Both the position numbers and the translations under genes were made by a program. Below, piece after piece: positions 1 to 64,000 of a DNA stretch of 64,000 nt. A model generated the notes under the pieces. It ran no database searches, had not been told where the DNA came from, and was given only the letters and a program-made list of their open reading frames with translations. The number at the start of each line of letters is the position of its first letter. Within the stretch, counting starts at the first letter, position 1. This DNA is from Branchiostoma floridae (Eukaryota; Chordata; Leptocardii; Amphioxiformes; Branchiostomatidae), in contig NW_023365775.1 in NCBI RefSeq assembly GCF_000003815.2, forward strand, positions 226,282 to 290,281, in the 5' to 3' direction.

Positions 1-129
1 CGTACACGACATCAAATCTGATTTACAACACAGTATCAAGAGACAACAGTTCACTTGTCAACAATGGTATGTCAATTTGTCGACATTTCACTGTCGGGGT
101 GCATATTTTCTGTGTAGACTGTACAGTAC

Positions 130-830
130 AGGTAGAAATGACAAACATCGATGGTAGTCAGATCAGTCCTACTCAAATGAAGTCTCCAACGGAGAAATAG
201 TTTACAGATGAGTTGTTGGTGTAATTGATAAATGAACGATGTCACATTAAACGCTGTGTCTTGTATAGTACATGGCTACGTCAACTCTCATAACATGTTG
301 GTCGTAGGAAACTAAGCATAATTATGAAAGTTGACGCTGTCTCTTTTTGATCACAATTAACTGCAGGTAACAGATGGCATTGCATAGATGTTTACATTGT
401 ACAGACACTCCAACAAAACGTGAAATGTTGATGATGATGTTTCCAGAAAGACATTACAAACATCGATTTTACTCATATCAATCCTCCTTAAATCCAATCA
501 TGTATGTATATAATGAAGATTGTTAAATGCAGCATTAAGTTAACGGTCAAATGATGTACTGTAAACTGTTGGTGCGATTGGTAAATGAACTATGTCACAT
601 TAAACACAGTTTTCCGTACAATAAGTCATGGTACATCAACTCTCATAATGTAACGGTCATGGGGTACTCAGCATAATCATGAAAGTTGACGCAGTCTCTT
701 GTCCATCACCATTTGCTGCAGATACCAGGTGACTAGATGTCAACATTCTACAGACACTCCAACAAAACGTGAAAATTTTAAAATGACAAATCTCGAACAT
801 CTCGGGATTTGGTTTAAAAAATTTAGATGA
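130..830. repeat. Degenerate tandem repeat, ~350 bp unit, two copies
   Basis: The stretch 'aatgaac.atgtcacattaa' occurs at 231 and 584, and 'acagacactccaacaaaacg' at 401 and 750, so the unit is about 350 bp. A fragment of a further copy precedes position 200. Reading frames are not conserved between copies (the open frame on the minus strand at 657-995 is stopped in the first copy), so I treat it as non-coding. Confidence 0.7.
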
Positions 831-2360
831 ACCCAATGTTGATTGTACTTTAACCAGTTTAGTAAGACGTCTGCAGCTTTGTTGACTGTTTAAACTGATT
901 TTCCTATCAATAAGATAATGTTTTGCTGGTGTGTCGTTACCCTGTCCAAATAGAACCGTCATTTCCATGTATACATTTCCTCGGGTTCTAGACAACTGCT
1001 GGATTCATGAAGGACTAAAAAAACTAGTTGGACTGGAATCAGTTTTACAATTTGTAGTTCTCGAATGCTGACATAAAATGTTTAATAATGCAGGTCATTT
1101 TACGCTTGTAAAATTAAAGATGGATGATCGATATTTGGAACAAACATTTTGAATCCTCTATCTAATTTCCTCAAGTTTAAACATAGATGACTTAAGGTAG
1201 TCCCATCATTCTTTTTAAATCATCAGTAAGATGTGTTAAGTTCCTAGTACTTTCCAATGATGAACCAAACAGTTTATCAATTCACTAGGACGAATGCAAA
1301 CGTTTTCATCATGAATTAGATGAACAAAATATAATGCTAAATATTACGTAGTGGATTAGCCAAAACAGAATCAGAATAAAGTAAGTAAGGTATGGTAAGA
1401 AAAGGCAACTAAGGTAAGGATGGGTGAGGCAAGGTAAGGTAACGTTAGGTATTAACTTAGATAAGACACTGCACAGGTAGTAAAAAAGATTTTCTATGCA
1501 GTAGAATGAAAAGACATTTCAATTGACGAGTATCAAGATATCCGAATGGTTCAAAACAGAAATATTGTAAATACAGAAGTGGCATTACGAATGTACAGAG
1601 AACATTTCTTTTCACATAGTCACGTGTTTTTCAAGAGGCGACGTTTCAATGACCACCTGTCATCTTTTTAGGGCAAACATGATTGGTTATTTTGCCAAGA
1701 AGAAGGAATAGAAATAAACGCTCACGGATCATATTGTAAGAAATAACTGCGCAATGGGTTTGGATGCAGCCATTGTGATACATATACAGAGAGGACAGCA
1801 AATGTATTAGTTGGATCAAGAAGGCCGTAAGGTCCGAAAATCCACTCCAGTCATGACATGTGAAGGGGTATAGACTTGGCCAAGTTTGGGATCGCTTTCT
1901 CTATAGGTAGAGACAACTGTATTGTTCGTTTTACGTTTGGAGCCGCTTTATATAAATGTTGCTTAACAGTAGATGCGTATGTAACAGTATTTCACAATCG
2001 GGACTGTCCTATATTAGCAACGGTTGGTCAAAGGATCATGTCCTCTTGAAAAACTGTGATAATTAACACAGAGCATATCCGATCCCACACTATCACTCTT
2101 TTAAAATCCCCGTTCTTGTAAAAAGAAAGCGAATCATGACTTAACACGTCTTCCTCCAAGCTCCAAGCCTAGTTGTCCAGTCCTAAAAGACAATTATAGA
2201 AAACGTTCATTAGAGAATTGAGTCACAATCCACGGACTTTCTTTTACGACAAACACTTGTTGCCTCACAGAAGATATCTGATGAACACTCTGTTTCCTTG
2301 ACAAGTGCTAGCTAGGAGATAAGGGACATTTTATACAACGACTTTGACAGTCATTATTAG
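831..2360. other. Stretch with no gene seen
   Basis: No exon with plausible splice sites and coding character was recognised. Positions 1378-1450 hold a degenerate GTAAG/GGTAA-rich simple sequence. A minus-strand ATTAAA near 2361 could serve as poly(A) signal for the gene ending at 2612, but it is weak evidence. Confidence 0.4.
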
Positions 2361-2611
2361 TCTTTAATCATAGAACCATGAAATGTTAGTAGACGAGTTT
2401 CTACTTATGACAGTAGTGTACTATTAAGACAAGAATCGATTTCTGATAACCTTTAAAGTTATGAGACACTTGCACAATGCTAATTGCTGGTACAGAAGAC
2501 GATAATACATGGAATTGATAATAATAAAAAGTTTTACTATTGGAAAAATTAAGACGGCCTGGTGAATAACCTAATAAAACAACAGAATGTCACCTACCGA
2601 CGACATCGTTC

Positions 2612-2706
2612 TCACGGTTGTTTTGCAGTCATGTTGTTTGCAAGGACAACGGCCATGTTCAGGAGGACCACGACCCATGCGACTCCAATTGAAGGTCCCA
2701 TGGCGG
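2612..2706 (-). CDS. Gene 1 exon 5: C-terminal hydrophobic segment and stop
   Basis: Acceptor ...gttcaacag/CCGCCATGG is frame-compatible with the phase-1 donor of exon 4 and reads AAMGPSIG then VAWVVVLLNMAVVLA, then NNMTAKQP and TGA. An alternative is that the Kozak-like GCCGCCATGG starts a different gene with its own signal peptide, continuing off the left edge through a donor at CC/GTGAGA. The phase match and the in-frame stop favour the terminal-exon reading. Confidence 0.6.
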
Positions 2707-5700
2707 CTGTTGAACATATACACCGAATAAAATGTTAGCATGAATGTTCATGGTTGTTGGTAGAATACCTTATGGAAAAATGAGGCAACTCTATTTCATT
2801 CCGTACCGACATCCGTGGAGCAAAAATTTGTTGTTGCTGTGCTACGAGAACGCTGTGAATGTCAAGACGCCTAATTTTGGGGGGTTCCAAAAGTAAGGGA
2901 ATCATCGTCCAGCCTGTATTTGCGCCGTTTCAACTGCCCAAAATATCCAATAATGATGTATATGTGTTAATATGTTGTTGTAAATGTCAAAATCATACAA
3001 ATTTTCTCGAGTTTTGATGCCCTGGTATCGCTATGGTTCCCTTTAAAGAAAAATTGATGCAGTACAAGCCGAAACAAGCAGTTGGCATCGATGAATTTTC
3101 CACAATTTCCTAAAGATAGGGGTGTTTTTTTTTAATATTGCATTGCATATAAAGAAAGTAACGATAGAAAGGAAGCAACTTCCGTTATCACATACATAGG
3201 TACTGCCTGATCATGTGCCAAAGTACATAGTACTGATCCAATGAGCCGCTCGTAAGACACAACTGCGAACAACCAAAATTTGGACAGTTTCAAAACCTCC
3301 CGTCAGGAGGTGGTCTTCCTTTCTAGAGGTAACATAATGTTAATACAACACAGTGTACATACCGGCGCAGGTTGCATAAACCGACGGGGCGAACCGCCAT
3401 TGCTTCGAGCTCCCGTCGTACAGATACCACACTGCCCTGGTCTGGTACGGTGTCATGGCACAGTCGTACACGTAGGCGCCGCCATGGGCTTGCCCGATTT
3501 TTTGCCCGACAAACCATCGATTCTGGTCACCGATGAAGTAGAGAAAGAATCCGATGCCCCTGTTAACGTACACAGGCCTGCCGCCGCTGGTCTGGTCTGT
3601 CATGGTGTAGGTTGTCAAGAGAGAACGTTGGTAGGTGACGTCACCTTGAAGACGGACCCTCGAACAGTTTGTAATGTTGCTTACCGGCTGTGGAACTACA
3701 ACACCAGCTGGGACGTCATCTGAAATAAACAAGAAAATACAGACCTAATAGAGTAGTCAAAGCTAGATGATACGCGAGGTTGCAAAATATTGTAAAACAA
3801 CAGAGTAACCAGGATTAAAAAGGGGAAAATGAAATATCTCGGGGAGATGTAACGTAAATTGCAAATTAGAATAACTTTACATTGATTTTTTCCATTACCA
3901 TTTTTTTGTTCGAATCTCCGGACATGTCCCGTACACCATATGTGCCCTTGAAATGGAAGTTTATACGCCTGCCCTCACTTGACTCGGGTGAAAATGAGTA
4001 CCTAGCTTTGGTAAGGGACAGCCATCGGATAGGACGTTAAACGGAATTTCTTTATTGGAGGAAAGTCACCTTGAATACCTAAATGAACCCACACAATTAC
4101 CAAAATGAATAGGACTCCGGTGCTATTGGGTCAAATAAATCTGTTCGTAAACACAGTTTATACTCTTTAATACAAACCTGTTATGTTATGCCCTGGTGTG
4201 GCTTTTTCGGATATGCCATGCAATCAAAAATGTCCCTTATGCAATAACAAAATCAAATGTAGAGAATGCGACATTTTATGTGATCTAAGAAAAAAGTTGG
4301 CGTTAGTCCTACGAACCAGAGCAGGCGATCTGTACATCCGAGTTATTTCTCCACTGACGTCCGTCCCACAGAAAGAAGGTCCCGTTGATCTCGTCGGCGT
4401 AGAGGTGGGAGTCGTTGGCGTAGACATTCAGCCGGGACGTGCCCACAAGCTGCGTCCCTACACACCACTGCATCGGCAGGCTGGTATCATCACACTTATA
4501 ATACAAGAATTCGCAGGTGGCGTTGCTGTAGTACACTGGGCGGCCCTCGCGGGTGTCTCCCGTCATGGTGTAGGACGTCATCCTGGAGACCTGAAGGTTG
4601 GTGGAGCCGTATAGGACAACCGTTGGACAGCCTGACAGAGATAAATAGAGATGTAGATTTGTTAAAGGAAGCAAAACGGGTGATTGATAATTGATGTTCG
4701 TGGAAAAAGCTGTTTGTGGTTTTATGTGTTGTGGACAGCATATGAGACAGGTGCAGGGTTAGACAAGTTTTCAAAAATTCACTTGTCCTATCGGGCAAGT
4801 ACATAAAAAAATTACTTGCCTGAACCAAATTTTCACTTGCCCGAAATTTGAATTACATTTTTCTATGTATTTTCACTTTCATAAAGTTTTACTTTTGTTA
4901 TTGGCTATATTTTCCTGCGTTGACAAATGCTTGATGCAATGAGAGTAAAAGGTAACAAATATATTGGTGCACTTGACTTCAAAATCTTAATGACTTTCAC
5001 GTGCACTGATCAGACAGCATTCAAATTACAATGTCCTGCTAACCATACTAGTGAGACACAACAAAAACAGTTTGGACTGCCTGGTTCACTTTAGAAGATA
5101 TTTACTGAATTGAACTGGTCACTGAGAATAAAGTGCACATATTTTTTTCTAACAGTCAGATTCAGGGGTGAGGCACTGACTGCAAATCTGGGAATTCTTC
5201 CTAGAACTGTATGATCACCTTGATTACTTTAAAGGAATCAGTGTTTGTGCTTTTCCAACCACCTCTTGTGAAGAAATTGACACAGACATAGACATTCTGC
5301 TGCTTTTTTTAGTTTTGATATGGCCCTATCATCTAAAATCGATGTTTCTACTGGCTTAAAAATGACATGGTCAATATAGGCAGGCATACAGCCCCATGTG
5401 CTGTCACACTCTGTGGTAATTTGAGCAGGTCACATTTGGAAATTCTTACTTGCCCGTCGGGCAAGTGGGGAAGCACTTCTGCTTGCCCGAACAGCACTTT
5501 TACCTCCGGGACAATCGGGCTAATGGACTTGTTTATCCCTGACTTATGACACAGATGTACTCGGTATTTTCTTAGTCTTGATTACATTAGGATAGGAATT
5601 TAAAATGCCAGTGGGAGTCGGATAATTCACCAAACGGATTCGTTTGTAGCAGTATTGACCGATTGCCATTGTTTTTAGTATTGCCGGCCAATTTTCAATT

Positions 5701-7305
5701 TTCCACAGACAATCAGGTTTAGGTCCGGATCCTGAAATGATACTCTGGTCCTGAAAGGAATTTTTGGCACTGGTAACTACTTACCACTACTAACAACTGA
5801 TGTTCTTTCACAATTTTTTGACCTTACGTTTATTTTGGCATTCTATGGCCTAAGTTCTGTGTTTTCTGATACTTTTTTTTTCAATCTGTGGCATATATGT
5901 GCTCATTTTACAACAGCTTTGCACAATTTACTGTGTAGTCAAAAACTTTTTTTGATACGGACGAAAATTGATACGAACGTGGATGCCATCCATATAATCA
6001 AATCAACATGGCCTAATAGAACATGAATGGTTAATAGATTATGTCATTACCCCGAAGACAATCGGTTGACTAAGGACATTGTGACATAGCATTAACTTAG
6101 CCACTGTACCTCAGATAAAGTGAAGTCAGTCAAAGAACAAAATACCCTAAATGGATTTTGACCTGGTATTTTTGTGACCCTCTTTCATGGCATTCGGCCT
6201 TAATGTTTTTTTTTTCAGATATGATTCTATTTCTCCGGAAGCGGTCATGAAAATGTGGCTATGAGTCTTCTGTTATCTATTGTTCAAAAGACAGCGGGCT
6301 ATAAACAAATTCTTGTTCGTGTTAACCAGCGGAATAAGATTTTTCCTGATGGTGACATGAACCAATTGAATGCATTCAAAGTGTGTGGAGCTGACTTTTA
6401 CAAAGCTCGTTTGTGTGCAGAGATAATGTCTAGAATACACTATGAATTCCCAGGAATAGAAAAGAATTTTCTGACGGCATTCTGATACTGCTTGATTCCT
6501 GTTATCCTTATGCAGACTGTGCGGGGGGGGGGGGGGACTGGTCTGAAAGGCATATTTTACAAAAGTCTCTAATTTGGTTTAAACAATGAAATTTTAAGAT
6601 TTTCTTGCTTAACTACACTTCTTTTCATATATCTTTAATATCTAACAGATCTTAGTGTGACATTTATCATTAAATATTCATCAATTATGCTAATGTCATG
6701 ACGTAATAGGTCAAAATCCTAGATGGCCGACAATATCATAATGAAAAGTATATACAGCTTATTTTCACTCGGAATTCATCTTTACTTGGTATTTTCTTAC
6801 AGAAAACATTTTAAGTGAACGTTTTTAATCCACTTTCATGTGATTTCAGGGTCTTATATTGAAAAATATGCATCTTAAGACAGAACATACTAGCTAAAAT
6901 ACACATGACATCATTTTATGACAGAAGTCTTATAACACTTAAATATTGATAAAAATATTTATTGTTAATTTTTGTGTGATATATTTAGGTTAGGTATTAT
7001 GGGAATTCCCCATTTTAGCCAAAAAAAATCAATTAATGACGTCATATTTGCGTCATATACGTCATAATGATATGGAAATTAAAGGAATTGTGTCAGTGCA
7101 ATCTTGATTGCTAGCAGATCAGAAAAAATTGTATATGCAGTGGTGTAAATCAATAAAACTGACGATAACACGAGCTTTCCACGAATGTCTAGTAAAACGT
7201 TTAAACATGAAATATAACTTTACCTTGGGCAGTCACAGTTGCTGTCGCCACAATCAGTACCAGGGCTGTCAGCTTGCAGAAACCGGATGTACACAGACCC
7301 GCCAT
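2612..7305 (-). CDS. Gene 1: signal peptide protein with two Trp/Tyr-rich repeat domains and C-terminal TM segment
   Basis: Model join(7305-7224, 4631-4317, 3719-3363, 2706-2612), 282 residues plus stop. Residues 1-27 are a signal peptide (MAGLCTSGF...TVTAQ). Residues 28-132 and 133-251 are two copies of one domain with the pattern YTMT..(D/Q)T..GRPVY.N...FLYY..D...W.VG...(W/F)(Y/F)L(W/Y)DG..W....V...C. The last 30 residues hold a hydrophobic run (about 257-274, VAWVVVLLNMAVVLA) and a short NNMTAKQP tail, so the protein is probably a type I membrane or lipid-anchored surface protein. All domain exons are phase 1-1. I recognise the domain as recurring in invertebrate secreted proteins but cannot name it or give a function. 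The donor after the first domain (GTTCGT) is weak; reading through it gives a stop three codons later, hence a possible 134-residue secreted form. The first exon is non-coding (10084-10158). Confidence 0.7.
2750..3110. repeat. Possible dispersed repeat
   Basis: Contains gcaactctatt, gcgccgttt and aataatgatgta in the same order as a stretch at 60770-60960, suggesting diverged copies of one interspersed repeat. The match is weak by eye. Confidence 0.3.
3363..3719 (-). CDS. Gene 1 exon 4: second Trp/Tyr-rich domain
   Basis: 357 nt, phase 1-1. Acceptor ...ttatttcag/ATGACG, strong donor GCCG/GTATGT. It encodes YTMTDQTSGGRPVYVNR, RWFVGQKIG and WYLYDGSSKQW, followed by ATC. It is paralogous to exon 3. 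Confidence 0.8.
3905..4045 (+). mobile_element. 5'-truncated tRNA-derived SINE fragment
   Basis: Begins with a box-B-like gttcgaatctcc and carries the core 'cactt..actcgggtgaaaatgagtacctagct', also seen in the SINEs at 51421 and 63561. It lies in the intron between the two domain exons of gene 1. Confidence 0.6.
4317..4631 (-). CDS. Gene 1 exon 3: first Trp/Tyr-rich domain
   Basis: 315 nt, phase 1-1 if the weak donor CTCTG/GTTCGT is used. It encodes GCPTVVLYGSTNLQ then YTMTGDTREGRPVYYSN, WCVGTQLVG and FFLWDGRQW, with Cys near both ends. Unspliced continuation gives ACSGS and stop TAG at 4311-4309; an AATAAA (complement near 4050) lies about 260 bp beyond, so a short single-domain secreted transcript is possible. 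Confidence 0.75.
4754..5541. mobile_element. Non-autonomous DNA transposon with CAGGG termini
   Basis: The ends are cagggttagacaag and the complement of cagggataaacaagt, and subterminal blocks repeat the motif 'cttgcccg.cgggcaagt' in both orientations. CAGGG ends are typical of hAT elements. I could not identify a clean 8-bp target duplication. It sits in intron 2 of gene 1. Confidence 0.55.
6540..7090. mobile_element. Dispersed repeat, same family as 57537-58336
   Basis: Long co-linear similarity to the element at 57537-58336, including aggcatattttacaaaa, tttggtttaaacaatg, gatggccgacaat and cagcttattttcactcgga. The terminal repeat of the family (AACCCTATCCAGACTG) is not intact here; a run of G (about 6523-6536) lies at its left edge. 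Confidence 0.7.
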
Positions 7306-7323
7306 TGTGACAGTGTTCACCAC
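7224..7323 (-). CDS. Gene 1 exon 2: end of 5'UTR and signal peptide
   Basis: Acceptor ...tttcag/GTGGTGAAC, ATG at 7305-7303, donor CAAG/GTAAAG, ending in phase 1. The peptide is basic/polar then hydrophobic (LTALVLIVATATV) with a likely cleavage near TVTA-Q. It is homologous at DNA level to the leader exons at 27482-27581 and 46874-46967. Confidence 0.85.
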
Positions 7324-7599
7324 CTGAAACACAAATAGTTGATTAGTGTACTGTGACTGCATCACATCCTTCTGTAAGATGACAATCTTGTTGATATAAT
7401 CACCAAACTCATCTTTAGCAAAATTTAAATGTCACGCTGATCTTCGATTTTGTATCTAAAGATGGCGCTTTTGAGCATGTTTCACCACTGAGCATAACCT
7501 TTGCTCAGGGCATTTATTCCGATTTTAATAAGGCGGGGAGAATGAAAAACGAAAACAGTTGCAAGACTGTTCTTAAAGTGAATATAAATTGAGTGAACT

Positions 7600-8010
7600 C
7601 CTGTACAAGAATGGACTCTTTGTGAGGCACTGCTCAATTTTTAATTGACCAGATCGAAAACCTGTCCATTTAAAATGGACATCGCATTTAATAACTCGGT
7701 CCATTTTTTTGTATGAACCCTATCTGCTTGACAATGGACTCTTTCATTGGTATCAGCATGTAAGATAAACCGGTCGGAAAAAATTATGATAAAAATGTGA
7801 AATTTTGAATCACCAACCCAGTTTAAAATATAATCATAAAAGAAATTACTCCTCCGTGAAGAATAGACCCCCTCATTTATACTCAGATCTTATGTAAAGT
7901 AAAGTACAGCACTCCAGACACGTCATCTAAAAAATTGGACTTTTGTCATAATCAACATAATCTAAAACAATCTTTTTAAAAAAATCCCTTCTGCAAAAAT
8001 GGACATTCAA
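7600..8010. repeat. Minisatellite, ~125-135 bp unit
   Basis: The motif 'aa(g/t)aatggactctt' or a variant recurs near 7609, 7732, 7861 and 7996. The same family forms a longer array at 23400-24020 inside the lipase gene. Located in intron 1 of gene 1. Confidence 0.6.
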
Positions 8011-8099
8011 GCGTGCATCGTACGCGTGTACTAATTGTAAAAAAATGAGCAGTTCCAAAACGTGTCCACTCATCACATGGTATTTTTTATAATGAATAC

Positions 8100-8520
8100 A
8101 GTCCACATGAACACACTACACCTTCGTAGCGTATTCTGAATTTTTGACTTCATTCCAGATATTCTTTTGGCCACATTCCGACATGATTCGAAGTGGCTTG
8201 CCGTTTCGTTTCTCCATCGAATAAGATAAGAATGTTTGGAATAATGTTGGAATACCGCAGAATGCGGTCACACTGCAGTTAGAATACACTTAGAGTCCAA
8301 TTCGAATGCCATTCGATATTTCTCCACTTCGCATGTACCCCGACAGTTTTTAACATGTCAAAAACGTTCGGGCCAGTCAAAAGAACGGGAAGATAGCTGG
8401 AATGCAGTTAGAATTTCTGGAAGACACTACGAATTGCCAGGAATTGCCAGGAATAGAAAATAATTTTCATTCCGACGGCATATCGGCCAATTCTTGCTCT
8501 CGTGTGAAGGGGGCATAAAT
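8100..8520. repeat. Possible repeat copy related to 6420-6480
   Basis: Shares 'ccaggaatagaaaa.aattttc' and 'gacggcat' with 6440-6480, and is rich in GGAAT/GAATAC words. No coding capacity was seen. Confidence 0.35.
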
Positions 8521-10083
8521 GGCGTCATGACAGCCAGAGTTCCACTCTAATGAGCTGGAAGGAAAACCTGCCAGAGGACGGATGCAATTGTCCTTTGTCC
8601 CTGGCCTGGGTCAGGCCGACAGACAAGTTGTTTTTGTATGTTGAAAACATAAAAGACTTGTCTAAGTTGATCGAGGGAGATCACTTAAGCTCCTTCGGTA
8701 TTTGAAACCAAGAAAAAGTTACAAAAGGCAGGGTGCCTGCTCTAACGTCTTTAAAAAAACCAAGCCGGTCTCAGATGAAACAAATACTGCAAACAATCAC
8801 GCAAAAAAATCTAGTTAAATCTTTAGTTGTATTTCTGGAGTAGTACTATTAACAACATCCCCACATCATATCAATGGCACTTGCGTCCACAGAGCTTTGT
8901 GATTTAGAAAAACCAAATGAAGACTTCAAAACGTAAGAACAAAGTGGTGCATGTTTGAGCACCCGTACGTTCAACCTTCGAATTTTTTAACTTCAGGCCA
9001 TTTTTGCACACAAAAAAAATAAAATAAAAATAGCTGACAAAACGAACGACACGTGTCCATCATTGTAGGCATTCTGATAACTTAGACGTATATGTAGACA
9101 TATCATGAAAAAGAGAAATTAACTTGCACTTATTTTGGGGAAACCATACTGCCGTTCTTTCTGCCGGTCGAAGAACACCTAGATGTCTGCCGGGCACTAA
9201 TAGGCTTATAGATGGTCGACCGAAGCTAAGATGGGTTTCATATGTCAGAGCTTTGTTTCATTCTCATTCTTTAAAAACATATCATTTTCTTTATAATAGG
9301 CGGAATGTGGTAGCATTTGGGTTGGTGTGTCACTAAATTTCTGCTCATGTAATCATTTTCAATGTGTCTATGTTCACTCATGCACTACAAATTTCTCCAC
9401 CTCACTTCTTCCCTATTCAGGATATTGAGTTTTACCTAGTAAGTCTATCCTGACTTCGTCTGTGTCTTCGAGGTCGTTGTTTGCAAGACGTCGCCTGAGG
9501 CACGTCCAATTTTAGACGGGACTGACGGTACCGTGAGAAATGTACGGTCGACGCTGGGGCTGTTTTGAAATATGTTTAACTTCAGCTTATCTAAAAAGTT
9601 GGCAGGTGTTTACTTAAAGAACATCCTATCGTCGAAAATATCAATTTAGAAGAAGAAAAGAACAAGAACCCCTTCAGTTTATAACGCCAGGATACGACTC
9701 GCGTTTTAGACGGGAGCCGCACATTCCTGTACCCGCCCAGCCATACGAGCGCCTCGACCTGAACCGGCGGTGAAAATGTCAAACGCTTTCAATTATCTAC
9801 AAAACAGGTAAAACCTCTGAACTCTCTTTTGAAAAGGGCAGCTGTGTAACTTGGTTTCAGCAGCGGTGGAAATTGAAAAACTTTGCAGGGAAAAGACATT
9901 TAATTTTGCGGACACAAGAAATGTTATCGGCCATTCCCCTTTAAAACAAAGTCGCACGTTCGAAAAAAAAAATAGTATTTCCCGATTTGTTTTAACTGCG
10001 TAAAAGAAGCAGAAACCCGCTAGATAAAATTGCCATCATGAAAAAATTGAAAAAAAATGTATGTGGAAGAGACAGGTACTTAC

Positions 10084-10158
10084 AGGTTTGTTTTGTTGTC
10101 GACGAAGTCGGTTGTGTCAGCTAGCTGTCCACTTTCCGACTGTACCGACGAACTGGGT
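10084..10158 (-). other. Gene 1 non-coding first exon (5'UTR)
   Basis: Donor AACCT/GTAAGT fixes the 3' end. The 5' end is inferred about 25-30 bp below the TATA box. The sequence is clearly homologous to 28952-29028 (shared blocks include GTCAACAACAAAACA-like and TCGTC.GTACAGT), the first exon of the lipase gene. Confidence 0.7.
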
Positions 10159-10345
10159 GTTAAGCATATTGATATGTTCCCATATATATAGCAGCCTATA
10201 AATAGTGTAAACGTCATTCTAATCAACTATTGTTGTTGTGATTTAACCAATCACAATCGTCATATTCAGAAATGTATAGGCAGGCGCAGTGATCACACCA
10301 CCACCAAACCTAATCACACCAGCCCTCATTATCGACGAAGTGGAA
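10159..10345 (-). promoter_or_regulatory. Gene 1 core and proximal promoter
   Basis: A TATA box (tatatata, 10183-10190) lies just upstream of the first exon. An inverted CCAAT box lies at 10247-10251 within tgtgattgg on the minus strand. Blocks shared with the lipase promoter include atatatatagcagccta, ccaatcacaa.cgtca, attcagaaat, tgatcac and ctcattat, so homology covers about 160 bp upstream of the start. Confidence 0.7.
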
Positions 10346-11100
10346 TACATTGATATTAATAGTTGCCCGTACCACATGGAGACAGTGCAGGGTAATTGGA
10401 TAATTAGCTGGAAGAGACAAGTTACGCAACATGAGTTCAACAACCCCTTTTAAAACCGCACAACAAATATTTTAGCAAATGGGTTATTTGCATGCATTTC
10501 AGTGATTAACTTTACTCTAATCGACATTTACTGGCATTACAGTTACGTTGGGGGAAGGGATAGTCCCCGGGATAGGTATTCTCCTAACACACAATAAATT
10601 GTACCATTAATTTTTCATGCCTCTGCTGTTTCTAATAGAACTCGGTGTTCTAACATTCGTAATCTACTTTTTCTGTCTTTATTTTCAGAACATGCAACTT
10701 GACGGCCGGATTAGGACGGTATCCTCCTCCCTCCTCCGACAATGTACACTGAAGTGACTTAGTTTTGCTTGGTAACGAGTCCCATAACTTGAAAGCATTC
10801 AGACAGATGGCGCTTTTTACATGTATACGTCTTTTGATGCCAAAATATTAACAAAAAGTGTTTCCATTTCAACTAAATCGTAGTTGTCGAAGGCAAAGTC
10901 ATGACGGGTAGAACTATCACACGTCTTAGTCAGTTTCTGCAGGTGATGTTGAGTACTAGTCACCCCCTGTTCCAATAGAACCTCGCTACGACCGAGTGAT
11001 TTAACGGATCTCTAAAAGAACTTTATGTGTTCTGTTGTCTTTTTAGTCTAGCCTTTCTTTTTTTACATGATATTTCAATGATGAATTCAAAAATCTATTT
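10346..11100. other. Intergenic stretch, no gene seen
   Basis: No supported exon. The first ~90 bp resembles the duplicated block at 12930-13270 (attgat.ttaatagttgcccg and gtaatt..ataatta-like words). Confidence 0.4.
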
Positions 11101-11104
11101 CAGG

Positions 11105-11204
11105 GCACAGCGAGGTCGCAGCGCGATTGCCATCTTGTTGAATGGGAGACTTAGGTCCCCATCCCTCTAGACAGCAATCGCGCTGCGTTCTCATTACGAC
11201 CTAA
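11105..11204. repeat. Short inverted repeat (hairpin)
   Basis: Arms gaggtcgcagcgcgattgcc and its near complement in gacagcaatcgcgctgcg...acgacct, separated by about 35 bp. Consistent with a tiny inverted-repeat element. Confidence 0.6.
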
Positions 11205-11539
11205 CGTGAATGTGTGTAACCCTCGATTTCATACAACGAATTCCATACCTCGATTTCATACAAAATAGAAAAGTGTAACGAAAAAGACAACAAAACACCC
11301 AAAGGTAAATAGCTTCTTTTTTTCTATACAATTCGCTGAGCGATCAGTCAAAATTTTAGGTCGCAGAAATAGCGCGAAGAAATCGCTGTCCTATTCGCAA
11401 AGGGGCATCATTATCAGTACAAGAATTAGACACAATTAAACGTAGCTAGATCATCTTTGAACATCCTTAAACAGTCTTTAAAAATGATATGTCATATATA
11501 GAACGTATTGGTTAGAGATAAGTCTACTGAAGGCGTTTT

Positions 11540-12720
11540 GTTGTTTTTGTCTCATTGCGCCTTTTAATGACAGTGGCTTCGTGATAAACAATCATTTCAA
11601 GCTTACTGGCGCAGAAATCGTACGTGTGAAGTACCGATGTCAAAGGTCAGCCTTATCCACATGCCATATATTTGTCTTAATACGTTAGTGATATGGACGC
11701 TATTGTACAAAAAGCCTACTTGGACTAACTGCTGTAATTTCTTAAGAGGTTTTAATTAGTTCTGTTAATTGTGGCCGTATCTACTCAAGCTTGTTTCATC
11801 AATTGTCAAACCATTCAGACACGGAGTTTGCAGGGCCTCGGGGTGCACATTGAGACGACGTTTCAAAATACCATTGTTTTCAAAAGGTAATGAATTTCAT
11901 TTGCTCGTCTATTTCTTAATATTTTGATCACAACTCTGTTTACACGATAAAAGTGCCGTGACTTTTCTCTATTAACCATGTCTCTACCGAAAGTGAATGA
12001 TACTAACAGATAATTTCAGAATTTTGACAATCATATAGATACGCATTGCGATACAACACATATTGAAATTTACCCTCATGATAACATCTACCCCTGGCCT
12101 TCTTAGACAAGGCTTGAGCGCTTCTATTGTTATTGATGTCAACAGATAGCCGTAGAAGTGATGGATGTGTCTCAGTTTATTTTTGTCGGCAGTCTTTAAA
12201 ACAAGTAAGCGCACCCAGTGGTGCAACAGTGGAGTCAATCACCTACACCTGCGTTCGTTGACCTTGCCAAAATTGAGACTGTTACTGTTAAAAACAACTA
12301 ACCAGAGATGTATTCGCCAGTTATCTTTGCAAGGAATAAACAAATTGCTCACCACCAAAATCGGGTTAAAAAATTGACATGTTTCGGGTCAGGGCCGCAG
12401 TATTTGAGCCTTAATATGGCAGTTGTAGTCCACAGTAGTGCGATGCAGCAATTGAAAACACCGTAGAGACTCTATTGTGTTAGGTGTAACAGTTAAGACT
12501 ATATAAGAAAGTTCATAAGAGAAAGATTTTTATGGTGTTTCTTTCAATTGAGTACATTCGTTTGTCACCCACAACCCTTATCTACACTACAGTGTCCTGG
12601 CTGCAGTTCACATGTCCTTCGTTGGGCGTGATGAAAACAAAAAAGGCGTCAAAAGTGAAGGAGCCAGCAACCTTCGTTCGTCTTCACATTTTCTATATCC
12701 ATAGATTGTACCCTTAACCT
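11540..12720 (+). repeat. ~1.3 kb interspersed repeat, copy 1
   Basis: Ordered landmarks shared with the other copies: gtctcatt..gcc, 'agacgacgtttcaaaata', 'ccttcttagacaaggcttga', 'gcgttcgttgaccttgcc' and 'ctgcagttcacatg'. No reading frame is conserved across copies. Confidence 0.65.
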
Positions 12721-12919
12721 GAACACAGTGTGGTGGATGTCATTCCGTGATTAAATTCAACAATCTGTTACGATGTGTATCAATTACAAAGCACCACAAT
12801 TGATAAGAGACATTTTATTGTGGATGATTACTTTATAGCGAATCTGAGGCAAAATCCTCCTTTTTAATCTTATTTCCCATGTAAAATATAAAGGTTTGAA
12901 ACTGTTTATTAAGACCAGC

Positions 12920-13340
12920 CAGACTGTTTCTTTCTGCAGCACCCCTTGTTATCGTCGAACTCAGATGTAATTATCTTTGACAGATGTAATATTGATGGTT
13001 GCCCGCATCACCCTGTGTCAGTAATTACTGGGGAGAGGTGCGCAGATTTAATAACGCGTCACAACATTCTAGACGCGCTCATAACGAGGTAGTTTAATAT
13101 TAAGAGTAAAGTTAAGAGTAAAGTTTTTGAAATTGTTTTTCAAAGCAGTAAGATTTCATTCTGCAGAACCTCTTGTTATCGTCGAACTCAGATGTAATTA
13201 TCTTTGACAGATTTAATATTAATGGTTGCCCGCATCACCCTGTGTCAGTAATTACTGGGGAGAGATGTGGAGATTTAGTGGACGCGCTCATATATGCCGT
13301 CTTAAAATTGTAACATAAAGACGCGCTCATAATGAGGTAG
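12920..13340. repeat. Tandem duplication, ~227 bp unit
   Basis: 'ttgttatcgtcgaactcaga' and 'ggttgcccgcatcaccctgt' each occur twice, about 227 bp apart, followed by gacgcgctcat and a second gacgcgctcataa. Weaker similarity to sequence just upstream of the gene 1 promoter (10330-10430). Confidence 0.75.
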
Positions 13341-13443
13341 TTCGATTACATTTAGTTTAATGTTTGTTCATTTCTTCAAGTGAGTGAATTTTGGCTATCA
13401 TTCTAAATTTTCTACGTATTATCGTGAGATTACCGAGTTCTTC

Positions 13444-13543
13444 NNNNNNNNNNNNNNNNNNNNNNNNNNNNNNNNNNNNNNNNNNNNNNNNNNNNNNNNN
13501 NNNNNNNNNNNNNNNNNNNNNNNNNNNNNNNNNNNNNNNNNNN
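13444..13543. other. Assembly gap (100 N)
   Basis: Exactly 100 consecutive N, the conventional length for a gap of unknown size. It falls inside the repeat-rich spacer. Confidence 0.99.
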
Positions 13544-13689
13544 TGTCAAGGGTCATTCATTCAACTTTCGAACAAATGTCTTATTTTGTATTGTACTTAG
13601 CGTCTGGGGTAGGTTTGGATGATTTTTCTTTTCTTGTGTGTTGTGTCAGTGTCTTTTAACTCCTTCTTAAACGATATAATTTTTACCTT

Positions 13690-14240
13690 TAGTTAATACA
13701 TGAGTTATGTAGGCCCTCGGGGCTCACCAGGAGAGGACGTCTCTACCCCTGGCCTTCTTAGACAAGGCTTGACCCCTTCAATTGTTTTCGATGTCAACTT
13801 AAAGTCGGGTTGATGATGATGGATGCCTCTCGATTTATTTTTGGTGTCCCCTCCTAAGACTAATAAGCGTTCCAAGTGTTACCAGCGTACATCGCATGCT
13901 TCAGATTGCGCAACCCTGGTGTCAAACAGCGACACGTGCGTTCGTTGACCTTACCAGGATTGTGACTGTCACTGTTTAAAACAACAAACCGCAAATGTGG
14001 TCAATGCGTTCATTAAATAAAGAACATGCGGTGAAGATGATGATGATTGCACGGAATGAACGATTGCTCATAATCAAACTCACAAAAAGGCACTGATCAG
14101 AAAGAGGCAAGGCTAGGTTCAAGGTCAGGGAACATAGTATCTGTGTGTATCAATATATATTATTAAGTTCTGTTGCACAGCAATATCAGCACAGTATTCC
14201 CTTGTGCACGGCATCGAGGATAAAACATTGCTTAATATTA
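13690..14240 (+). repeat. ~1.3 kb interspersed repeat, partial copy 2
   Basis: Carries gagaggacgtctc, ccttcttagacaaggcttga, acacgtgcgttcgttgacct and the following ttaccaggattgtgactg block in the same order as copy 1. Confidence 0.65.
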
Positions 14241-14284
14241 GATACTTCAATGTAAAGACTAGCTGGGTAGGATAATGACGGTTG

Positions 14285-15400
14285 TTCGATTTGCTTGAAT
14301 TTACACCTGAATACTTTGACCGAAGATTTAATTTTGCGTCTCATGGTGCGTTATGATTGTGGTGTCTTTGTGATAGACAAGCTTTTCGAGCTCGCTGACG
14401 CAGATATGATGTCCAATTACCGGTGTCAAGGGTTAGCAACTCCCACTTGTCATGTTTGTATTTTGATACGTTGGCGATTTCGACGAATTGGACGAACTAA
14501 CAGCTTTTCTTGACATATTTTTAACACACCGTGTTAGGGGACTTTGTGTTGATTATTCTGAAGATAACGAAGCTCTTAAAAATGTATCTATATTATAACA
14601 AGACCTATTCAGTTGTCAAAACATTCACCGTCTATTCTTATGATGCTTGTCACCAATTATACAGAGCTTCCATGGTGCACATCGAGAGGACGTCTCAAAA
14701 TACAGTTTTTATCCTAAGAGTATTATATTTTGTTTGGCCCTCCATTTGGAAATATATTGACGGTAATTTGTTTCACATGTTAAATATAAAGAGACGTTTC
14801 TATGCCACATAGAATTTTCTATCGAAAGTATATGATATCAAAAGGAAATTTTAAATTTTCAAATCATCACAAATGCACTGCATACACTGTTGAAATTTAC
14901 CCTGGTGATATCATCACTGGCCTTCTTACACAGGGCTTGACCGCTTCCATTCTTATCGATGTCAACAGACTGTCGTAGCTTCAACGATGATGGATGTGTC
15001 TCGTTTAATTTTTAGTTGCTCTCGTTAATAAGCGGTTATCAAGTGTTACCAGCGACACGTGCGTTCGTTGACCTTACCAGGATTGTGATTATTTTATACT
15101 GTTTATTACAAAATATGGCGAATGCTTTCAATGTGGTCATTACTTATTTTGCATTACATGGAATGAGCAGTTGCTAGAAAAACCAAACTCGGAAAAAGGA
15201 AAGTGCCAGAAAGAGACATGGCTTGGGTCAAGGTCGCAGAACACAGTGTTTTTTCCGTCAATATGGAAGTCCGGGTATAAAGTAGCCCGTAAGCGTAGTT
15301 CGCAAAGCGGCACAGATTCTCCTGTGCCCCACAGCGTGTCGAAAACTGTGCTGAATGCATGAGGAATAATTTAGATTTGATACTATACGAGTTGGTTGAT
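14285..15400 (+). repeat. ~1.3 kb interspersed repeat, copy 3
   Basis: Starts with gaatttacacctg.atacttt and 'ttaccggtgtcaagggttag', then gagaggacgtctcaaaat, the 'cttgaccgcttc' block and the gcgttcgttgaccttacc block. Closely similar to the copy at 15725. Confidence 0.7.
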
Positions 15401-15409
15401 GATGTTTGT

Positions 15410-15700
15410 TTGGTCGGCGTGAATTTGCGTATGTGTCTTTTCTTACCAGGATCGTTAAAAACAACAAACCACAAATGTGGTTAATATGTTCATTGATTAG
15501 CTCACAATCATACTAAAAAAACGCACTTTTTGGAAAGAGGTATGGCTGGGGTCCAGGTCACAGAGCACAGAATTCGTATGTATCAATGTAGTAGTTCAGT
15601 TCCACAGTAAAATCGTCACAGAACTTGCAAAGGTCGTAAACATACTGTTGTGCACGGCAGCGAAGATAAAACTGAGCTTAAATATAATAATAGATACTTC
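15410..15700 (+). repeat. ~1.3 kb repeat, internal fragment
   Basis: Shares aaaacaacaaaccacaaatg, gcacggca and taaagacta.ctgg words with 13975-14270, suggesting a separate fragment between copies 3 and 4. Confidence 0.5.
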
Positions 15701-15724
15701 AATGTAAAGACTACCTGGATAGGA

Positions 15725-17060
15725 TAGTGACGATTGTCTTGAATTTACACCTGGATACTTTGACCGAAGATTTAATTTTGCGTCTCATGGTGCGTTATAA
15801 TGACGGTATCTTCGTGTTAGACCAGGCTTTCATGATCACTGACTCAGATATGATAACCAATTACCGGTGTCAAGGGTTAGCAAATCCCACTTGTCATGTC
15901 ATACGTTGGCGATGTCGACGAAGTTAACGAACTAACAGCTCTTCGCAACATATTTTTGCACTCTGTGTGTGTGTGGGGGGGGGGGGGGTTGATTATTCCG
16001 AAGATAACGAAGCTCTTCATAATGTGTCTTTATCATGACAAGACCTAGTCACTTCTCAAACCATTTACCGTCTACTCTTGAGATGTTTGTCACCAATTAT
16101 ACAGAGCCTCCAGGGAGCACGTCGAGAGGACGTCTCAAAATGCTGTTTTTATCCTAAGGGTATAGTATTTTATTTAGCCATTCTTTTCAAAATGTATAAA
16201 CGACAACATTGTTGGCATGTTAAATATAAAAAAAAATTCTATTCCGCTCACATTTCCATCGAAAGTGATTAATACCAAAAGTTAAGTTCAGTTTTTGAAT
16301 AACCACATACGCATCGCAAAAGAACACACGTTGAAATGTTCCCTGATGATATCTAACCCAGGCCTTCCTAGACAAGGCTTGACCGCTTTCATTGTTATCG
16401 ATGTCAACATATAGCCGTACATAGCTTTAATGATGATGAATATGTCTCGTTTTATTTTTGGTGGCTCTCGTTATTTTTAAGACTAATAAGCGAACCAAGT
16501 GTTACCAGCGTACATCGCACGTTTCAGCTGAAAGATTGCGCAACCCCTGTGCCCAACCCATACATGTACACGTGCGTTCGTAGACCTTACCATAACTTTA
16601 AATATTTAATACTTTTTGCTACAGCACATGACAAATATGTTCTATGCCTTCACTACTTAGTTAAAATTGCGTGGAATGAACAGATGCTAAAAAATTAAAC
16701 TCGCAAAAAGCGACGTGTCAGAAAAAGACATGGTACGGGTCAAGGCCACAGAAAATAGTGTTCATGCGTGTTGTACTTCGGGTCTCCTGTACTACTGCAG
16801 TCCTGCACAATACTTAGCAGGGCCAAAGAGACTCTTTTGTACACGGCAGTTTCGCGGAAACTCTCTTACAATCACTCTAATGTTAAGACTAAACTGTATT
16901 ATGACCTTTGTTCGATCAGGGTCAATCTGTGTCTAACTATTGTAACTGACTACTGCTGCGAGGTGACTGCAGTTCACATATGCGTCGTTGAGCGTCATGT
17001 CTGTCAAAAGCATTCCTTATACAGATCTTATCAAAGTGGTGAAAAGCAAGACTTAATTCA
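15725..17060 (+). repeat. ~1.3 kb interspersed repeat, copy 4
   Basis: Repeats the landmarks of copy 3 and adds the 3' landmark ctgcagttcacata.gc at 16970. A run of G lies at 15975-15988. A CTAC tetranucleotide run (17142-17168) and a partial duplicate (17200-17440) follow. Confidence 0.7.
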
Positions 17061-17449
17061 ACTTACTTTAGTGTTTAATGTGTTCTCTTCTTATAATTTA
17101 CGTTGCTATGACATAAAAATCGTTTACAATCAAACTTACAAAAAGACTACCTACCTACCTACCTACCTAGTCCCTTGACCTCCAGGTCGTTGGGGGGACA
17201 AGGTAGACAAAAAGGCACTCATCAGAAAGAGACATGACTGGGGTCAAGGTTGCAGAACACTGTTTCTTTTTTTCGGCAATATGGAAGTCCGGGTATAAAG
17301 TAGCGTTGCAAGGTCAGGCCGAATGATGTATCAAGGTTAAATAAAGGTTAAAAAAAAAAGGTAGTCCGAAGAAAAAGAAAAGCGGCACAGATTCTCCTGT
17401 GTACAACAACGAGCCGGAAGCTGTGCTGAATGGTAGAGGAATAATGAAG

Positions 17450-19100
17450 GGTTTATGACCGGCCTGTTCAGGCGGGAAGGGAAGCAGTGTCCCATTCTTC
17501 GCTCTGGCATTGACCGAACGAAGCTGATGTTAGTATTTTTATATAATGTGCAAAAGCACCTGTTTTGATAAAATTATAATTGTTTGATAAGCTAGTCTTC
17601 TTATTGTTCATGTTACGGTAATTTGGACTCTTTGTGTCACCTAGATATTTTTATTGCGGTTTTGTCGCTGCTTTATATTTTCTCCTAATCTCCAGACAAA
17701 GAAGGAAAGCTCTGAAGTGTATATCTAAAAGAATGCAATATCATAATATCATAAATTACAGGTGATTAAACATTTCAATCAGTCAGTGTGTCTCAACATA
17801 TGTTTGTAAAACAAAGTGACTTGAATAACTTGTCTATTCAACTGATTGCATAGACACCATGTTGCCATGGCGACCATACCCACAACTCCGACTAATAAGA
17901 CAACGTTGTAAGTCCATCCACATAAATCCACATGTAATAAAGAAATATAAGGTCGAGGTTTACATAACCAGCATTTCATCATTCCAAATATAACAGTCCA
18001 CCCACCGAAAATCGTGAAGATTTGTCAACTTCTTAATTTAGTCTCTTCCAAAGTCTGAAACATAATTAACCACCATAGTTCCAAAAAGTTAACTTCAGTT
18101 TCTGTAAAACCTCAAATACTGCATTTATTAACCATCTTTGCATTCCTTTTGATGATCTTCGTCATTTTTAATCCCTTTAGTGACATTGAAATTTGTGTAT
18201 TTTCACATATACCTGGCTCGTTTTTTTTTCTTCAGATACTTTTCAACGGTCTCTTCGGCCATAAAATTCAGTACCAGAGTGAATGAGATTCAACTTTCTT
18301 GTCAAAGTAAACATAACCAACGTAATCTTAACCTTTGATGGTTGCAGAATGACAAATTGCAGCATGTTCACCAGGATTCTACTATAATTATCATTGTCAT
18401 AATGGGTTGTTGTACACCACTTTTTCAACTTTTACACACACGCACACACACATTACATACATAAATGGAGAAGCACTCATACACACAGACTCGTCCGTAC
18501 ACGTACATAACGTTAACGTTAAACATACATACCAATTGCAACAAAACACCTAATCTAAGTTCTCAATATGATGTATGAATAAAAAAAGAGGAAACCGAAC
18601 ATACTACCTACGTTTGTATTTTCCTTTCAAGCTATGTATTCATCAATGGCTTTATAAGAACAAAAGTTCTCAAATACTAGCAATGTATGTTTTCTTTCTC
18701 TTTCAATTTACCTAGTTCATAATGGTTTAAAAAACGTAACTTAAACTCTTCCGTTTTACAGCAAAAGCGTTAAATCAAATGTGATCTAAAATATGTTTGA
18801 CCTTCTTCTGAATATGTATACAAAACAGTATAAAGTATGGTCCCTTTTTATGACTAATATATGCCATTATCACTAGATTTAAGCTGGCACCGGAAATACA
18901 TAATGTACCAACAAAACACTCATCATGAGAACACACTAGTTTGCTCTCTCTCTCCCTATATATATATATATATATATATACATACAAGTAACAACAATTA
19001 TCCATTAACCATTATTGAATGACGCAAATATCCTATTTTTCTCGCGTAAGCCCGTAACCTGAGCATACATTTGCTATGGATTGTTATATTCTATAAAAGT
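17450..19100. other. Intergenic stretch, no gene seen
   Basis: AT-rich, no supported exons. An (AT)n microsatellite lies at about 18955-18980. A minus-strand ATTAAA near 19112 could be the lipase poly(A) signal. Confidence 0.4.
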
Positions 19101-19262
19101 AAACTGACAATTTTAATGGCAAGTAAATTTTGTGTAACATATGAGCAGCGCTTTTAGTGTGAAGCCAACTTCAGAATCACTAATTGGTTAAGACCTGCTA
19201 CAACAACAACCGGAAATTGGTTGCAACAGGATCAACTGACTGACCTAACGTTAACATGCAAT

Positions 19263-21053
19263 CTAAAGGCTCTGCCTCATGACCAAGATGAGGCACAGTA
19301 CTACAGAGGTCATGTTCATCCACAGGCTGAGACAATTCTGTCTCAGGAAGGAGGGCTGACCACTCCGGGAATCCCTGTCCCTGACGCCACATTCATAGTT
19401 GGCCGTGAGAGAGTAGTTCGTGTAGGCAGAACCTGAAAAAGAACAGAGGCACGACTTCACCATCAATCTCACAAACATTACTTGTTTGAATCTTTTTTAT
19501 TCATGAGATGCTCAAATCCGCCAGCAGGTCGCTTTTCATTGAGGTCATGAAGGAGGTAAGGGTCAGATAAATATAACTTAGATACAGATTACATTCACTC
19601 ACTCATTCACTCACTCACTTGCTCACGGCCCATAACCTCAGTGGTCGTAGGAACTCCACAACATCCGGTAGCAGTTGTACTAATAAATCGATCAACCTAT
19701 ATCACTACACATACATGGTACAACATATACAGTGGTGCAAGAAGCTCAGTGTTCATAACCCGTGTCCTTTTGTTTTGGTCATCACAACTACCAATGTAAA
19801 CTAAAAGTTGGGTGTGTAGGTTGTCAGAACCTTTTGACGTAGTATATAATGGCTGTGTTTAAGCAATCTCCAAGCAGATCCTACGGTGCCATAAGATAGT
19901 ATCAAAGCTGGCCAAGGAGTATAGACGGCCAAAGGGAGTCAAACGGGCACCGGGTCGCATACACACTCCTAGGCGGGCTTCACTCCTCTGCCAGCTTTTG
20001 GTACTATCTTCTGCTACCATAGGATCTGCTTGGAGGTATTCAAGAAGAGTCACCAAAATTATGAATTAGAGAAAGGATCCTTCCCTATTTTAATAAGTTG
20101 AACAAACAAATCATTTTTCAAGTTTTTGTTTATTTACCGATGACGGTTTCTACTGATGTGTCATGGCAGGGCTTCACTGTGTTCAGGACTGCCGTGACGC
20201 ATTTCAGGAACATCTCGTACTCGCTATATTATGGGAAGAGAGAGGAACAACCAAATTTACTTCTTACGGCAACTTTGTGTCTTCAATAATGTATTCTCTG
20301 ATGGAATCACTGATAAGGATATAGAAGTGCCCACGAGTGAGTTAGATACAGAAGACAGACCCCTCACTTCTGGGGAGTTGAGGACAGAGGCAGGTCAATG
20401 CCTTATGTTAGTAATAGCTTTTGGTTGATTAAGAGAGTTGGAAACATACTTCAAGAATCCGGCTCCTAAAAATACTAAAAAAAAAGTCATTGAACTTTGT
20501 CACTAAAACGGCTTTAGTAAAGTTGACGGCCGGACGACTGCTTTTTTAAGATCGATAACACTGCTGTACAATAGAGGGTGCCGATGTCTATGTCATGTTT
20601 TCGTTCGGATTTCGGTCGCGGTTTGGACTAAAACAAGGGAATCTTCTTCACCAACACAGATTGTAATTTAATGAAAGTACTGGCTTACCCATAATGCATT
20701 ATGATGTTTTTTTTTCAGTTTAACTTTCTGAAATGACTATTCTGTTTACCACTAGCTAGCTTGCAAAAATGGAAACATGGGTGACGCCAAGAGAATAAAG
20801 ACTTATTTTTAAGAGGCAAATGAAAACACAGAAAGCTATTGATGAGTGATTATCGCAGTTTTAGGGCAATAAAGTTTTTGCAATGTTACTGACCTGCAAA
20901 AGATCTCCTCTGCCACGTCGTCGCTCATGTTGTTGGTGTAGTTGACATAGACAGTCTCCATGGTGCTGACACAGCCCCCTATCACAGTCTGGTTCTGCCG
21001 TGTGAGGGACTGCAGACAGTACCTGCTGCGGTTACGCAGGGCCATGTCTGTCA
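19263..21053 (-). CDS. Gene 2 exons 10-12: Cys-rich C-terminal extension
   Basis: Exons 21053-20894, 20223-20138 and 19432-19263 are frame-compatible at every junction. They encode [58 protein letters not shown] and [10 protein letters not shown], then a hydrophobic tail. The spacing of Cys in amphipathic helices suggests a small helical disulphide domain. I do not recognise it as a named family; it replaces the usual PLAT domain. Confidence 0.75.
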
Positions 21054-24000
21054 CTGCAAACAATTGAAAAAAAAGGAAACAACCAGCATAAACCATCATA
21101 CACAACAAAGATTTTACATTAGCGCTATATCTGACTGTTTTGATTCACTGCTATTTCTTTCTTTTTTTCAGGTTATAATTATAGGTCAGCTTATAGATGA
21201 ACGAAAACACAAAAGTTTTGCGACGCCATATGTCTAAATTATCCGACATTTTGGTAGAATCTTGAGGCATGCGCTTGTCTACATTTTCAAAACATCACAA
21301 TAAAACATTTATTGATAAAGTAATCGCTTTTGGCAACAATACAGTAACGAGCATCATTTCTTATTTCTTCCCTATTATGAATGTATGCGCACATATTTTG
21401 AGCGTATACGACAATAAGATAAATGTTGGCGTGAAGCCTCTTATTAAATATATCCTTCTTATACATCATAATTATTTTCATTTCAACATAATACAGTAAT
21501 GTCGACTGTATATATGCACCAGGTGATTATACAATCTTTATTACATTTAGAAAATCAACGGAAATGTGCTTACAACAGAATGGGTCTCTGTCGTTGGTGT
21601 TGAGGTACAGGGATCCCCTGCCGCCATGTTTGTCCGCGTGGAAACCCATCACAGAACAGCTGCCACCGCAATCACTACATTCTCCCGCCGCGTACTCATC
21701 CCAACTGTACAAAAATGTGGACATTTGTGTTAAATGCGCCGATGTAGGTGTGACATCCAGTTAATAAGTTACGCCAAATAAGTTGTTTCTTAAGCAACTG
21801 GATATAATTTTGGAAACGGTCAGACGCTTCTGATAGCATCCACTATCTTTAGTTAGTGACACTGAAGAGATTTGATAGAAGCTGGTAACAGCTCTACTTA
21901 CATCAAGATACTTTATTCAAACATACGACGCAGTAGGCAGAGATGTATGAAGGGACTCAACCAGTTGTGTAAGTGATTCATTTTGAAAATTGCGTCAACA
22001 TGTAATTGAATGCCAAACATTCGTAAGCACCTCACGTTGCTGAATTGCAAATGGAACGCTAGGTATTTCTCAGCGATTCTCTATACCTAGTATAGAGGTA
22101 AACGTTGAAGAAAGGACAACGTGCTTAGATTTAAACAGGGTTCGCAATTGCTTAGTGATTGTACGCATTTTAAGTCGACAATCTTAGACCATGAGCAAAA
22201 ATCAACTATCAAAAATGTATAGTCAGAAAATAGAGTCCTGTCTTACCCACCTTGAGCAGGGGTAGGCCGTGAACTGACACTGGGAGTTGATGGACTCAGT
22301 AAACAGTTCAATGGCTCTGGAGTGGCTGCAGCTTAAGGCGTTCTTAGCCGCTGTAACAACAGGGTGATTTAGAGTTAGGAAACGTGAACCTCTCATTATG
22401 TGTGTGTGTGTGTGTGTGTGTTTGTTTGTTTGTGTGTGTGTGTGCGTGTGTGTGTGTGTGTGTGAGAGAGTGAGGGGAGGGGGTGCGTGTATGTGTGTTC
22501 ACAGTATTTATAGTTTCTGCATAGAAATAAGTTTGATACTTTTCCCATTGTGTGTGCACAGTGTATACATATTGTATTCATCAGTCTTTAATTTTCTTTG
22601 ACTAATAAAAAGAATTATCCATGGAGGAGAAATAAAAGTTACTATACAGTTCGACAAGAGAAGTTCTGACTAACTTTTTTAACTCTCGAAAGTAGACTCT
22701 CGCGACGTCTCGCGATCGCGAGGTCGAACCAAATATGGAAACCTGGGCGTAAACAATCACCGCTTGCGGTCCTGTCAATCACCATGATTGACGGCGACAA
22801 AGGAGCGCGTCTAGGATATACAGGATGCGCTCTGATTTAGAGCGTTTTTGTAATAGAAGCACATATGGGATGCAGCCCTATCCCAGATGTGCTTCTATCC
22901 AAAAAGCGCTCTTGGGATGGAGTATATCTGGGATAGTCACCGTCTGTGATGACTCCAATGTCAATATTGGAGGTGATACTCCCCGTGCCACATCCGGGCT
23001 GTCGCGCACCGCCTTCTGGGTAAAAGTCGACGTCGCCCACCGGCTGGTCAAGCCCGAAGCCTGCCGGGAACGAAACAGCACGAAATATATAAAATAACAC
23101 ATTGTTATTTTGATATGATATTATTTCATATCAATGTAAATATTAACGTTGGAATGATACTCGATAACATAGTTCAAACTATTTCAGCCAAATACATGGA
23201 ATCGTTGCCGATGTATATGTTGAAAACACTAGAAAGGCCAACATTTGCTTGAGAGCAAATGCAGCATATTTCAGCCATCTCCCTCCCCATGCAACAACAG
23301 ACTATTCCAAAATCACCCATGTGCAAGAATCAAACACTTTTGTTTAAAAGTCACTTCCACTAATGACACTTAAGTACACCCAAAAATGAATCTTACAAAA
23401 TTCCTATTGCAAGAATGGACTCTTCCAGTGCACCCCATGTGAATTTGCACAATAGACCAGTCCAGAAATACTCTCACTGAAAACATGGTCAAGGTTGAAC
23501 TAAGCAAAAAAGGCATGAAAAGGTAAAATAGACCAGTCCAAAAACACTTCCACTAAAAATAGAATATTGAATTATCACCTTTCTAAAACTAAATTTGAAA
23601 ACATCCCCATGCAAGAATGGACTCTTTTTGCGATGCCCCTATGTAAAGTGGTGCAGTCCAAAAATACATCCGCTAAAATTGGACTTGGACGGAATCACCA
23701 AAGTCCCAAAAATGGATTTTAAAAATCCCCCCATGTAAGGATCGACTCTTCCAGCACAACCTATGTTAAATTGCAAAGTTGACCAGTCAAAAAATAACCA
23801 CACTGAAACACTTTGACATATCAAAACACCAAAGTCCATAAACAAATTTTTACAAAATGCCCCCCTCCATGCAAGAATGGACTCTTCCAGTACACCCAAT
23901 GTAAAATTGCAAAATAGTCCAGTTCAAAAATACTCCCATTGAGAGACATTATATAATCAACAGTCCAAAGATGAATTAAAAAAAATATGTACCCCCTCCG

Positions 24001-27000
24001 TGCCAGAATGGACTCATCCAGATAACACCGGGCTCACTGATTGCCTGCCAATCCCCTTCGGGATGTTGACTCAGGCTACGTGATTGGTTGCCTCTTTAAT
24101 CAAGTTACTAGTATATATAGACATGTGCACATGCTGTCTTCAGGTGGGAGAGGTCAACGACCTTGAGGTTGTTGACCCTCTGGCCAGTGGAGAATTACTA
24201 AAAAAGTACCAAAATATATCATTTTGAAGTGGTTCATGCCAGAAATTATAAATGGGTCATTTGAATGAATATCTAGTGCACCTATTTACCAAAATGTAGG
24301 TCATTTGGTTACAAGACCAGGGAACAGGAGCCAAAAGCGTACGTTTTTGGTCAAACAATGGCCAAAAAATTCCAAAATTAAGCATTTTGTTGTACCGTAT
24401 GCCAAAGGTGTCAATGAATTCATGTGCGCATATGTAGACGGGACTCCTCTACCAAATTTCAGGTCATTTGGTTGTAAAATGGGGGTATAGGAGCCAAAAA
24501 ATGTCATTTCTGGGGCAAAAAATGGCAAAAAATGCCAAAATTAAGCATTTTGCTGTACCATATGCCAAAATTGTTTTTTGAATTTTGTGGGCATATGATC
24601 AAGGCACCTCTGTACCAAATTTTAGGTCATTCGGCTGTAACACCAGGGAACAGTGGGGCAAAATGTACATAAAAATTGCAAAAAACATGAATAAAATCAT
24701 TTTAAAGGAAGATATGAAAAAAATGAGAAAAACACCTGGGTATTGACCCACTCTACCCTTGTGCCAAATTTCAAGTCATTCGGTCCAGGAACGACGGAGT
24801 TGAATCAATTTGAAGATTTGACAGGAGAAAGAAAGAAACATTACGAATACAATATATTTCACCATACCTATGGTATGGCTGAAATATAAATATGCACATC
24901 GCAGTGAATGATATAAATAATATGAGGATTTCTTTGGTTCTTATTCTTTTAAGCATTACGTTGTATAAGGGAAGGATGCAATACGAACAAACATTTGTAT
25001 AAACTCACCTAGCGTGAGAATACTGGAGCCGTCAGTGTGGATGATGTCCACGAACGTTGCATCACCAGGGTCTATCCTCACCAGCGGGTCCGTGTGCTCA
25101 AAGTAAGGCTCCGCGGGATCCAAACCTAGTGGGAATTTAGTTTAACAAGTAGATGACTAAAGGATGTAAACAACAGTGTGCGAAAATTGTCCACGGAAGC
25201 ATAGTTTACCGGTTCACAACTCAAACTAGCTACATCGTTTTGTGCCCGACCAACTTATGCTTTAGTCACATATTTTGCACCGTGCCCATAGAGAAGGTTT
25301 ATAATTGTAAATATGTTTATTGCAAATTCTTGCCCGAGGGCTAATTGCAGGCACAAACAACATGTAAAATAAGGAAAATACAAAGGTGCTAGGAACTACA
25401 TTCTATGACTATATGCTATGCTTGTGTACATTATACTGGTTTTGTTGGGTTAGACCTCTTCTCTTTATGCAGTGGAAGACGAATTTACCCACATCTTTTA
25501 TAATGTGCGGGTTCTTTGATTTTAATAGTAGGGTTGATTTTTTATTGTCAGGAATAGTTGGAAAGTAAGCGTGTATTTTGGATACACTCATAGATAGTTG
25601 GTTTCTTATATCATCATAAAAATAACAATTAGTGATAAAATGACTTTCGTCTTCCACAGCATTTGAGGGGCAATATTTACAGATCCTCTCAGACACCGAC
25701 AGGGCCCCGTAGCTTCAAAGTTGTCCCGGTGGGTAATTCTCGGTGTGCTCACGACTAGCTTAGGCCTACGTTACAAAGTTTATGCCAATAAAGATGCACT
25801 AGACATGCTGTTGAATTTTTGTTCGTTTTCTGTTTTTTGTTGTCTTTGATATCGTAGTTTTCGTTCCCCAAAACTGCCCGCCCGGGCCCCTTTGTGGAAA
25901 GTTGCCTTGCGGAGTTTATCTGGTCTCGCCAAAAAGTAACACAAAAACAGTCGTTGAACTTTCAGGCAGAATCCCGTTTCCAATTGTGACAAAACCATAA
26001 GTAACTAACTAGCCAAGAAGTTTTAACTTTCACGGATTTCCTATTCATTCATTTCCGTTTGCAATGTTGGAAAAGACCTGAAATTGTACATAGAATATTT
26101 CACAGAAGTATGTGTTACATGAAGTTACCTGAGATCCTACCGAGACTGCCCAGTCCATGCCCCACGTACCCCGCGGTATGGGCGCCCAGACTGTGTCCGA
26201 TTATGTGCATCTGTGTCCAGTCCGCCCCGGTCTGCAGATCATAGGAAAATTATTCCTTTTTTTTATTGATTCAGGCAACATGTTTTCATTCATTGAAGTT
26301 ATCGCCGACATAACATTCGTTTGTTCGTATTCAAGATGTTTCGGACTAAAATGATATTTTACATTGCTTTCTGCTTTTTAAACTATTTGGCATGAGATAG
26401 AATAGAATGAAATGAAATGAAATAGAGCAGAATAGAATAGAATGGAATGGAATGGAATGGAATAGAAGAGAAGATAACAGAATGTTACCCTGTTGTTGAG
26501 GTAGCGGATGAGTCTCTCCGTCTCGGCGGCCACGACCCGTGTGTTAGCGGCCGCCTGTGTGTATGGAGGGGTGGCTCCGTTCTTCCAGTCGACAACGATC
26601 ACGTTATAGTCGCCCTGAAAAGCAAGAAGGTAACGTCAAAATTTGCCTTCCTTGCAAATGTCTCTGGCAGGGATCATCAATGTAAACTAGCAACAGATTA
26701 TGTGTCTTTTTGCCGATATCGATGCAAGTGCGGGCATTACTGATGTTCGCCTGCACTAGTCCTGCCCTGCGCACATTGTTTTAAACATACATACATATTC
26801 ATACTTGATTTCAACAAGTTGAAGCATTCAGAAAGTTAACATTGTCTTATTTAGATTATTTATGGCATACACACTGATGCATGTATGTTAATCCCGAAGT
26901 AATTGCTACTGAAACATAAACAGTAACATATTTCAATATATATGATGTAAATTATAGATCTTAGAAATATAGATCACTACAACATTGCCAGATAAATTTT

Positions 27001-27563
27001 TCAACTTACATATACTGACTCAAAAACGGCCTTTCCAAATCTTACCATCGTTATTTTTTCCTCACCTCCTTCAGAAGTTCGTCTGTCAAGTTGTAGATCC
27101 ACGCTTTGTTCCCATCATTCCGAAATCCGTGTATGATGATTTTCGTCTTTCTCCCTCCGTCAAAGGTGGAATTTTCCAGAAGATCGTCCCTTCCGGCCTG
27201 CAGTGTCTGTCTCTCCCCTGCTGTCGAGTTATCTCTGGTGAAGAGTCCGAAAGATGTACCCACGTCCGTTGGACTTTGTGGCAGGAGCGACAGGGGGCGC
27301 TGTACACTAAAGAAAGGCGGAGTATTGGAGAAGCAGCCAAGGTCGTCGTAACATACCTCAAGGACACCTGAAAAATGTCAAAATGTCAGTTAATTTACGT
27401 TTACAGACAATAAGCTACGGATTTTTTTACTAGATACCCTACTTGATATCGTCGCTAATGTGAGTCATAGTTTAACATTACCTTGAGCGGCCACAGTTGC
27501 AGTCGATACCATAGTTATCAGCACCGTCCACTTCCAGAACCCGGATGTACACGGACCCGTCAT
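19263..27563 (-). CDS. Gene 2: secreted pancreatic-lipase-family protein with Cys-rich C-terminal extension
   Basis: Model join(27563-27482, 27367-27066, 26614-26489, 26231-26129, 25125-25009, 23060-22941, 22350-22251, 21704-21574, 21053-20894, 20223-20138, 19432-19263), 498 residues plus stop; all junctions keep frame. Residues 1-27 are a signal peptide. The alpha/beta-hydrolase domain starts with [10 protein letters not shown] and has [15 protein letters not shown], the nucleophile elbow GHSLG (Ser184), LDPAEPYF (Asp207), lid cysteines 267 and 291 with 23 residues between, and CSHSRA (His293). Spacing between triad residues is within two residues of pancreatic lipase, so the enzyme should hydrolyse ester lipids; substrate is unknown. 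From about residue 361 there is no recognisable PLAT domain; instead a Cys-rich segment with several N-x-S/T sites and a hydrophobic end ([16 protein letters not shown]) that could be a membrane or GPI signal. Confidence 0.88.
19865..20040. mobile_element. Inverted-repeat element (MITE), 176 bp
   Basis: Terminal repeats aatctccaagcagatcctac and complement, with the arms continuing as ggtgccataagatagtatca. Lies in the last intron of the lipase gene. Same terminal motif as elements at 28664 and 31717. Confidence 0.8.
21574..21704 (-). CDS. Gene 2 exon 9: end of hydrolase domain
   Basis: Encodes [31 protein letters not shown] and DRDPFC, aligning with the KCFPC...MGHYAD...FYLDT segment closing the catalytic domain in this family. 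Phase 2 in, phase 1 out. Confidence 0.85.
22251..23060 (-). CDS. Gene 2 exons 7-8: lid loop and catalytic His
   Basis: Exon 7 (23060-22941) encodes [18 protein letters not shown] and PGCGTG. Exon 8 (22350-22251) encodes [12 protein letters not shown] and FTAYPCS. Together they give the disulphide-bounded lid (23 residues between cysteines, as in pancreatic lipase) and the catalytic His. The donor of exon 7 directly abuts a hairpin element. Confidence 0.88.
22398..22470. repeat. (TG)n microsatellite
   Basis: Nearly pure TG/GT tract with a TTTG interruption, inside a lipase intron. Open frames across it on both strands are simple-sequence artefacts. Confidence 0.95.
22812..22936. mobile_element. 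Hairpin element abutting a lipase splice donor
   Basis: Arms agcgtttttgtaatagaagc and its near complement gcttctatccaaaaagcgct, extended outward by gatatac..gatgcgctc and a near complement. The element ends within about five bases of the exon 7 donor at 22940. Confidence 0.7.
23229..24890. mobile_element. Dispersed DNA element with nested minisatellite
   Basis: Both ends match the element at 47040-47850: left 'gcatatttcagccatctccc', right 'gaaagaaacattacgaat' followed by the complement of tatatttcagccat. The internal caaatttcaggtcatt.ggttgtaaaa unit is repeated. The segment 23300-24150 is extra relative to the other copy. Confidence 0.75.
23400..24020. repeat. Minisatellite, ~124-136 bp unit
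   Basis: The motif gcaagaatggactctt or a variant recurs near 23413, 23615, 23739, 23875 and 24006, each followed by cca.tgtaaa.ttgcaaa and a cagtccaaaaata-like block. Same family as 7600-8010. Confidence 0.75.
25009..25125 (-). CDS. Gene 2 exon 6: catalytic Asp
   Basis: Encodes [19 protein letters not shown] then [13 protein letters not shown]; the Asp of LDPA is the triad acid. Phase 1-1. Confidence 0.92.
25400..25730 (-). mobile_element. Truncated non-LTR retrotransposon 3' end
   Basis: The minus strand encodes [26 protein letters not shown] and IRNQL, matching the CxxC...H....C segment at the C terminus of many non-LTR retrotransposon reverse transcriptase ORFs. No upstream RT domain is present, so it is a dead 5'-truncated copy in a lipase intron. 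Confidence 0.65.
26129..26231 (-). CDS. Gene 2 exon 5: nucleophile elbow
   Basis: Encodes [16 protein letters not shown]; the Ser of GHSLG is the catalytic nucleophile. Phase 0 in, phase 1 out. Confidence 0.92.
26395..26470. repeat. GAATR pentanucleotide array
   Basis: Repeated gaatg/gaata/gaaat units immediately beside lipase exon 4. Confidence 0.9.
26489..26614 (-). CDS. Gene 2 exon 4: VIVVDW strand
   Basis: 126 nt, phase 0-0, encodes [20 protein letters not shown] and [14 protein letters not shown], matching the strand and helix before the nucleophile elbow. A pentanucleotide GAATR array (26395-26470) abuts the donor side in the intron. Confidence 0.88.
27066..27367 (-). CDS. Gene 2 exon 3: N-terminal lipase region
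   Basis: Encodes [37 protein letters not shown] and KTKIIIHGF...DELLKE, all typical of the N-terminal region of pancreatic-type lipases; the HGF loop contributes to the oxyanion hole. Confidence 0.9.
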
Positions 27564-27581
27564 GGTGACGGCGTACACAAC
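27482..27581 (-). CDS. Gene 2 exon 2: end of 5'UTR and signal peptide
   Basis: Acceptor ...tacttag/GTTGTG, ATG at 27563-27561, donor CAAG/GTAATG, phase 1. Peptide [12 protein letters not shown]... ends ATVAAQ. Homologous to leader exons at 7224 and 46874, including the UTR part. Confidence 0.88.
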
Positions 27582-27599
27582 CTAAGTACAAACAAGTAA

Positions 27600-28660
27600 A
27601 GCAACTAATTAGTTACTTAAGCAACTTAGTCAGTGGCACTTGTTTTAAACAAGGCGTTATACCCTAACTATGGAGTGATATGTAAAGGAGCTGAAGACAA
27701 TTTAAGTAGTGCAGTGGGAAAAGAATGTATGAAAAGGCCATTGACAAACAAAGTTCATGTACATAAGTCGATCATAGCTACCATTTTTGAGTACAGGATA
27801 TGATGTTTTATTTGCATTGTTGGAAGGGCCGGATCCCAAGTGTTGGAATGTTCGATACGGAAACCACCTTTCCTGTCTACGGTGGAATTGTGCATTCTCT
27901 CATATAACTGTTTGTTTCTATGTACAACTTGACACTAAGGGCCCTACCTGAACACTATCACTGATAGTAAAAAATAAAGATACTAGTGTGGACTAGTACA
28001 AAATATGACCTACTACAGCACATCCATTTCAAAATAACTCAGCATTTATACTATACATTTTAATAGACGACACCTTGGATTACAACTGATGAAAAATTGA
28101 GTAAGGAACAAAAATCACCTTGGTGTTTTTAGCAGCTCAAATGCAGCGAAATCTAAATCTGAGCACAAGTGCATGAATATATCTTAGCGCTCTATGATTT
28201 TGCATCGTTAAATTGACCAACCACGAGAATTTATCAGTCTCAATTAATTAGAGAAAACGATCAGAAAATAAATAACGTACATCTTATTTGCCAAACCGGC
28301 CCTTGCTAATATATGTACTCAGCAAATGAATTTGTTAATGATCTCATCAAAAGGTACACATTACCATTTCTCACAAGTTCCACTAGATGACATAATATAA
28401 AACGGATCAAAACACTTCACAGTCTAAAACGTGACCTTTTGACCCGTGTTTTACGCTGCCGCCATATTGTTATGTACCCGATTAACCACAACAGTGTCGT
28501 ACCCTGAAATCTTAAACTTTAGCTATACCAAAAAGGGTTAAAACCGTGTAAATTTTAAAATATTTCGCGCTACTCAAGAGAAACAGCTAAAAAATATACA
28601 AATAGGCTAAGCAACGGTTCAACTTGGAATAGGTTTCAAGACTTTTTGAGTAAGTTCAGA
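27600..28660. other. Lipase 5' intron stretch, no gene seen
   Basis: Intron between the leader exon and non-coding exon 1. No recognisable repeat or exon apart from the inverted-repeat element that follows at 28664. Confidence 0.4.
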
Positions 28661-28663
28661 GGT

Positions 28664-28839
28664 TACTCTCCAAGCAGAGGTTAGGCTCTGGCTATTTTTA
28701 ACGCTTTTTTAGTCGTTTTCATCGGGCTTTCTATTTTGTATTTTCTCTTGCTGTGACCGGCCACAAAATAGAAAGCCCGATAAAAACGACTAAAAAAGCG
28801 TTAAAAAACAGCCGGAGCCTAACCTCTGCTTGGAGAGTA
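28664..28839. mobile_element. Inverted-repeat element (MITE), 176 bp
   Basis: Terminal repeats tactctccaagcagaggtta and complement, with arms continuing through aacgcttttttagtcgtttt; the fold is nearly perfect. Flanks show cagaggtt and cagaagtt, a likely 8-bp target duplication with one mismatch. In the 5' intron of the lipase gene. Confidence 0.85.
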
Positions 28840-28951
28840 CAGAAGTTTGAATTGTTCCCTAAATATGACTTTTTTTTCTATTTCTAGCTTAAGAAAGGAT
28901 TCCAAACGCGTCAGGTATTACAAGACAGAATGAAATGCATGTGGTACTTAC

Positions 28952-29028
28952 AAGTATGTTTTGTTGTTGACGCAGTCGGCTCTGTCACATAGGTGGCTAC
29001 TCTCCAACTGTACAGACGAGCTTGGTGT
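28952..29028 (-). other. Gene 2 non-coding first exon (5'UTR)
   Basis: Donor CATACTT/GTAAGT. The start is inferred from TATA position. Homologous to 10084-10158 along its whole length. Confidence 0.7.
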
Positions 29029-29216
29029 TTAGCATATCAACGTATCAACACACATATATATAGCAGCCTATTGATAGCGCAAACGTCACCCAATCGTCTA
29101 TTGTAGTAATAATTTGTCCAATCACAACCGTCAGATTCAGAAATATATCGTTACACCCACTGATCACGCCACACCACGGCTTTGTCACACCACCGCTCAT
29201 TATTAACGAAAGGAAT
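29029..29216 (-). promoter_or_regulatory. Gene 2 (lipase) core and proximal promoter
   Basis: TATA box at 29054-29061, inverted CCAAT box at 29118-29122, and the same ordered blocks as the gene 1 promoter up to ctcattatta.cgaa. The minus-strand GTTAATAAT resembles an HNF1 half site but is not conserved in the gene 1 copy. Confidence 0.7.
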
Positions 29217-29379
29217 TGACTGTTTTGACGGGCTTCATATTGATGGTGTCCGGACCCTTCCGGGGTCCGGACCCGATATTTATTAAATTTAGACAGGAGG
29301 AGGGCAAGTTACCCTAGGTCCCAAAAAAATAGGAGTTCAAGGACCCTCTATGAATACACATACGCACACAGATATACAC

Positions 29380-29381
29380 TT

Positions 29382-29430
<49 letters not shown>

Positions 29431-29665
29431 GACACACGCACACACATACAGACACAAGCATAGACACACACAGGGACAGAGAAAGAGATACGCACACACT
29501 CATACACACACACAAACACACACACACACTTACAGACACACACACACACACAAACATACACTTACACACACACACACACACGCACACACACAAACGCACA
29601 CGCACACACACGAACACACATACCCAAAGACATACGCACACACAACAAACAAACAAACACTGCAT
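29380..29665. repeat. (CA)n microsatellite, interrupted
   Basis: Almost 300 bp of CA-rich sequence with CATA, CGCA and GACA interruptions. Confidence 0.95.
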
Positions 29666-29699
29666 CCAGTGACCATTCACAAACACTGGTATAACACAA

Positions 29700-30950
29700 G
29701 GGGTAACACTGCGTGCCATTATAGTCGCATCTCTAACATCTATTATCATAATACCGGTACGTTTACGACGATTTCTCTAGCCATACTGATTTGACAAATT
29801 GTCAACGCATCATTTTCTCCAGTTACATGTTGCTGTTATAGCTTACCCTTGTCACTTCTTCTGTGTAACTTTTCTGCCACTCTTGTTTTGCTAAAAGCGT
29901 AATATCGTAATTGTAACACGCCGCGGAATTACACGGCGAACGGGCGCGTGGTTGGGAGGGGGTACAAAATACCGGCCGGAAGAAACTCGGCACAATTAAC
30001 TGTCGCTATGTACCTTAGTTTATACATCCTCCATGTTCCTTCATTTTCTGTTAGTAAATGCATAAAACATAAACCTGCATGAGCATGCAAAATGTCATGA
30101 GAAAACGGACGTATACTGTCAAGAATTTTCATTTAACTTTTGTCTGTCACAACCGCTGTGACGTAACACTTTACTGCTAGCGTAGATATAAAAAATGGCG
30201 GGAAAATGGCTGCGTACGTTCAATTTTGCCCATTCAGTCGTAGATCCGGGCTATTATGCAACGGTTCTTCACACTTTTACATGAGTTGTAGGTCACCAAC
30301 AGAAATCCAAGATTGCTGTTGAATCATGTTCGTCTTGTGCCGTGAGCATGTGTAATTATGATCTACAAATCTGGCAATGAATGTTACGGTGTGTTCGTCC
30401 CACGACGAGCTGCCTGTCCCGATAAAGATACTGAAAACTTTTCGCCTTGTTGTCTTCGAATGCATTGTAATCGATGCTTTGTAAGTGATGCATTGGACAC
30501 CTGGATGTCTGAACTGTGCATACCTCAGAAATAACTATTGTTGCATGTGTAGATCTCTTTAAATTGCATTATTTTTTATCGGCCGGTATAAGTCTTATGG
30601 CCGGTATTATGCCAATGCACGTTACATCAAATGAGCTTTTGTCAACGTACTTTACCTAAGTGCTGTTCTCATTCAAAACTCAAGTCTCCTTTACAAGGAA
30701 GGTTATTTATGCCCCTTCCCACAAAACAAGGAAAATCACTGTAGTAAGCTCGAGGCGGAGATAACACATTAAGGTAGTGGTGACTGACAGAACAAGCATT
30801 AAAATACTTTCAAACAAAGGAGAACATTTCAAAAAGCCGAGATCTTCGGCTGTCGTAACAAGAAAAAAACTATTATGACAAGTCATGATATAGAGTGAAG
30901 TTCAGTTCAGTGAAAGAGTTAAAGAAGTCTTTTCAAATCTACAAAGGGAC
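29700..30950. other. Intergenic stretch, no gene seen
   Basis: No exon with credible splice sites. An ATG near 30195 opens only 29 codons. Confidence 0.4.
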
Positions 30951-30954
30951 GGTG

Positions 30955-32340
30955 ATTTGATTTTACGTCTCATTATGTGCCATGTGGCTTCGTGATAGAC
31001 AATACCTTTCAACTTTCAATTCAAGCTCACTGACTCAGAAACAATGTCTAATTACCGGTGTCAAGGGTTAACCATTCTCAGCTGCCATTTGTGTATGAAC
31101 GATTTAGTGGACTTTTTTGACGTTTTATGACGCTTTGGATCCTAAATATTTTAATATCATTCGTAATACGTCTGCATTGTTTCAAGCTCTTGATACTTCT
31201 TCTCACTAATTAACTTAATAACATACTATGAATATTTTGGGCACTAATTACAAGCAATGGCCTCTAGGATGCACCTGGAGGGACCGTCTCAAAATATCTT
31301 TTATTTTCTAAAATGTATTTATTTCGCTTGCCAATTCTTTTCTTAACATATTGATGACAGCTATGTTGACACCACAAGTACATAGACGTTTCTATAATAC
31401 TCTCGTAACTAATAAAAAAATTCAATTCCAACATATAATTTCATTGTCTATACCATTACATACGCATTACGATAAGAACACACAGTGAACTTTATCCGTG
31501 TGATATCTATCCCCAACCTTGTTACAAGTGGCTTGAAACCTCCCATTGTTATCCATGACAACAGATAGCCGAAGGCTTGATAGATGTCCGTCTATTTTGG
31601 TGACACTCCTCTAGGCTATTCATGATTACCGGACCAAGTGTTACCAGCGTACGTCACTTGTTTCAGGTGGAAGATTGCGCAACATTAGAGTCAAACAGCA
31701 AAACGTGCGTTCGTTGTAATCTCCAACCAGATCCACGGTGCGTAATGTAACGTTATAGTATCAAGCTTACCGTTTGACTCCCTTAGCCGGCTATACTCCC
31801 TGGCCAGCTTTGATACTATCTTATCTTATGGCACCGTAGGATCTGCTTGGAGATTACGTTCGTTGACCTTAACAGAACTGTGACTAAATCTAAACTATTA
31901 AACCACAAATGCGGTTAGATTAATCATTAGTAAGATAACATTGTATATAATGGACAATTGCTCACAGACCACTTCACAAAAATATACGTGTTAGTTAGAA
32001 ACATGGAAAGGGTCAAGGTCGAAGAACACAGTACATGTATCTGTGTACATTATTATGGTAGTTCAGGACTACAGTAGTAGTATGACACAACACGGTTACT
32101 ATAGGGCATCTATGCCTTTAATAGAGAAATAAGTCAATATTAATACTACATATGAATTGGATCATGATTTTTTTTGGTCTGCGTCAACTTGTGCCCTATT
32201 ATCCTTACCCAAACTACTGTGTGTTGACTGCAGTTCACATGCCATTCGCTAAGTGTCATACAAAAAACATGTACATGGCGTCCAAAGAGAACGAGCCGGC
32301 AACATTTACATCACATTCATGTTGTTGATTGTACCCTAAA
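30955..32340 (+). repeat. ~1.3 kb interspersed repeat, copy 5
   Basis: Same landmarks and orientation as the copies at 11.5-17 kb: 'ttaccggtgtcaagggttaa', ggaccgtctcaaaata, gcgttcgttg, gacctta and ctgcagttcacatg. It is interrupted by a MITE at 31717. A further fragment (ctgcagttcacatg at 33605) follows. Confidence 0.7.
31717..31856. mobile_element. Inverted-repeat element (MITE), 140 bp, with target duplication
   Basis: Ends taatctccaaccagatcc and complement. It interrupts the repeat motif gcgttcgttgacctta; cgttcgttg is present on both sides (31708-31716 and 31857-31865), while uninterrupted copies elsewhere carry it once. This gives a 7-9 bp target duplication depending on where the termini are drawn. 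Confidence 0.88.
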
Positions 32341-32919
32341 AACTCAAACACGCCTTTCTTGTGCATTTTTTTTTGCCTGTGGATTTTAATGGACAAAAAC
32401 CTACATTCAGTTACATTAATTAGTATTCAGGTGAGGGGGGTAGCATATCTTTGGCGTCGGCATTGAAATATCCCAGCCGCTTTAAGCTTGTTTTTCAATG
32501 TACAAAATTACTTGAAAACGAAAGTCTCTGTTTATTACACCCAAGTCTTCTCAATATTCATGTTAGGGTGATCTGGACCGCGTTTTTTTTAATATAAAAC
32601 AAACTCTTTTTTTTCTGTGCCACACTTTAAATTTTGAATATTTGATATGATATCCAAACCGACCAGCCACAGACTGGGTTGCAAAAGAGGGCTTCAAACA
32701 CCTTAGGTTTGGTACGTGGATCTTTCCAAAGTTGTAAATTGTACGGCTTTATTCAAGTATACTCTAAATGTGTGCATAAATTCAATATCAAGAAATCTCA
32801 AAGCTATACATGCACAAAGCACATGTTAGATGACGATTGCGACAGTCTTAGAACATGAGTATTTCTCAGCGATCTTCAAAGTCAATAGTAGTTACCTTTG
32901 CCCAAATGGCAATGTTATG

Positions 32920-33260
32920 TTTAAGGCTTGTACGTCTGTCTGTCTGTCTGTCTGTGTGTGAACAGCATAGCTCAAGAAACCTTGGATGGATCCTAATGAT
33001 ATTTGGTAGGTCTGTATGGGTCGGAAAAATAAGGGTCAAGTTCGAAACGGGACCCCTAGCTGTTTTCGAAGGTACTGCAGCGGAACATCCATTTTTTTTA
33101 AATATCTCGTGTTCTGGAATGCTGTGTTCGTCATTTTTGGGTGGTAGATAGCCATTGGGGCAGAATGCAAGTGCTGTGAGTTTGCCCCCCTAGCGGCTTT
33201 TTTGGAACTGGAGGCGCCGGTTACCTTTCAAACTTTGGACAAGAATAACTTTTAATATGG
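32920..33260. repeat. Possible dispersed repeat with TCTG run
   Basis: A (TCTG)n run at 32933-32955 precedes a stretch with the words ggatggatcctaatgatatttgg. A possibly related stretch (atggattttcatgatatttgg) lies at 43205. No frame retained. Confidence 0.35.
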
Positions 33261-34069
33261 TTTTTGGTAATGTTTTGTTTATAAAGAAGTGCTTTACAGC
33301 CACATCCAACCACAAGTATTATTATAATTCAAAACAATCCCATTCACTTTGCATATTTCCAACCCACTCTGTCCTCGGTAACCATTTTTTCTCAGTCGCT
33401 TGATCTAGTGGTTGGTGAATACAGGTTTGACTGTAACAAAAGACGTCAAAACTGCAGATTATCATGTGCACAACAGTGCCTAATGGTAAAGAAAAGGGTC
33501 GTTTTTGTCTTTCTGAATTTAGTTATTATGTTTCCTCGTTAGATTTACTGAATGATTGGCATAAATCCGACTCCAAATGCTGTTATCGACTAATAAAATG
33601 CATTGACTGCAGTTCACATGATCTTCGCTGAGCGCCACAAAAAAGGCTTAAGTAGAGAGCAAGTCGGCAACATTTAGTTCATCACCACAATTTTTAGTGA
33701 TTCTACATTGTCAAGTATAATTTTCTTGTTCCCCCTCCAATAAACGTTTAAGTATTGGTACAGCTTCAGAGACTTAACGATGTAATTCCCTATAGGCGGG
33801 GTAGGGGGCGTCGTGCCATCTGTTGCGGCAGTAATCAAACTTGACTGATTGTTCTCTTTGATGCAGGTAAATACTTCTTTAAGAAGGCTCTATTTAACAT
33901 GTACGTGCCCTGCTTACAATCTAAGACTCCAAAGAAATCCTAACATTGTAGAGAAATAAATCTACCGATCTAGAAAGTATGATGAGAAAGTAAGACAACG
34001 CTGGAATTTTCTGTGACCTCACTTTTTATTCCCCACCCTATGAAGTATTATATGCGTAATAATAACGTA

Positions 34070-34096
34070 TAAATGTGTGTGTGTTTGTGTGTGTGT

Positions 34097-34138
<42 letters not shown>

Positions 34139-34272
34139 ATGTGTGTGTGTGTGTGTGAGTGTGTGTGTGTGTGTGTGTGCATGTGTGTGTGAGTGTGTGT
34201 GTGTGAGTGTGTGTGTGTGTGTGCATGTGTGTGTGAGTGTGTGTGAGTGTGTGTGTGTGTGTGTGTGCTTGT
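34070..34272. repeat. (TG)n microsatellite
   Basis: About 200 bp of TG with GAG and CA interruptions. Confidence 0.97.
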
Positions 34273-34279
34273 AGGTGTT

Positions 34280-35100
34280 GTCATCGCAGTATACACCAAG
34301 TTATTGATTTGTTTTTCTATTTTAGACGATGTTGATTCGGTTACATATGAATCAAACTCTTAAAGCGATTAATGATTTGGTGTCAGCGTTGGTGAAATTT
34401 TGTCTTCTGAATGTGAGTGGTCTGAAAAGGTGACTTCATACAGAGGTATGATATGCCAAACTAAATATTCTTCGCATTTTCCTTTCTATCTCTTTCATCG
34501 AATTAAGGTAAAATATAATTGTCAAACAATTATGCAAGATAGATGTTTCCACATTAAGTGAAATATCTACAAATGCAGGCACAACTTATAGTTTGTTTAG
34601 GTGTGGCGGATACAACTTAAACTTTGTAACTAAAATCGTCACCTACATTGTTATTAAGGGTCAGACAAGTTAGCTTCTTCAACCAAATATCTCTGATTTA
34701 CAACAAAGACGATTATATGAACGGATTTCAAGCCCTCGCACTAATTTTAATTTTTTATTACAATCATGAGTATTGATCTAAGCTCATCCTCAAGGATATG
34801 TAATACTTAACATGCATTCTATAGGCAATCTGATCTAAAACCATAGACTTTTACAGCAATTTGGAAGGATTATGTAAACAAGGCAAACTTCACCCTCTAA
34901 TACACTGAACGATATTTTCCATATACTATTAGCATTCCAACCCCTTTGTTCTCCCAGATACTACGGCACGTCCTTTTTAGTTTAACCCTAAAGACTAAAT
35001 GGTTTATAGCACTATATACAATTTTCGATTATACACTAGATGCAGAAAAGGTTAGCCTTGTAGTATGTGTTTGGTAAATAGTCGTTGCCATACATTGTAA
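34280..35100. other. Intergenic stretch, no gene seen
   Basis: No supported exon on either strand. Confidence 0.4.
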
Positions 35101-35107
35101 AATTGCA

Positions 35108-35113
35108 TTTATT
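35108..35113 (-). promoter_or_regulatory. Candidate poly(A) signal of gene 3
   Basis: AATAAA on the minus strand, about 280 bp beyond the gene 3 stop codon. Confidence 0.5.
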
Positions 35114-35390
35114 CATGTCCTACCGAACCGAAAGGGGAGGCGGTAAGATTTAATAGGGCAGAGACAGACTTTGTAATAATCTTATAATGATTTTGTTTTA
35201 AGCTTAGATGCATATTAAAGCCGACACATTGCGTAAAGGGCATTTTCTTTAAGATCACACCAGCATATTGCTTACTCAATACATTACCCTTGTCACAGTA
35301 CGCTGGTGCTGATTATGAAGAAAGTGTTCTTTGAACGGTAGAAATTGTTGATGCCTGTGTTATTCTTCGGCGACCGGGAATCAGGCTGAA

Positions 35391-38300
35391 TTAAGCTGCA
35401 AAAGAAATGATAATTAGTTGAAACCAAAGAAACAAAGGCATATAAATACAATAAGGTGTTAATAAGTTCATTATGACAGCTGCAAACGGCAATTATATTG
35501 CATTTGTGCTATACTGACACATGCCAAGTTCTACCTTGATGGTTCTTTCGATTAATAAAGGACCATGTCACACTCATCCTACATTCAAAACCTTTGGTCA
35601 TTCTTAAGAAATCCTTGCACTTAAATTTAACTGTATTGTTATCAGCAGTGTTGTAAAGACTCAAGATGGCATTATTGTATTGTCGCAGTTAAAAGTTGAG
35701 TTCAAAACAAAAAATACAAACTTTAAGGTCCATCAAAAAGTAGTGACTTTGATTTTAATAGTATCATTTGTCACCAAATGAGATGACATTTGGCACAAAG
35801 GTTACAGGATATATAACTTCTTTAGATTGAGATATTTAAATTGCTATTTGGATGTTTATGAGCGACTAAGTTGATCTCAACCCCGAAAGTCTGTCAGAAG
35901 ATATTAAGTTCTACTACATTTGATCAATTTACAATTATTACTGTAGGATGCTTAATTTAGGATAAATATATCTATGGGCTGCATATCAGTTCTGATCCCT
36001 GAAACCCCCAATAGTTCCTCTTGTACAGCTGTTCAGATGAAGTGAGGTAAGGGAATTATAGGCATTTGAACTCCTAGCCAAATACGTTTTTCATACGTTG
36101 CTCCACTACAGCGACGAAAAAAAAGAAAACTAGGTTGTATTTCAAAATTTAAAAAAGCATATACTTGTAGAGATAAGTATTTTGATATATGTCCAGTTTT
36201 ACATACAATAGCTAAAATGTAGCTCTTTTAATTTGCACGTTAATTGCGATACTCTTTGTCCCCGACAGACTTTCAAAGGTGTAGTCAATTTGAAATAAGT
36301 TAGTTATGATAATCTGGAAAACAAATTTAAATATTTACCTTCACATTCGTGCTTAATTTATCTCGATTCATGATAAAAAATGAGCGTGTTCTTAAATCAA
36401 CGGCATTATTTTTCGAATGACCCTCGTGCAAAATCTTTGTCGAACTGTCACTGCCTGCTTTCGAAACGTACGACGTCGATGTCCTACGCCAAATATGACA
36501 AATACGACAAATATGAAGTTCAGGAATACTCACGTATTTCACAAATGAAGCGGGAACGTTTCTTGCAGTTGACAAGAACCCACTTCTTGCGCACGCGGTG
36601 GATGAGAACGCAGTCCCTTTTCTTGTGACGCTTCGGTGGGCTGCGCTTGTTCCAGTTGCTGTAGTCGTTGGCGACGTCGAAATCCGTACCGTCGCTCCAC
36701 TTGAAATTTTTCTCGTCACGGTCGTCTAGTCCAATCCAAAAGTTCCTATGTGATGGAAAAGAATAAAAAGAATTAGTTACTCCTTTTCAAGAGGTAGAAA
36801 GAAAGGTAGAAGCCATATACATCAAGGCACTCCAGCCATCAATGAACAGAGTCGACGTCGGTGGGCGTTATAAACTTCAAAGCACGTTTAACTGATATTG
36901 CTGAAGTATCCGCAAGATAACGTTCTAATATTAATATCACATGTATGTAACTCGTGAGAGTTCACGTTCCGCAAATATTGGTCATTATTGACCACGAAGA
37001 AGAAGACGACAGTGAAGATTTGATCCGTGTACATATTTGCGTTGGAAGAAAGTTAGGCATTGTACCGTGACTATTTTTTATTTATCAATAAGAAATTGTT
37101 TGTTTTTTTTGGAAATTTGAAGTTAATTTGGAAATTTCTACAGGAATTCACCGAAGAAGATGTTATGCAAGATCAAATAACTCCCATGCTTTTGGCGTAA
37201 TATATTAGGCATGGCGTTCACTCTCTTAGATATTAAAAACAAACCTTCGTGGCAGGGTATTAGTATAGAGATTCTCAAGCCACTGTTGTTTGGCAGAGTC
37301 CTTGATCATCACAAGTCTGGCTTTGCGACTGTTGCAGAAGGTTTCGGCATCCGTGAAGCTTGTCCTGGTCATGGAGTACCAATGGCAATGGCCGTTGTAG
37401 ACAGCGAACGTGTCCGTCGGGAAGATGGGGTTTTGGAGATGACAACCTAAAAACATCAGTAAACGACTTTTTGATATTAGTTAACGTTGCAGAATATCTC
37501 GGCAGTCGTGAAGTTAGCGGTGGTCATGGAGTACAAATGGCAACGGGCGTTGTAGAAAGCAATTGTGTTCATTGGAAAGTTTTGATATTCGTAAAAGGAA
37601 ACTTCTGCATCTGCCTCATAAGGGGCAAAGTAGGGGCTAGGGGCAAAGTGGTTGGGGGGGGGGGGGTAGAATGACCACTGCAAAGTTTGATACAACCACA
37701 TCGGGAAGGACCCCTACTCTTTTCGATAGGTGTCATGGGTTCTATGACACGCTCTACGTATGCCTCTCCCCGACAACACACGGATTGGCAAAGCAGCCAT
37801 CGATGATGTCTTTGAAGGAAATGTACTCATGGCGTCCTTGGGCATACTGAAAACTGACTAAAAGTACAACAGTAACTGTGCATGTACAACGATATAACTT
37901 AAGTGTTACCTGGACAAGACGCTCCCGTGTCGCAGAGACGTGTTTCCTGCGTTTGTCCGACGCAGTCTGCCCCACCGTTCGCTGGTGCAGGATTGTTGCA
38001 GGTTCTGTCCCGAGTCTCCGTCCCGACTCCACACGTCACACTACAACCAGACCAGGCGGCCCAGCTGGACCAATCACCATCAACTACAGGAAACAAATAT
38101 CGATTCAACTATATCCCGCAACAAAATAACATCCGAAAATAATTTCATCAGGTTGGTAGAATTTTCTCTTACACAACCAGTTTATCTCACCTGCTGACGT
38201 TTCGATGTCTGCCAGACATCTTCGTCAGAGCTTCTAACTGGAGTTCTGCTTCTCGCCGATGTGGCGCTTTTGCGGCGAGAACACTATCCCAAACGTGGCT

Positions 38301-41300
38301 AAGCTTGTACCCCCCCCCCCCCACCTACATCGGCTACATATAGCGGTGAGAAGCAGAACTCCAGTTAGAAGCTCTGAGGAAGATGTCTGGCAGACATCGA
38401 AACGTCGGCAGGTGAGATAAACTGGCTGTGTAAGAGAAAATCGTTATGTCCAACAAAAAATAAATAAAAACGCCCCTCGGGAACGTAAACTTGTCCGTTG
38501 CCATGGTAATGGAAGAAAGGTTGACGGCAAAATCACCGATTTGCATGTAGAGGACTGTATTGCTCTATTTTCATTCACAGTTCACTTAAGAGATGTATCT
38601 TGAACGAGATATCTTAGTGTTACCTGGACAAGACACCCCAGTGTCACAGTTTCGTGTCCCTTCTGCTAGTCCGACGCAGTCTGCCCCACCGTTCGCTGGT
38701 GCAGGGTTGGTGCAGGTTCTGACCCGAGTCTCCGTCCCAACTCCACACGTCACACTACAGGCAGGCCATGGGCCCCAACTGGACCAATCGCCATCAACTA
38801 CAGGAAACAAATATCGATTCAACTATATCCTGCAAAGTACGATACAACAAAAATAACAATAGAAAAACCCCTCGGGAACGTACACTTGTCCAAGGTACAC
38901 GGCAAAAGCACATCAAGTAATGTACTGCTTTGTTTTCATTCACACTTCTCGTAAGAGATGTGCCTTGAAAATGGCGGAATGTTACTTTTTGGTAGAAGAA
39001 CACAGTATTTTTTTGGTAGAAGAACGATCAATGATGTAGGCGTAAAAATGTAGTGCGGCCGAAATCTGGGAGCGTCTGAAAACACTGTAACGTGAAAGAT
39101 GGCAGGACATGAGCTTTGCTCTATGGCAGTATAACGAGACGACTTTCAGATCGTACGTATAAGATCGTGGTGTTTGCCCATTCCGTGCATCAATGTGCGT
39201 GACCTTTACAGCTGACTCCCTCTTCGAGTCGGCTGCAATTCCACATGGCTCAAAAAGGCCTTGGGGGGGAGGGGGGAGTTGATTTGGTCAGTTATACCCT
39301 GGACTTTAACATACTAGTTTGTCGTACCTGAAAAATGAACTCTACTATGATTTTATCAGCGTCAACAGTGGCTCTTGGGAAACATCTGGGAGATTACTTT
39401 CTTTTTTTACTTCTGGCGGTGATAATTTGATACAAAACATGTGCTACAAATGTTGTTACAAACATGTCAATCATTGAGGCGACACTGCGTATAATTGCAC
39501 ATACCTATAGTTATCTGACAGATGAATCCCCTGGTGTCGCTACACTGTATATCATTCCAGATGTGCGCGGTACCAACAACTATGACGCAGTCTTCGTCAC
39601 CACCTTCATCGTTCGGTTCACCGGGGTTCCAGTTGTTATAGCCGGTTGATGCCAGGGTTTGGCCGTCTTCAAACACCCATTGACCTTCGTCGTTGCGGTC
39701 AGTCAACCCGATCCAGCGTACATCGGTTGTTCCTCCCAGCTCGTTGATGAAAGTGTTGGTCGCGCTGTCCTTCGGCATGGCCAACAGGCCCCAGTCTTCC
39801 GCACACGTCTGTCTGGCCTCATCGTACGTCTTCTGCTCAGCAAAGTCCTTGTAGCAACCCGTGTTAAACCTGACATAGCCTGCTGGACACGCTGTAGAAA
39901 AAAAATAAAACGACAGTAGATGGCTTGATGACAGATGTATATACCATACACCAACTGCCTTCAAGTATACAAATACGACTTATCTAACCACGTTACATCC
40001 ACTAACATCATAATATTTGTTTGATTTACAAAGGCTCGATACAAAGTTAACACGACTGTCGGCAGTGGAAAGAAAAAAAAAATAGAATTACAAATTCCTA
40101 GAATAAGAATTTTATGACCTGTACTGGAACTCATGGCAGTGTACACATCGTAGGCAGTGAGATGCGTGAAATTGTGTTTGGGACATTTGTCGAATGGGTA
40201 AACAATAGAATACTTGCGATGCGTTCGCTTCAGGCTTAAAACCTTCGGACATTTTTTTTTCTCTTTGTTCAATATGTTCTAGTTAAGAATTGTGAGTGGC
40301 GGATTCCTAATCTTTGAGTTCCACTACGGGTGTAGTGTAAAGGCCAGAGCTTTTACAATTCCATCAAGACTAATTGGCTTTTTTACATTGGAGTCTGTGG
40401 GTGATATTTTGACACAGGAAATGGACAACATGTACAAACCAACTATTATAGAAAACGTATCACTAGAAATCGTCAATATGTAAACATGGCACATACCTAA
40501 CTGACAAACGAATCCCATAGGCCTTTCACACGGTACATCATACCAGTCGTGACCTGTATCAATAACTTCGACGCAGTCTTCGTTACCAGCGTTGTTCGGC
40601 TCACCGGAGCGCCAGTTGTTGTAGCCGGCTGATGCCAGGGTTTGGCCGTCGGCAAATACCCATTGACCTTCGGAGTTGGCGTCAGTCAAACCAATCCAAC
40701 GTGGACCGGATGTTCCTCCCAGCTCGTGGATGAAAGTGTTGGTCGCGTTGTCTTTCGGCATGGCCAGCAGTCCCCCGTCTGTTTCGCAAGTCTGTCTGGC
40801 TTCCTCATACGTTATCTCCTCGGCAAAGTCCTTGTAGCAAACTCCATGAAAACTTGTGTAGCCTGGTGCATGACACACAAGTTCTGTACAAACAATTAAC
40901 GATTTTAGGTGACCGAAGACAGGTTTTCTTCATCACCAACAAATTAAAATTTTGAGCTGTTGCAATTATAATAATAATTCTATAGTCCTTCAGGCGTCAC
41001 TTATGGCAAAGTTGATTTGAATTTCAAATAGATATATTCTTGAATTGGGGAAAGAATATGCCATATGTGAGATAGTCGTGCTGAATGGGACGAAAAGGGT
41101 TCATAGCGCAACATCTCACTCGTATTTTGTTTTCAAACAAGTCGTATAGCCTGATGTTACAATTATGAACTTCTGTGACCGCTGTATCACTGATATTGCA
41201 TTCAGTGTTAACGCTGGTTCATTTGATTCACAGCTGGTGTCTTTAGATCTAGGTCAAAAGGTCAACATAATACAGCTGGAATTATTGGGCTATTGGAAAA

Positions 41301-44300
41301 CAAGACTGGTTTCATGAAGATAGCTTAAGTGAATCTGATGATAGACGAAGGGAGATGCTAACTATGTAAAAAAAGAGCTAATTTGCATAATTGATGAAAT
41401 CCGATGCATTCTTTGATAGTACAGGTTGCACTATGTGTCATCTGTCACTGAGAAAGAAAGGTATATCGATAAATATCAATTATGCAAATAAGAACATCAT
41501 TTGAATGATAAATGAGAAGAAACTTTAATACTATGTTGGTAATCGATAGGAATTTTTACCATCGCCAAAAACAGTTTACGGTATGTCTTTGGTTGTGCCA
41601 TGGTGGAGTGGCTACAGTGTGGTTATGTATGTACATGTATGTCATCAGAATTTATAAAAAAGCTAAGTGAGACCTTAGACTTACAGTCCCGAATAAAGAC
41701 ACTATCCATAACACGTCTTGATTATTTGGCGAAGGTATGTTTTGGTGATTAATTATCTTTTGCATGATTAATTTGGACATCTATATTTGCAGGAGGACTC
41801 GAATGAATGTAAAATATGTGGTTTATGGCAAGTGGAACCCTAACAGATATCAATAATGCTTAAACGTTCCTAATTTGCATAATTGTTGCAAAAATACCAT
41901 CCATAACTAGCAGATGATTGAAATGTCAAAAGTTTAACTAGTTAAAGTCCGTTAAAGGTGCATTTTGTTTAGCATTGATGTTGATGTGGAAGTCATTTCC
42001 ACAATCAGATTATGCCATGGAGATAAAATGTGTCCGAATCCCTAATGGCGAAGGAAACAACGCACCCGTGTAAGAGAACTCGAACCCCCGACCCGCAATG
42101 CTGCCGTCAGAGGTAAACCTCACGAACATCTGGTTAGATGTGCTGGTGATGGGGTTGACTGACGACAACTGTCCGGTTAAGCTGGGAATCAAAATAAAGG
42201 ATTATTGTTTCTGTTTGTGTTGCCATGGCCATTGAATATGGAAGCTTTGGATTTTTTATTCTAAAGCTACTATCGCTCTCTTGATTCTGCAGCTACTCTC
42301 ACTCTCAACTCTCACTCTCTGCATTATCAAAACTTCTCTACTCGGGATAAAGCTCTTTGGCCGTTCAAGACATTACCTCTGTAATTCTGTAGTACCATCA
42401 CTGCCTCCATCGTAGATGGTCAAAAAGTCGAAACCGTCCTCGAGGTCGAAGCTGTCAATCGAAAGAAGAACCGTGCTTCCTTCTGGCACAGTGATCGTCC
42501 AGTCACAGGTCTCATCGTTGCCGTAGTTATCGGGGTAGTTGGGTGACGTCACAGTACCTCCAGGGGGAGCCGTCAGGACACCTCCACATCCTGGAGCACT
42601 GGTCGGTGATTCTATGTGTGGCGGGGATACATGATATAAACGGTCAACTGCAATATGTATATTAAAGGTCAGAATTTCTCCAACTCTGTCGTCTTTTTTT
42701 CAGTTTACACGGATATCCACATGACTTTTGCTTGTCAAAAGTCATTTTGATTTTATTCTGGCCCAGGGATTTGTATTACACTGTATGTCAACCCGCCAAT
42801 ATTTCTTGGTGGTAACAAGATTTCCATAATTCAATGTCGTTTGTTCAGTGTGTATTTTCGTCCCATTTTATTTTGAAGGCAGGTAAAATACTTATATTGA
42901 ATTTAACAACAACAAAAATTCCTCATATATGAAAAAAAGGTTAAATTTTGGTCACCTAGCGACTTGTTACGGTACTGCAATTAAATATTTTAACATTTCG
43001 AGTTATGGATCTGCTATGGTCTGCTATGATAACTCATGAAGGATATGTTGACGGTTCGTCAGTATTTTTACGTAGGTAGCCTAATTATAAGTGATAACGC
43101 ACATGATATATTTATAACCTTCGCCAAAAAGGTTATATTTTGGGTAGAAAAATTGTGTTTTATCTTTATATGTAGGTCTACAGCATATATATCGAGAAGT
43201 GGAGTATGGATTTTCATGATATTTGGATTTTGAGTAGCGGTTGCGAAAAGGAAGGTCGAAAACAACAGCCTTATCAATTGAAACTGTAACACGTAGACAG
43301 AAGTTTATTTATCATCACTTTGAAATCTCTTTTTAAATAGGCACCGATACGTAGCAAAATACAACTCAAATCAATTTGTGTACTTAATTGCTTTTCTAAG
43401 TTGTCAATCTTAATATGTTACAGCAGTAAAAAAAAATTGATTCACCAAGACAGGGCACCCCCGTGTCGCATTGCCTTGTCTCCTGGGTTTCTCCGACACA
43501 GTCTGGTGCAGGATTGGTACAGGTTCTGTCCCGAGTCTCCGTCCCGACTCCACACGTCACGCTACAGCCAGACCAGGCGGTCCAGTTGGACCAACCGTCA
43601 TCAACTACATAGTATATGAAGAAAGACGGTATTTGAAGAAAAAAAATGTTGTGCAGGTTTCTATTGTACAGGTGGTGCGAGATTAATGTTTATACAGATG
43701 ATTCGCTCCAGATGCCCCAGTCTGTGCCTTGGGACTTTCAATGGGCTACTTAGGGTCACCATTGTCAATCGACCTTGAGGCGATTAATCTCCTAAAAAAA
43801 CATCCCTTTCACCCATATGAGGATGAATTCCACTTTGTCATGGATTATTCTAAAATTAGTTGCTGTCATACATTGTACCGTGTGCAATTGTCGTGCAATA
43901 AAGTTCATCTATTCATTCATATACTGTAACGGCATAGACAGTCCACATCAGAGACAAGGGGTGTCTATGACAGCAACGAAAAGTTGATGATATGGATACA
44001 TGAGAAACAAGAGTTCGGAGACCTCATACCGCCATGAAATATTCTGATTATGCAAATGACTTGCACATATGCATAATTCATGTCTGATTATGTACACATT
44101 TATCTAACTAGCACAGGTCACAATGCTTACAATCCAATCATTTACTACTTGCTCTTAGAATAATTATGACACTTTCACGTTGATTATATAAATTGGTGTT
44201 TTAATTATTTGTATAATGGGCACCTGCTGATATTCCACCTGTCACGAATTACACGTTACATGTATTTGAGTCCTATAGTGTAAAATACTGTGCACATTGA

Positions 44301-46949
44301 TTTTCTTCATAAAGTATGTAAGTTAAGTCCAAATTTGCATAATTTGCACTTCATTATGTACATCTCTGCTAAAGATACCAGCATGCTGAATATCCTGGAA
44401 ATCTGTCCTTCCTATGTTCCGTTTTGCTCTTTGGAACATTTTGACCAGAATGCCCCTGCAGTTACAGAGCAAGCCGCTAGGGGGTACAAACATACATTTG
44501 TACATCACTTCTTCCTTACATCACAAGCTACCTGCCACCAAAAAAATCAAGACCATAGCATATCTAGCTCAAAAGATACACAAAAAAAATCAAAATTTAG
44601 CTGCAATACCAAGGTCACACACCATGGGGCCGAAAATCGACCCTGACCTTCGTTTTACAACACCTTCCCATATACGAAATATGATAGCAATCCATCCGGA
44701 GGTAATGGTGACCACAAATATCCGGAAACACAAACACTCAGACAGACAGACACACTAAAAACTATACCTCCATTTTTCACGGAGAAAAAAAGTTCTAAGT
44801 AAGAGTAGTTGGTTAAAACAAGGAGATTAAAAGCAGAACTTCTCAAAATACCTCTGGCACAGAAGGCGTACTTGTCTTGCTGTCCATTACCAATGACGCA
44901 CCAGCTTCCCGACTCTGCGCCACAGGTGGCACCACTATTATAGTTGTTCATGAACTGGTACACGCCGTGCAGCTGTGAGCAGCCGCCTGGATTAGTACCA
45001 CACAGCTGCTGGGATACTTCACCCATGGGAGCGCTACAGATCACCAAGCCTGTTTGGAAGCACGAGGAGGAGGAGAACGAGCAGGCGCTGTCCCCGGGAC
45101 ACGGCGTCACGTACCCCGCTGCCTCACACGTTGCCTTCACGTTGGCCGATGTCATCTCTCCGGTTACAGGTACCTTGTAGTAGTGCCAGCCATTGTAAGC
45201 TGTGAGATATGAGGTATCTCGTTCTATAAACAGATAAAGAAAAAAATGTTAACCAAAAACTCTGAAAAAATCACCTTGGACTTTGCCTTATTGCCCCCCC
45301 CATAAAATACTATTCTGTAATATTACTGAGTTAGTCAAAAAGCACAAGCGTCAATTGATCGTATCCATCATACGTTGTTTCAATATGAATATGGAGATGT
45401 CCAAGTCATAAGTTCACACAATCCTGGTAAGTGTGCGAAGTCAAGTCAATGTATATTGTGCAGTAATTGTAACAATGAGTACAATGTTTAGCTGGGTCTG
45501 AGAAGTTGGCCAACAAGAGATGTAAACTTCAAAATACTTTGACATGTAAAGAACCACAGCTTACTATATTATGGTATTAGACATAGTATAAATGAGCCAA
45601 GGAACAAAACATGAGCAGTAAATTTGTCGTTCCCTTCTTCAGTTATCCTACTTAGAATATTTTCAAAATAATGCCACTGCAGTTTCAGAGCAACCTGCTA
45701 GGGGGCCCAAATGTACACCACATATCTTTTATGTCACAAGCTATCTGCCATCCAAAAATCAAGACAATAGCACATTCAGAAGATAAAAAACGAATTTTTG
45801 CTGCAGTACCAAGGTCACATATCAGGGGGCCCAACATTGACCTTGACCTTTGTCTTCCCAACACCTACCCTCAAACCAAATATCATCGTAATCCATTCAG
45901 AGATTCTTGAGTTATGCTCACTACAAAAATCTGGTCACACAGACAGACACACAAACAGACAAACCCAAAACTATATCTACATTTTTTATAGAGATAAATA
46001 TCATTACAATTACGTGTTCTGTTCTGGAGATATTGCCGGAAACTCCCCTTCTACACACTCCCATGCCACTGTAAACATAAAACAGATGTCACAGCTGTCC
46101 CCATTAAGACGACCAGATCACTCCATATCAAGAAAAGGGGTGAAACTACTACTGAAATCAGTACACAGTATTCTACTGGGCCGCCGCTTAAAACGTGTTA
46201 GGAACGCGCCTGTGTGAAGAAAGGTGTATTTCGGTAATCATGTTTTAACCATACCACGGTGAGGATTTGGGTTTATTATTTACTGGCTAAAGAGGATGGG
46301 GAGTAAGAGACGTTAAAACCATTGACCCCGCACCTGGATGCTGCCTCTTGCACATGTGTCCTTCGCAGCGAATAGCCTTTATCAATATCCTGAGAAGGAT
46401 TCGTCAGCCAATCAGCTAGCCTGATATATTTTGGGGGAGTCTATTCATGTACGTTTTATATGCTTCAATCCATAGTTTAGGTCTGTACATATTGAGTGAA
46501 GATAAGGACATCCTCGGGACATGTTCGGTGCTAAAAGATGGGCGTGGCCTTAATCTAGTTACGTCACATTTCCAAACCGGGGCCCGGCCGGGATATTTAA
46601 ATACACCAAAAATTAAAACGTATACCTAGAAATATACACAAATTACGCCCATGAATCGTATGTTGATATTTTGTGTACTTTGATGTCTTTTGTATCATTC
46701 TTATCCCTCCTTAAAGCTGTAGGCCCGGGCCCCCGGCTTGGACCTCCCGACCTTCCGCCCACCATGTTTGGGTAGTGAGCGCAATATTTGGGGAATCGGA
46801 TATGTTGTTTGTCGTTTAAGAGATAATGGGCCTCTCTATAGAGGTCTGAAAATGTTTTTGAAGGTGACGTTACCTTGGGCATTCACTGTAGCAGTCGTTA
46901 CGATCAGCACCAGGGCCGTCCACTTCCAGAACCCTGGTGTACACGCCAT
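35391..46949 (-). CDS. Gene 3: secreted mosaic lectin (Cys-rich, TSP1, CUB, CTLD, CTLD, TSP1, TSP1, CTLD)
   Basis: Model join(46949-46874, 45223-44852, 43604-43446, 42611-42377, 42181-42066, 40883-40497, 39891-39505, 38797-38624, 38083-37910, 37446-37245, 36745-36534, 35395-35391), 832 residues plus stop; every domain enters and leaves in phase 1. Residues 1-25 signal peptide; 26-149 Cys-rich domain; 150-202 TSP1; 203-319 CUB; 320-448 and 449-577 C-type lectin domains with EPN motifs; 578-635 and 636-693 TSP1; 694-831 a lysine/arginine-rich CTLD without EPN. No TM segment follows the last domain, so the protein should be secreted. Likely roles are glycan binding and protein-protein contact in the extracellular space, by analogy with lectin/CUB/TSP1 proteins; the ligand is unknown. 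An exon could be missed in the longer introns, but none is needed for frame. Confidence 0.82.
36534..37446 (-). CDS. Gene 3 CTLD-3 (two exons), basic, EPN-less
   Basis: Exons 37446-37245 and 36745-36534 join in phase 2. Conserved CTLD landmarks: [41 protein letters not shown] and RFICEI. The region that normally carries EPN and WND reads [13 protein letters not shown] and [18 protein letters not shown], so the calcium site is absent and the surface is strongly positive. Confidence 0.85.
37484..37592 (-). pseudogene. Relic duplicate of the CTLD-3 N-terminal exon
   Basis: The minus strand reads [12 protein letters not shown] then [20 protein letters not shown] before a stop, matching the functional neighbour ([25 protein letters not shown]). 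The second half is missing. It sits in the intron just upstream of the functional exon. Confidence 0.7.
37910..38083 (-). CDS. Gene 3 TSP1-c
   Basis: 174 nt, phase 1-1: [40 protein letters not shown] and [26 protein letters not shown] is the TSP1 signature. Confidence 0.93.
38161..38441. mobile_element. Foldback element between two TSP1 exons
   Basis: Arms start attttctcttacacaaccag and run about 105 bp through gatgtctgccagacatcttc and tggagttctgcttctc, with the complement at 38346-38441. The centre contains a C run. Confidence 0.85.
38624..38797 (-). CDS. Gene 3 TSP1-b
   Basis: 174 nt, phase 1-1: [34 protein letters not shown] and [11 protein letters not shown]. Close paralogue of the TSP1 exons at 37910 and 43446. 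Confidence 0.93.
39505..39891 (-). CDS. Gene 3 CTLD-2
   Basis: 387 nt, phase 1-1. [62 protein letters not shown] and GFICQ. EPN plus WND suggests calcium-dependent mannose-type sugar binding. Confidence 0.93.
40497..40883 (-). CDS. Gene 3 CTLD-1
   Basis: 387 nt, phase 1-1, same length as CTLD-2. [55 protein letters not shown] and GFVCQ. EPN is present; WND is replaced by WYD. Confidence 0.92.
40900..42060. other. Gene 3 intron stretch, no exon seen
   Basis: Intron between the CUB and the first CTLD. Several 'aatttgcataatt' / 'attatgcaaat' words occur here and at 44040-44340, probably pieces of a dispersed repeat. Confidence 0.35.
42066..42611 (-). CDS. Gene 3 CUB domain (two exons)
   Basis: Exons 42611-42377 and 42181-42066 join in phase 2. 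[64 protein letters not shown] and GRGFEFSYT are standard CUB landmarks. 117 residues. The donor TACACGG/GTGCGT ends in phase 1. Confidence 0.92.
43446..43604 (-). CDS. Gene 3 TSP1-a (short form)
   Basis: 159 nt, phase 1-1: [32 protein letters not shown] and [11 protein letters not shown]. Five residues (ANGGA) present in the other two TSP1 exons are missing between NPAP and DCVG. Confidence 0.9.
44440..44770. mobile_element. Dispersed repeat, copy A
   Basis: Shares 'accaaggtcaca', 'cctgaccttcgt', 'aatccatc', 'acagacagacacac' and 'actata.ct.catttttca' in order with 45660-46000. It flanks the Cys-rich exon. Confidence 0.7.
44852..45223 (-). CDS. Gene 3 Cys-rich N-terminal domain
   Basis: 372 nt, phase 1-1, 124 residues: [76 protein letters not shown] and KYAFCARG. 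The pattern NG..YY....G.MT..NV...C.AAG..TPC.G...WC..GN....YA.C is one I associate with invertebrate multidomain secreted proteins, but I cannot give a family name. Confidence 0.82.
45660..46000. mobile_element. Dispersed repeat, copy B
   Basis: Second copy of the 44440-44770 repeat, on the other side of the Cys-rich exon and in the same orientation. Confidence 0.7.
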
Positions 46950-46967
46950 GGTGTCGGTGTACATCAC
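46874..46967 (-). CDS. Gene 3 exon 2: end of 5'UTR and signal peptide
   Basis: Acceptor ...actaacag/GTGATG, ATG at 46949-46947, donor CAAG/GTAACG, phase 1. Peptide [17 protein letters not shown], then TTATVNAQ. An in-frame ATG 15 nt upstream would add MYTDT; the downstream ATG matches the homologous exons better. Confidence 0.87.
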
Positions 46968-47039
46968 CTGTTAGTAAACACAAATCACAAATAAATTATT
47001 GAAACTTACAACTCTGCAACATCGCCATCACTCGTATCA

Positions 47040-47850
47040 ACTAGAAAGGCCGACATTTGCTTGAAAGCAAATACAGCATATTTCAGCCATCTCCCTTATG
47101 CAACAATAGGCCTTGAGGTCGTTGACCCCTTTGGCCATTGGAAAATGACCCCAAAAATTCCCAAATATATCATTTTAAAATGTTCCATGCCGAAAATTAT
47201 ACATGGGTCATTTGGATAGATATCTAGAGCACCCCTTTACCAAATTTCGGATCATTTGGTTGTAAAACGAGGGAACAGGAGCCAAAAATGTCCTATTTTT
47301 GTCAAAAAATGGCCATGAAATCGCAATATTAAGCATTATGTTGTACTGTATGGAAAAACTGTTATTGAATTTATGTGCACATAATTGAAGGGCACTTTTA
47401 TACCGAATTTCAGGTCATTCGGTTGTAAAACGAGGGTACAGGAGGCAAAAATGTGCTTTTTTTGTAAAAAAAAAATGGCCAAAAATCGCAAAATTAAGCA
47501 TTTTGTTGTACCGTATGCCAAAACGGTTATTAAATCTGGGTGGTCATATGATCAGGGCACCTCTGTACCAAATTTCATGTCATTCGGCTGTAATACCAGG
47601 GTACAGGAGCCCAAAATATACATAAAAATTGACAAAAACCTCAATAAAATCATTTTAAAGGCAGATATGAAAAAAAATTTAAAAAAAAACGCCTGAGGTT
47701 ATTAGCCTACTCTACCTTTGTGCCAAATTTCAAGTCAATCGGTTTAAAAACGGCGGAGTTGATTCGATTTGAAGATTTGCCAGGAGAAAGAAAGAAACAT
47801 TACGAATATAATATATTTCACCATACCTATGGTTTTGCTGAAATATAATG
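47040..47850. mobile_element. Dispersed DNA element, ~0.8 kb
   Basis: Intact-looking copy of the family also at 23229-24890, with tatttcagcc at the left and its complement near the right end. In the 5' intron of gene 3. Confidence 0.75.
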
Positions 47851-47939
47851 AAATGTAACTCCGATCCCTCACGCTATTGTATCGGCAGGTGGCGCTGTCG
47901 AGCAGGTCTGTAAAGGTAATCCTATCTCTTTCCCATGGG

Positions 47940-48370
47940 CCCAACCGAGGTGACTACTACAAGAAAGTTGGCGAATCACCCGACCTTCGCCCGAACAAAA
48001 ACAAAGAAGAACCCGCATGTTCGGCGCTAAAGATATGCGTGGTCTAAATCTGGTATTAGCCGGTATTAGCGTCCAAAGTGACGTAGATGTGAACATAATA
48101 GCGATGAAATCCGAGACAAAACACCAGTATTATCGTCCGAAGTAACGTAGATTTCAACAGTATAACAGTTAAATCCGCGATTAAACACCAGTATAGCGAT
48201 GAAATCCGCGACCAAAACATTAGTAATAGTTACCAAAGAAACGTAGATTTTAACAGTGTAGCAATGAAATCCGCGACCAAACGCTAGTATAGCGATGAAA
48301 TCCACGACCAAAATATCACTATTAGTTACCGAAATAACGTAGATTTCAACAGTATAACAATTAAGTAGTC
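47940..48370. repeat. Minisatellite block A with unique flank
   Basis: The flank 'cccgaccttcgcccgaacaa' and 'gaacccgcatgttcggcgct' leads into repeats of 'agcgatgaaatccgcgacca' and 'gtaacgtagatttcaacag'-like units. Confidence 0.8.
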
Positions 48371-48409
48371 TTTTTTGTGATTTGACTGTGAACAATTGCT
48401 CATTATAAG

Positions 48410-48600
48410 TGGCGTGTTAACATATTAATGATTACATTAACCACATGTTCTGTTTGATTTTTAAACAGTTATAGCCACTGTTAAGGTCAACACGTGTCGT
48501 TGTTTGACGCTAGTGTTGCGCAATCTTCCATCTGAAACGTTCAAAGTACGCTGCTAACACTTGGTCCGATAAATATGCCTAAAGGCTAGGACAGGTGGCG
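48410..48600 (-). repeat. ~1.3 kb interspersed repeat, inverted fragment
   Basis: Reverse complement of the landmark region seen at 31620-31710: aacacttggtccg, gcgcaatcttccatctgaaa and cacgtgtcg.tgtttgac. The only inverted copy noticed. Confidence 0.65.
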
Positions 48601-49261
48601 CTGTCAAGCAGGTCTGTAAAGGTAGTCCTATGGCGTTGTATCTCTTGGGCTCGTATCGGAAAATTTATCCAAACCCTCTCATCCGACTGCCTTTTACTTC
48701 GCCAATAAAAGCCAGGTATCCTTTTTTGGTGACTCCTTGGTGGTGGAGACATTTTTTTTTACTGTACTATATGTGTACGATCGCTCTGAAAATGTTTACA
48801 AAAATGTCGGCTGGCATTCGGATCGGTCACGTGGTGTTCGGCTGTTCCATACGAATGGAATATAAATATTCAAATTTTCGGCTTTGCTCGGCAGGTCTGG
48901 AATGGGTTGGCTGACTGCTGGCAGAAGGCAGTTTATATGGTAACTCGCTGCACTGCGTCACTGTTATTTTCCCCGATATTTCTTTATAATTTAGATATAG
49001 CGTAATACGTAAAGGTATGTGTTAGAAAACAACAAAATATGCAAAACAGAACAAAATTTGCTCTTAATCTCAAGAATTCTTTAAGCAATCTTCAGATCCC
49101 GCAGTGCCGCACCGGTGCCCCCAGAACAGTGAGATTCTACCTTAAGTGGGCATGCATATTCTAATCTTACCGTGCCATAACCACTGCTAACGTACTCCTA
49201 ACTCGTTTCCAACCTTATCACTGATTCAGCTCAAGACCGTGAACAAATCTTGAGAACTCTT

Positions 49262-49790
49262 TCCCAACCGAGGTGACTAATACCAGAACGTCGGCGAATC
49301 ACCCGACCTTCGCCCGAACAAAAACAAAGAAGAACCCGCATGTTCGGCGCTAAAAGATAGGCGTGGTCTAAATCTGGTATCAGCCGGTATTGGCGTCCAA
49401 AGTGACGTAGATGTCAACAGCATAGCGATGAAATCCGCGACCAAACGCCAGTATAGCGATGAAATCAGCGACCAAAATATTAGTATTAGTTACCGAAGTG
49501 ACGTAGATTTCAACAGTATAGCAATGAAATCCGCGACAAAACGTCAGTATAGCGACGAAATCAGCGACCAAAGTACCAGCATTAGCTACCGAAGTGACGT
49601 AGATTTCATCAGGATAGTGATGAAATCCGCGACCAAAATGCAGTATTAGCTACCAAAGTGACGTATAGCGATAAAAATCCGCGACCTAACGCCAGTATAG
49701 CGATGGATTCCGCGACCAAAGTACCAGTATTACCAGTATTAGCAACCGAAGTGACGTAGATTTCTTCAGCATAGTGATGAAATCCGGGGC
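49262..49790. repeat. Minisatellite block B (duplicate of block A)
   Basis: The same flank as 47940 followed by a longer array of about 96-bp units (tagcgatgaaatcagcgacc, accgaagtgacgtagatttc). The plus frame 49428-49649 stays open because the unit is a multiple of three; it is not a gene. Confidence 0.8.
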
Positions 49791-50069
49791 GTGGAATTCA
49801 AAAGCATATTCAGTACATAATAACAGTTTAACTTGGAGGGCAGTGGACATCTTGCGGCGAATGAAACAGGACCGTACGTGCGCAACAAACTATCCACGCC
49901 ATTTTTGTGCTTAAGTCGCTAAATTGTCGAAGGGGATGAACGAAACAGTGACAAATACGGGTGTTAAGATTAGAGAGAAAAAAAACCTAGACCATATACA
50001 TAGCGTGTCATTCTTGTAGAAGGGCATGTGGAAAATTGCCTTCCTAGTATTATCCAAGCTTGGATAATA

Positions 50070-50320
50070 CCTTTCTGGTAACTTTGAATTAGTCATTCTG
50101 TCACTTAGAAATTACAACAAAAATCCTGACCACTACTATCTACGACAAAACCTCTGCTTGGGGTAATATCGTTCTGATACTTTTGAATTAGTCATTCTGT
50201 CACTTAGAAATTACAACAAAAATCCTGACCACTACTATCTACGACAAAACCTTTGCTTGGGTAATACCGTTCTGGTACTTTTGAATTAGTCATTCTTTTA
50301 CTTAGAAATTAGAACAAAAT
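50070..50320. repeat. Tandem repeat, ~98 bp unit, 2-3 copies
   Basis: 'gaattagtcattctgtcact' at 50086 and 50185 and a variant at 50283. It ends right beside the gene 3 exon 1 donor. Confidence 0.85.
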
Positions 50321-50327
50321 GTTTTAC

Positions 50328-50392
50328 CTTTACGAATTTGAAGCAGTCAGCTCGGTCTGCATGCCGCGACCCGTTCTTCAGACTGAGCCGAA
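50328..50392 (-). other. Gene 3 probable non-coding first exon
   Basis: Donor CGTAAAG/GTAAAA. The 3' part (gagctgactgcttcaaattc) resembles the gene 2 exon 1 end (gagccgactgcgtcaacaac). The start is inferred from TATA position. Confidence 0.5.
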
Positions 50393-50625
50393 AGTACAAC
50401 CGCCTGACAACTTATGTTTATAAGATCTAAGGGGTCATCAGATATTAGGTCGCTTTGCCGACGGTAGAGCAAGGAGAGCTGTGATTCGTCCATCTCCCTG
50501 AGGTCACCTTCCACTCCCAACCCACCTTTCTCACACACGTTTTTCATTTTCATTATTCAATTCGCACAACCTAAATCATGTCACCAAATCGTTTGCATAT
50601 ATTTTGTCCAATCACAGTGCTGCGG
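50393..50625 (-). promoter_or_regulatory. Gene 3 probable promoter
   Basis: TATAAA on the minus strand at 50422-50417 and an inverted CCAAT box at 50608-50612 in the context tgtccaatcaca, identical over 12 bases to the lipase promoter (29116-29127). The spacing between the two is larger than in genes 1 and 2. Confidence 0.5.
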
Positions 50626-50667
50626 GGCAAACTAGTAGTCTAGCTACTACTGCGCCAAACTGGCTCA

Positions 50668-50999
50668 GCTAAGGGCACAACCCGCCGTATGTGCAAGTAC
50701 GTGCTGTCTACATGCCAAAACGCGGGCAATCTTTTGGGATACGTAAGTGGTAAGTTCCGCCTTCGTATGAACCCTTAGGGAATCCAACAGATTTCGGAGC
50801 ACGCAGACACGCTGTTGAGCTTTACGTGCAGGCAAAACATTGTGTGCCATTGGGCTGCAGATTCACTCCCGTACGGGTCAGTACAGGCGACTCGCCTGCC
50901 CTGTACAGCCTGAACGTTTTCAGAAGTGCTTGTCGGACGTGGCCTCACCATAAAAAAACGTACGGACAAATTGCACGTACGGCGGTTTGTGCCCTTAGC
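50668..50999. mobile_element. Terminal-inverted-repeat element, 332 bp
   Basis: Ends gctaagggcacaacccgccg and complement of gctaagggcacaaaccgccg. No internal coding sequence. Immediately upstream of the gene 3 promoter. Confidence 0.85.
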
Positions 51000-51299
51000 T
51001 TAAGGGCCGTACTGCAAATACAGAAATATGCTGATTAACAGCTAAACATTTTTTTCATAATCGATGAAAAATATGCTGTAAGTTATCTACTTCCGATATG
51101 GTTTTATTTCGAGAGAAGAAAGGTTTCTGTGGTGTTTCAACTTCGTGGTTGAAATTTTTTTTTTATTCACATTTCTTTAAAGAGGATGAGACGGAAAGCA
51201 GACCCTGCTTATCGAGGTCTTCTCCTCATGTACATAGACAAAATAAAGACACACATACAAGACTACAAAACGCTAAATAACAAAGGCAAGAGATAATGA

Positions 51300-52080
51300 T
51301 AACGACATGAAATAAAACAACAAGGAATCAAATAACAAAGTGACGTGTAGCTGGCATACAAACTTAGAAGTAATCAAATAAGGTTATAAATCAACTTAAA
51401 CAACCTGTCTATTGAACACAGTGGGACCGCGTGGCACGATCGGGAGCGCGTTGGTCTCAGGCCCGAGAGGTCCCGGGTTCAAATCCGCTTGCCGTGTCAC
51501 CGATCTTGTGCCCTTGGGAAAGGCACTTTACACGACTTTCTTCACCTAACTCAGGTGTAAATGAGTACATAGCTGCGGCTAGTGGCAGTGACAGGCCTTT
51601 GTGGTGGTGACAGGCCATAGGGGCATGTTCGGGCATGACGCACCCGCCATGACACACGAGTCGGGGGGTAGGAGGAACCCCTTGCATCCTTGGTCGGAAG
51701 TCCTCCTAGGAGACGGAAACTCCAAATAACAAACCTGCATCTGCTGGGGCCGTCTTACGTGGCAAACAGTTCTGTCCCTGTAGGACGTAGTGCGCCAGTA
51801 GACGAGAGGGTGGAGAAGGGAGTGCACACCCCTCCTTCACCTTAAAAAGTCACGTGCAGGCCAGGCAGACTGGTCGTCTAAGCAACCTTGTCTGCCTACC
51901 ATTGATCTTCGGATACGAAGTAACAGCCATCATCATTGAACACAAGACATAACTACATGAAAATAATCAAGGAATCAAACAACAGAGTGACATATGGCTG
52001 ATAAACAAACTTAGAAATAATCAAATAAGGTTCAGCTAAAACGATCTGTTTGTTTGATGAACTTAAATACAACATCAAAT
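51300..52080. repeat. Retroelement-like sequence split by a SINE
   Basis: 'aaggaatcaaataacaaagt' (51330) and 'caaggaatcaaacaacagag' (51969), each followed by 'aatcaaataaggtt', flank the SINE at 51421. Probably two neighbouring copies of one degenerate repeat. Confidence 0.5.
51421..51925 (+). mobile_element. tRNA-derived SINE, long form
   Basis: The 5' tRNA-like head has an A-box-like tggcacgatcggg and an exact B-box-like ggttcaaatcc, followed by the core ctcaggtgtaaatgagtaca, shared with SINE pieces at 3905 and 63561, then a ~350 bp body. Confidence 0.8.
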
Positions 52081-52357
52081 AACTGACAGTTCTGAATGGT
52101 AGATAGTACTGGGTTTCCCCTGAGTAAGGTTGAACATAAAATATTTTCAGTGGTGTGTCTTGGGTCAAATGGTAAGATACCCTGCATGAACATAGTGGTT
52201 AAAGATGACAACATATCAAGTCTTGCATCATTGTATAGAGGACAGTGTAGAAAATAATGTATAGTTGATTAATTAGGGTGGCCACATTTGCACATAGGAC
52301 TATTTACACATTTATGTTGGAACAGGTGGAAATTCAACTGACCGAAGTTAAGTCTAA

Positions 52358-53181
52358 GACCCCGTTCAGACTCAAAAAAAATGAAGCGGCTTCAACGTCG
52401 AAGCCGCTTGATCCGGATCGTTTTCTTGAGTGTGAACGCTCCAAGCGGCTTGGATTTTCACCGATCCGGCTCGTTTGCAATCCATCCCTGGGAGGTAGTT
52501 TGAGACACTTGTGAACAAGCCGCTTGGCTGAAATCGCGAGTGTGAACGCAAGGCGGGATAGATTCTATGCAAATTTCCGATTTGCCCCCTGTTGGAGGTT
52601 ATATATCCAGGTATCGGGAGCAGGAACACACGCCACACTGACAGGTTTGCTCACGTTACTGATTTTTGTGCCCAATGATAATGTCTGGAAAGAAAACAAA
52701 ATTCGCTGTAGGGTCAAGGCAGGTTGAATGGGAAGCAAACAAAGCTTTTCTTATCACGCGAAGAGAGAGGAAACACAGCAAGCTAAAACAAAATCACAAA
52801 AAACAAGCATATCTTTGAACAGCTTTCTCTCTGGATCATGATATAAGACTATTAAGAGTGGGTTTGAGAAAACCTACAAACAATGTTGTAAAAAAGTACC
52901 TGAAGTCCAGGTACGGAATTGTGTGCGATTAATCGGATTGTCTGAAATGAGTGTGAACGTAATTTTTTTGAAGCGGCTTGCCCGTTGAAGCGGCTTCGAC
53001 GTTGAAGCCGCTTCATTTTTTTGAGTGTGAACGGGGTCAAACTACCTCCCAGGGATGGATTGCAAACGAGCCGGATCGGTGAAAATCCAAGCCGCTTGGA
53101 GCGTTCACATTCAAGAAAACGATCCGGATCAAGCGGCTTCGACGTTGAAGCCGCTTCATTTTTTTGAGTGTGAACGGGGTC
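52358..53181. mobile_element. Foldback transposon with ~140 bp arms
   Basis: Left arm gaccccgttcagactcaaaa...; right arm ends ...gagtgtgaacggggtc. Both arms contain the palindrome-like gaagcggcttc.acgt.gaag and ccgatccggctcgtttgcaa (in complement), with a partial extra copy of the terminus near 53030. The centre is unrelated sequence. Confidence 0.88.
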
Positions 53182-53228
53182 ATAGTGAGCGCGCTCTCTT
53201 GAAGTGCTGAGGTGGACAGTGGGTGATT

Positions 53229-54352
53229 GAGGCGGCGGTCCGGTGGTTTGGACTGCCGGGCCCAAAGACGGAAGATCGGACCGGCTCCGCCTGCTCGTAC
53301 ATGCTTACTGTACCTCCAGACAAATTGTTTACACCATAAACTGTAAAATAGGCATGATGAATATAGCTAATTTTGTAGAAGAGTGTGTTTGCCGTTTCAT
53401 CAAAGAACTAGCTCGGTGTGATATGTTGCTACTAACATTTTGTTTTCTGGCAGGTGGCAGACCAATTTAAGCGTTAAGGTGGCATGACACAGTATTTCGC
53501 CTATGGGGAGTTACATGGTTAAGGACCCCAAAGTGAAGAGGTTCGACAACTCAAAATTTATAGCAGGGTGCACAAGCAATTGACGAGAATTTAATATCTA
53601 ATATGTTGAATTTCAGGGTACAACCTACAACATATCTGGAAATTAGCATAAAGTTCGTTTTCTTTTGAAATCCACTTTTATTTCACCCTAGCGGAGGTCA
53701 TGGTACTGCAGCCGACACACAGGCAGAACCTGGTAAGAGTATCAAGGCGCAAATTCAAGCCCACCGAACAAACATCGTAATCAAATTTGTACAGTCTCAG
53801 AACTGATATCACCCTCTAAATTTCAACACAGATTCTATCTCGCTGTTATAAAGTACATGTTGTGCACAGAGAAATAACTAACGGCTTCTAGTACTATGGC
53901 GAACTACTTTATACCCAAACTACTATTGAGAACGGCCATGCATTCATTCATTCATTAATACACACATTATCATTAAAACTTGGTTTGTGGCATGCAGTAT
54001 ATAAGTATGCGTAGATCTAGACTTAAATGTATTTTTCATTATTTGTTTGAAAAGGTATACTTTGATACATACAAGTATTCCTTAATCAAGTCCTTCATCC
54101 TGAAAATTGGTCTGCAACCAGCCGAAAAACAAAATGCCATTAGCAACAGATCACACAGAAGCAGTTCTTTGATAATGGGTAAACATGCTCCTTATTATTC
54201 AGACTAAGCTTCACAAGACTGGCCATATTTATACATATCTAAATACAGCTTGTTGATTATCATTAGTCTGTCAGTACCTAAACAAGTACGAGCAAGCAGG
54301 GCCGGGCCGGTCTTCCGTCTCTGGACCGGGCAGTGGCCAAACCAGGTGCACC
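53229..54352. repeat. Inverted repeat pair ~1 kb apart
   Basis: Arm 1 (53229-53303: gtccggtggtttggactgcc...ctgctcgtacatg) is the near complement of arm 2 (54284-54352: gtacgagcaagcagg...cagtggccaaaccaggtgcacc). It may bracket a mobile element or be an inverted duplication. Confidence 0.6.
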
Positions 54353-54495
54353 GTCTGTGTTCATCAAATGTGCGGTTTTTCTTGAACAGATGATTTAACG
54401 TTCTGTTTTTCTCAGGTAACGCGTGGGGACAATCTGTCCAAGAGTTAACACTGTGGCTTACTTTGCAAATAATTATATATTGTGTACGTAGGTTT

Positions 54496-54690
54496 TAACC
54501 CTATTTAGACCGGGCTTTTTTGGGATTCCTGGGGCGGGGGGATAATCTCAAAACGGCTTGCGTTACGATCACAAAATTCAAAATGGATGGTGTGCTGGTG
54601 AAGTTTTATACTTTCCATAATTTTGTTATTGTTTTGACGCAATATGACGTAATTCTGACGTTGTAATGTCATATTTTGGGTTATAACCGT
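54496..54690. mobile_element. Fragment of the AACCCTATCCAGAC-ended element
   Basis: Starts aaccctatttagaccgggct, a variant of the terminus at 57537, and continues with gggattcctggggcgggggg. The right end is not found. Confidence 0.55.
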
Positions 54691-55277
54691 ATAAAAAAGG
54701 AATTTCCGCTATAATTTAAGGTATTAAACAAAACGATGACTATAAAAGAAATCTTGTTGGTATCTAAGTTTGCGAAGTCTGTTGTTGCCAATGACGACAA
54801 CACTGACGCATGTTGCATCGACAAGCTTGAATTTTCTAAAATACGTGTTTTTCTACATATAACCACAAAACCGAATGGAAGTGGACTAAAAAGGTTCAAG
54901 TGATTGTATCTTGTAAATAAAAGATTTGACGGGTGTTGAGTATAGATATCATGTTTTTACCGTTAATAATGAAAGAGCAAAGATAATTGTTTTTTCCTCT
55001 AAGGCTGGCTGTTGATGAATTTAGAATATGCGTTGGGTTTCCAAATTAGTCCTATAAGTGTTAGAAGTTCTTTGGAAATTGTGTTTGATTCCTCTCCTTC
55101 ATATGCAACAAAGAAAGATTGCGTGTCTATCTGATTTGTCTGGAGACGTACGTTGTTTGCCATCCATATGCAAGATTTTTTTTCATCTTTGAAATTTCGT
55201 CTATTTCACATGTGTTTTTGACCCCGCCTGACGTAGGACGTGTATTTTTGCTGTGCAGAAACCTGACAAGTCACACC

Positions 55278-55582
55278 ATGCCGGGAGGGCAACAGCAGTC
55301 CCAAACTGGTGACACGGGTAAATATGTTTTTGAAAATATCTTCTCTCTACATATGCCAGTGGACAATGGGATTTTTGAAAATCCATGTAATGACAACTCT
55401 AAGATGTAAAATTACCCAGTGCCGCGTTATTTCACATTTTCATTCTTCCAAGTAGCATTTAGTCGAGGCATGAAGCCTAAAAAATGCATTTTTTTATTGC
55501 AGTAGTTTCGTTATCCTAGCATGTGGTAGGGGACTACCTCGCCATATGGATCAAGTGCGAACCCCGTTTGCAGAATGGTGTA

Positions 55583-55637
<55 letters not shown>

Positions 55638-58600
55638 GGGGGGGAGGTGTATTCACCATTTTCCCGTACATGGGAAGCATCAGGCCTTAACTTTGTCCTT
55701 AGTCGTCAAACCTCTGCACGTACATGAACCCGGCTGACATATCGAGAAGACTAGGTACGTTTGGCTGAAATTATAACAAGTTTGAAAGCCAGCTCAAAAT
55801 AAAACGTACAACTCAAAAGCCATAAAATCTATGCAATATTGTTATATCGGACAATGTAATGTAACTACTATGAGCAAGCAATATTTTCCTCCCAGAAGAA
55901 TGTTTCTCCGGATCCCGATGTACTTTTCCAAACCAGCCACTCCGTTTCTGTGACGCTATCGCCAGACATTATAAGATAAACTCACGATTGTTGGATGGTG
56001 CAATGTGCAATATCAATTTGCCACAGAGCCATGCGTTTATGTTATTTATGAAAAGATACAATTGTCTTTATTTAATGTCATTTTGCAAAGATATACGTTA
56101 AATTTTCCTTTTATGAAATCTTTAAGCGTCTGTTCTCCTGAATACGTACCGTCGGCTCCAAGTTAATATTTTCCCCAACCAAATGTACGCCACCGGAGAA
56201 GGTACAACGTTTTCAAGTCCTGTGGCGTTCTCTTCAGGTCTCGATTTACATTTTTTTTACTGTATGAAGTAGAGTCAAACCTGTCTATAGCGACCACTCA
56301 AGGGACTGGAGAAATATGGCCACTAAATACAGGTGGCGTTACTATAGAGAAAATGTTTATCAATTGACCATGAGCAAGCTACACATGGTTTCAGTTCCCA
56401 CTAATCATTCTCACGAAGTAACATTGTCTCGATTGGTAAATTCAACGACAAAGACTTGCTCTTTAATGCTCAAGGTATGCATACCTTTTGCTACCGCCAA
56501 AATGACCCTGTCAGGAATTCCAAATCCTCGCAAACTACAAGTTCAAACTCGGTGCAGGGTGACATAAGGCTGCAGTATGGTTGCAATTGGCAGTGTTTCT
56601 GTATCAACGGGACCGGAAATCGTGTGGCCGTGGCCGCGTTGGACAGATGGCCGCTTAGCCTATTTCTTAATCATTACGAATCTAAGGGACCGACAAAAAG
56701 TGGCCACTATGGCCAGGTGGCTGCTATGCAAAGGTGGCCGCTAATACAGTTTGACTGTCATATGTAGATGTAGCTATTGTTGTAATTTTCTCCAGGCACC
56801 GCACCCCTGCAGCAGTCGCAGACTGATTGGCAGGCACGTGCCGCTGCCAGTAAACCCAACCCTATGTACGTCTCCAGAGAAGGTAGAATTATTTCAAGCC
56901 CACCAACAGTGCACTGTTCTTGTCTCGAATCTGTATTGTTTACTGAATGAAGTGTAACTTTTGTAATTTTCCTCCAGACACCAAACGTGCTCCCATGCAG
57001 CAGCCGCAGACTTATTGGCGGACCATTGCGGATGCCGCTGCGAGTATTCCCAACGCTTTGTACGTCTACAGAGCAGGTAAAACTTTGTTGTCCTATTACC
57101 ATAGTTACGGAAAATGGTGTTCTCTAAGATCATTGTCAATGGTTGCTTCTGCCAAAGACTCCGACATCAAAATCGTACGACACTTTGAATTGTGTAGTTA
57201 CCTGTCGCTATGATACAAATCTGCTGACTGCAATACAAATCTGATTTAAAAAGCAATCCGTCGACGCCGTCTTGACTTATAAAAAATCAACGAACAGACC
57301 AAAAAGTTAAGAGCAAATCATGTGATTTATTCAAAATGTTCTTTTGGGGGCAAATCCATTCATTTCTAGAAAGAACATTTAGTGCCAAAGCGTGACCGGT
57401 GCAAATGTGACCGGTGCTAATTTTGTGTAGCACTAGTAGTTTCTAAAAGAATCATTGCTTTTATATCAACAATACCGGCTGGCTATTTTTTAAGATTCTT
57501 TACCTGTAGCATCTTTTCAAACGTTTTTCGTTCCTTAACCCTATCCAGACTGTGTGTGTGTGTTGATTAAGTTTATGATTTTTCGTGTTGTCATGGCAAC
57601 GGGTTTCTAAAAGGCATATTTTACAAAAATCAATAACTTTGGTTTAAACAATGGGATAATTTTATTTGCTAAACTATACTTCTATTCAGATATCTTTAAT
57701 ATCTTAAATGTCTTACTGTGACATTTATATTCAAATATTCATATAGTATGATAATGAGATGACGTAATTGGTCGAAATCCTAGATGGCCGACAATGTCAT
57801 AATGAAAATTATAACCAGCTTATTTTCACTCGGATTTCATCACTACTTGGTATTTTATTACAGAAAACACTCATGTGAACGTTTTTAATCTATTGTCATG
57901 GGATTTTAGCATTATATCTTTAAAAATATGTATCTTAAGACATCTAAGGTTGATAATCCAAGATGGCGGATACCTACAATACAGATGACGCCATTTTATG
58001 ACATCATTTTGACGTCGTTTGGTCGGCTTTTGACAACAGAAGTCTTAAAACAGTTTAATATTGATAAGAAACCTATATTGTTACTTTTTGTGTGAATCAT
58101 TCAGGTATATACGTATTATGGGAATTCTTTGTATCAGCCATAAAAATCAATCGATGGCGTCATATTATGTCGTAATGATATAAAATTTCAGGAATTCTTA
58201 AACTTGATGAACATACGACCCCCCGCAAATTTGGTGATCGTACATGAAGCCTTTTTAAAAGGGAGGGGGGCCCGGGGGCGAATAAGCAACCACACCCCAG
58301 GCCAGGGAATGTAAAAAAGCCCAGTCTGGATAGGGTTGACAAAGACCGGCGTTGGACTGCAACACATTTTGGCAAATCGAACGTTTCTGTTGAAAACTTC
58401 AGTTAACGTTTTAAAGAGCATTCACTGTTTTTTAAACTATTGTTTTGTAGCAGACCGCACATATCCGAGTGAAGCAAGCCGCCGCTGTGCTCTCTGTAGC
58501 TTCATCCGCTCACACCAAAGCTGCATCGCGGCCGGCATTGCTGTTCTGCTGAGCCTGGTCGCTGTGTCACTCGCCCCTCAGACGTTCATCAATAAAGAGG

Positions 58601-60139
58601 TAAACACTCCTGTTGCTCCTTTATTGTGAAGAGTCCCATCGTGACAAGAACTACAACAGTAGCGACGACCAAGCAAGTACGGTGAGAACGGATGAAGCTA
58701 TAAAAAGCTTGGCGGCCACTTACTGCTTTTCTTATACATGCTGTCTGCAAAAAAATAATTTGTTTAGGTTACAATGTAGACTGAAATCCATCATTAGCAT
58801 AATGAGTCAAACACTTTTGAGATATGAACGAAAACAGTATTTGCAGCATCGTATTTAAAAAAAAGTAAATAAAGCTACAAAGACATCGGCTACCTGCATT
58901 CGTGTACGTTGTTTCACGTTTCACTGCCTCTCCTTGTCGCGATAAGCTTCTTCGTAATGGTCTTCAACAATAATAAGGTAAAAAAAAATGCTGAATCTGA
59001 AAGGCTTAAGTTCTTTCAATGCTTCCCGGAAAACATTCCTTTTACATCAGCTTACCGTTACTTACTGTTCCGTTTTGCTTTGCTATTTTCATAAATAGTT
59101 TTTATAAGATGTTTATGTTTGTTTATGTAAAGGAAATATCGCAGCTAACCGTCACTGTTAACAACTTAAAAAGTAACCAGGAGAACATGTCTCAACGTAA
59201 TGTTCACAACGAGCAAAACCAACCTACTGCAAAGAAGAGTCTACTTGGGATGAGTAAGATGACAGGTAAGATAAAATGAACTTCATATATCTTTTTTTCT
59301 CTTTATTTTACTTTTTATACACATAACTCCTGAAGTAGCCTATATCAGGCTCCACATGTCACTGCAAAATAGTGAAAAGTAAACAAAAAGACAGATAACA
59401 CATTGGTACACCAGAGGAGTTGGATGGCATCCGAAACTATACGACATATGAAAACTGTAGTTCTATGACGGCCAACTTCTTTTGTGTGTTATCTGTCTAT
59501 TTGACCACTTTCTACAACTGCAAGCTACACATGGAGCCTGTTAGGGGCTACTTCTGAATGATGGTTATTTTGTTGGATTTGCAATGGTCCATTCCGAAAA
59601 AAATGTCGCGGTCCTCAGGTCTAAAAATAACGCCCTACTTTCTTTTATTCCGTCCCAGCTTCTCTGTCTCTGCAAAGTGTGCTCGACCAGCTGCAGAGAG
59701 AGATGCAACAACTTCATGCTCAAAATCAAGAGATGGAAAAAGAAATACAACAGCTTCAAAATGAGACGGCCGCCAAAGACCATATCTACCAGGTTGAGAT
59801 CCAACAGCTTCAGACCGAGATGGCGGCCAAAGACCAAAGGATCCAGGACCTGGAACAGCGAGACTACGTCGAACGCTGTAAGCGCTGATGATTGTTTCAC
59901 TTTTGAGTGGTCTGCGATTGAGACATTTTTTCACCAAGAGCAGGAGATAAAGTTAGAGAAGAAGAGAAAGAAATAAACATGCATAAGAGAGGAAGAAAGA
60001 GACAGAATAATAGGGAGATAGAGAGAAACAAAGAGAGAACCAGAGAGGCATTGATATGAGAAAAATAGGGAAAGATTAAAGAGAAGAAGAGCTAAATGAT
60101 GCATTTACTTGTAGACTAGCCTTTAAACTCTTTTTGTAG

Positions 60140-60228
<89 letters not shown>

Positions 60229-60644
60229 AATATTATGCCTTTGTGTGTAAAACGTAACAGAGTGCTCATTTTGGTGAGAGTGGTCCAGCTCTAGCTGTAT
60301 CTACAATCAAGACCTGACCTATACGATAAATATATCATTTTACACTTTCCATCTTAGGCGAAAGCGGTGAATTAGAAACGCCACATGAAGCCTTCACGTC
60401 CGGAGCTGGCGCTCGCTACCTCGACCTGACCGCCGAGTTCAGCAGGGCCTTCCGGACAACCCCCGTGGTGACTGTGGGCTTGACGAAACTGGACCATTTG
60501 GATGGGGATGGTGGTGGGGATGGTAACATCCGGGTCACAGCAAGCGTGGAGTCCGTCTCCACAACAAGCCTGAAGGTGCGAGTCGGCACCTGGAATAGTT
60601 CACAGTTGTACTATGCCAAAATCCACTGGATAGCCTGTGCATGA
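55278..60644 (+). CDS. Gene 4: type II membrane protein with coiled-coil stalk and C-terminal H-type lectin domain
   Basis: Model join(55278-55317, 56796-56882, 56978-57076, 58451-58599, 59133-59265, 59659-59877, 60358-60644), 337 residues plus stop, all phases consistent. There is no signal peptide. Residues 1-100 are cytosolic and include two paralogous modules (TAPLQQSQTDWQ...NPMYVSRE and APMQQPQTYWR...NALYVYRA) with tyrosine motifs. A basic stretch precedes the TM segment (about 101-117, IAAGIAVLLSLVAVSLA), then FINKE and EISQLTVTVNNLKSNQ, a heptad-rich stalk (LQREMQQLHAQNQEMEKEIQ), and an H-type lectin domain (about 250-337) with AFRTTPVVTVGLTKLD, SLKVRVGTWN and IHWIACA. By family knowledge H-type lectins bind sugars, often GalNAc, as oligomers; the coiled coil fits trimerisation. 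The protein would display a lectin on the cell surface. Confidence 0.85.
55586..55637. repeat. (GT)n microsatellite
   Basis: Uninterrupted GT tract followed by a G run, inside intron 1 of gene 4. Confidence 0.95.
56150..56205 (+). pseudogene. Relic copy of a gene 4 cytoplasmic exon end
   Basis: ccccaaccaaatgtacgcc then accggagaaggta matches the end of exon 56796-56882 (cccaaccctatgtacgtctc then cagagaaggta), reading PNQMYATGE versus PNPMYVSRE. The similarity continues past the donor (ttttcaag versus atttcaag). No matching upstream half was found. Confidence 0.55.
56796..57076 (+). CDS. Gene 4 exons 2-3: duplicated cytoplasmic modules
   Basis: Exons 56796-56882 (29 codons) and 56978-57076 (33 codons), both phase 1-1 with tctccag or cctccag acceptors. 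Shared core: QQ(S/P)QT.W...A..AAS.PN..YV.R. Serial exon duplication of a possible tyrosine-based motif. Confidence 0.8.
57537..58336. mobile_element. Terminal-inverted-repeat element, 800 bp
   Basis: Ends aaccctatccagactg and its exact complement cagtctggatagggtt. The interior matches 6540-7090. No coding capacity. In intron 3 of gene 4. Confidence 0.88.
58451..58599 (+). CDS. Gene 4 exon 4: transmembrane anchor
   Basis: Acceptor ttgttttgtag/CAGACC, donor AAAGAG/GTAAAC. Encodes SRRCALCSFIRSHQSC, then IAAGIAVLLSLVAVSLA, then PQTFINKE. Phase 1 in, phase 0 out. The basic N-terminal flank predicts N-in topology. Confidence 0.88.
59133..59877 (+). CDS. Gene 4 exons 5-6: stalk and coiled coil
   Basis: Exon 59133-59265 encodes EISQLTVTVNNLKSNQENMS and KKSLLGMSKMTG. 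Exon 59659-59877 encodes LQSVLDQLQREMQQLHAQNQ followed by a duplicated heptad block (EIQQLQNETAAKD / EIQQLQTEMAAKD). Confidence 0.85.
60141..60226. repeat. (TA)n microsatellite
   Basis: About 86 bp of perfect TA in the last intron of gene 4. Confidence 0.97.
60358..60644 (+). CDS. Gene 4 exon 7: H-type lectin domain
   Basis: Encodes AFTSGAGARYLDLTAEFSRA, FRTTPVVTVGLTKLD, an Asp/Gly-rich loop, NIRVTASVESVSTTSLKVRV, GTWNSS, YYAKIHWIACA and stop. The P.V.VGL..LD and final W.A pattern is characteristic of H_lectin (PF09458). Confidence 0.85.
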
Positions 60645-61126
60645 GATGTAAAACTTGCACATGCACATGCTTTGGTTTAAAGGCAACCTAAGCAATCTTA
60701 GCCCAAGTCAGGGTTGTAGAAATTCAATTATCAAAGTTAATTTTGGGGACACTTTTCTACGTTATAAGATAAAGCAACTCTATTACGTTCAAAACCAACA
60801 TTCAAGAGGCAAATATTTGCAGCGGCAATGCCGCGAGGACGACTTGAAGTCTGATATATGTGGGTTACAATATGTAGGGAATCCTAGCGTGGCTTGTTTC
60901 TGCGCCGTTTATATGTATATGTATATACCGTTCAAAGTATGAAATAATGATGTAAATGTGGGAAAATAGTGTAGTACATACAAGTTCATACAGATTGCCT
61001 TATCAAGATTATTTCCGCTTTTAACGTGCTAATATTGTAAAGCTTGTCTTGGAGCATGTCTTGTAGGGGTCGCAGAGATGAATTACTCTGCACTTTTACT
61101 ACATATGGTCTTTTAAGTTCAATTCC

Positions 61127-61132
61127 AATAAA
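61127..61132 (+). promoter_or_regulatory. Candidate poly(A) signal of gene 4
   Basis: AATAAA about 480 bp beyond the stop codon. Confidence 0.45.
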
Positions 61133-61139
61133 AGGAATG

Positions 61140-62100
61140 ATTGAATTAATGAGATTATTTCAACTTTGTTGTGTGCTTCCCTTTCTAGTCTTGTTCAGAA
61201 TTAGAATAAGGCACGTGCACATTCTAGCCAAGTATCCAGCTATCTCTTCGGTCCATTCCGTATTTGCTGAGAGAGTAGATTGATTTGATTTGATATGATT
61301 TATTCGGCTGTATAACGATACAGGTAACTAACGATACAGGCTACAGAGACGATCCGTGTTTACAGCTTGACTAGCAGTCGCACGATCTAGAATGTCAGTA
61401 TTTGATACAAATGATATTACTAGGTTATCTATATGAGGCTAGTTAGAGCTCTTAATTACGTAATACAGTGCAGATCGTTTAGTAAGGTAGCTACTATAAG
61501 TAATACAATTAGGCTATAATATATACATATTGCTACGCAGATCGTTCGGTGATATTAGGGTATTTGTTGTTATATACACTCAGACAATGCTCCACATATA
61601 GAGAAATACAACTATCATCATATAGCCGCATTTCATAGTTATGACGCGTTATTCACTAGTACTGATCATGAATTAGCAAGATAGCCTAATTAATGACCAC
61701 TCATAAGACCACCTCTTTCGCATCGCTCACTCGGTGGTTTTATTCGCTGGTTATAGCAAAGGTCCAGGCGTTATCACACCATATACACCTCGGGGAGGAT
61801 CATTAACCCCTCATTAAACTACAGTATGTGGGGCATAACTCAAGCCGAAGGGATGACATTTCTTCATACCGACTTCTGTACATTTGACACACCTGCTTGT
61901 CGCCTACTCACCTTTGCTACTTTATATTCGCTAAACACAATTAAGCTGCCCCTTTCCTCAACAGTGCCCTGTAAACGATACCTATGTTGCCATGGCGACG
62001 AGACTTCAGCGTGCGTGTGTACACAGTAGCACGCTCTTGGCTCGTGAAAAGGAAATGATTGACAGCTCAATGGGACGACCACGTCTGAGGGTAAAGTTCA
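61140..62100. other. Intergenic stretch, no gene seen
   Basis: AT-rich, possibly a degenerate retroelement tail around 61260-61560 (gatttgatttgatatgattta). No clear core promoter for the following gene was identified. Confidence 0.4.
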
Positions 62101-62127
62101 GGCTATTGAGTTTACCGTACGAGCGTC

Positions 62128-64000
62128 ATGGCTGACAGTGGACACAGAGACTGCGGTTTTGTGAACGACAGTTTTCTGACCAAAAAGTCGACGTCTGAAG
62201 TGATACCGAATCACTATGACGAACAACGTGCTAACGGACGTCCTCACGGACAAGTGAGATTTTCTTGTCCCACCTGGCGTCAACAGGTAAAAGTGAAAGG
62301 CGTTTCCGGTTTACCTGTGGGGGGCGTGTGTACACCTAATGACGGAATGTTGGCGGAACAAAACCACCGGTGGGCCGGTAACAGGAATCACGACGGACAG
62401 GTAGAAGATTGTTATCTCACCTGCCGACAAAAGATTGGTCAGAAAGGTGATACGAGCCCACCTGAGGAAGGTGTGCCTGTAGCCATAACGAACGGTGAGT
62501 GGCGCTATTGTTCAGTACCAGGAAAAACCGGAAGTCAACCCTCAAGGCTACTGTATAGAGAGTGCGGCGAGACTGTGGTCGGAGAAGGTATAAACAGTGT
62601 CCATAATAACCGCACCTGTGGCACACCTGTAGACGTCTTAGAAGACAAGCAGGGAGAAGATTATCGGACTCCTCAGAAGATGGTGGAAAGGATCTTAAAG
62701 AGACTGAACGCCTTGGAGGAAAGTAAACGCCTTGCGGAAAGCGAGAGGACGGAAATGGAGGAACAAATCTTTAAGCAGAAGGAAGAAGCTATAAAGAAAG
62801 TCGAAGAAAGTGCCAAGACGCTGACAGAACAGGTGAGGCTTGTCTTTGAAAGGTGGGAGCAAGACGTCAAGAATGAGATGGAAGACTTGACGTTACAGCT
62901 ACAGAAATTCCATGGCAACGGAAGACAAAACTCTGACGTTATGGAATCTAAACTTCACCTAAATTTGCAACGTCACACACCCAAACAACCCACTATAAAT
63001 TTTGTACCAAGTGATTTTGAAGGGTCTGTTTTCACACTCGGACGGATTGAGGTCAAAGAAGACAGAGACGTCTGCTCCCCACGACAAGACGTTCTCTCAA
63101 CGCCTTCAAGAACGTTCACGTCTTGGAAGTCTCGTTTTGGGACCAGCGGGACAAAAAAGGGACAGTTTTCAGAACCGCTGTGTGTTACCACCGCTTCAGA
63201 TCAGGTCTACGTCATCGACCGAGCGGGCGGCGGGCGAGTCCAAGTCTTCACGTTCAAGGGGGAGCAGATCAGCGAATTTATGCTTAACTTTGGGGACAAC
63301 CTGAACATAAACGGTTGCGGGTTGTTTTCTGACGGAAGGCATGTTACGTTTGTGGGCAGTTTTTACAAAGGAGTTATAGGCGTGGACACGACTTATACAA
63401 ACGTGTTTTTGAAATACACCAAAGAAGGGCGGCTGATTGCGAGAAGAACTCTGACTGTCGGCTCGGGCCGGGATCCGGTTATAGACGCTTCGGGATTTCA
63501 GGACGGCAGGTATGTTTTTTTAAATAACTCAGTGAAGCAAGACAAAAAAAAAAGGACATAAAGGTTAGAGTGTCTGCCCTAGAACTCATAGGTCCTGGGT
63601 TTGAGTTCCCTGACATGCCGCCAATGTTCAGCCATTTTGGAAGGCACTTCACACACCTTTTTTTCAGTCCACCTAGGTGTAAAAGTAAGACTCAGTACAT
63701 AACTTTGGTTTAGACACAGTTGATCACAAACCACTGCCCCTACGGCCCAAAACGTCCATGGAGCTACCTCTATCTTATGTTTTACAATGAAAAAAAAATT
63801 AAGTCTAACACTGTTTGTCAGTAAGTAAGAATTTAGAACGCTTGACTATTTCATCATATCCATGTGCTTTAGGAACTATACTATAATAGCGATATTGTCC
63901 TTACCACAGGATTGCAGCAGCTCTGACTGGGAAGGTCTGTATACTAGCTACGAGCGGTGACACCCAGTCCGAGTTCGACACGACTGTACAGACCTACAAG
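62128..64000 (+). CDS. Gene 5: TRIM-NHL-like protein, 3' incomplete
   Basis: Exon 62128-63509 (460 codons, phase 2 out, donor GGCAG/GTATGT) joins exon 63910-64000, which stays open to the edge. Residues 1-180 are a Cys-containing region with two diverged copies of GQV..(S)C...RQ...KG.(V/T)S....GV (about 41-67 and 90-115). Residues 183-262 form a coiled coil (ALEESKRLAESERTEMEEQI). Residues 291-310 read NFVPSDFEGSVFTLGRIEV, a linker seen in TRIM2/3-like proteins. From about 335 NHL repeats begin: SRFGTSGTKKGQFSEPLCVT, DQVYVIDRAGGGRVQVF. No RING or B-box is encoded in this exon; it would need an upstream exon, which I did not find, or the protein has lost ligase activity. Kozak context gtcATGG is acceptable. 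Confidence 0.75.
63561..63740 (+). mobile_element. tRNA-derived SINE
   Basis: Head taaaggttagagtgtctgcc with B-box-like gggtttgagttccc, then the core cctaggtgtaaaa..aagac..agtacataact shared with the SINEs at 3905 and 51421. It lies in the intron of gene 5. Confidence 0.75.

Follow-up and report, generated by a model that had tools for sequence, protein, structure and literature searches.

Leader exons and coding parts of the three genes

The window analysed in this study is a 64,000-nt stretch of the Branchiostoma floridae genome (GCF_000003815.2, NW_023365775.1, positions 226,282–290,281, forward strand). The three genes described below lie on its reverse strand, and positions are window coordinates unless a contig is named. 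The leader exon of gene 1 (7224–7323) comprises the end of the 5′UTR, a signal peptide (MAGLCTSGFCKLTALVLIVATATVTAQ) and a phase-1 donor. Those of gene 2 and gene 3 are at 27482–27581 and 46874–46967, the latter being shorter by 6 bp. Each leader exon has an AG acceptor and a GT donor and ends in phase 1. Pairwise BLAST within the window showed 74–76% identity between the leader exons (E 1e-17 to 6e-13), with similarity ending 9–18 bp beyond the exon edges. The observed pair scores were 275, 273 and 255, compared to maxima of 127, 125 and 117 in codon/UTR shuffles (2000 per pair). The homology in DNA takes in the end of the 5′UTR. This confirmed the original prediction of homology between the leader exons of all three genes in UTR, signal peptide and phase-1 donor.

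The coding parts that follow the leaders are of different kinds, as had also been predicted: a repeat-domain protein without a Pfam match (gene 1), a pancreatic-type lipase (gene 2) and a mosaic of lectin, TSP1 and CUB domains (gene 3). In gene 1, the repeat domains X1 (4317–4631) and X2 (3363–3719) are each encoded by a single phase 1-1 exon and have no match in Pfam; X1 has a homologue on contig C164. The translation of the last coding exon (2612–2706) ends in a hydrophobic C-terminal tail, probably of the transmembrane or GPI type. The coding exons of gene 2, placed by exon edges and by Pfam Lipase, span 19263–27367. Seven of them (27066–27367, 26489–26614, 26129–26231, 25009–25125, 22941–23060, 22251–22350 and 21574–21704) encode the lipase, which matches human pancreatic lipase 1lpa (E 9.7e-84), while a Cys-rich part with a hydrophobic tail lies 3′ of it (20894–21053, 20138–20223 and 19263–19432). 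Gene 3 begins with a Cys-rich domain, “K”, encoded by a phase 1-1 exon (44852–45223) and without a Pfam match. Its further exons (overall span 36534–43604) encode a TSP1 domain (43446–43604; Pfam), a CUB domain (first exon near 42377–42620, with an approximate acceptor, and second exon 42066–42181; Pfam), C-type lectin domains at 40497–40883 (repeat similarity and reading) and 39505–39891 (Pfam), TSP1-like exons at 38624–38797 and 37910–38083 (repeat similarity and reading), and a last C-type lectin (37245–37446 and 36534–36745; Pfam). Symmetrical 1-1 exons are X1 and X2 of gene 1 and K and the first TSP1 of gene 3; in gene 2, the exons encoding the lipase differ in phase. The predicted structures of the K and X domains had mean pLDDT values of 43.6 and 40.7, respectively, too low for use. 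No downstream or 3′ similarity was found between genes 1 and 2, so that this pair shows no conserved 3′ non-coding exon.

Promoter and non-coding first exon

The promoter and non-coding first exon of gene 1 (10075–10345, exon end at 10084; TATA stretch 10182–10190 and inverted CCAAT 10247–10251, read from the sequence) have homologues across the genome, including the corresponding region of gene 2 (28943–29216). BLAST aligned 10075–10339 with 28943–29210 at 76% identity over 270 bp (E 1.6e-47), and the pair scored 871 against a maximum of 302 in 500 shuffles. Both genes retain the TATA stretch, the inverted CCAAT box and the donor GTAAGTA, and the similarity ends near the donor. The proposed homology of these two regions, including TATA and inverted CCAAT, was therefore upheld.

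The 5′ region of gene 3 (50328–50625), which had been put forward as a more diverged version, was upheld only in its relation to gene 2. With permissive gaps, it scored 227 against gene 1 (shuffle maximum 329) and 270 against gene 2 (maximum 294), neither value exceeding the shuffles. Under stricter scoring, two short blocks matched gene 2: a CCAAT block (about 50580–50616), the score of which was reached by none of 2000 shuffles and none of 598 genomic stretches, and a block at the end of exon 1 (about 50338–50357), reached by 1 of 2000 shuffles. Against gene 1, by the same scoring, 1303 and 351 of 2000 shuffles reached the scores of the blocks, and neither stands out. Since the blocks are not significant against gene 1, the kinship of the gene 3 promoter can be claimed via gene 2 only.

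The two 5′ modules across the genome

The 513-Mb genome was searched for further members with three 28-aa leader queries. The first returned 14 places, 12 of them intact, the second returned the identical 14 and the third 12 of these; no other match was obtained at E ≤ 10. The number of places is a lower bound, as only first-pass candidates were scored. The ATG is missing at two of the 14. As the queries returned only the family, generic signal peptides evidently do not match them. Within the window, the leader similarity is far above that of the shuffles.

The 12 intact copies are 66–91% identical in DNA. The first ectodomains behind them are of nine or more kinds, including lipase, Ig, SRCR, EGF, olfactomedin and C-type lectin, and belong to different Pfam families, apart from X and K, which have no Pfam match; this agrees with the prediction of a family defined by its 5′ end and not by its product. 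Scanning of nine further exons firmed up the FN3, ZP-N, TSP1, lectin and F5/8C assignments over reading by eye. A phase-1-compatible acceptor follows the leader at all 12 intact loci, although these acceptors were picked by eye and AGs in other phases are present at several. In a tree of the 14 leaders, support was below 35 at 6 of the 11 nodes.

Evidence of the promoter and exon 1 was found upstream of 7 of the 12 intact leaders, that for gene 3 being weak. A profile built from promoters 1 and 2 scored 48.5 bits at C164:248 kb, 26.5 at C3:16.17 Mb and 23.2 at C164:267 kb, compared to a best score of 5.8 in control sequence (1.05 Mb, shuffled and reversed). The EGF gene at C217:138.7 kb has another copy on its own strand, 14 kb upstream (84% identity in 147 bp). 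Upstream of the other five intact leaders, no copy was found by promoter profiles within the 6.1–8.6 kb read. A genome search found at least 11 promoter places on four contigs, to which the profile adds copies on C164 and C3. Eight sites lie apart from the leader genes, and at all four of these that were read there is no leader within about 8 kb downstream. The term “cassette” therefore overstates the unity of the arrangement; judging from their distribution, the promoter and the leader appear to be distinct modules that can be separated. Some promoter copies are clustered (at least four within 24 kb on C145 and at least three within 10 kb on C14). Tandem TMEM26 genes were considered as owners of the clustered C14 copies, but no second TMEM26 was present within the 3.5 kb read.

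The histories of the 5′ ends and of the ectodomains are discordant, and the best evidence for swapping comes from two neighbouring genes on C164 compared with gene 1 of the window. The gene at C164:248 kb (X-X-lectin) and that at C164:267 kb (EGF-VWA) have 2927 bp of 5′ DNA in common, including intron and upstream sequence, compared to 197 bp downstream. With gene 1, in contrast, the gene at C164:248 kb has 1411 bp of its ectodomain region in common (exons 86%, introns 73–78% identical) and, by BLAST, 0 bp of 5′ DNA outside the leader exon. The pair does have roughly 130 bp of core promoter and exon 1 in common (73% in 124 aligned columns), and their 5′ ends are therefore also related, more distantly. 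The promoter tree joins the two C164 genes with bootstrap support of 97% for the core and 100% for the full alignment (200 replicates). The leader tree does not reproduce this grouping, placing gene 2 with C164:267 kb (65) and C164:248 kb with C3:16.17 Mb (68). The discordance between 5′ ends and ectodomains is seen in the DNA and is independent of gene models. It suggests that the fronts and bodies of these genes have been exchanged independently of each other.

Origin of the family and its closest known counterparts

We consider it probable that two 5′ modules were duplicated and joined to phase-1 exon sets of unrelated ectodomains through recombination in the leader intron. The parts of this explanation directly seen are the DNA homology, the low copy number, the phase-compatible edges, the variety of ectodomains and the discordant histories. 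Module 1 would be the TATA/CCAAT promoter with the non-coding first exon, and module 2 the 94–100 bp signal-peptide exon with its phase-1 end. Recombination within the leader intron would join them to phase-1 ectodomain exons, giving a gene family recognizable by its 5′ end alone. Transcription would start at the common promoter, exon 1 is predicted to be spliced to the leader exon, the leader would be spliced in phase 1 to whichever ectodomain comes next, and the product would enter the secretory pathway. The genes of the leader family may be co-regulated or alike in expression. The original idea of cassette duplication with differing phase-1 exon sets stands as regards the 12 intact loci, the at least nine ectodomains and the discordance; what did not hold is the single fixed unit, the promoter being in evidence at only 7 of the 12 leader genes and present at eight other sites.

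An origin of the 5′ module as a transposable element, or as the cargo of one, that supplied promoters and signal exons is unlikely. The spread of promoter copies over four contigs plus C164 and C3 and their local clustering on C145 and C14 would fit such an origin, as would the repeats that recur near the cassettes (a fold-back element at 28664–28839 and a 165-bp satellite at 47111–47848). However, the copy number is low (14 leader and 11 promoter places, both lower bounds), and similarity breaks off just past the leader exons in the window and, between promoters 1 and 2, near the donor. An exception to these sharp ends is the promoter copy at C14:5867257, whose alignment (67%) continues into the intron for about 0.8 kb.

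Still less probable is the duplication of whole genes, with ectodomains diverging past recognition and no exchange of exons. The three window genes do stand in tandem on one strand, seven of the eight leader places outside the short contigs C217 and C164 are on contig C3, and some pairs are alike in both leader and ectodomain class (Ig at C11 and C3:16.17 Mb; F5/8C in two genes at C3:33.6 Mb). Nevertheless, the ectodomains belong to different Pfam families, and genes 1 and 2 are without downstream similarity while the leaders are still 66–91% identical. The C164 pair, with kilobases of common 5′ non-coding DNA against 197 bp downstream, and its discordance with gene 1 contradict this reading, barring misassembly. 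Finally, signal peptides are short and hydrophobic, and lancelet domain novelty has been ascribed to probable gene-prediction errors by Banyai and Patthy (PMC4967905), but ordinary signal-peptide likeness or artefactual leader-ectodomain joins are the least probable explanation here, given that the 28-aa queries returned the family only, that the UTR end is conserved as well and that the discordance is visible without a gene model.

By analogy, the closest known systems appear to be the conotoxins and the WFDC/semenogelin/SPINT genes. Members of a conotoxin superfamily have a common signal sequence. Different cysteine frameworks are possible within one superfamily, and recombination of a mature exon with another signal exon has been suggested (PMC3862624). 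Conotoxins are small peptides of one venom, whereas the amphioxus products are a lipase, lectins, Ig, SRCR, olfactomedin, EGF-VWA and other modular proteins. In the WFDC/semenogelin/SPINT3-5 genes at human 20q13, as described in PMC3209443, the signal-peptide first exon is conserved, the products are unrelated and exon 2 begins in phase 1. Both families thus combine a homologous signal-peptide exon, a phase-1 acceptor after it and unrelated secreted products. In the human genes, however, one product exon varies and the 3′ exon is conserved too, while in amphioxus whole multi-exon modular ectodomains differ, genes 1 and 2 have no 3′ similarity, and the members are located on several contigs. 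Moreover, promoter/exon-1 homology, partly separable from the leader, was found in amphioxus, whereas the word “promoter” is absent from the main text of PMC3209443.

Exon shuffling in lancelets, with a 1-1 phase bias and promiscuous domains, has been described in PMC4284660. Its lancelet passages concern coding exons and domain pairs, and “signal peptide” is absent from its main text; in the family presented here, the 5′ regulatory and secretion modules would themselves be exchanged. PMC4284660 and PMC4967905 differ on whether the domain novelty of lancelets is genuine or results from faulty gene prediction, and this dispute can be tested here by DNA alone, since no gene model is required to see the discordance of 5′ ends and ectodomains. 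Among the matches listed, excluding subscription papers, no amphioxus family of this kind is described in titles or abstract openings.

A broader reading, which we offer tentatively and with somewhat less than even confidence, is that amphioxus possesses a two-part 5′ platform that moves independently of gene bodies and puts unrelated proteins under one transcriptional and secretory programme, and that the promoter alone may also have been captured by genes for non-secreted proteins. The proteins meant are enzymes, lectins, Ig, scavenger-type and membrane proteins. If this is true, lancelet exon shuffling would reach 5′ regulatory and secretion modules, and a set of unrelated effectors could gain one expression programme in a single step.

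Leader exons in the window and across the genome

The original prediction placed homologous leader exons, covering the end of the 5'UTR, the signal peptide and a phase-1 donor, at 7224-7323 (gene 1, a repeat-domain membrane protein), 27482-27581 (gene 2, a lipase) and 46874-46967 (gene 3, a lectin mosaic), and exon alignment bore this out. The window spans C217:226282-290281; its three genes are all encoded on the minus strand, and the similarity within it ends 9-18 bp beyond the exon. The genome (513,431,437 bases in 431 contigs) was then searched with a 28-aa leader query, which returned 14 places: four on contig C217 (three of them in the window), two on C164, one on C11 and seven on C3. 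The same 14 were returned by a second, divergent leader query and 12 of them by a third, and at E ≤ 10 the three queries listed no places beyond these; the count is a lower bound, since scoring was limited to candidates from the first pass. Two near-identical copies, at C3:3.69 and 3.74 Mb, are without an ATG and look degenerate. DNA identity among the 12 intact leaders ranges from 66 to 91%. Ten of the 12 end in A-Q, and cleavage after the alanine would give a mature N-terminus with glutamine. With the two short contigs C217 and C164 excluded, C3, which comprises 6.7% of the genome, holds seven of eight leader places and five of six leader clusters (chance 7.5e-6, computed after the pattern was seen).

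Ectodomains behind the leaders

The first domains behind the 12 intact leaders are of nine kinds: X, lipase, K, Ig, SRCR, F5/8C, EGF, olfactomedin and C-type lectin (X and K have no Pfam match). Two copies of X are found in gene 1, and also at C164:248 kb, where a C-type lectin exon follows. The lipase domain of gene 2 can be aligned to human pancreatic lipase; the alignment takes in the GHSLGAH, GLDPAEP and His regions, which hold the catalytic triad. A PLAT domain is usual in pancreatic lipases; none was found by Pfam in the 3' part of gene 2 (19263-21053), a Cys-rich stretch with a hydrophobic tail. Gene 3 carries the Cys-rich domain K, TSP1, CUB and C-type lectins. Elsewhere, the leader is followed by Ig and ShK (C11), by Ig, FN3 and ZP-N (C3:16.17 Mb), by SRCR and then F5/8C (C3:33.573 Mb), and by F5/8C over two exons (C3:33.605 Mb; the first alone, at E 0.026, is below the Pfam cut-off, and the second passes at 5.9e-7). 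The remaining loci encode EGF (C217:138.7 kb), EGF and VWA (C164:267 kb), olfactomedin, ZP-N, TSP1 and FN3 (C3:0.326 Mb), or two C-type lectins, FN3 and, by reading, a hydrophobic stretch and tail (C3:7.59 Mb). A phase-1-compatible acceptor is present on the first post-leader exon at all 12 loci, the acceptors having been chosen by eye and several loci also having AGs in other phases.

On the plus strand of the window, an ORF at 60330-60644 encodes an H-type lectin domain (Pfam 2.3e-14), with coiled-coil-like and hydrophobic ORFs upstream. A Pfam scan of 478 aa of the 483-aa ORF at 62110-63561, which is coiled-coil-like in its middle part, gave no hit above cut-off.

Promoter copies

The predicted homology of promoter and non-coding exon 1 between gene 1 (10075-10345) and gene 2 (28943-29216) was confirmed, with 76% identity over 270 bp; the introns from exon 1 to leader gave no match between these genes at E 0.01. 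The gene 3 region (50328-50625), regarded as a diverged version, shares two short blocks with gene 2 in conserved order; the relationship is weak.

A profile built from promoters 1 and 2 (best control score 5.8 bits in 1.05 Mb) detected copies upstream of three leaders: C164:248 kb (2.7 kb away, 48.5 bits), C164:267 kb (1.8 kb, 23.2 bits) and C3:16.17 Mb (5 kb, 26.5 bits). The promoter 1 query matched 11 places in the genome (12 rows), all with a GTAAGT donor within the alignment. Two are those of genes 1 and 2 and eight lie on C13, C14 and C145; the remaining one, 14 kb upstream of the C217:138.7 kb leader, was linked to that leader through strand and distance alone. Promoter evidence thus extends to seven of the 12 intact leader genes, counting the weak gene 3 blocks; for the other five, no copy was found in the 6.1-8.6 kb examined upstream. 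No leader was found within ~8 kb downstream of four of the eight other promoter sites (best 7.0 bits; the 12 intact leaders reach 83.9-107 bits, a match given by construction). Candidate targets, on the same strand and downstream, are a TMEM26 gene (Pfam 2.4e-54) at one leaderless site and a PLAT domain (1.9e-6) at another. Exon-1/promoter copies are clustered on C14 (at least three within 10 kb) and C145 (at least four within 24 kb, C145:130-154 kb).

A fold-back element (28664-28839; inverted arms, 85%) sits in intron 1 of gene 2 and turns up again in the 5' regions of two leader genes, C11 and C3:7.59 Mb. Introns of genes 2 and 3 (24161-24889 and 47111-47848; 81%) both hold one element built on a 163-165 bp tandem unit; the same element, as a long array, fills the leader intron at C3:33.605 Mb.

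Separate histories of 5' end and body

The C164:248 kb and C164:267 kb genes lie 19 kb apart on one strand and have 2927 bp of 5' DNA in common (~70-89%), including intron and upstream DNA. This similarity runs to 98 bases beyond the leader ATG, and further down just 197 bp match. Downstream, C164:248 kb has 1411 bp in common with gene 1 (exons 86%, introns 73-78%); in the 5' region, BLAST matched only the leader exon of these two, and the profile a core-promoter/exon-1 block of ~130 bp (73% over 124 columns). The promoter tree groups both C164 genes with support of 97/100 (core) and 100/100 (full); the tree from leaders alone is weakly supported and partly in conflict. C164:248 kb thus combines a front shared with its neighbour C164:267 kb and the body of a gene-1-like gene, the break falling within the ~2.5-kb leader intron. 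The best reading is that local and intrachromosomal duplication would have come first, followed by ectopic recombination inside leader introns, with phase-1 compatibility permitting the joining.

The closest described case is the WFDC/semenogelin/SPINT genes, with a conserved signal exon, unrelated products and a phase-1 acceptor, for which exon uptake into a regulatory frame was proposed (PMC3209443). The leader genes resemble this family but are placed outside it, because the conserved 3' exon described there was not found between genes 1 and 2. Other neighbouring systems are the conotoxin superfamilies (PMC3862624) and phase 1-1 shuffling in lancelets (PMC4284660), the latter disputed in PMC4967905. 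In B. floridae, the common leader and 5' end are real, genome-wide and well above chance, and the genes may also share their expression.
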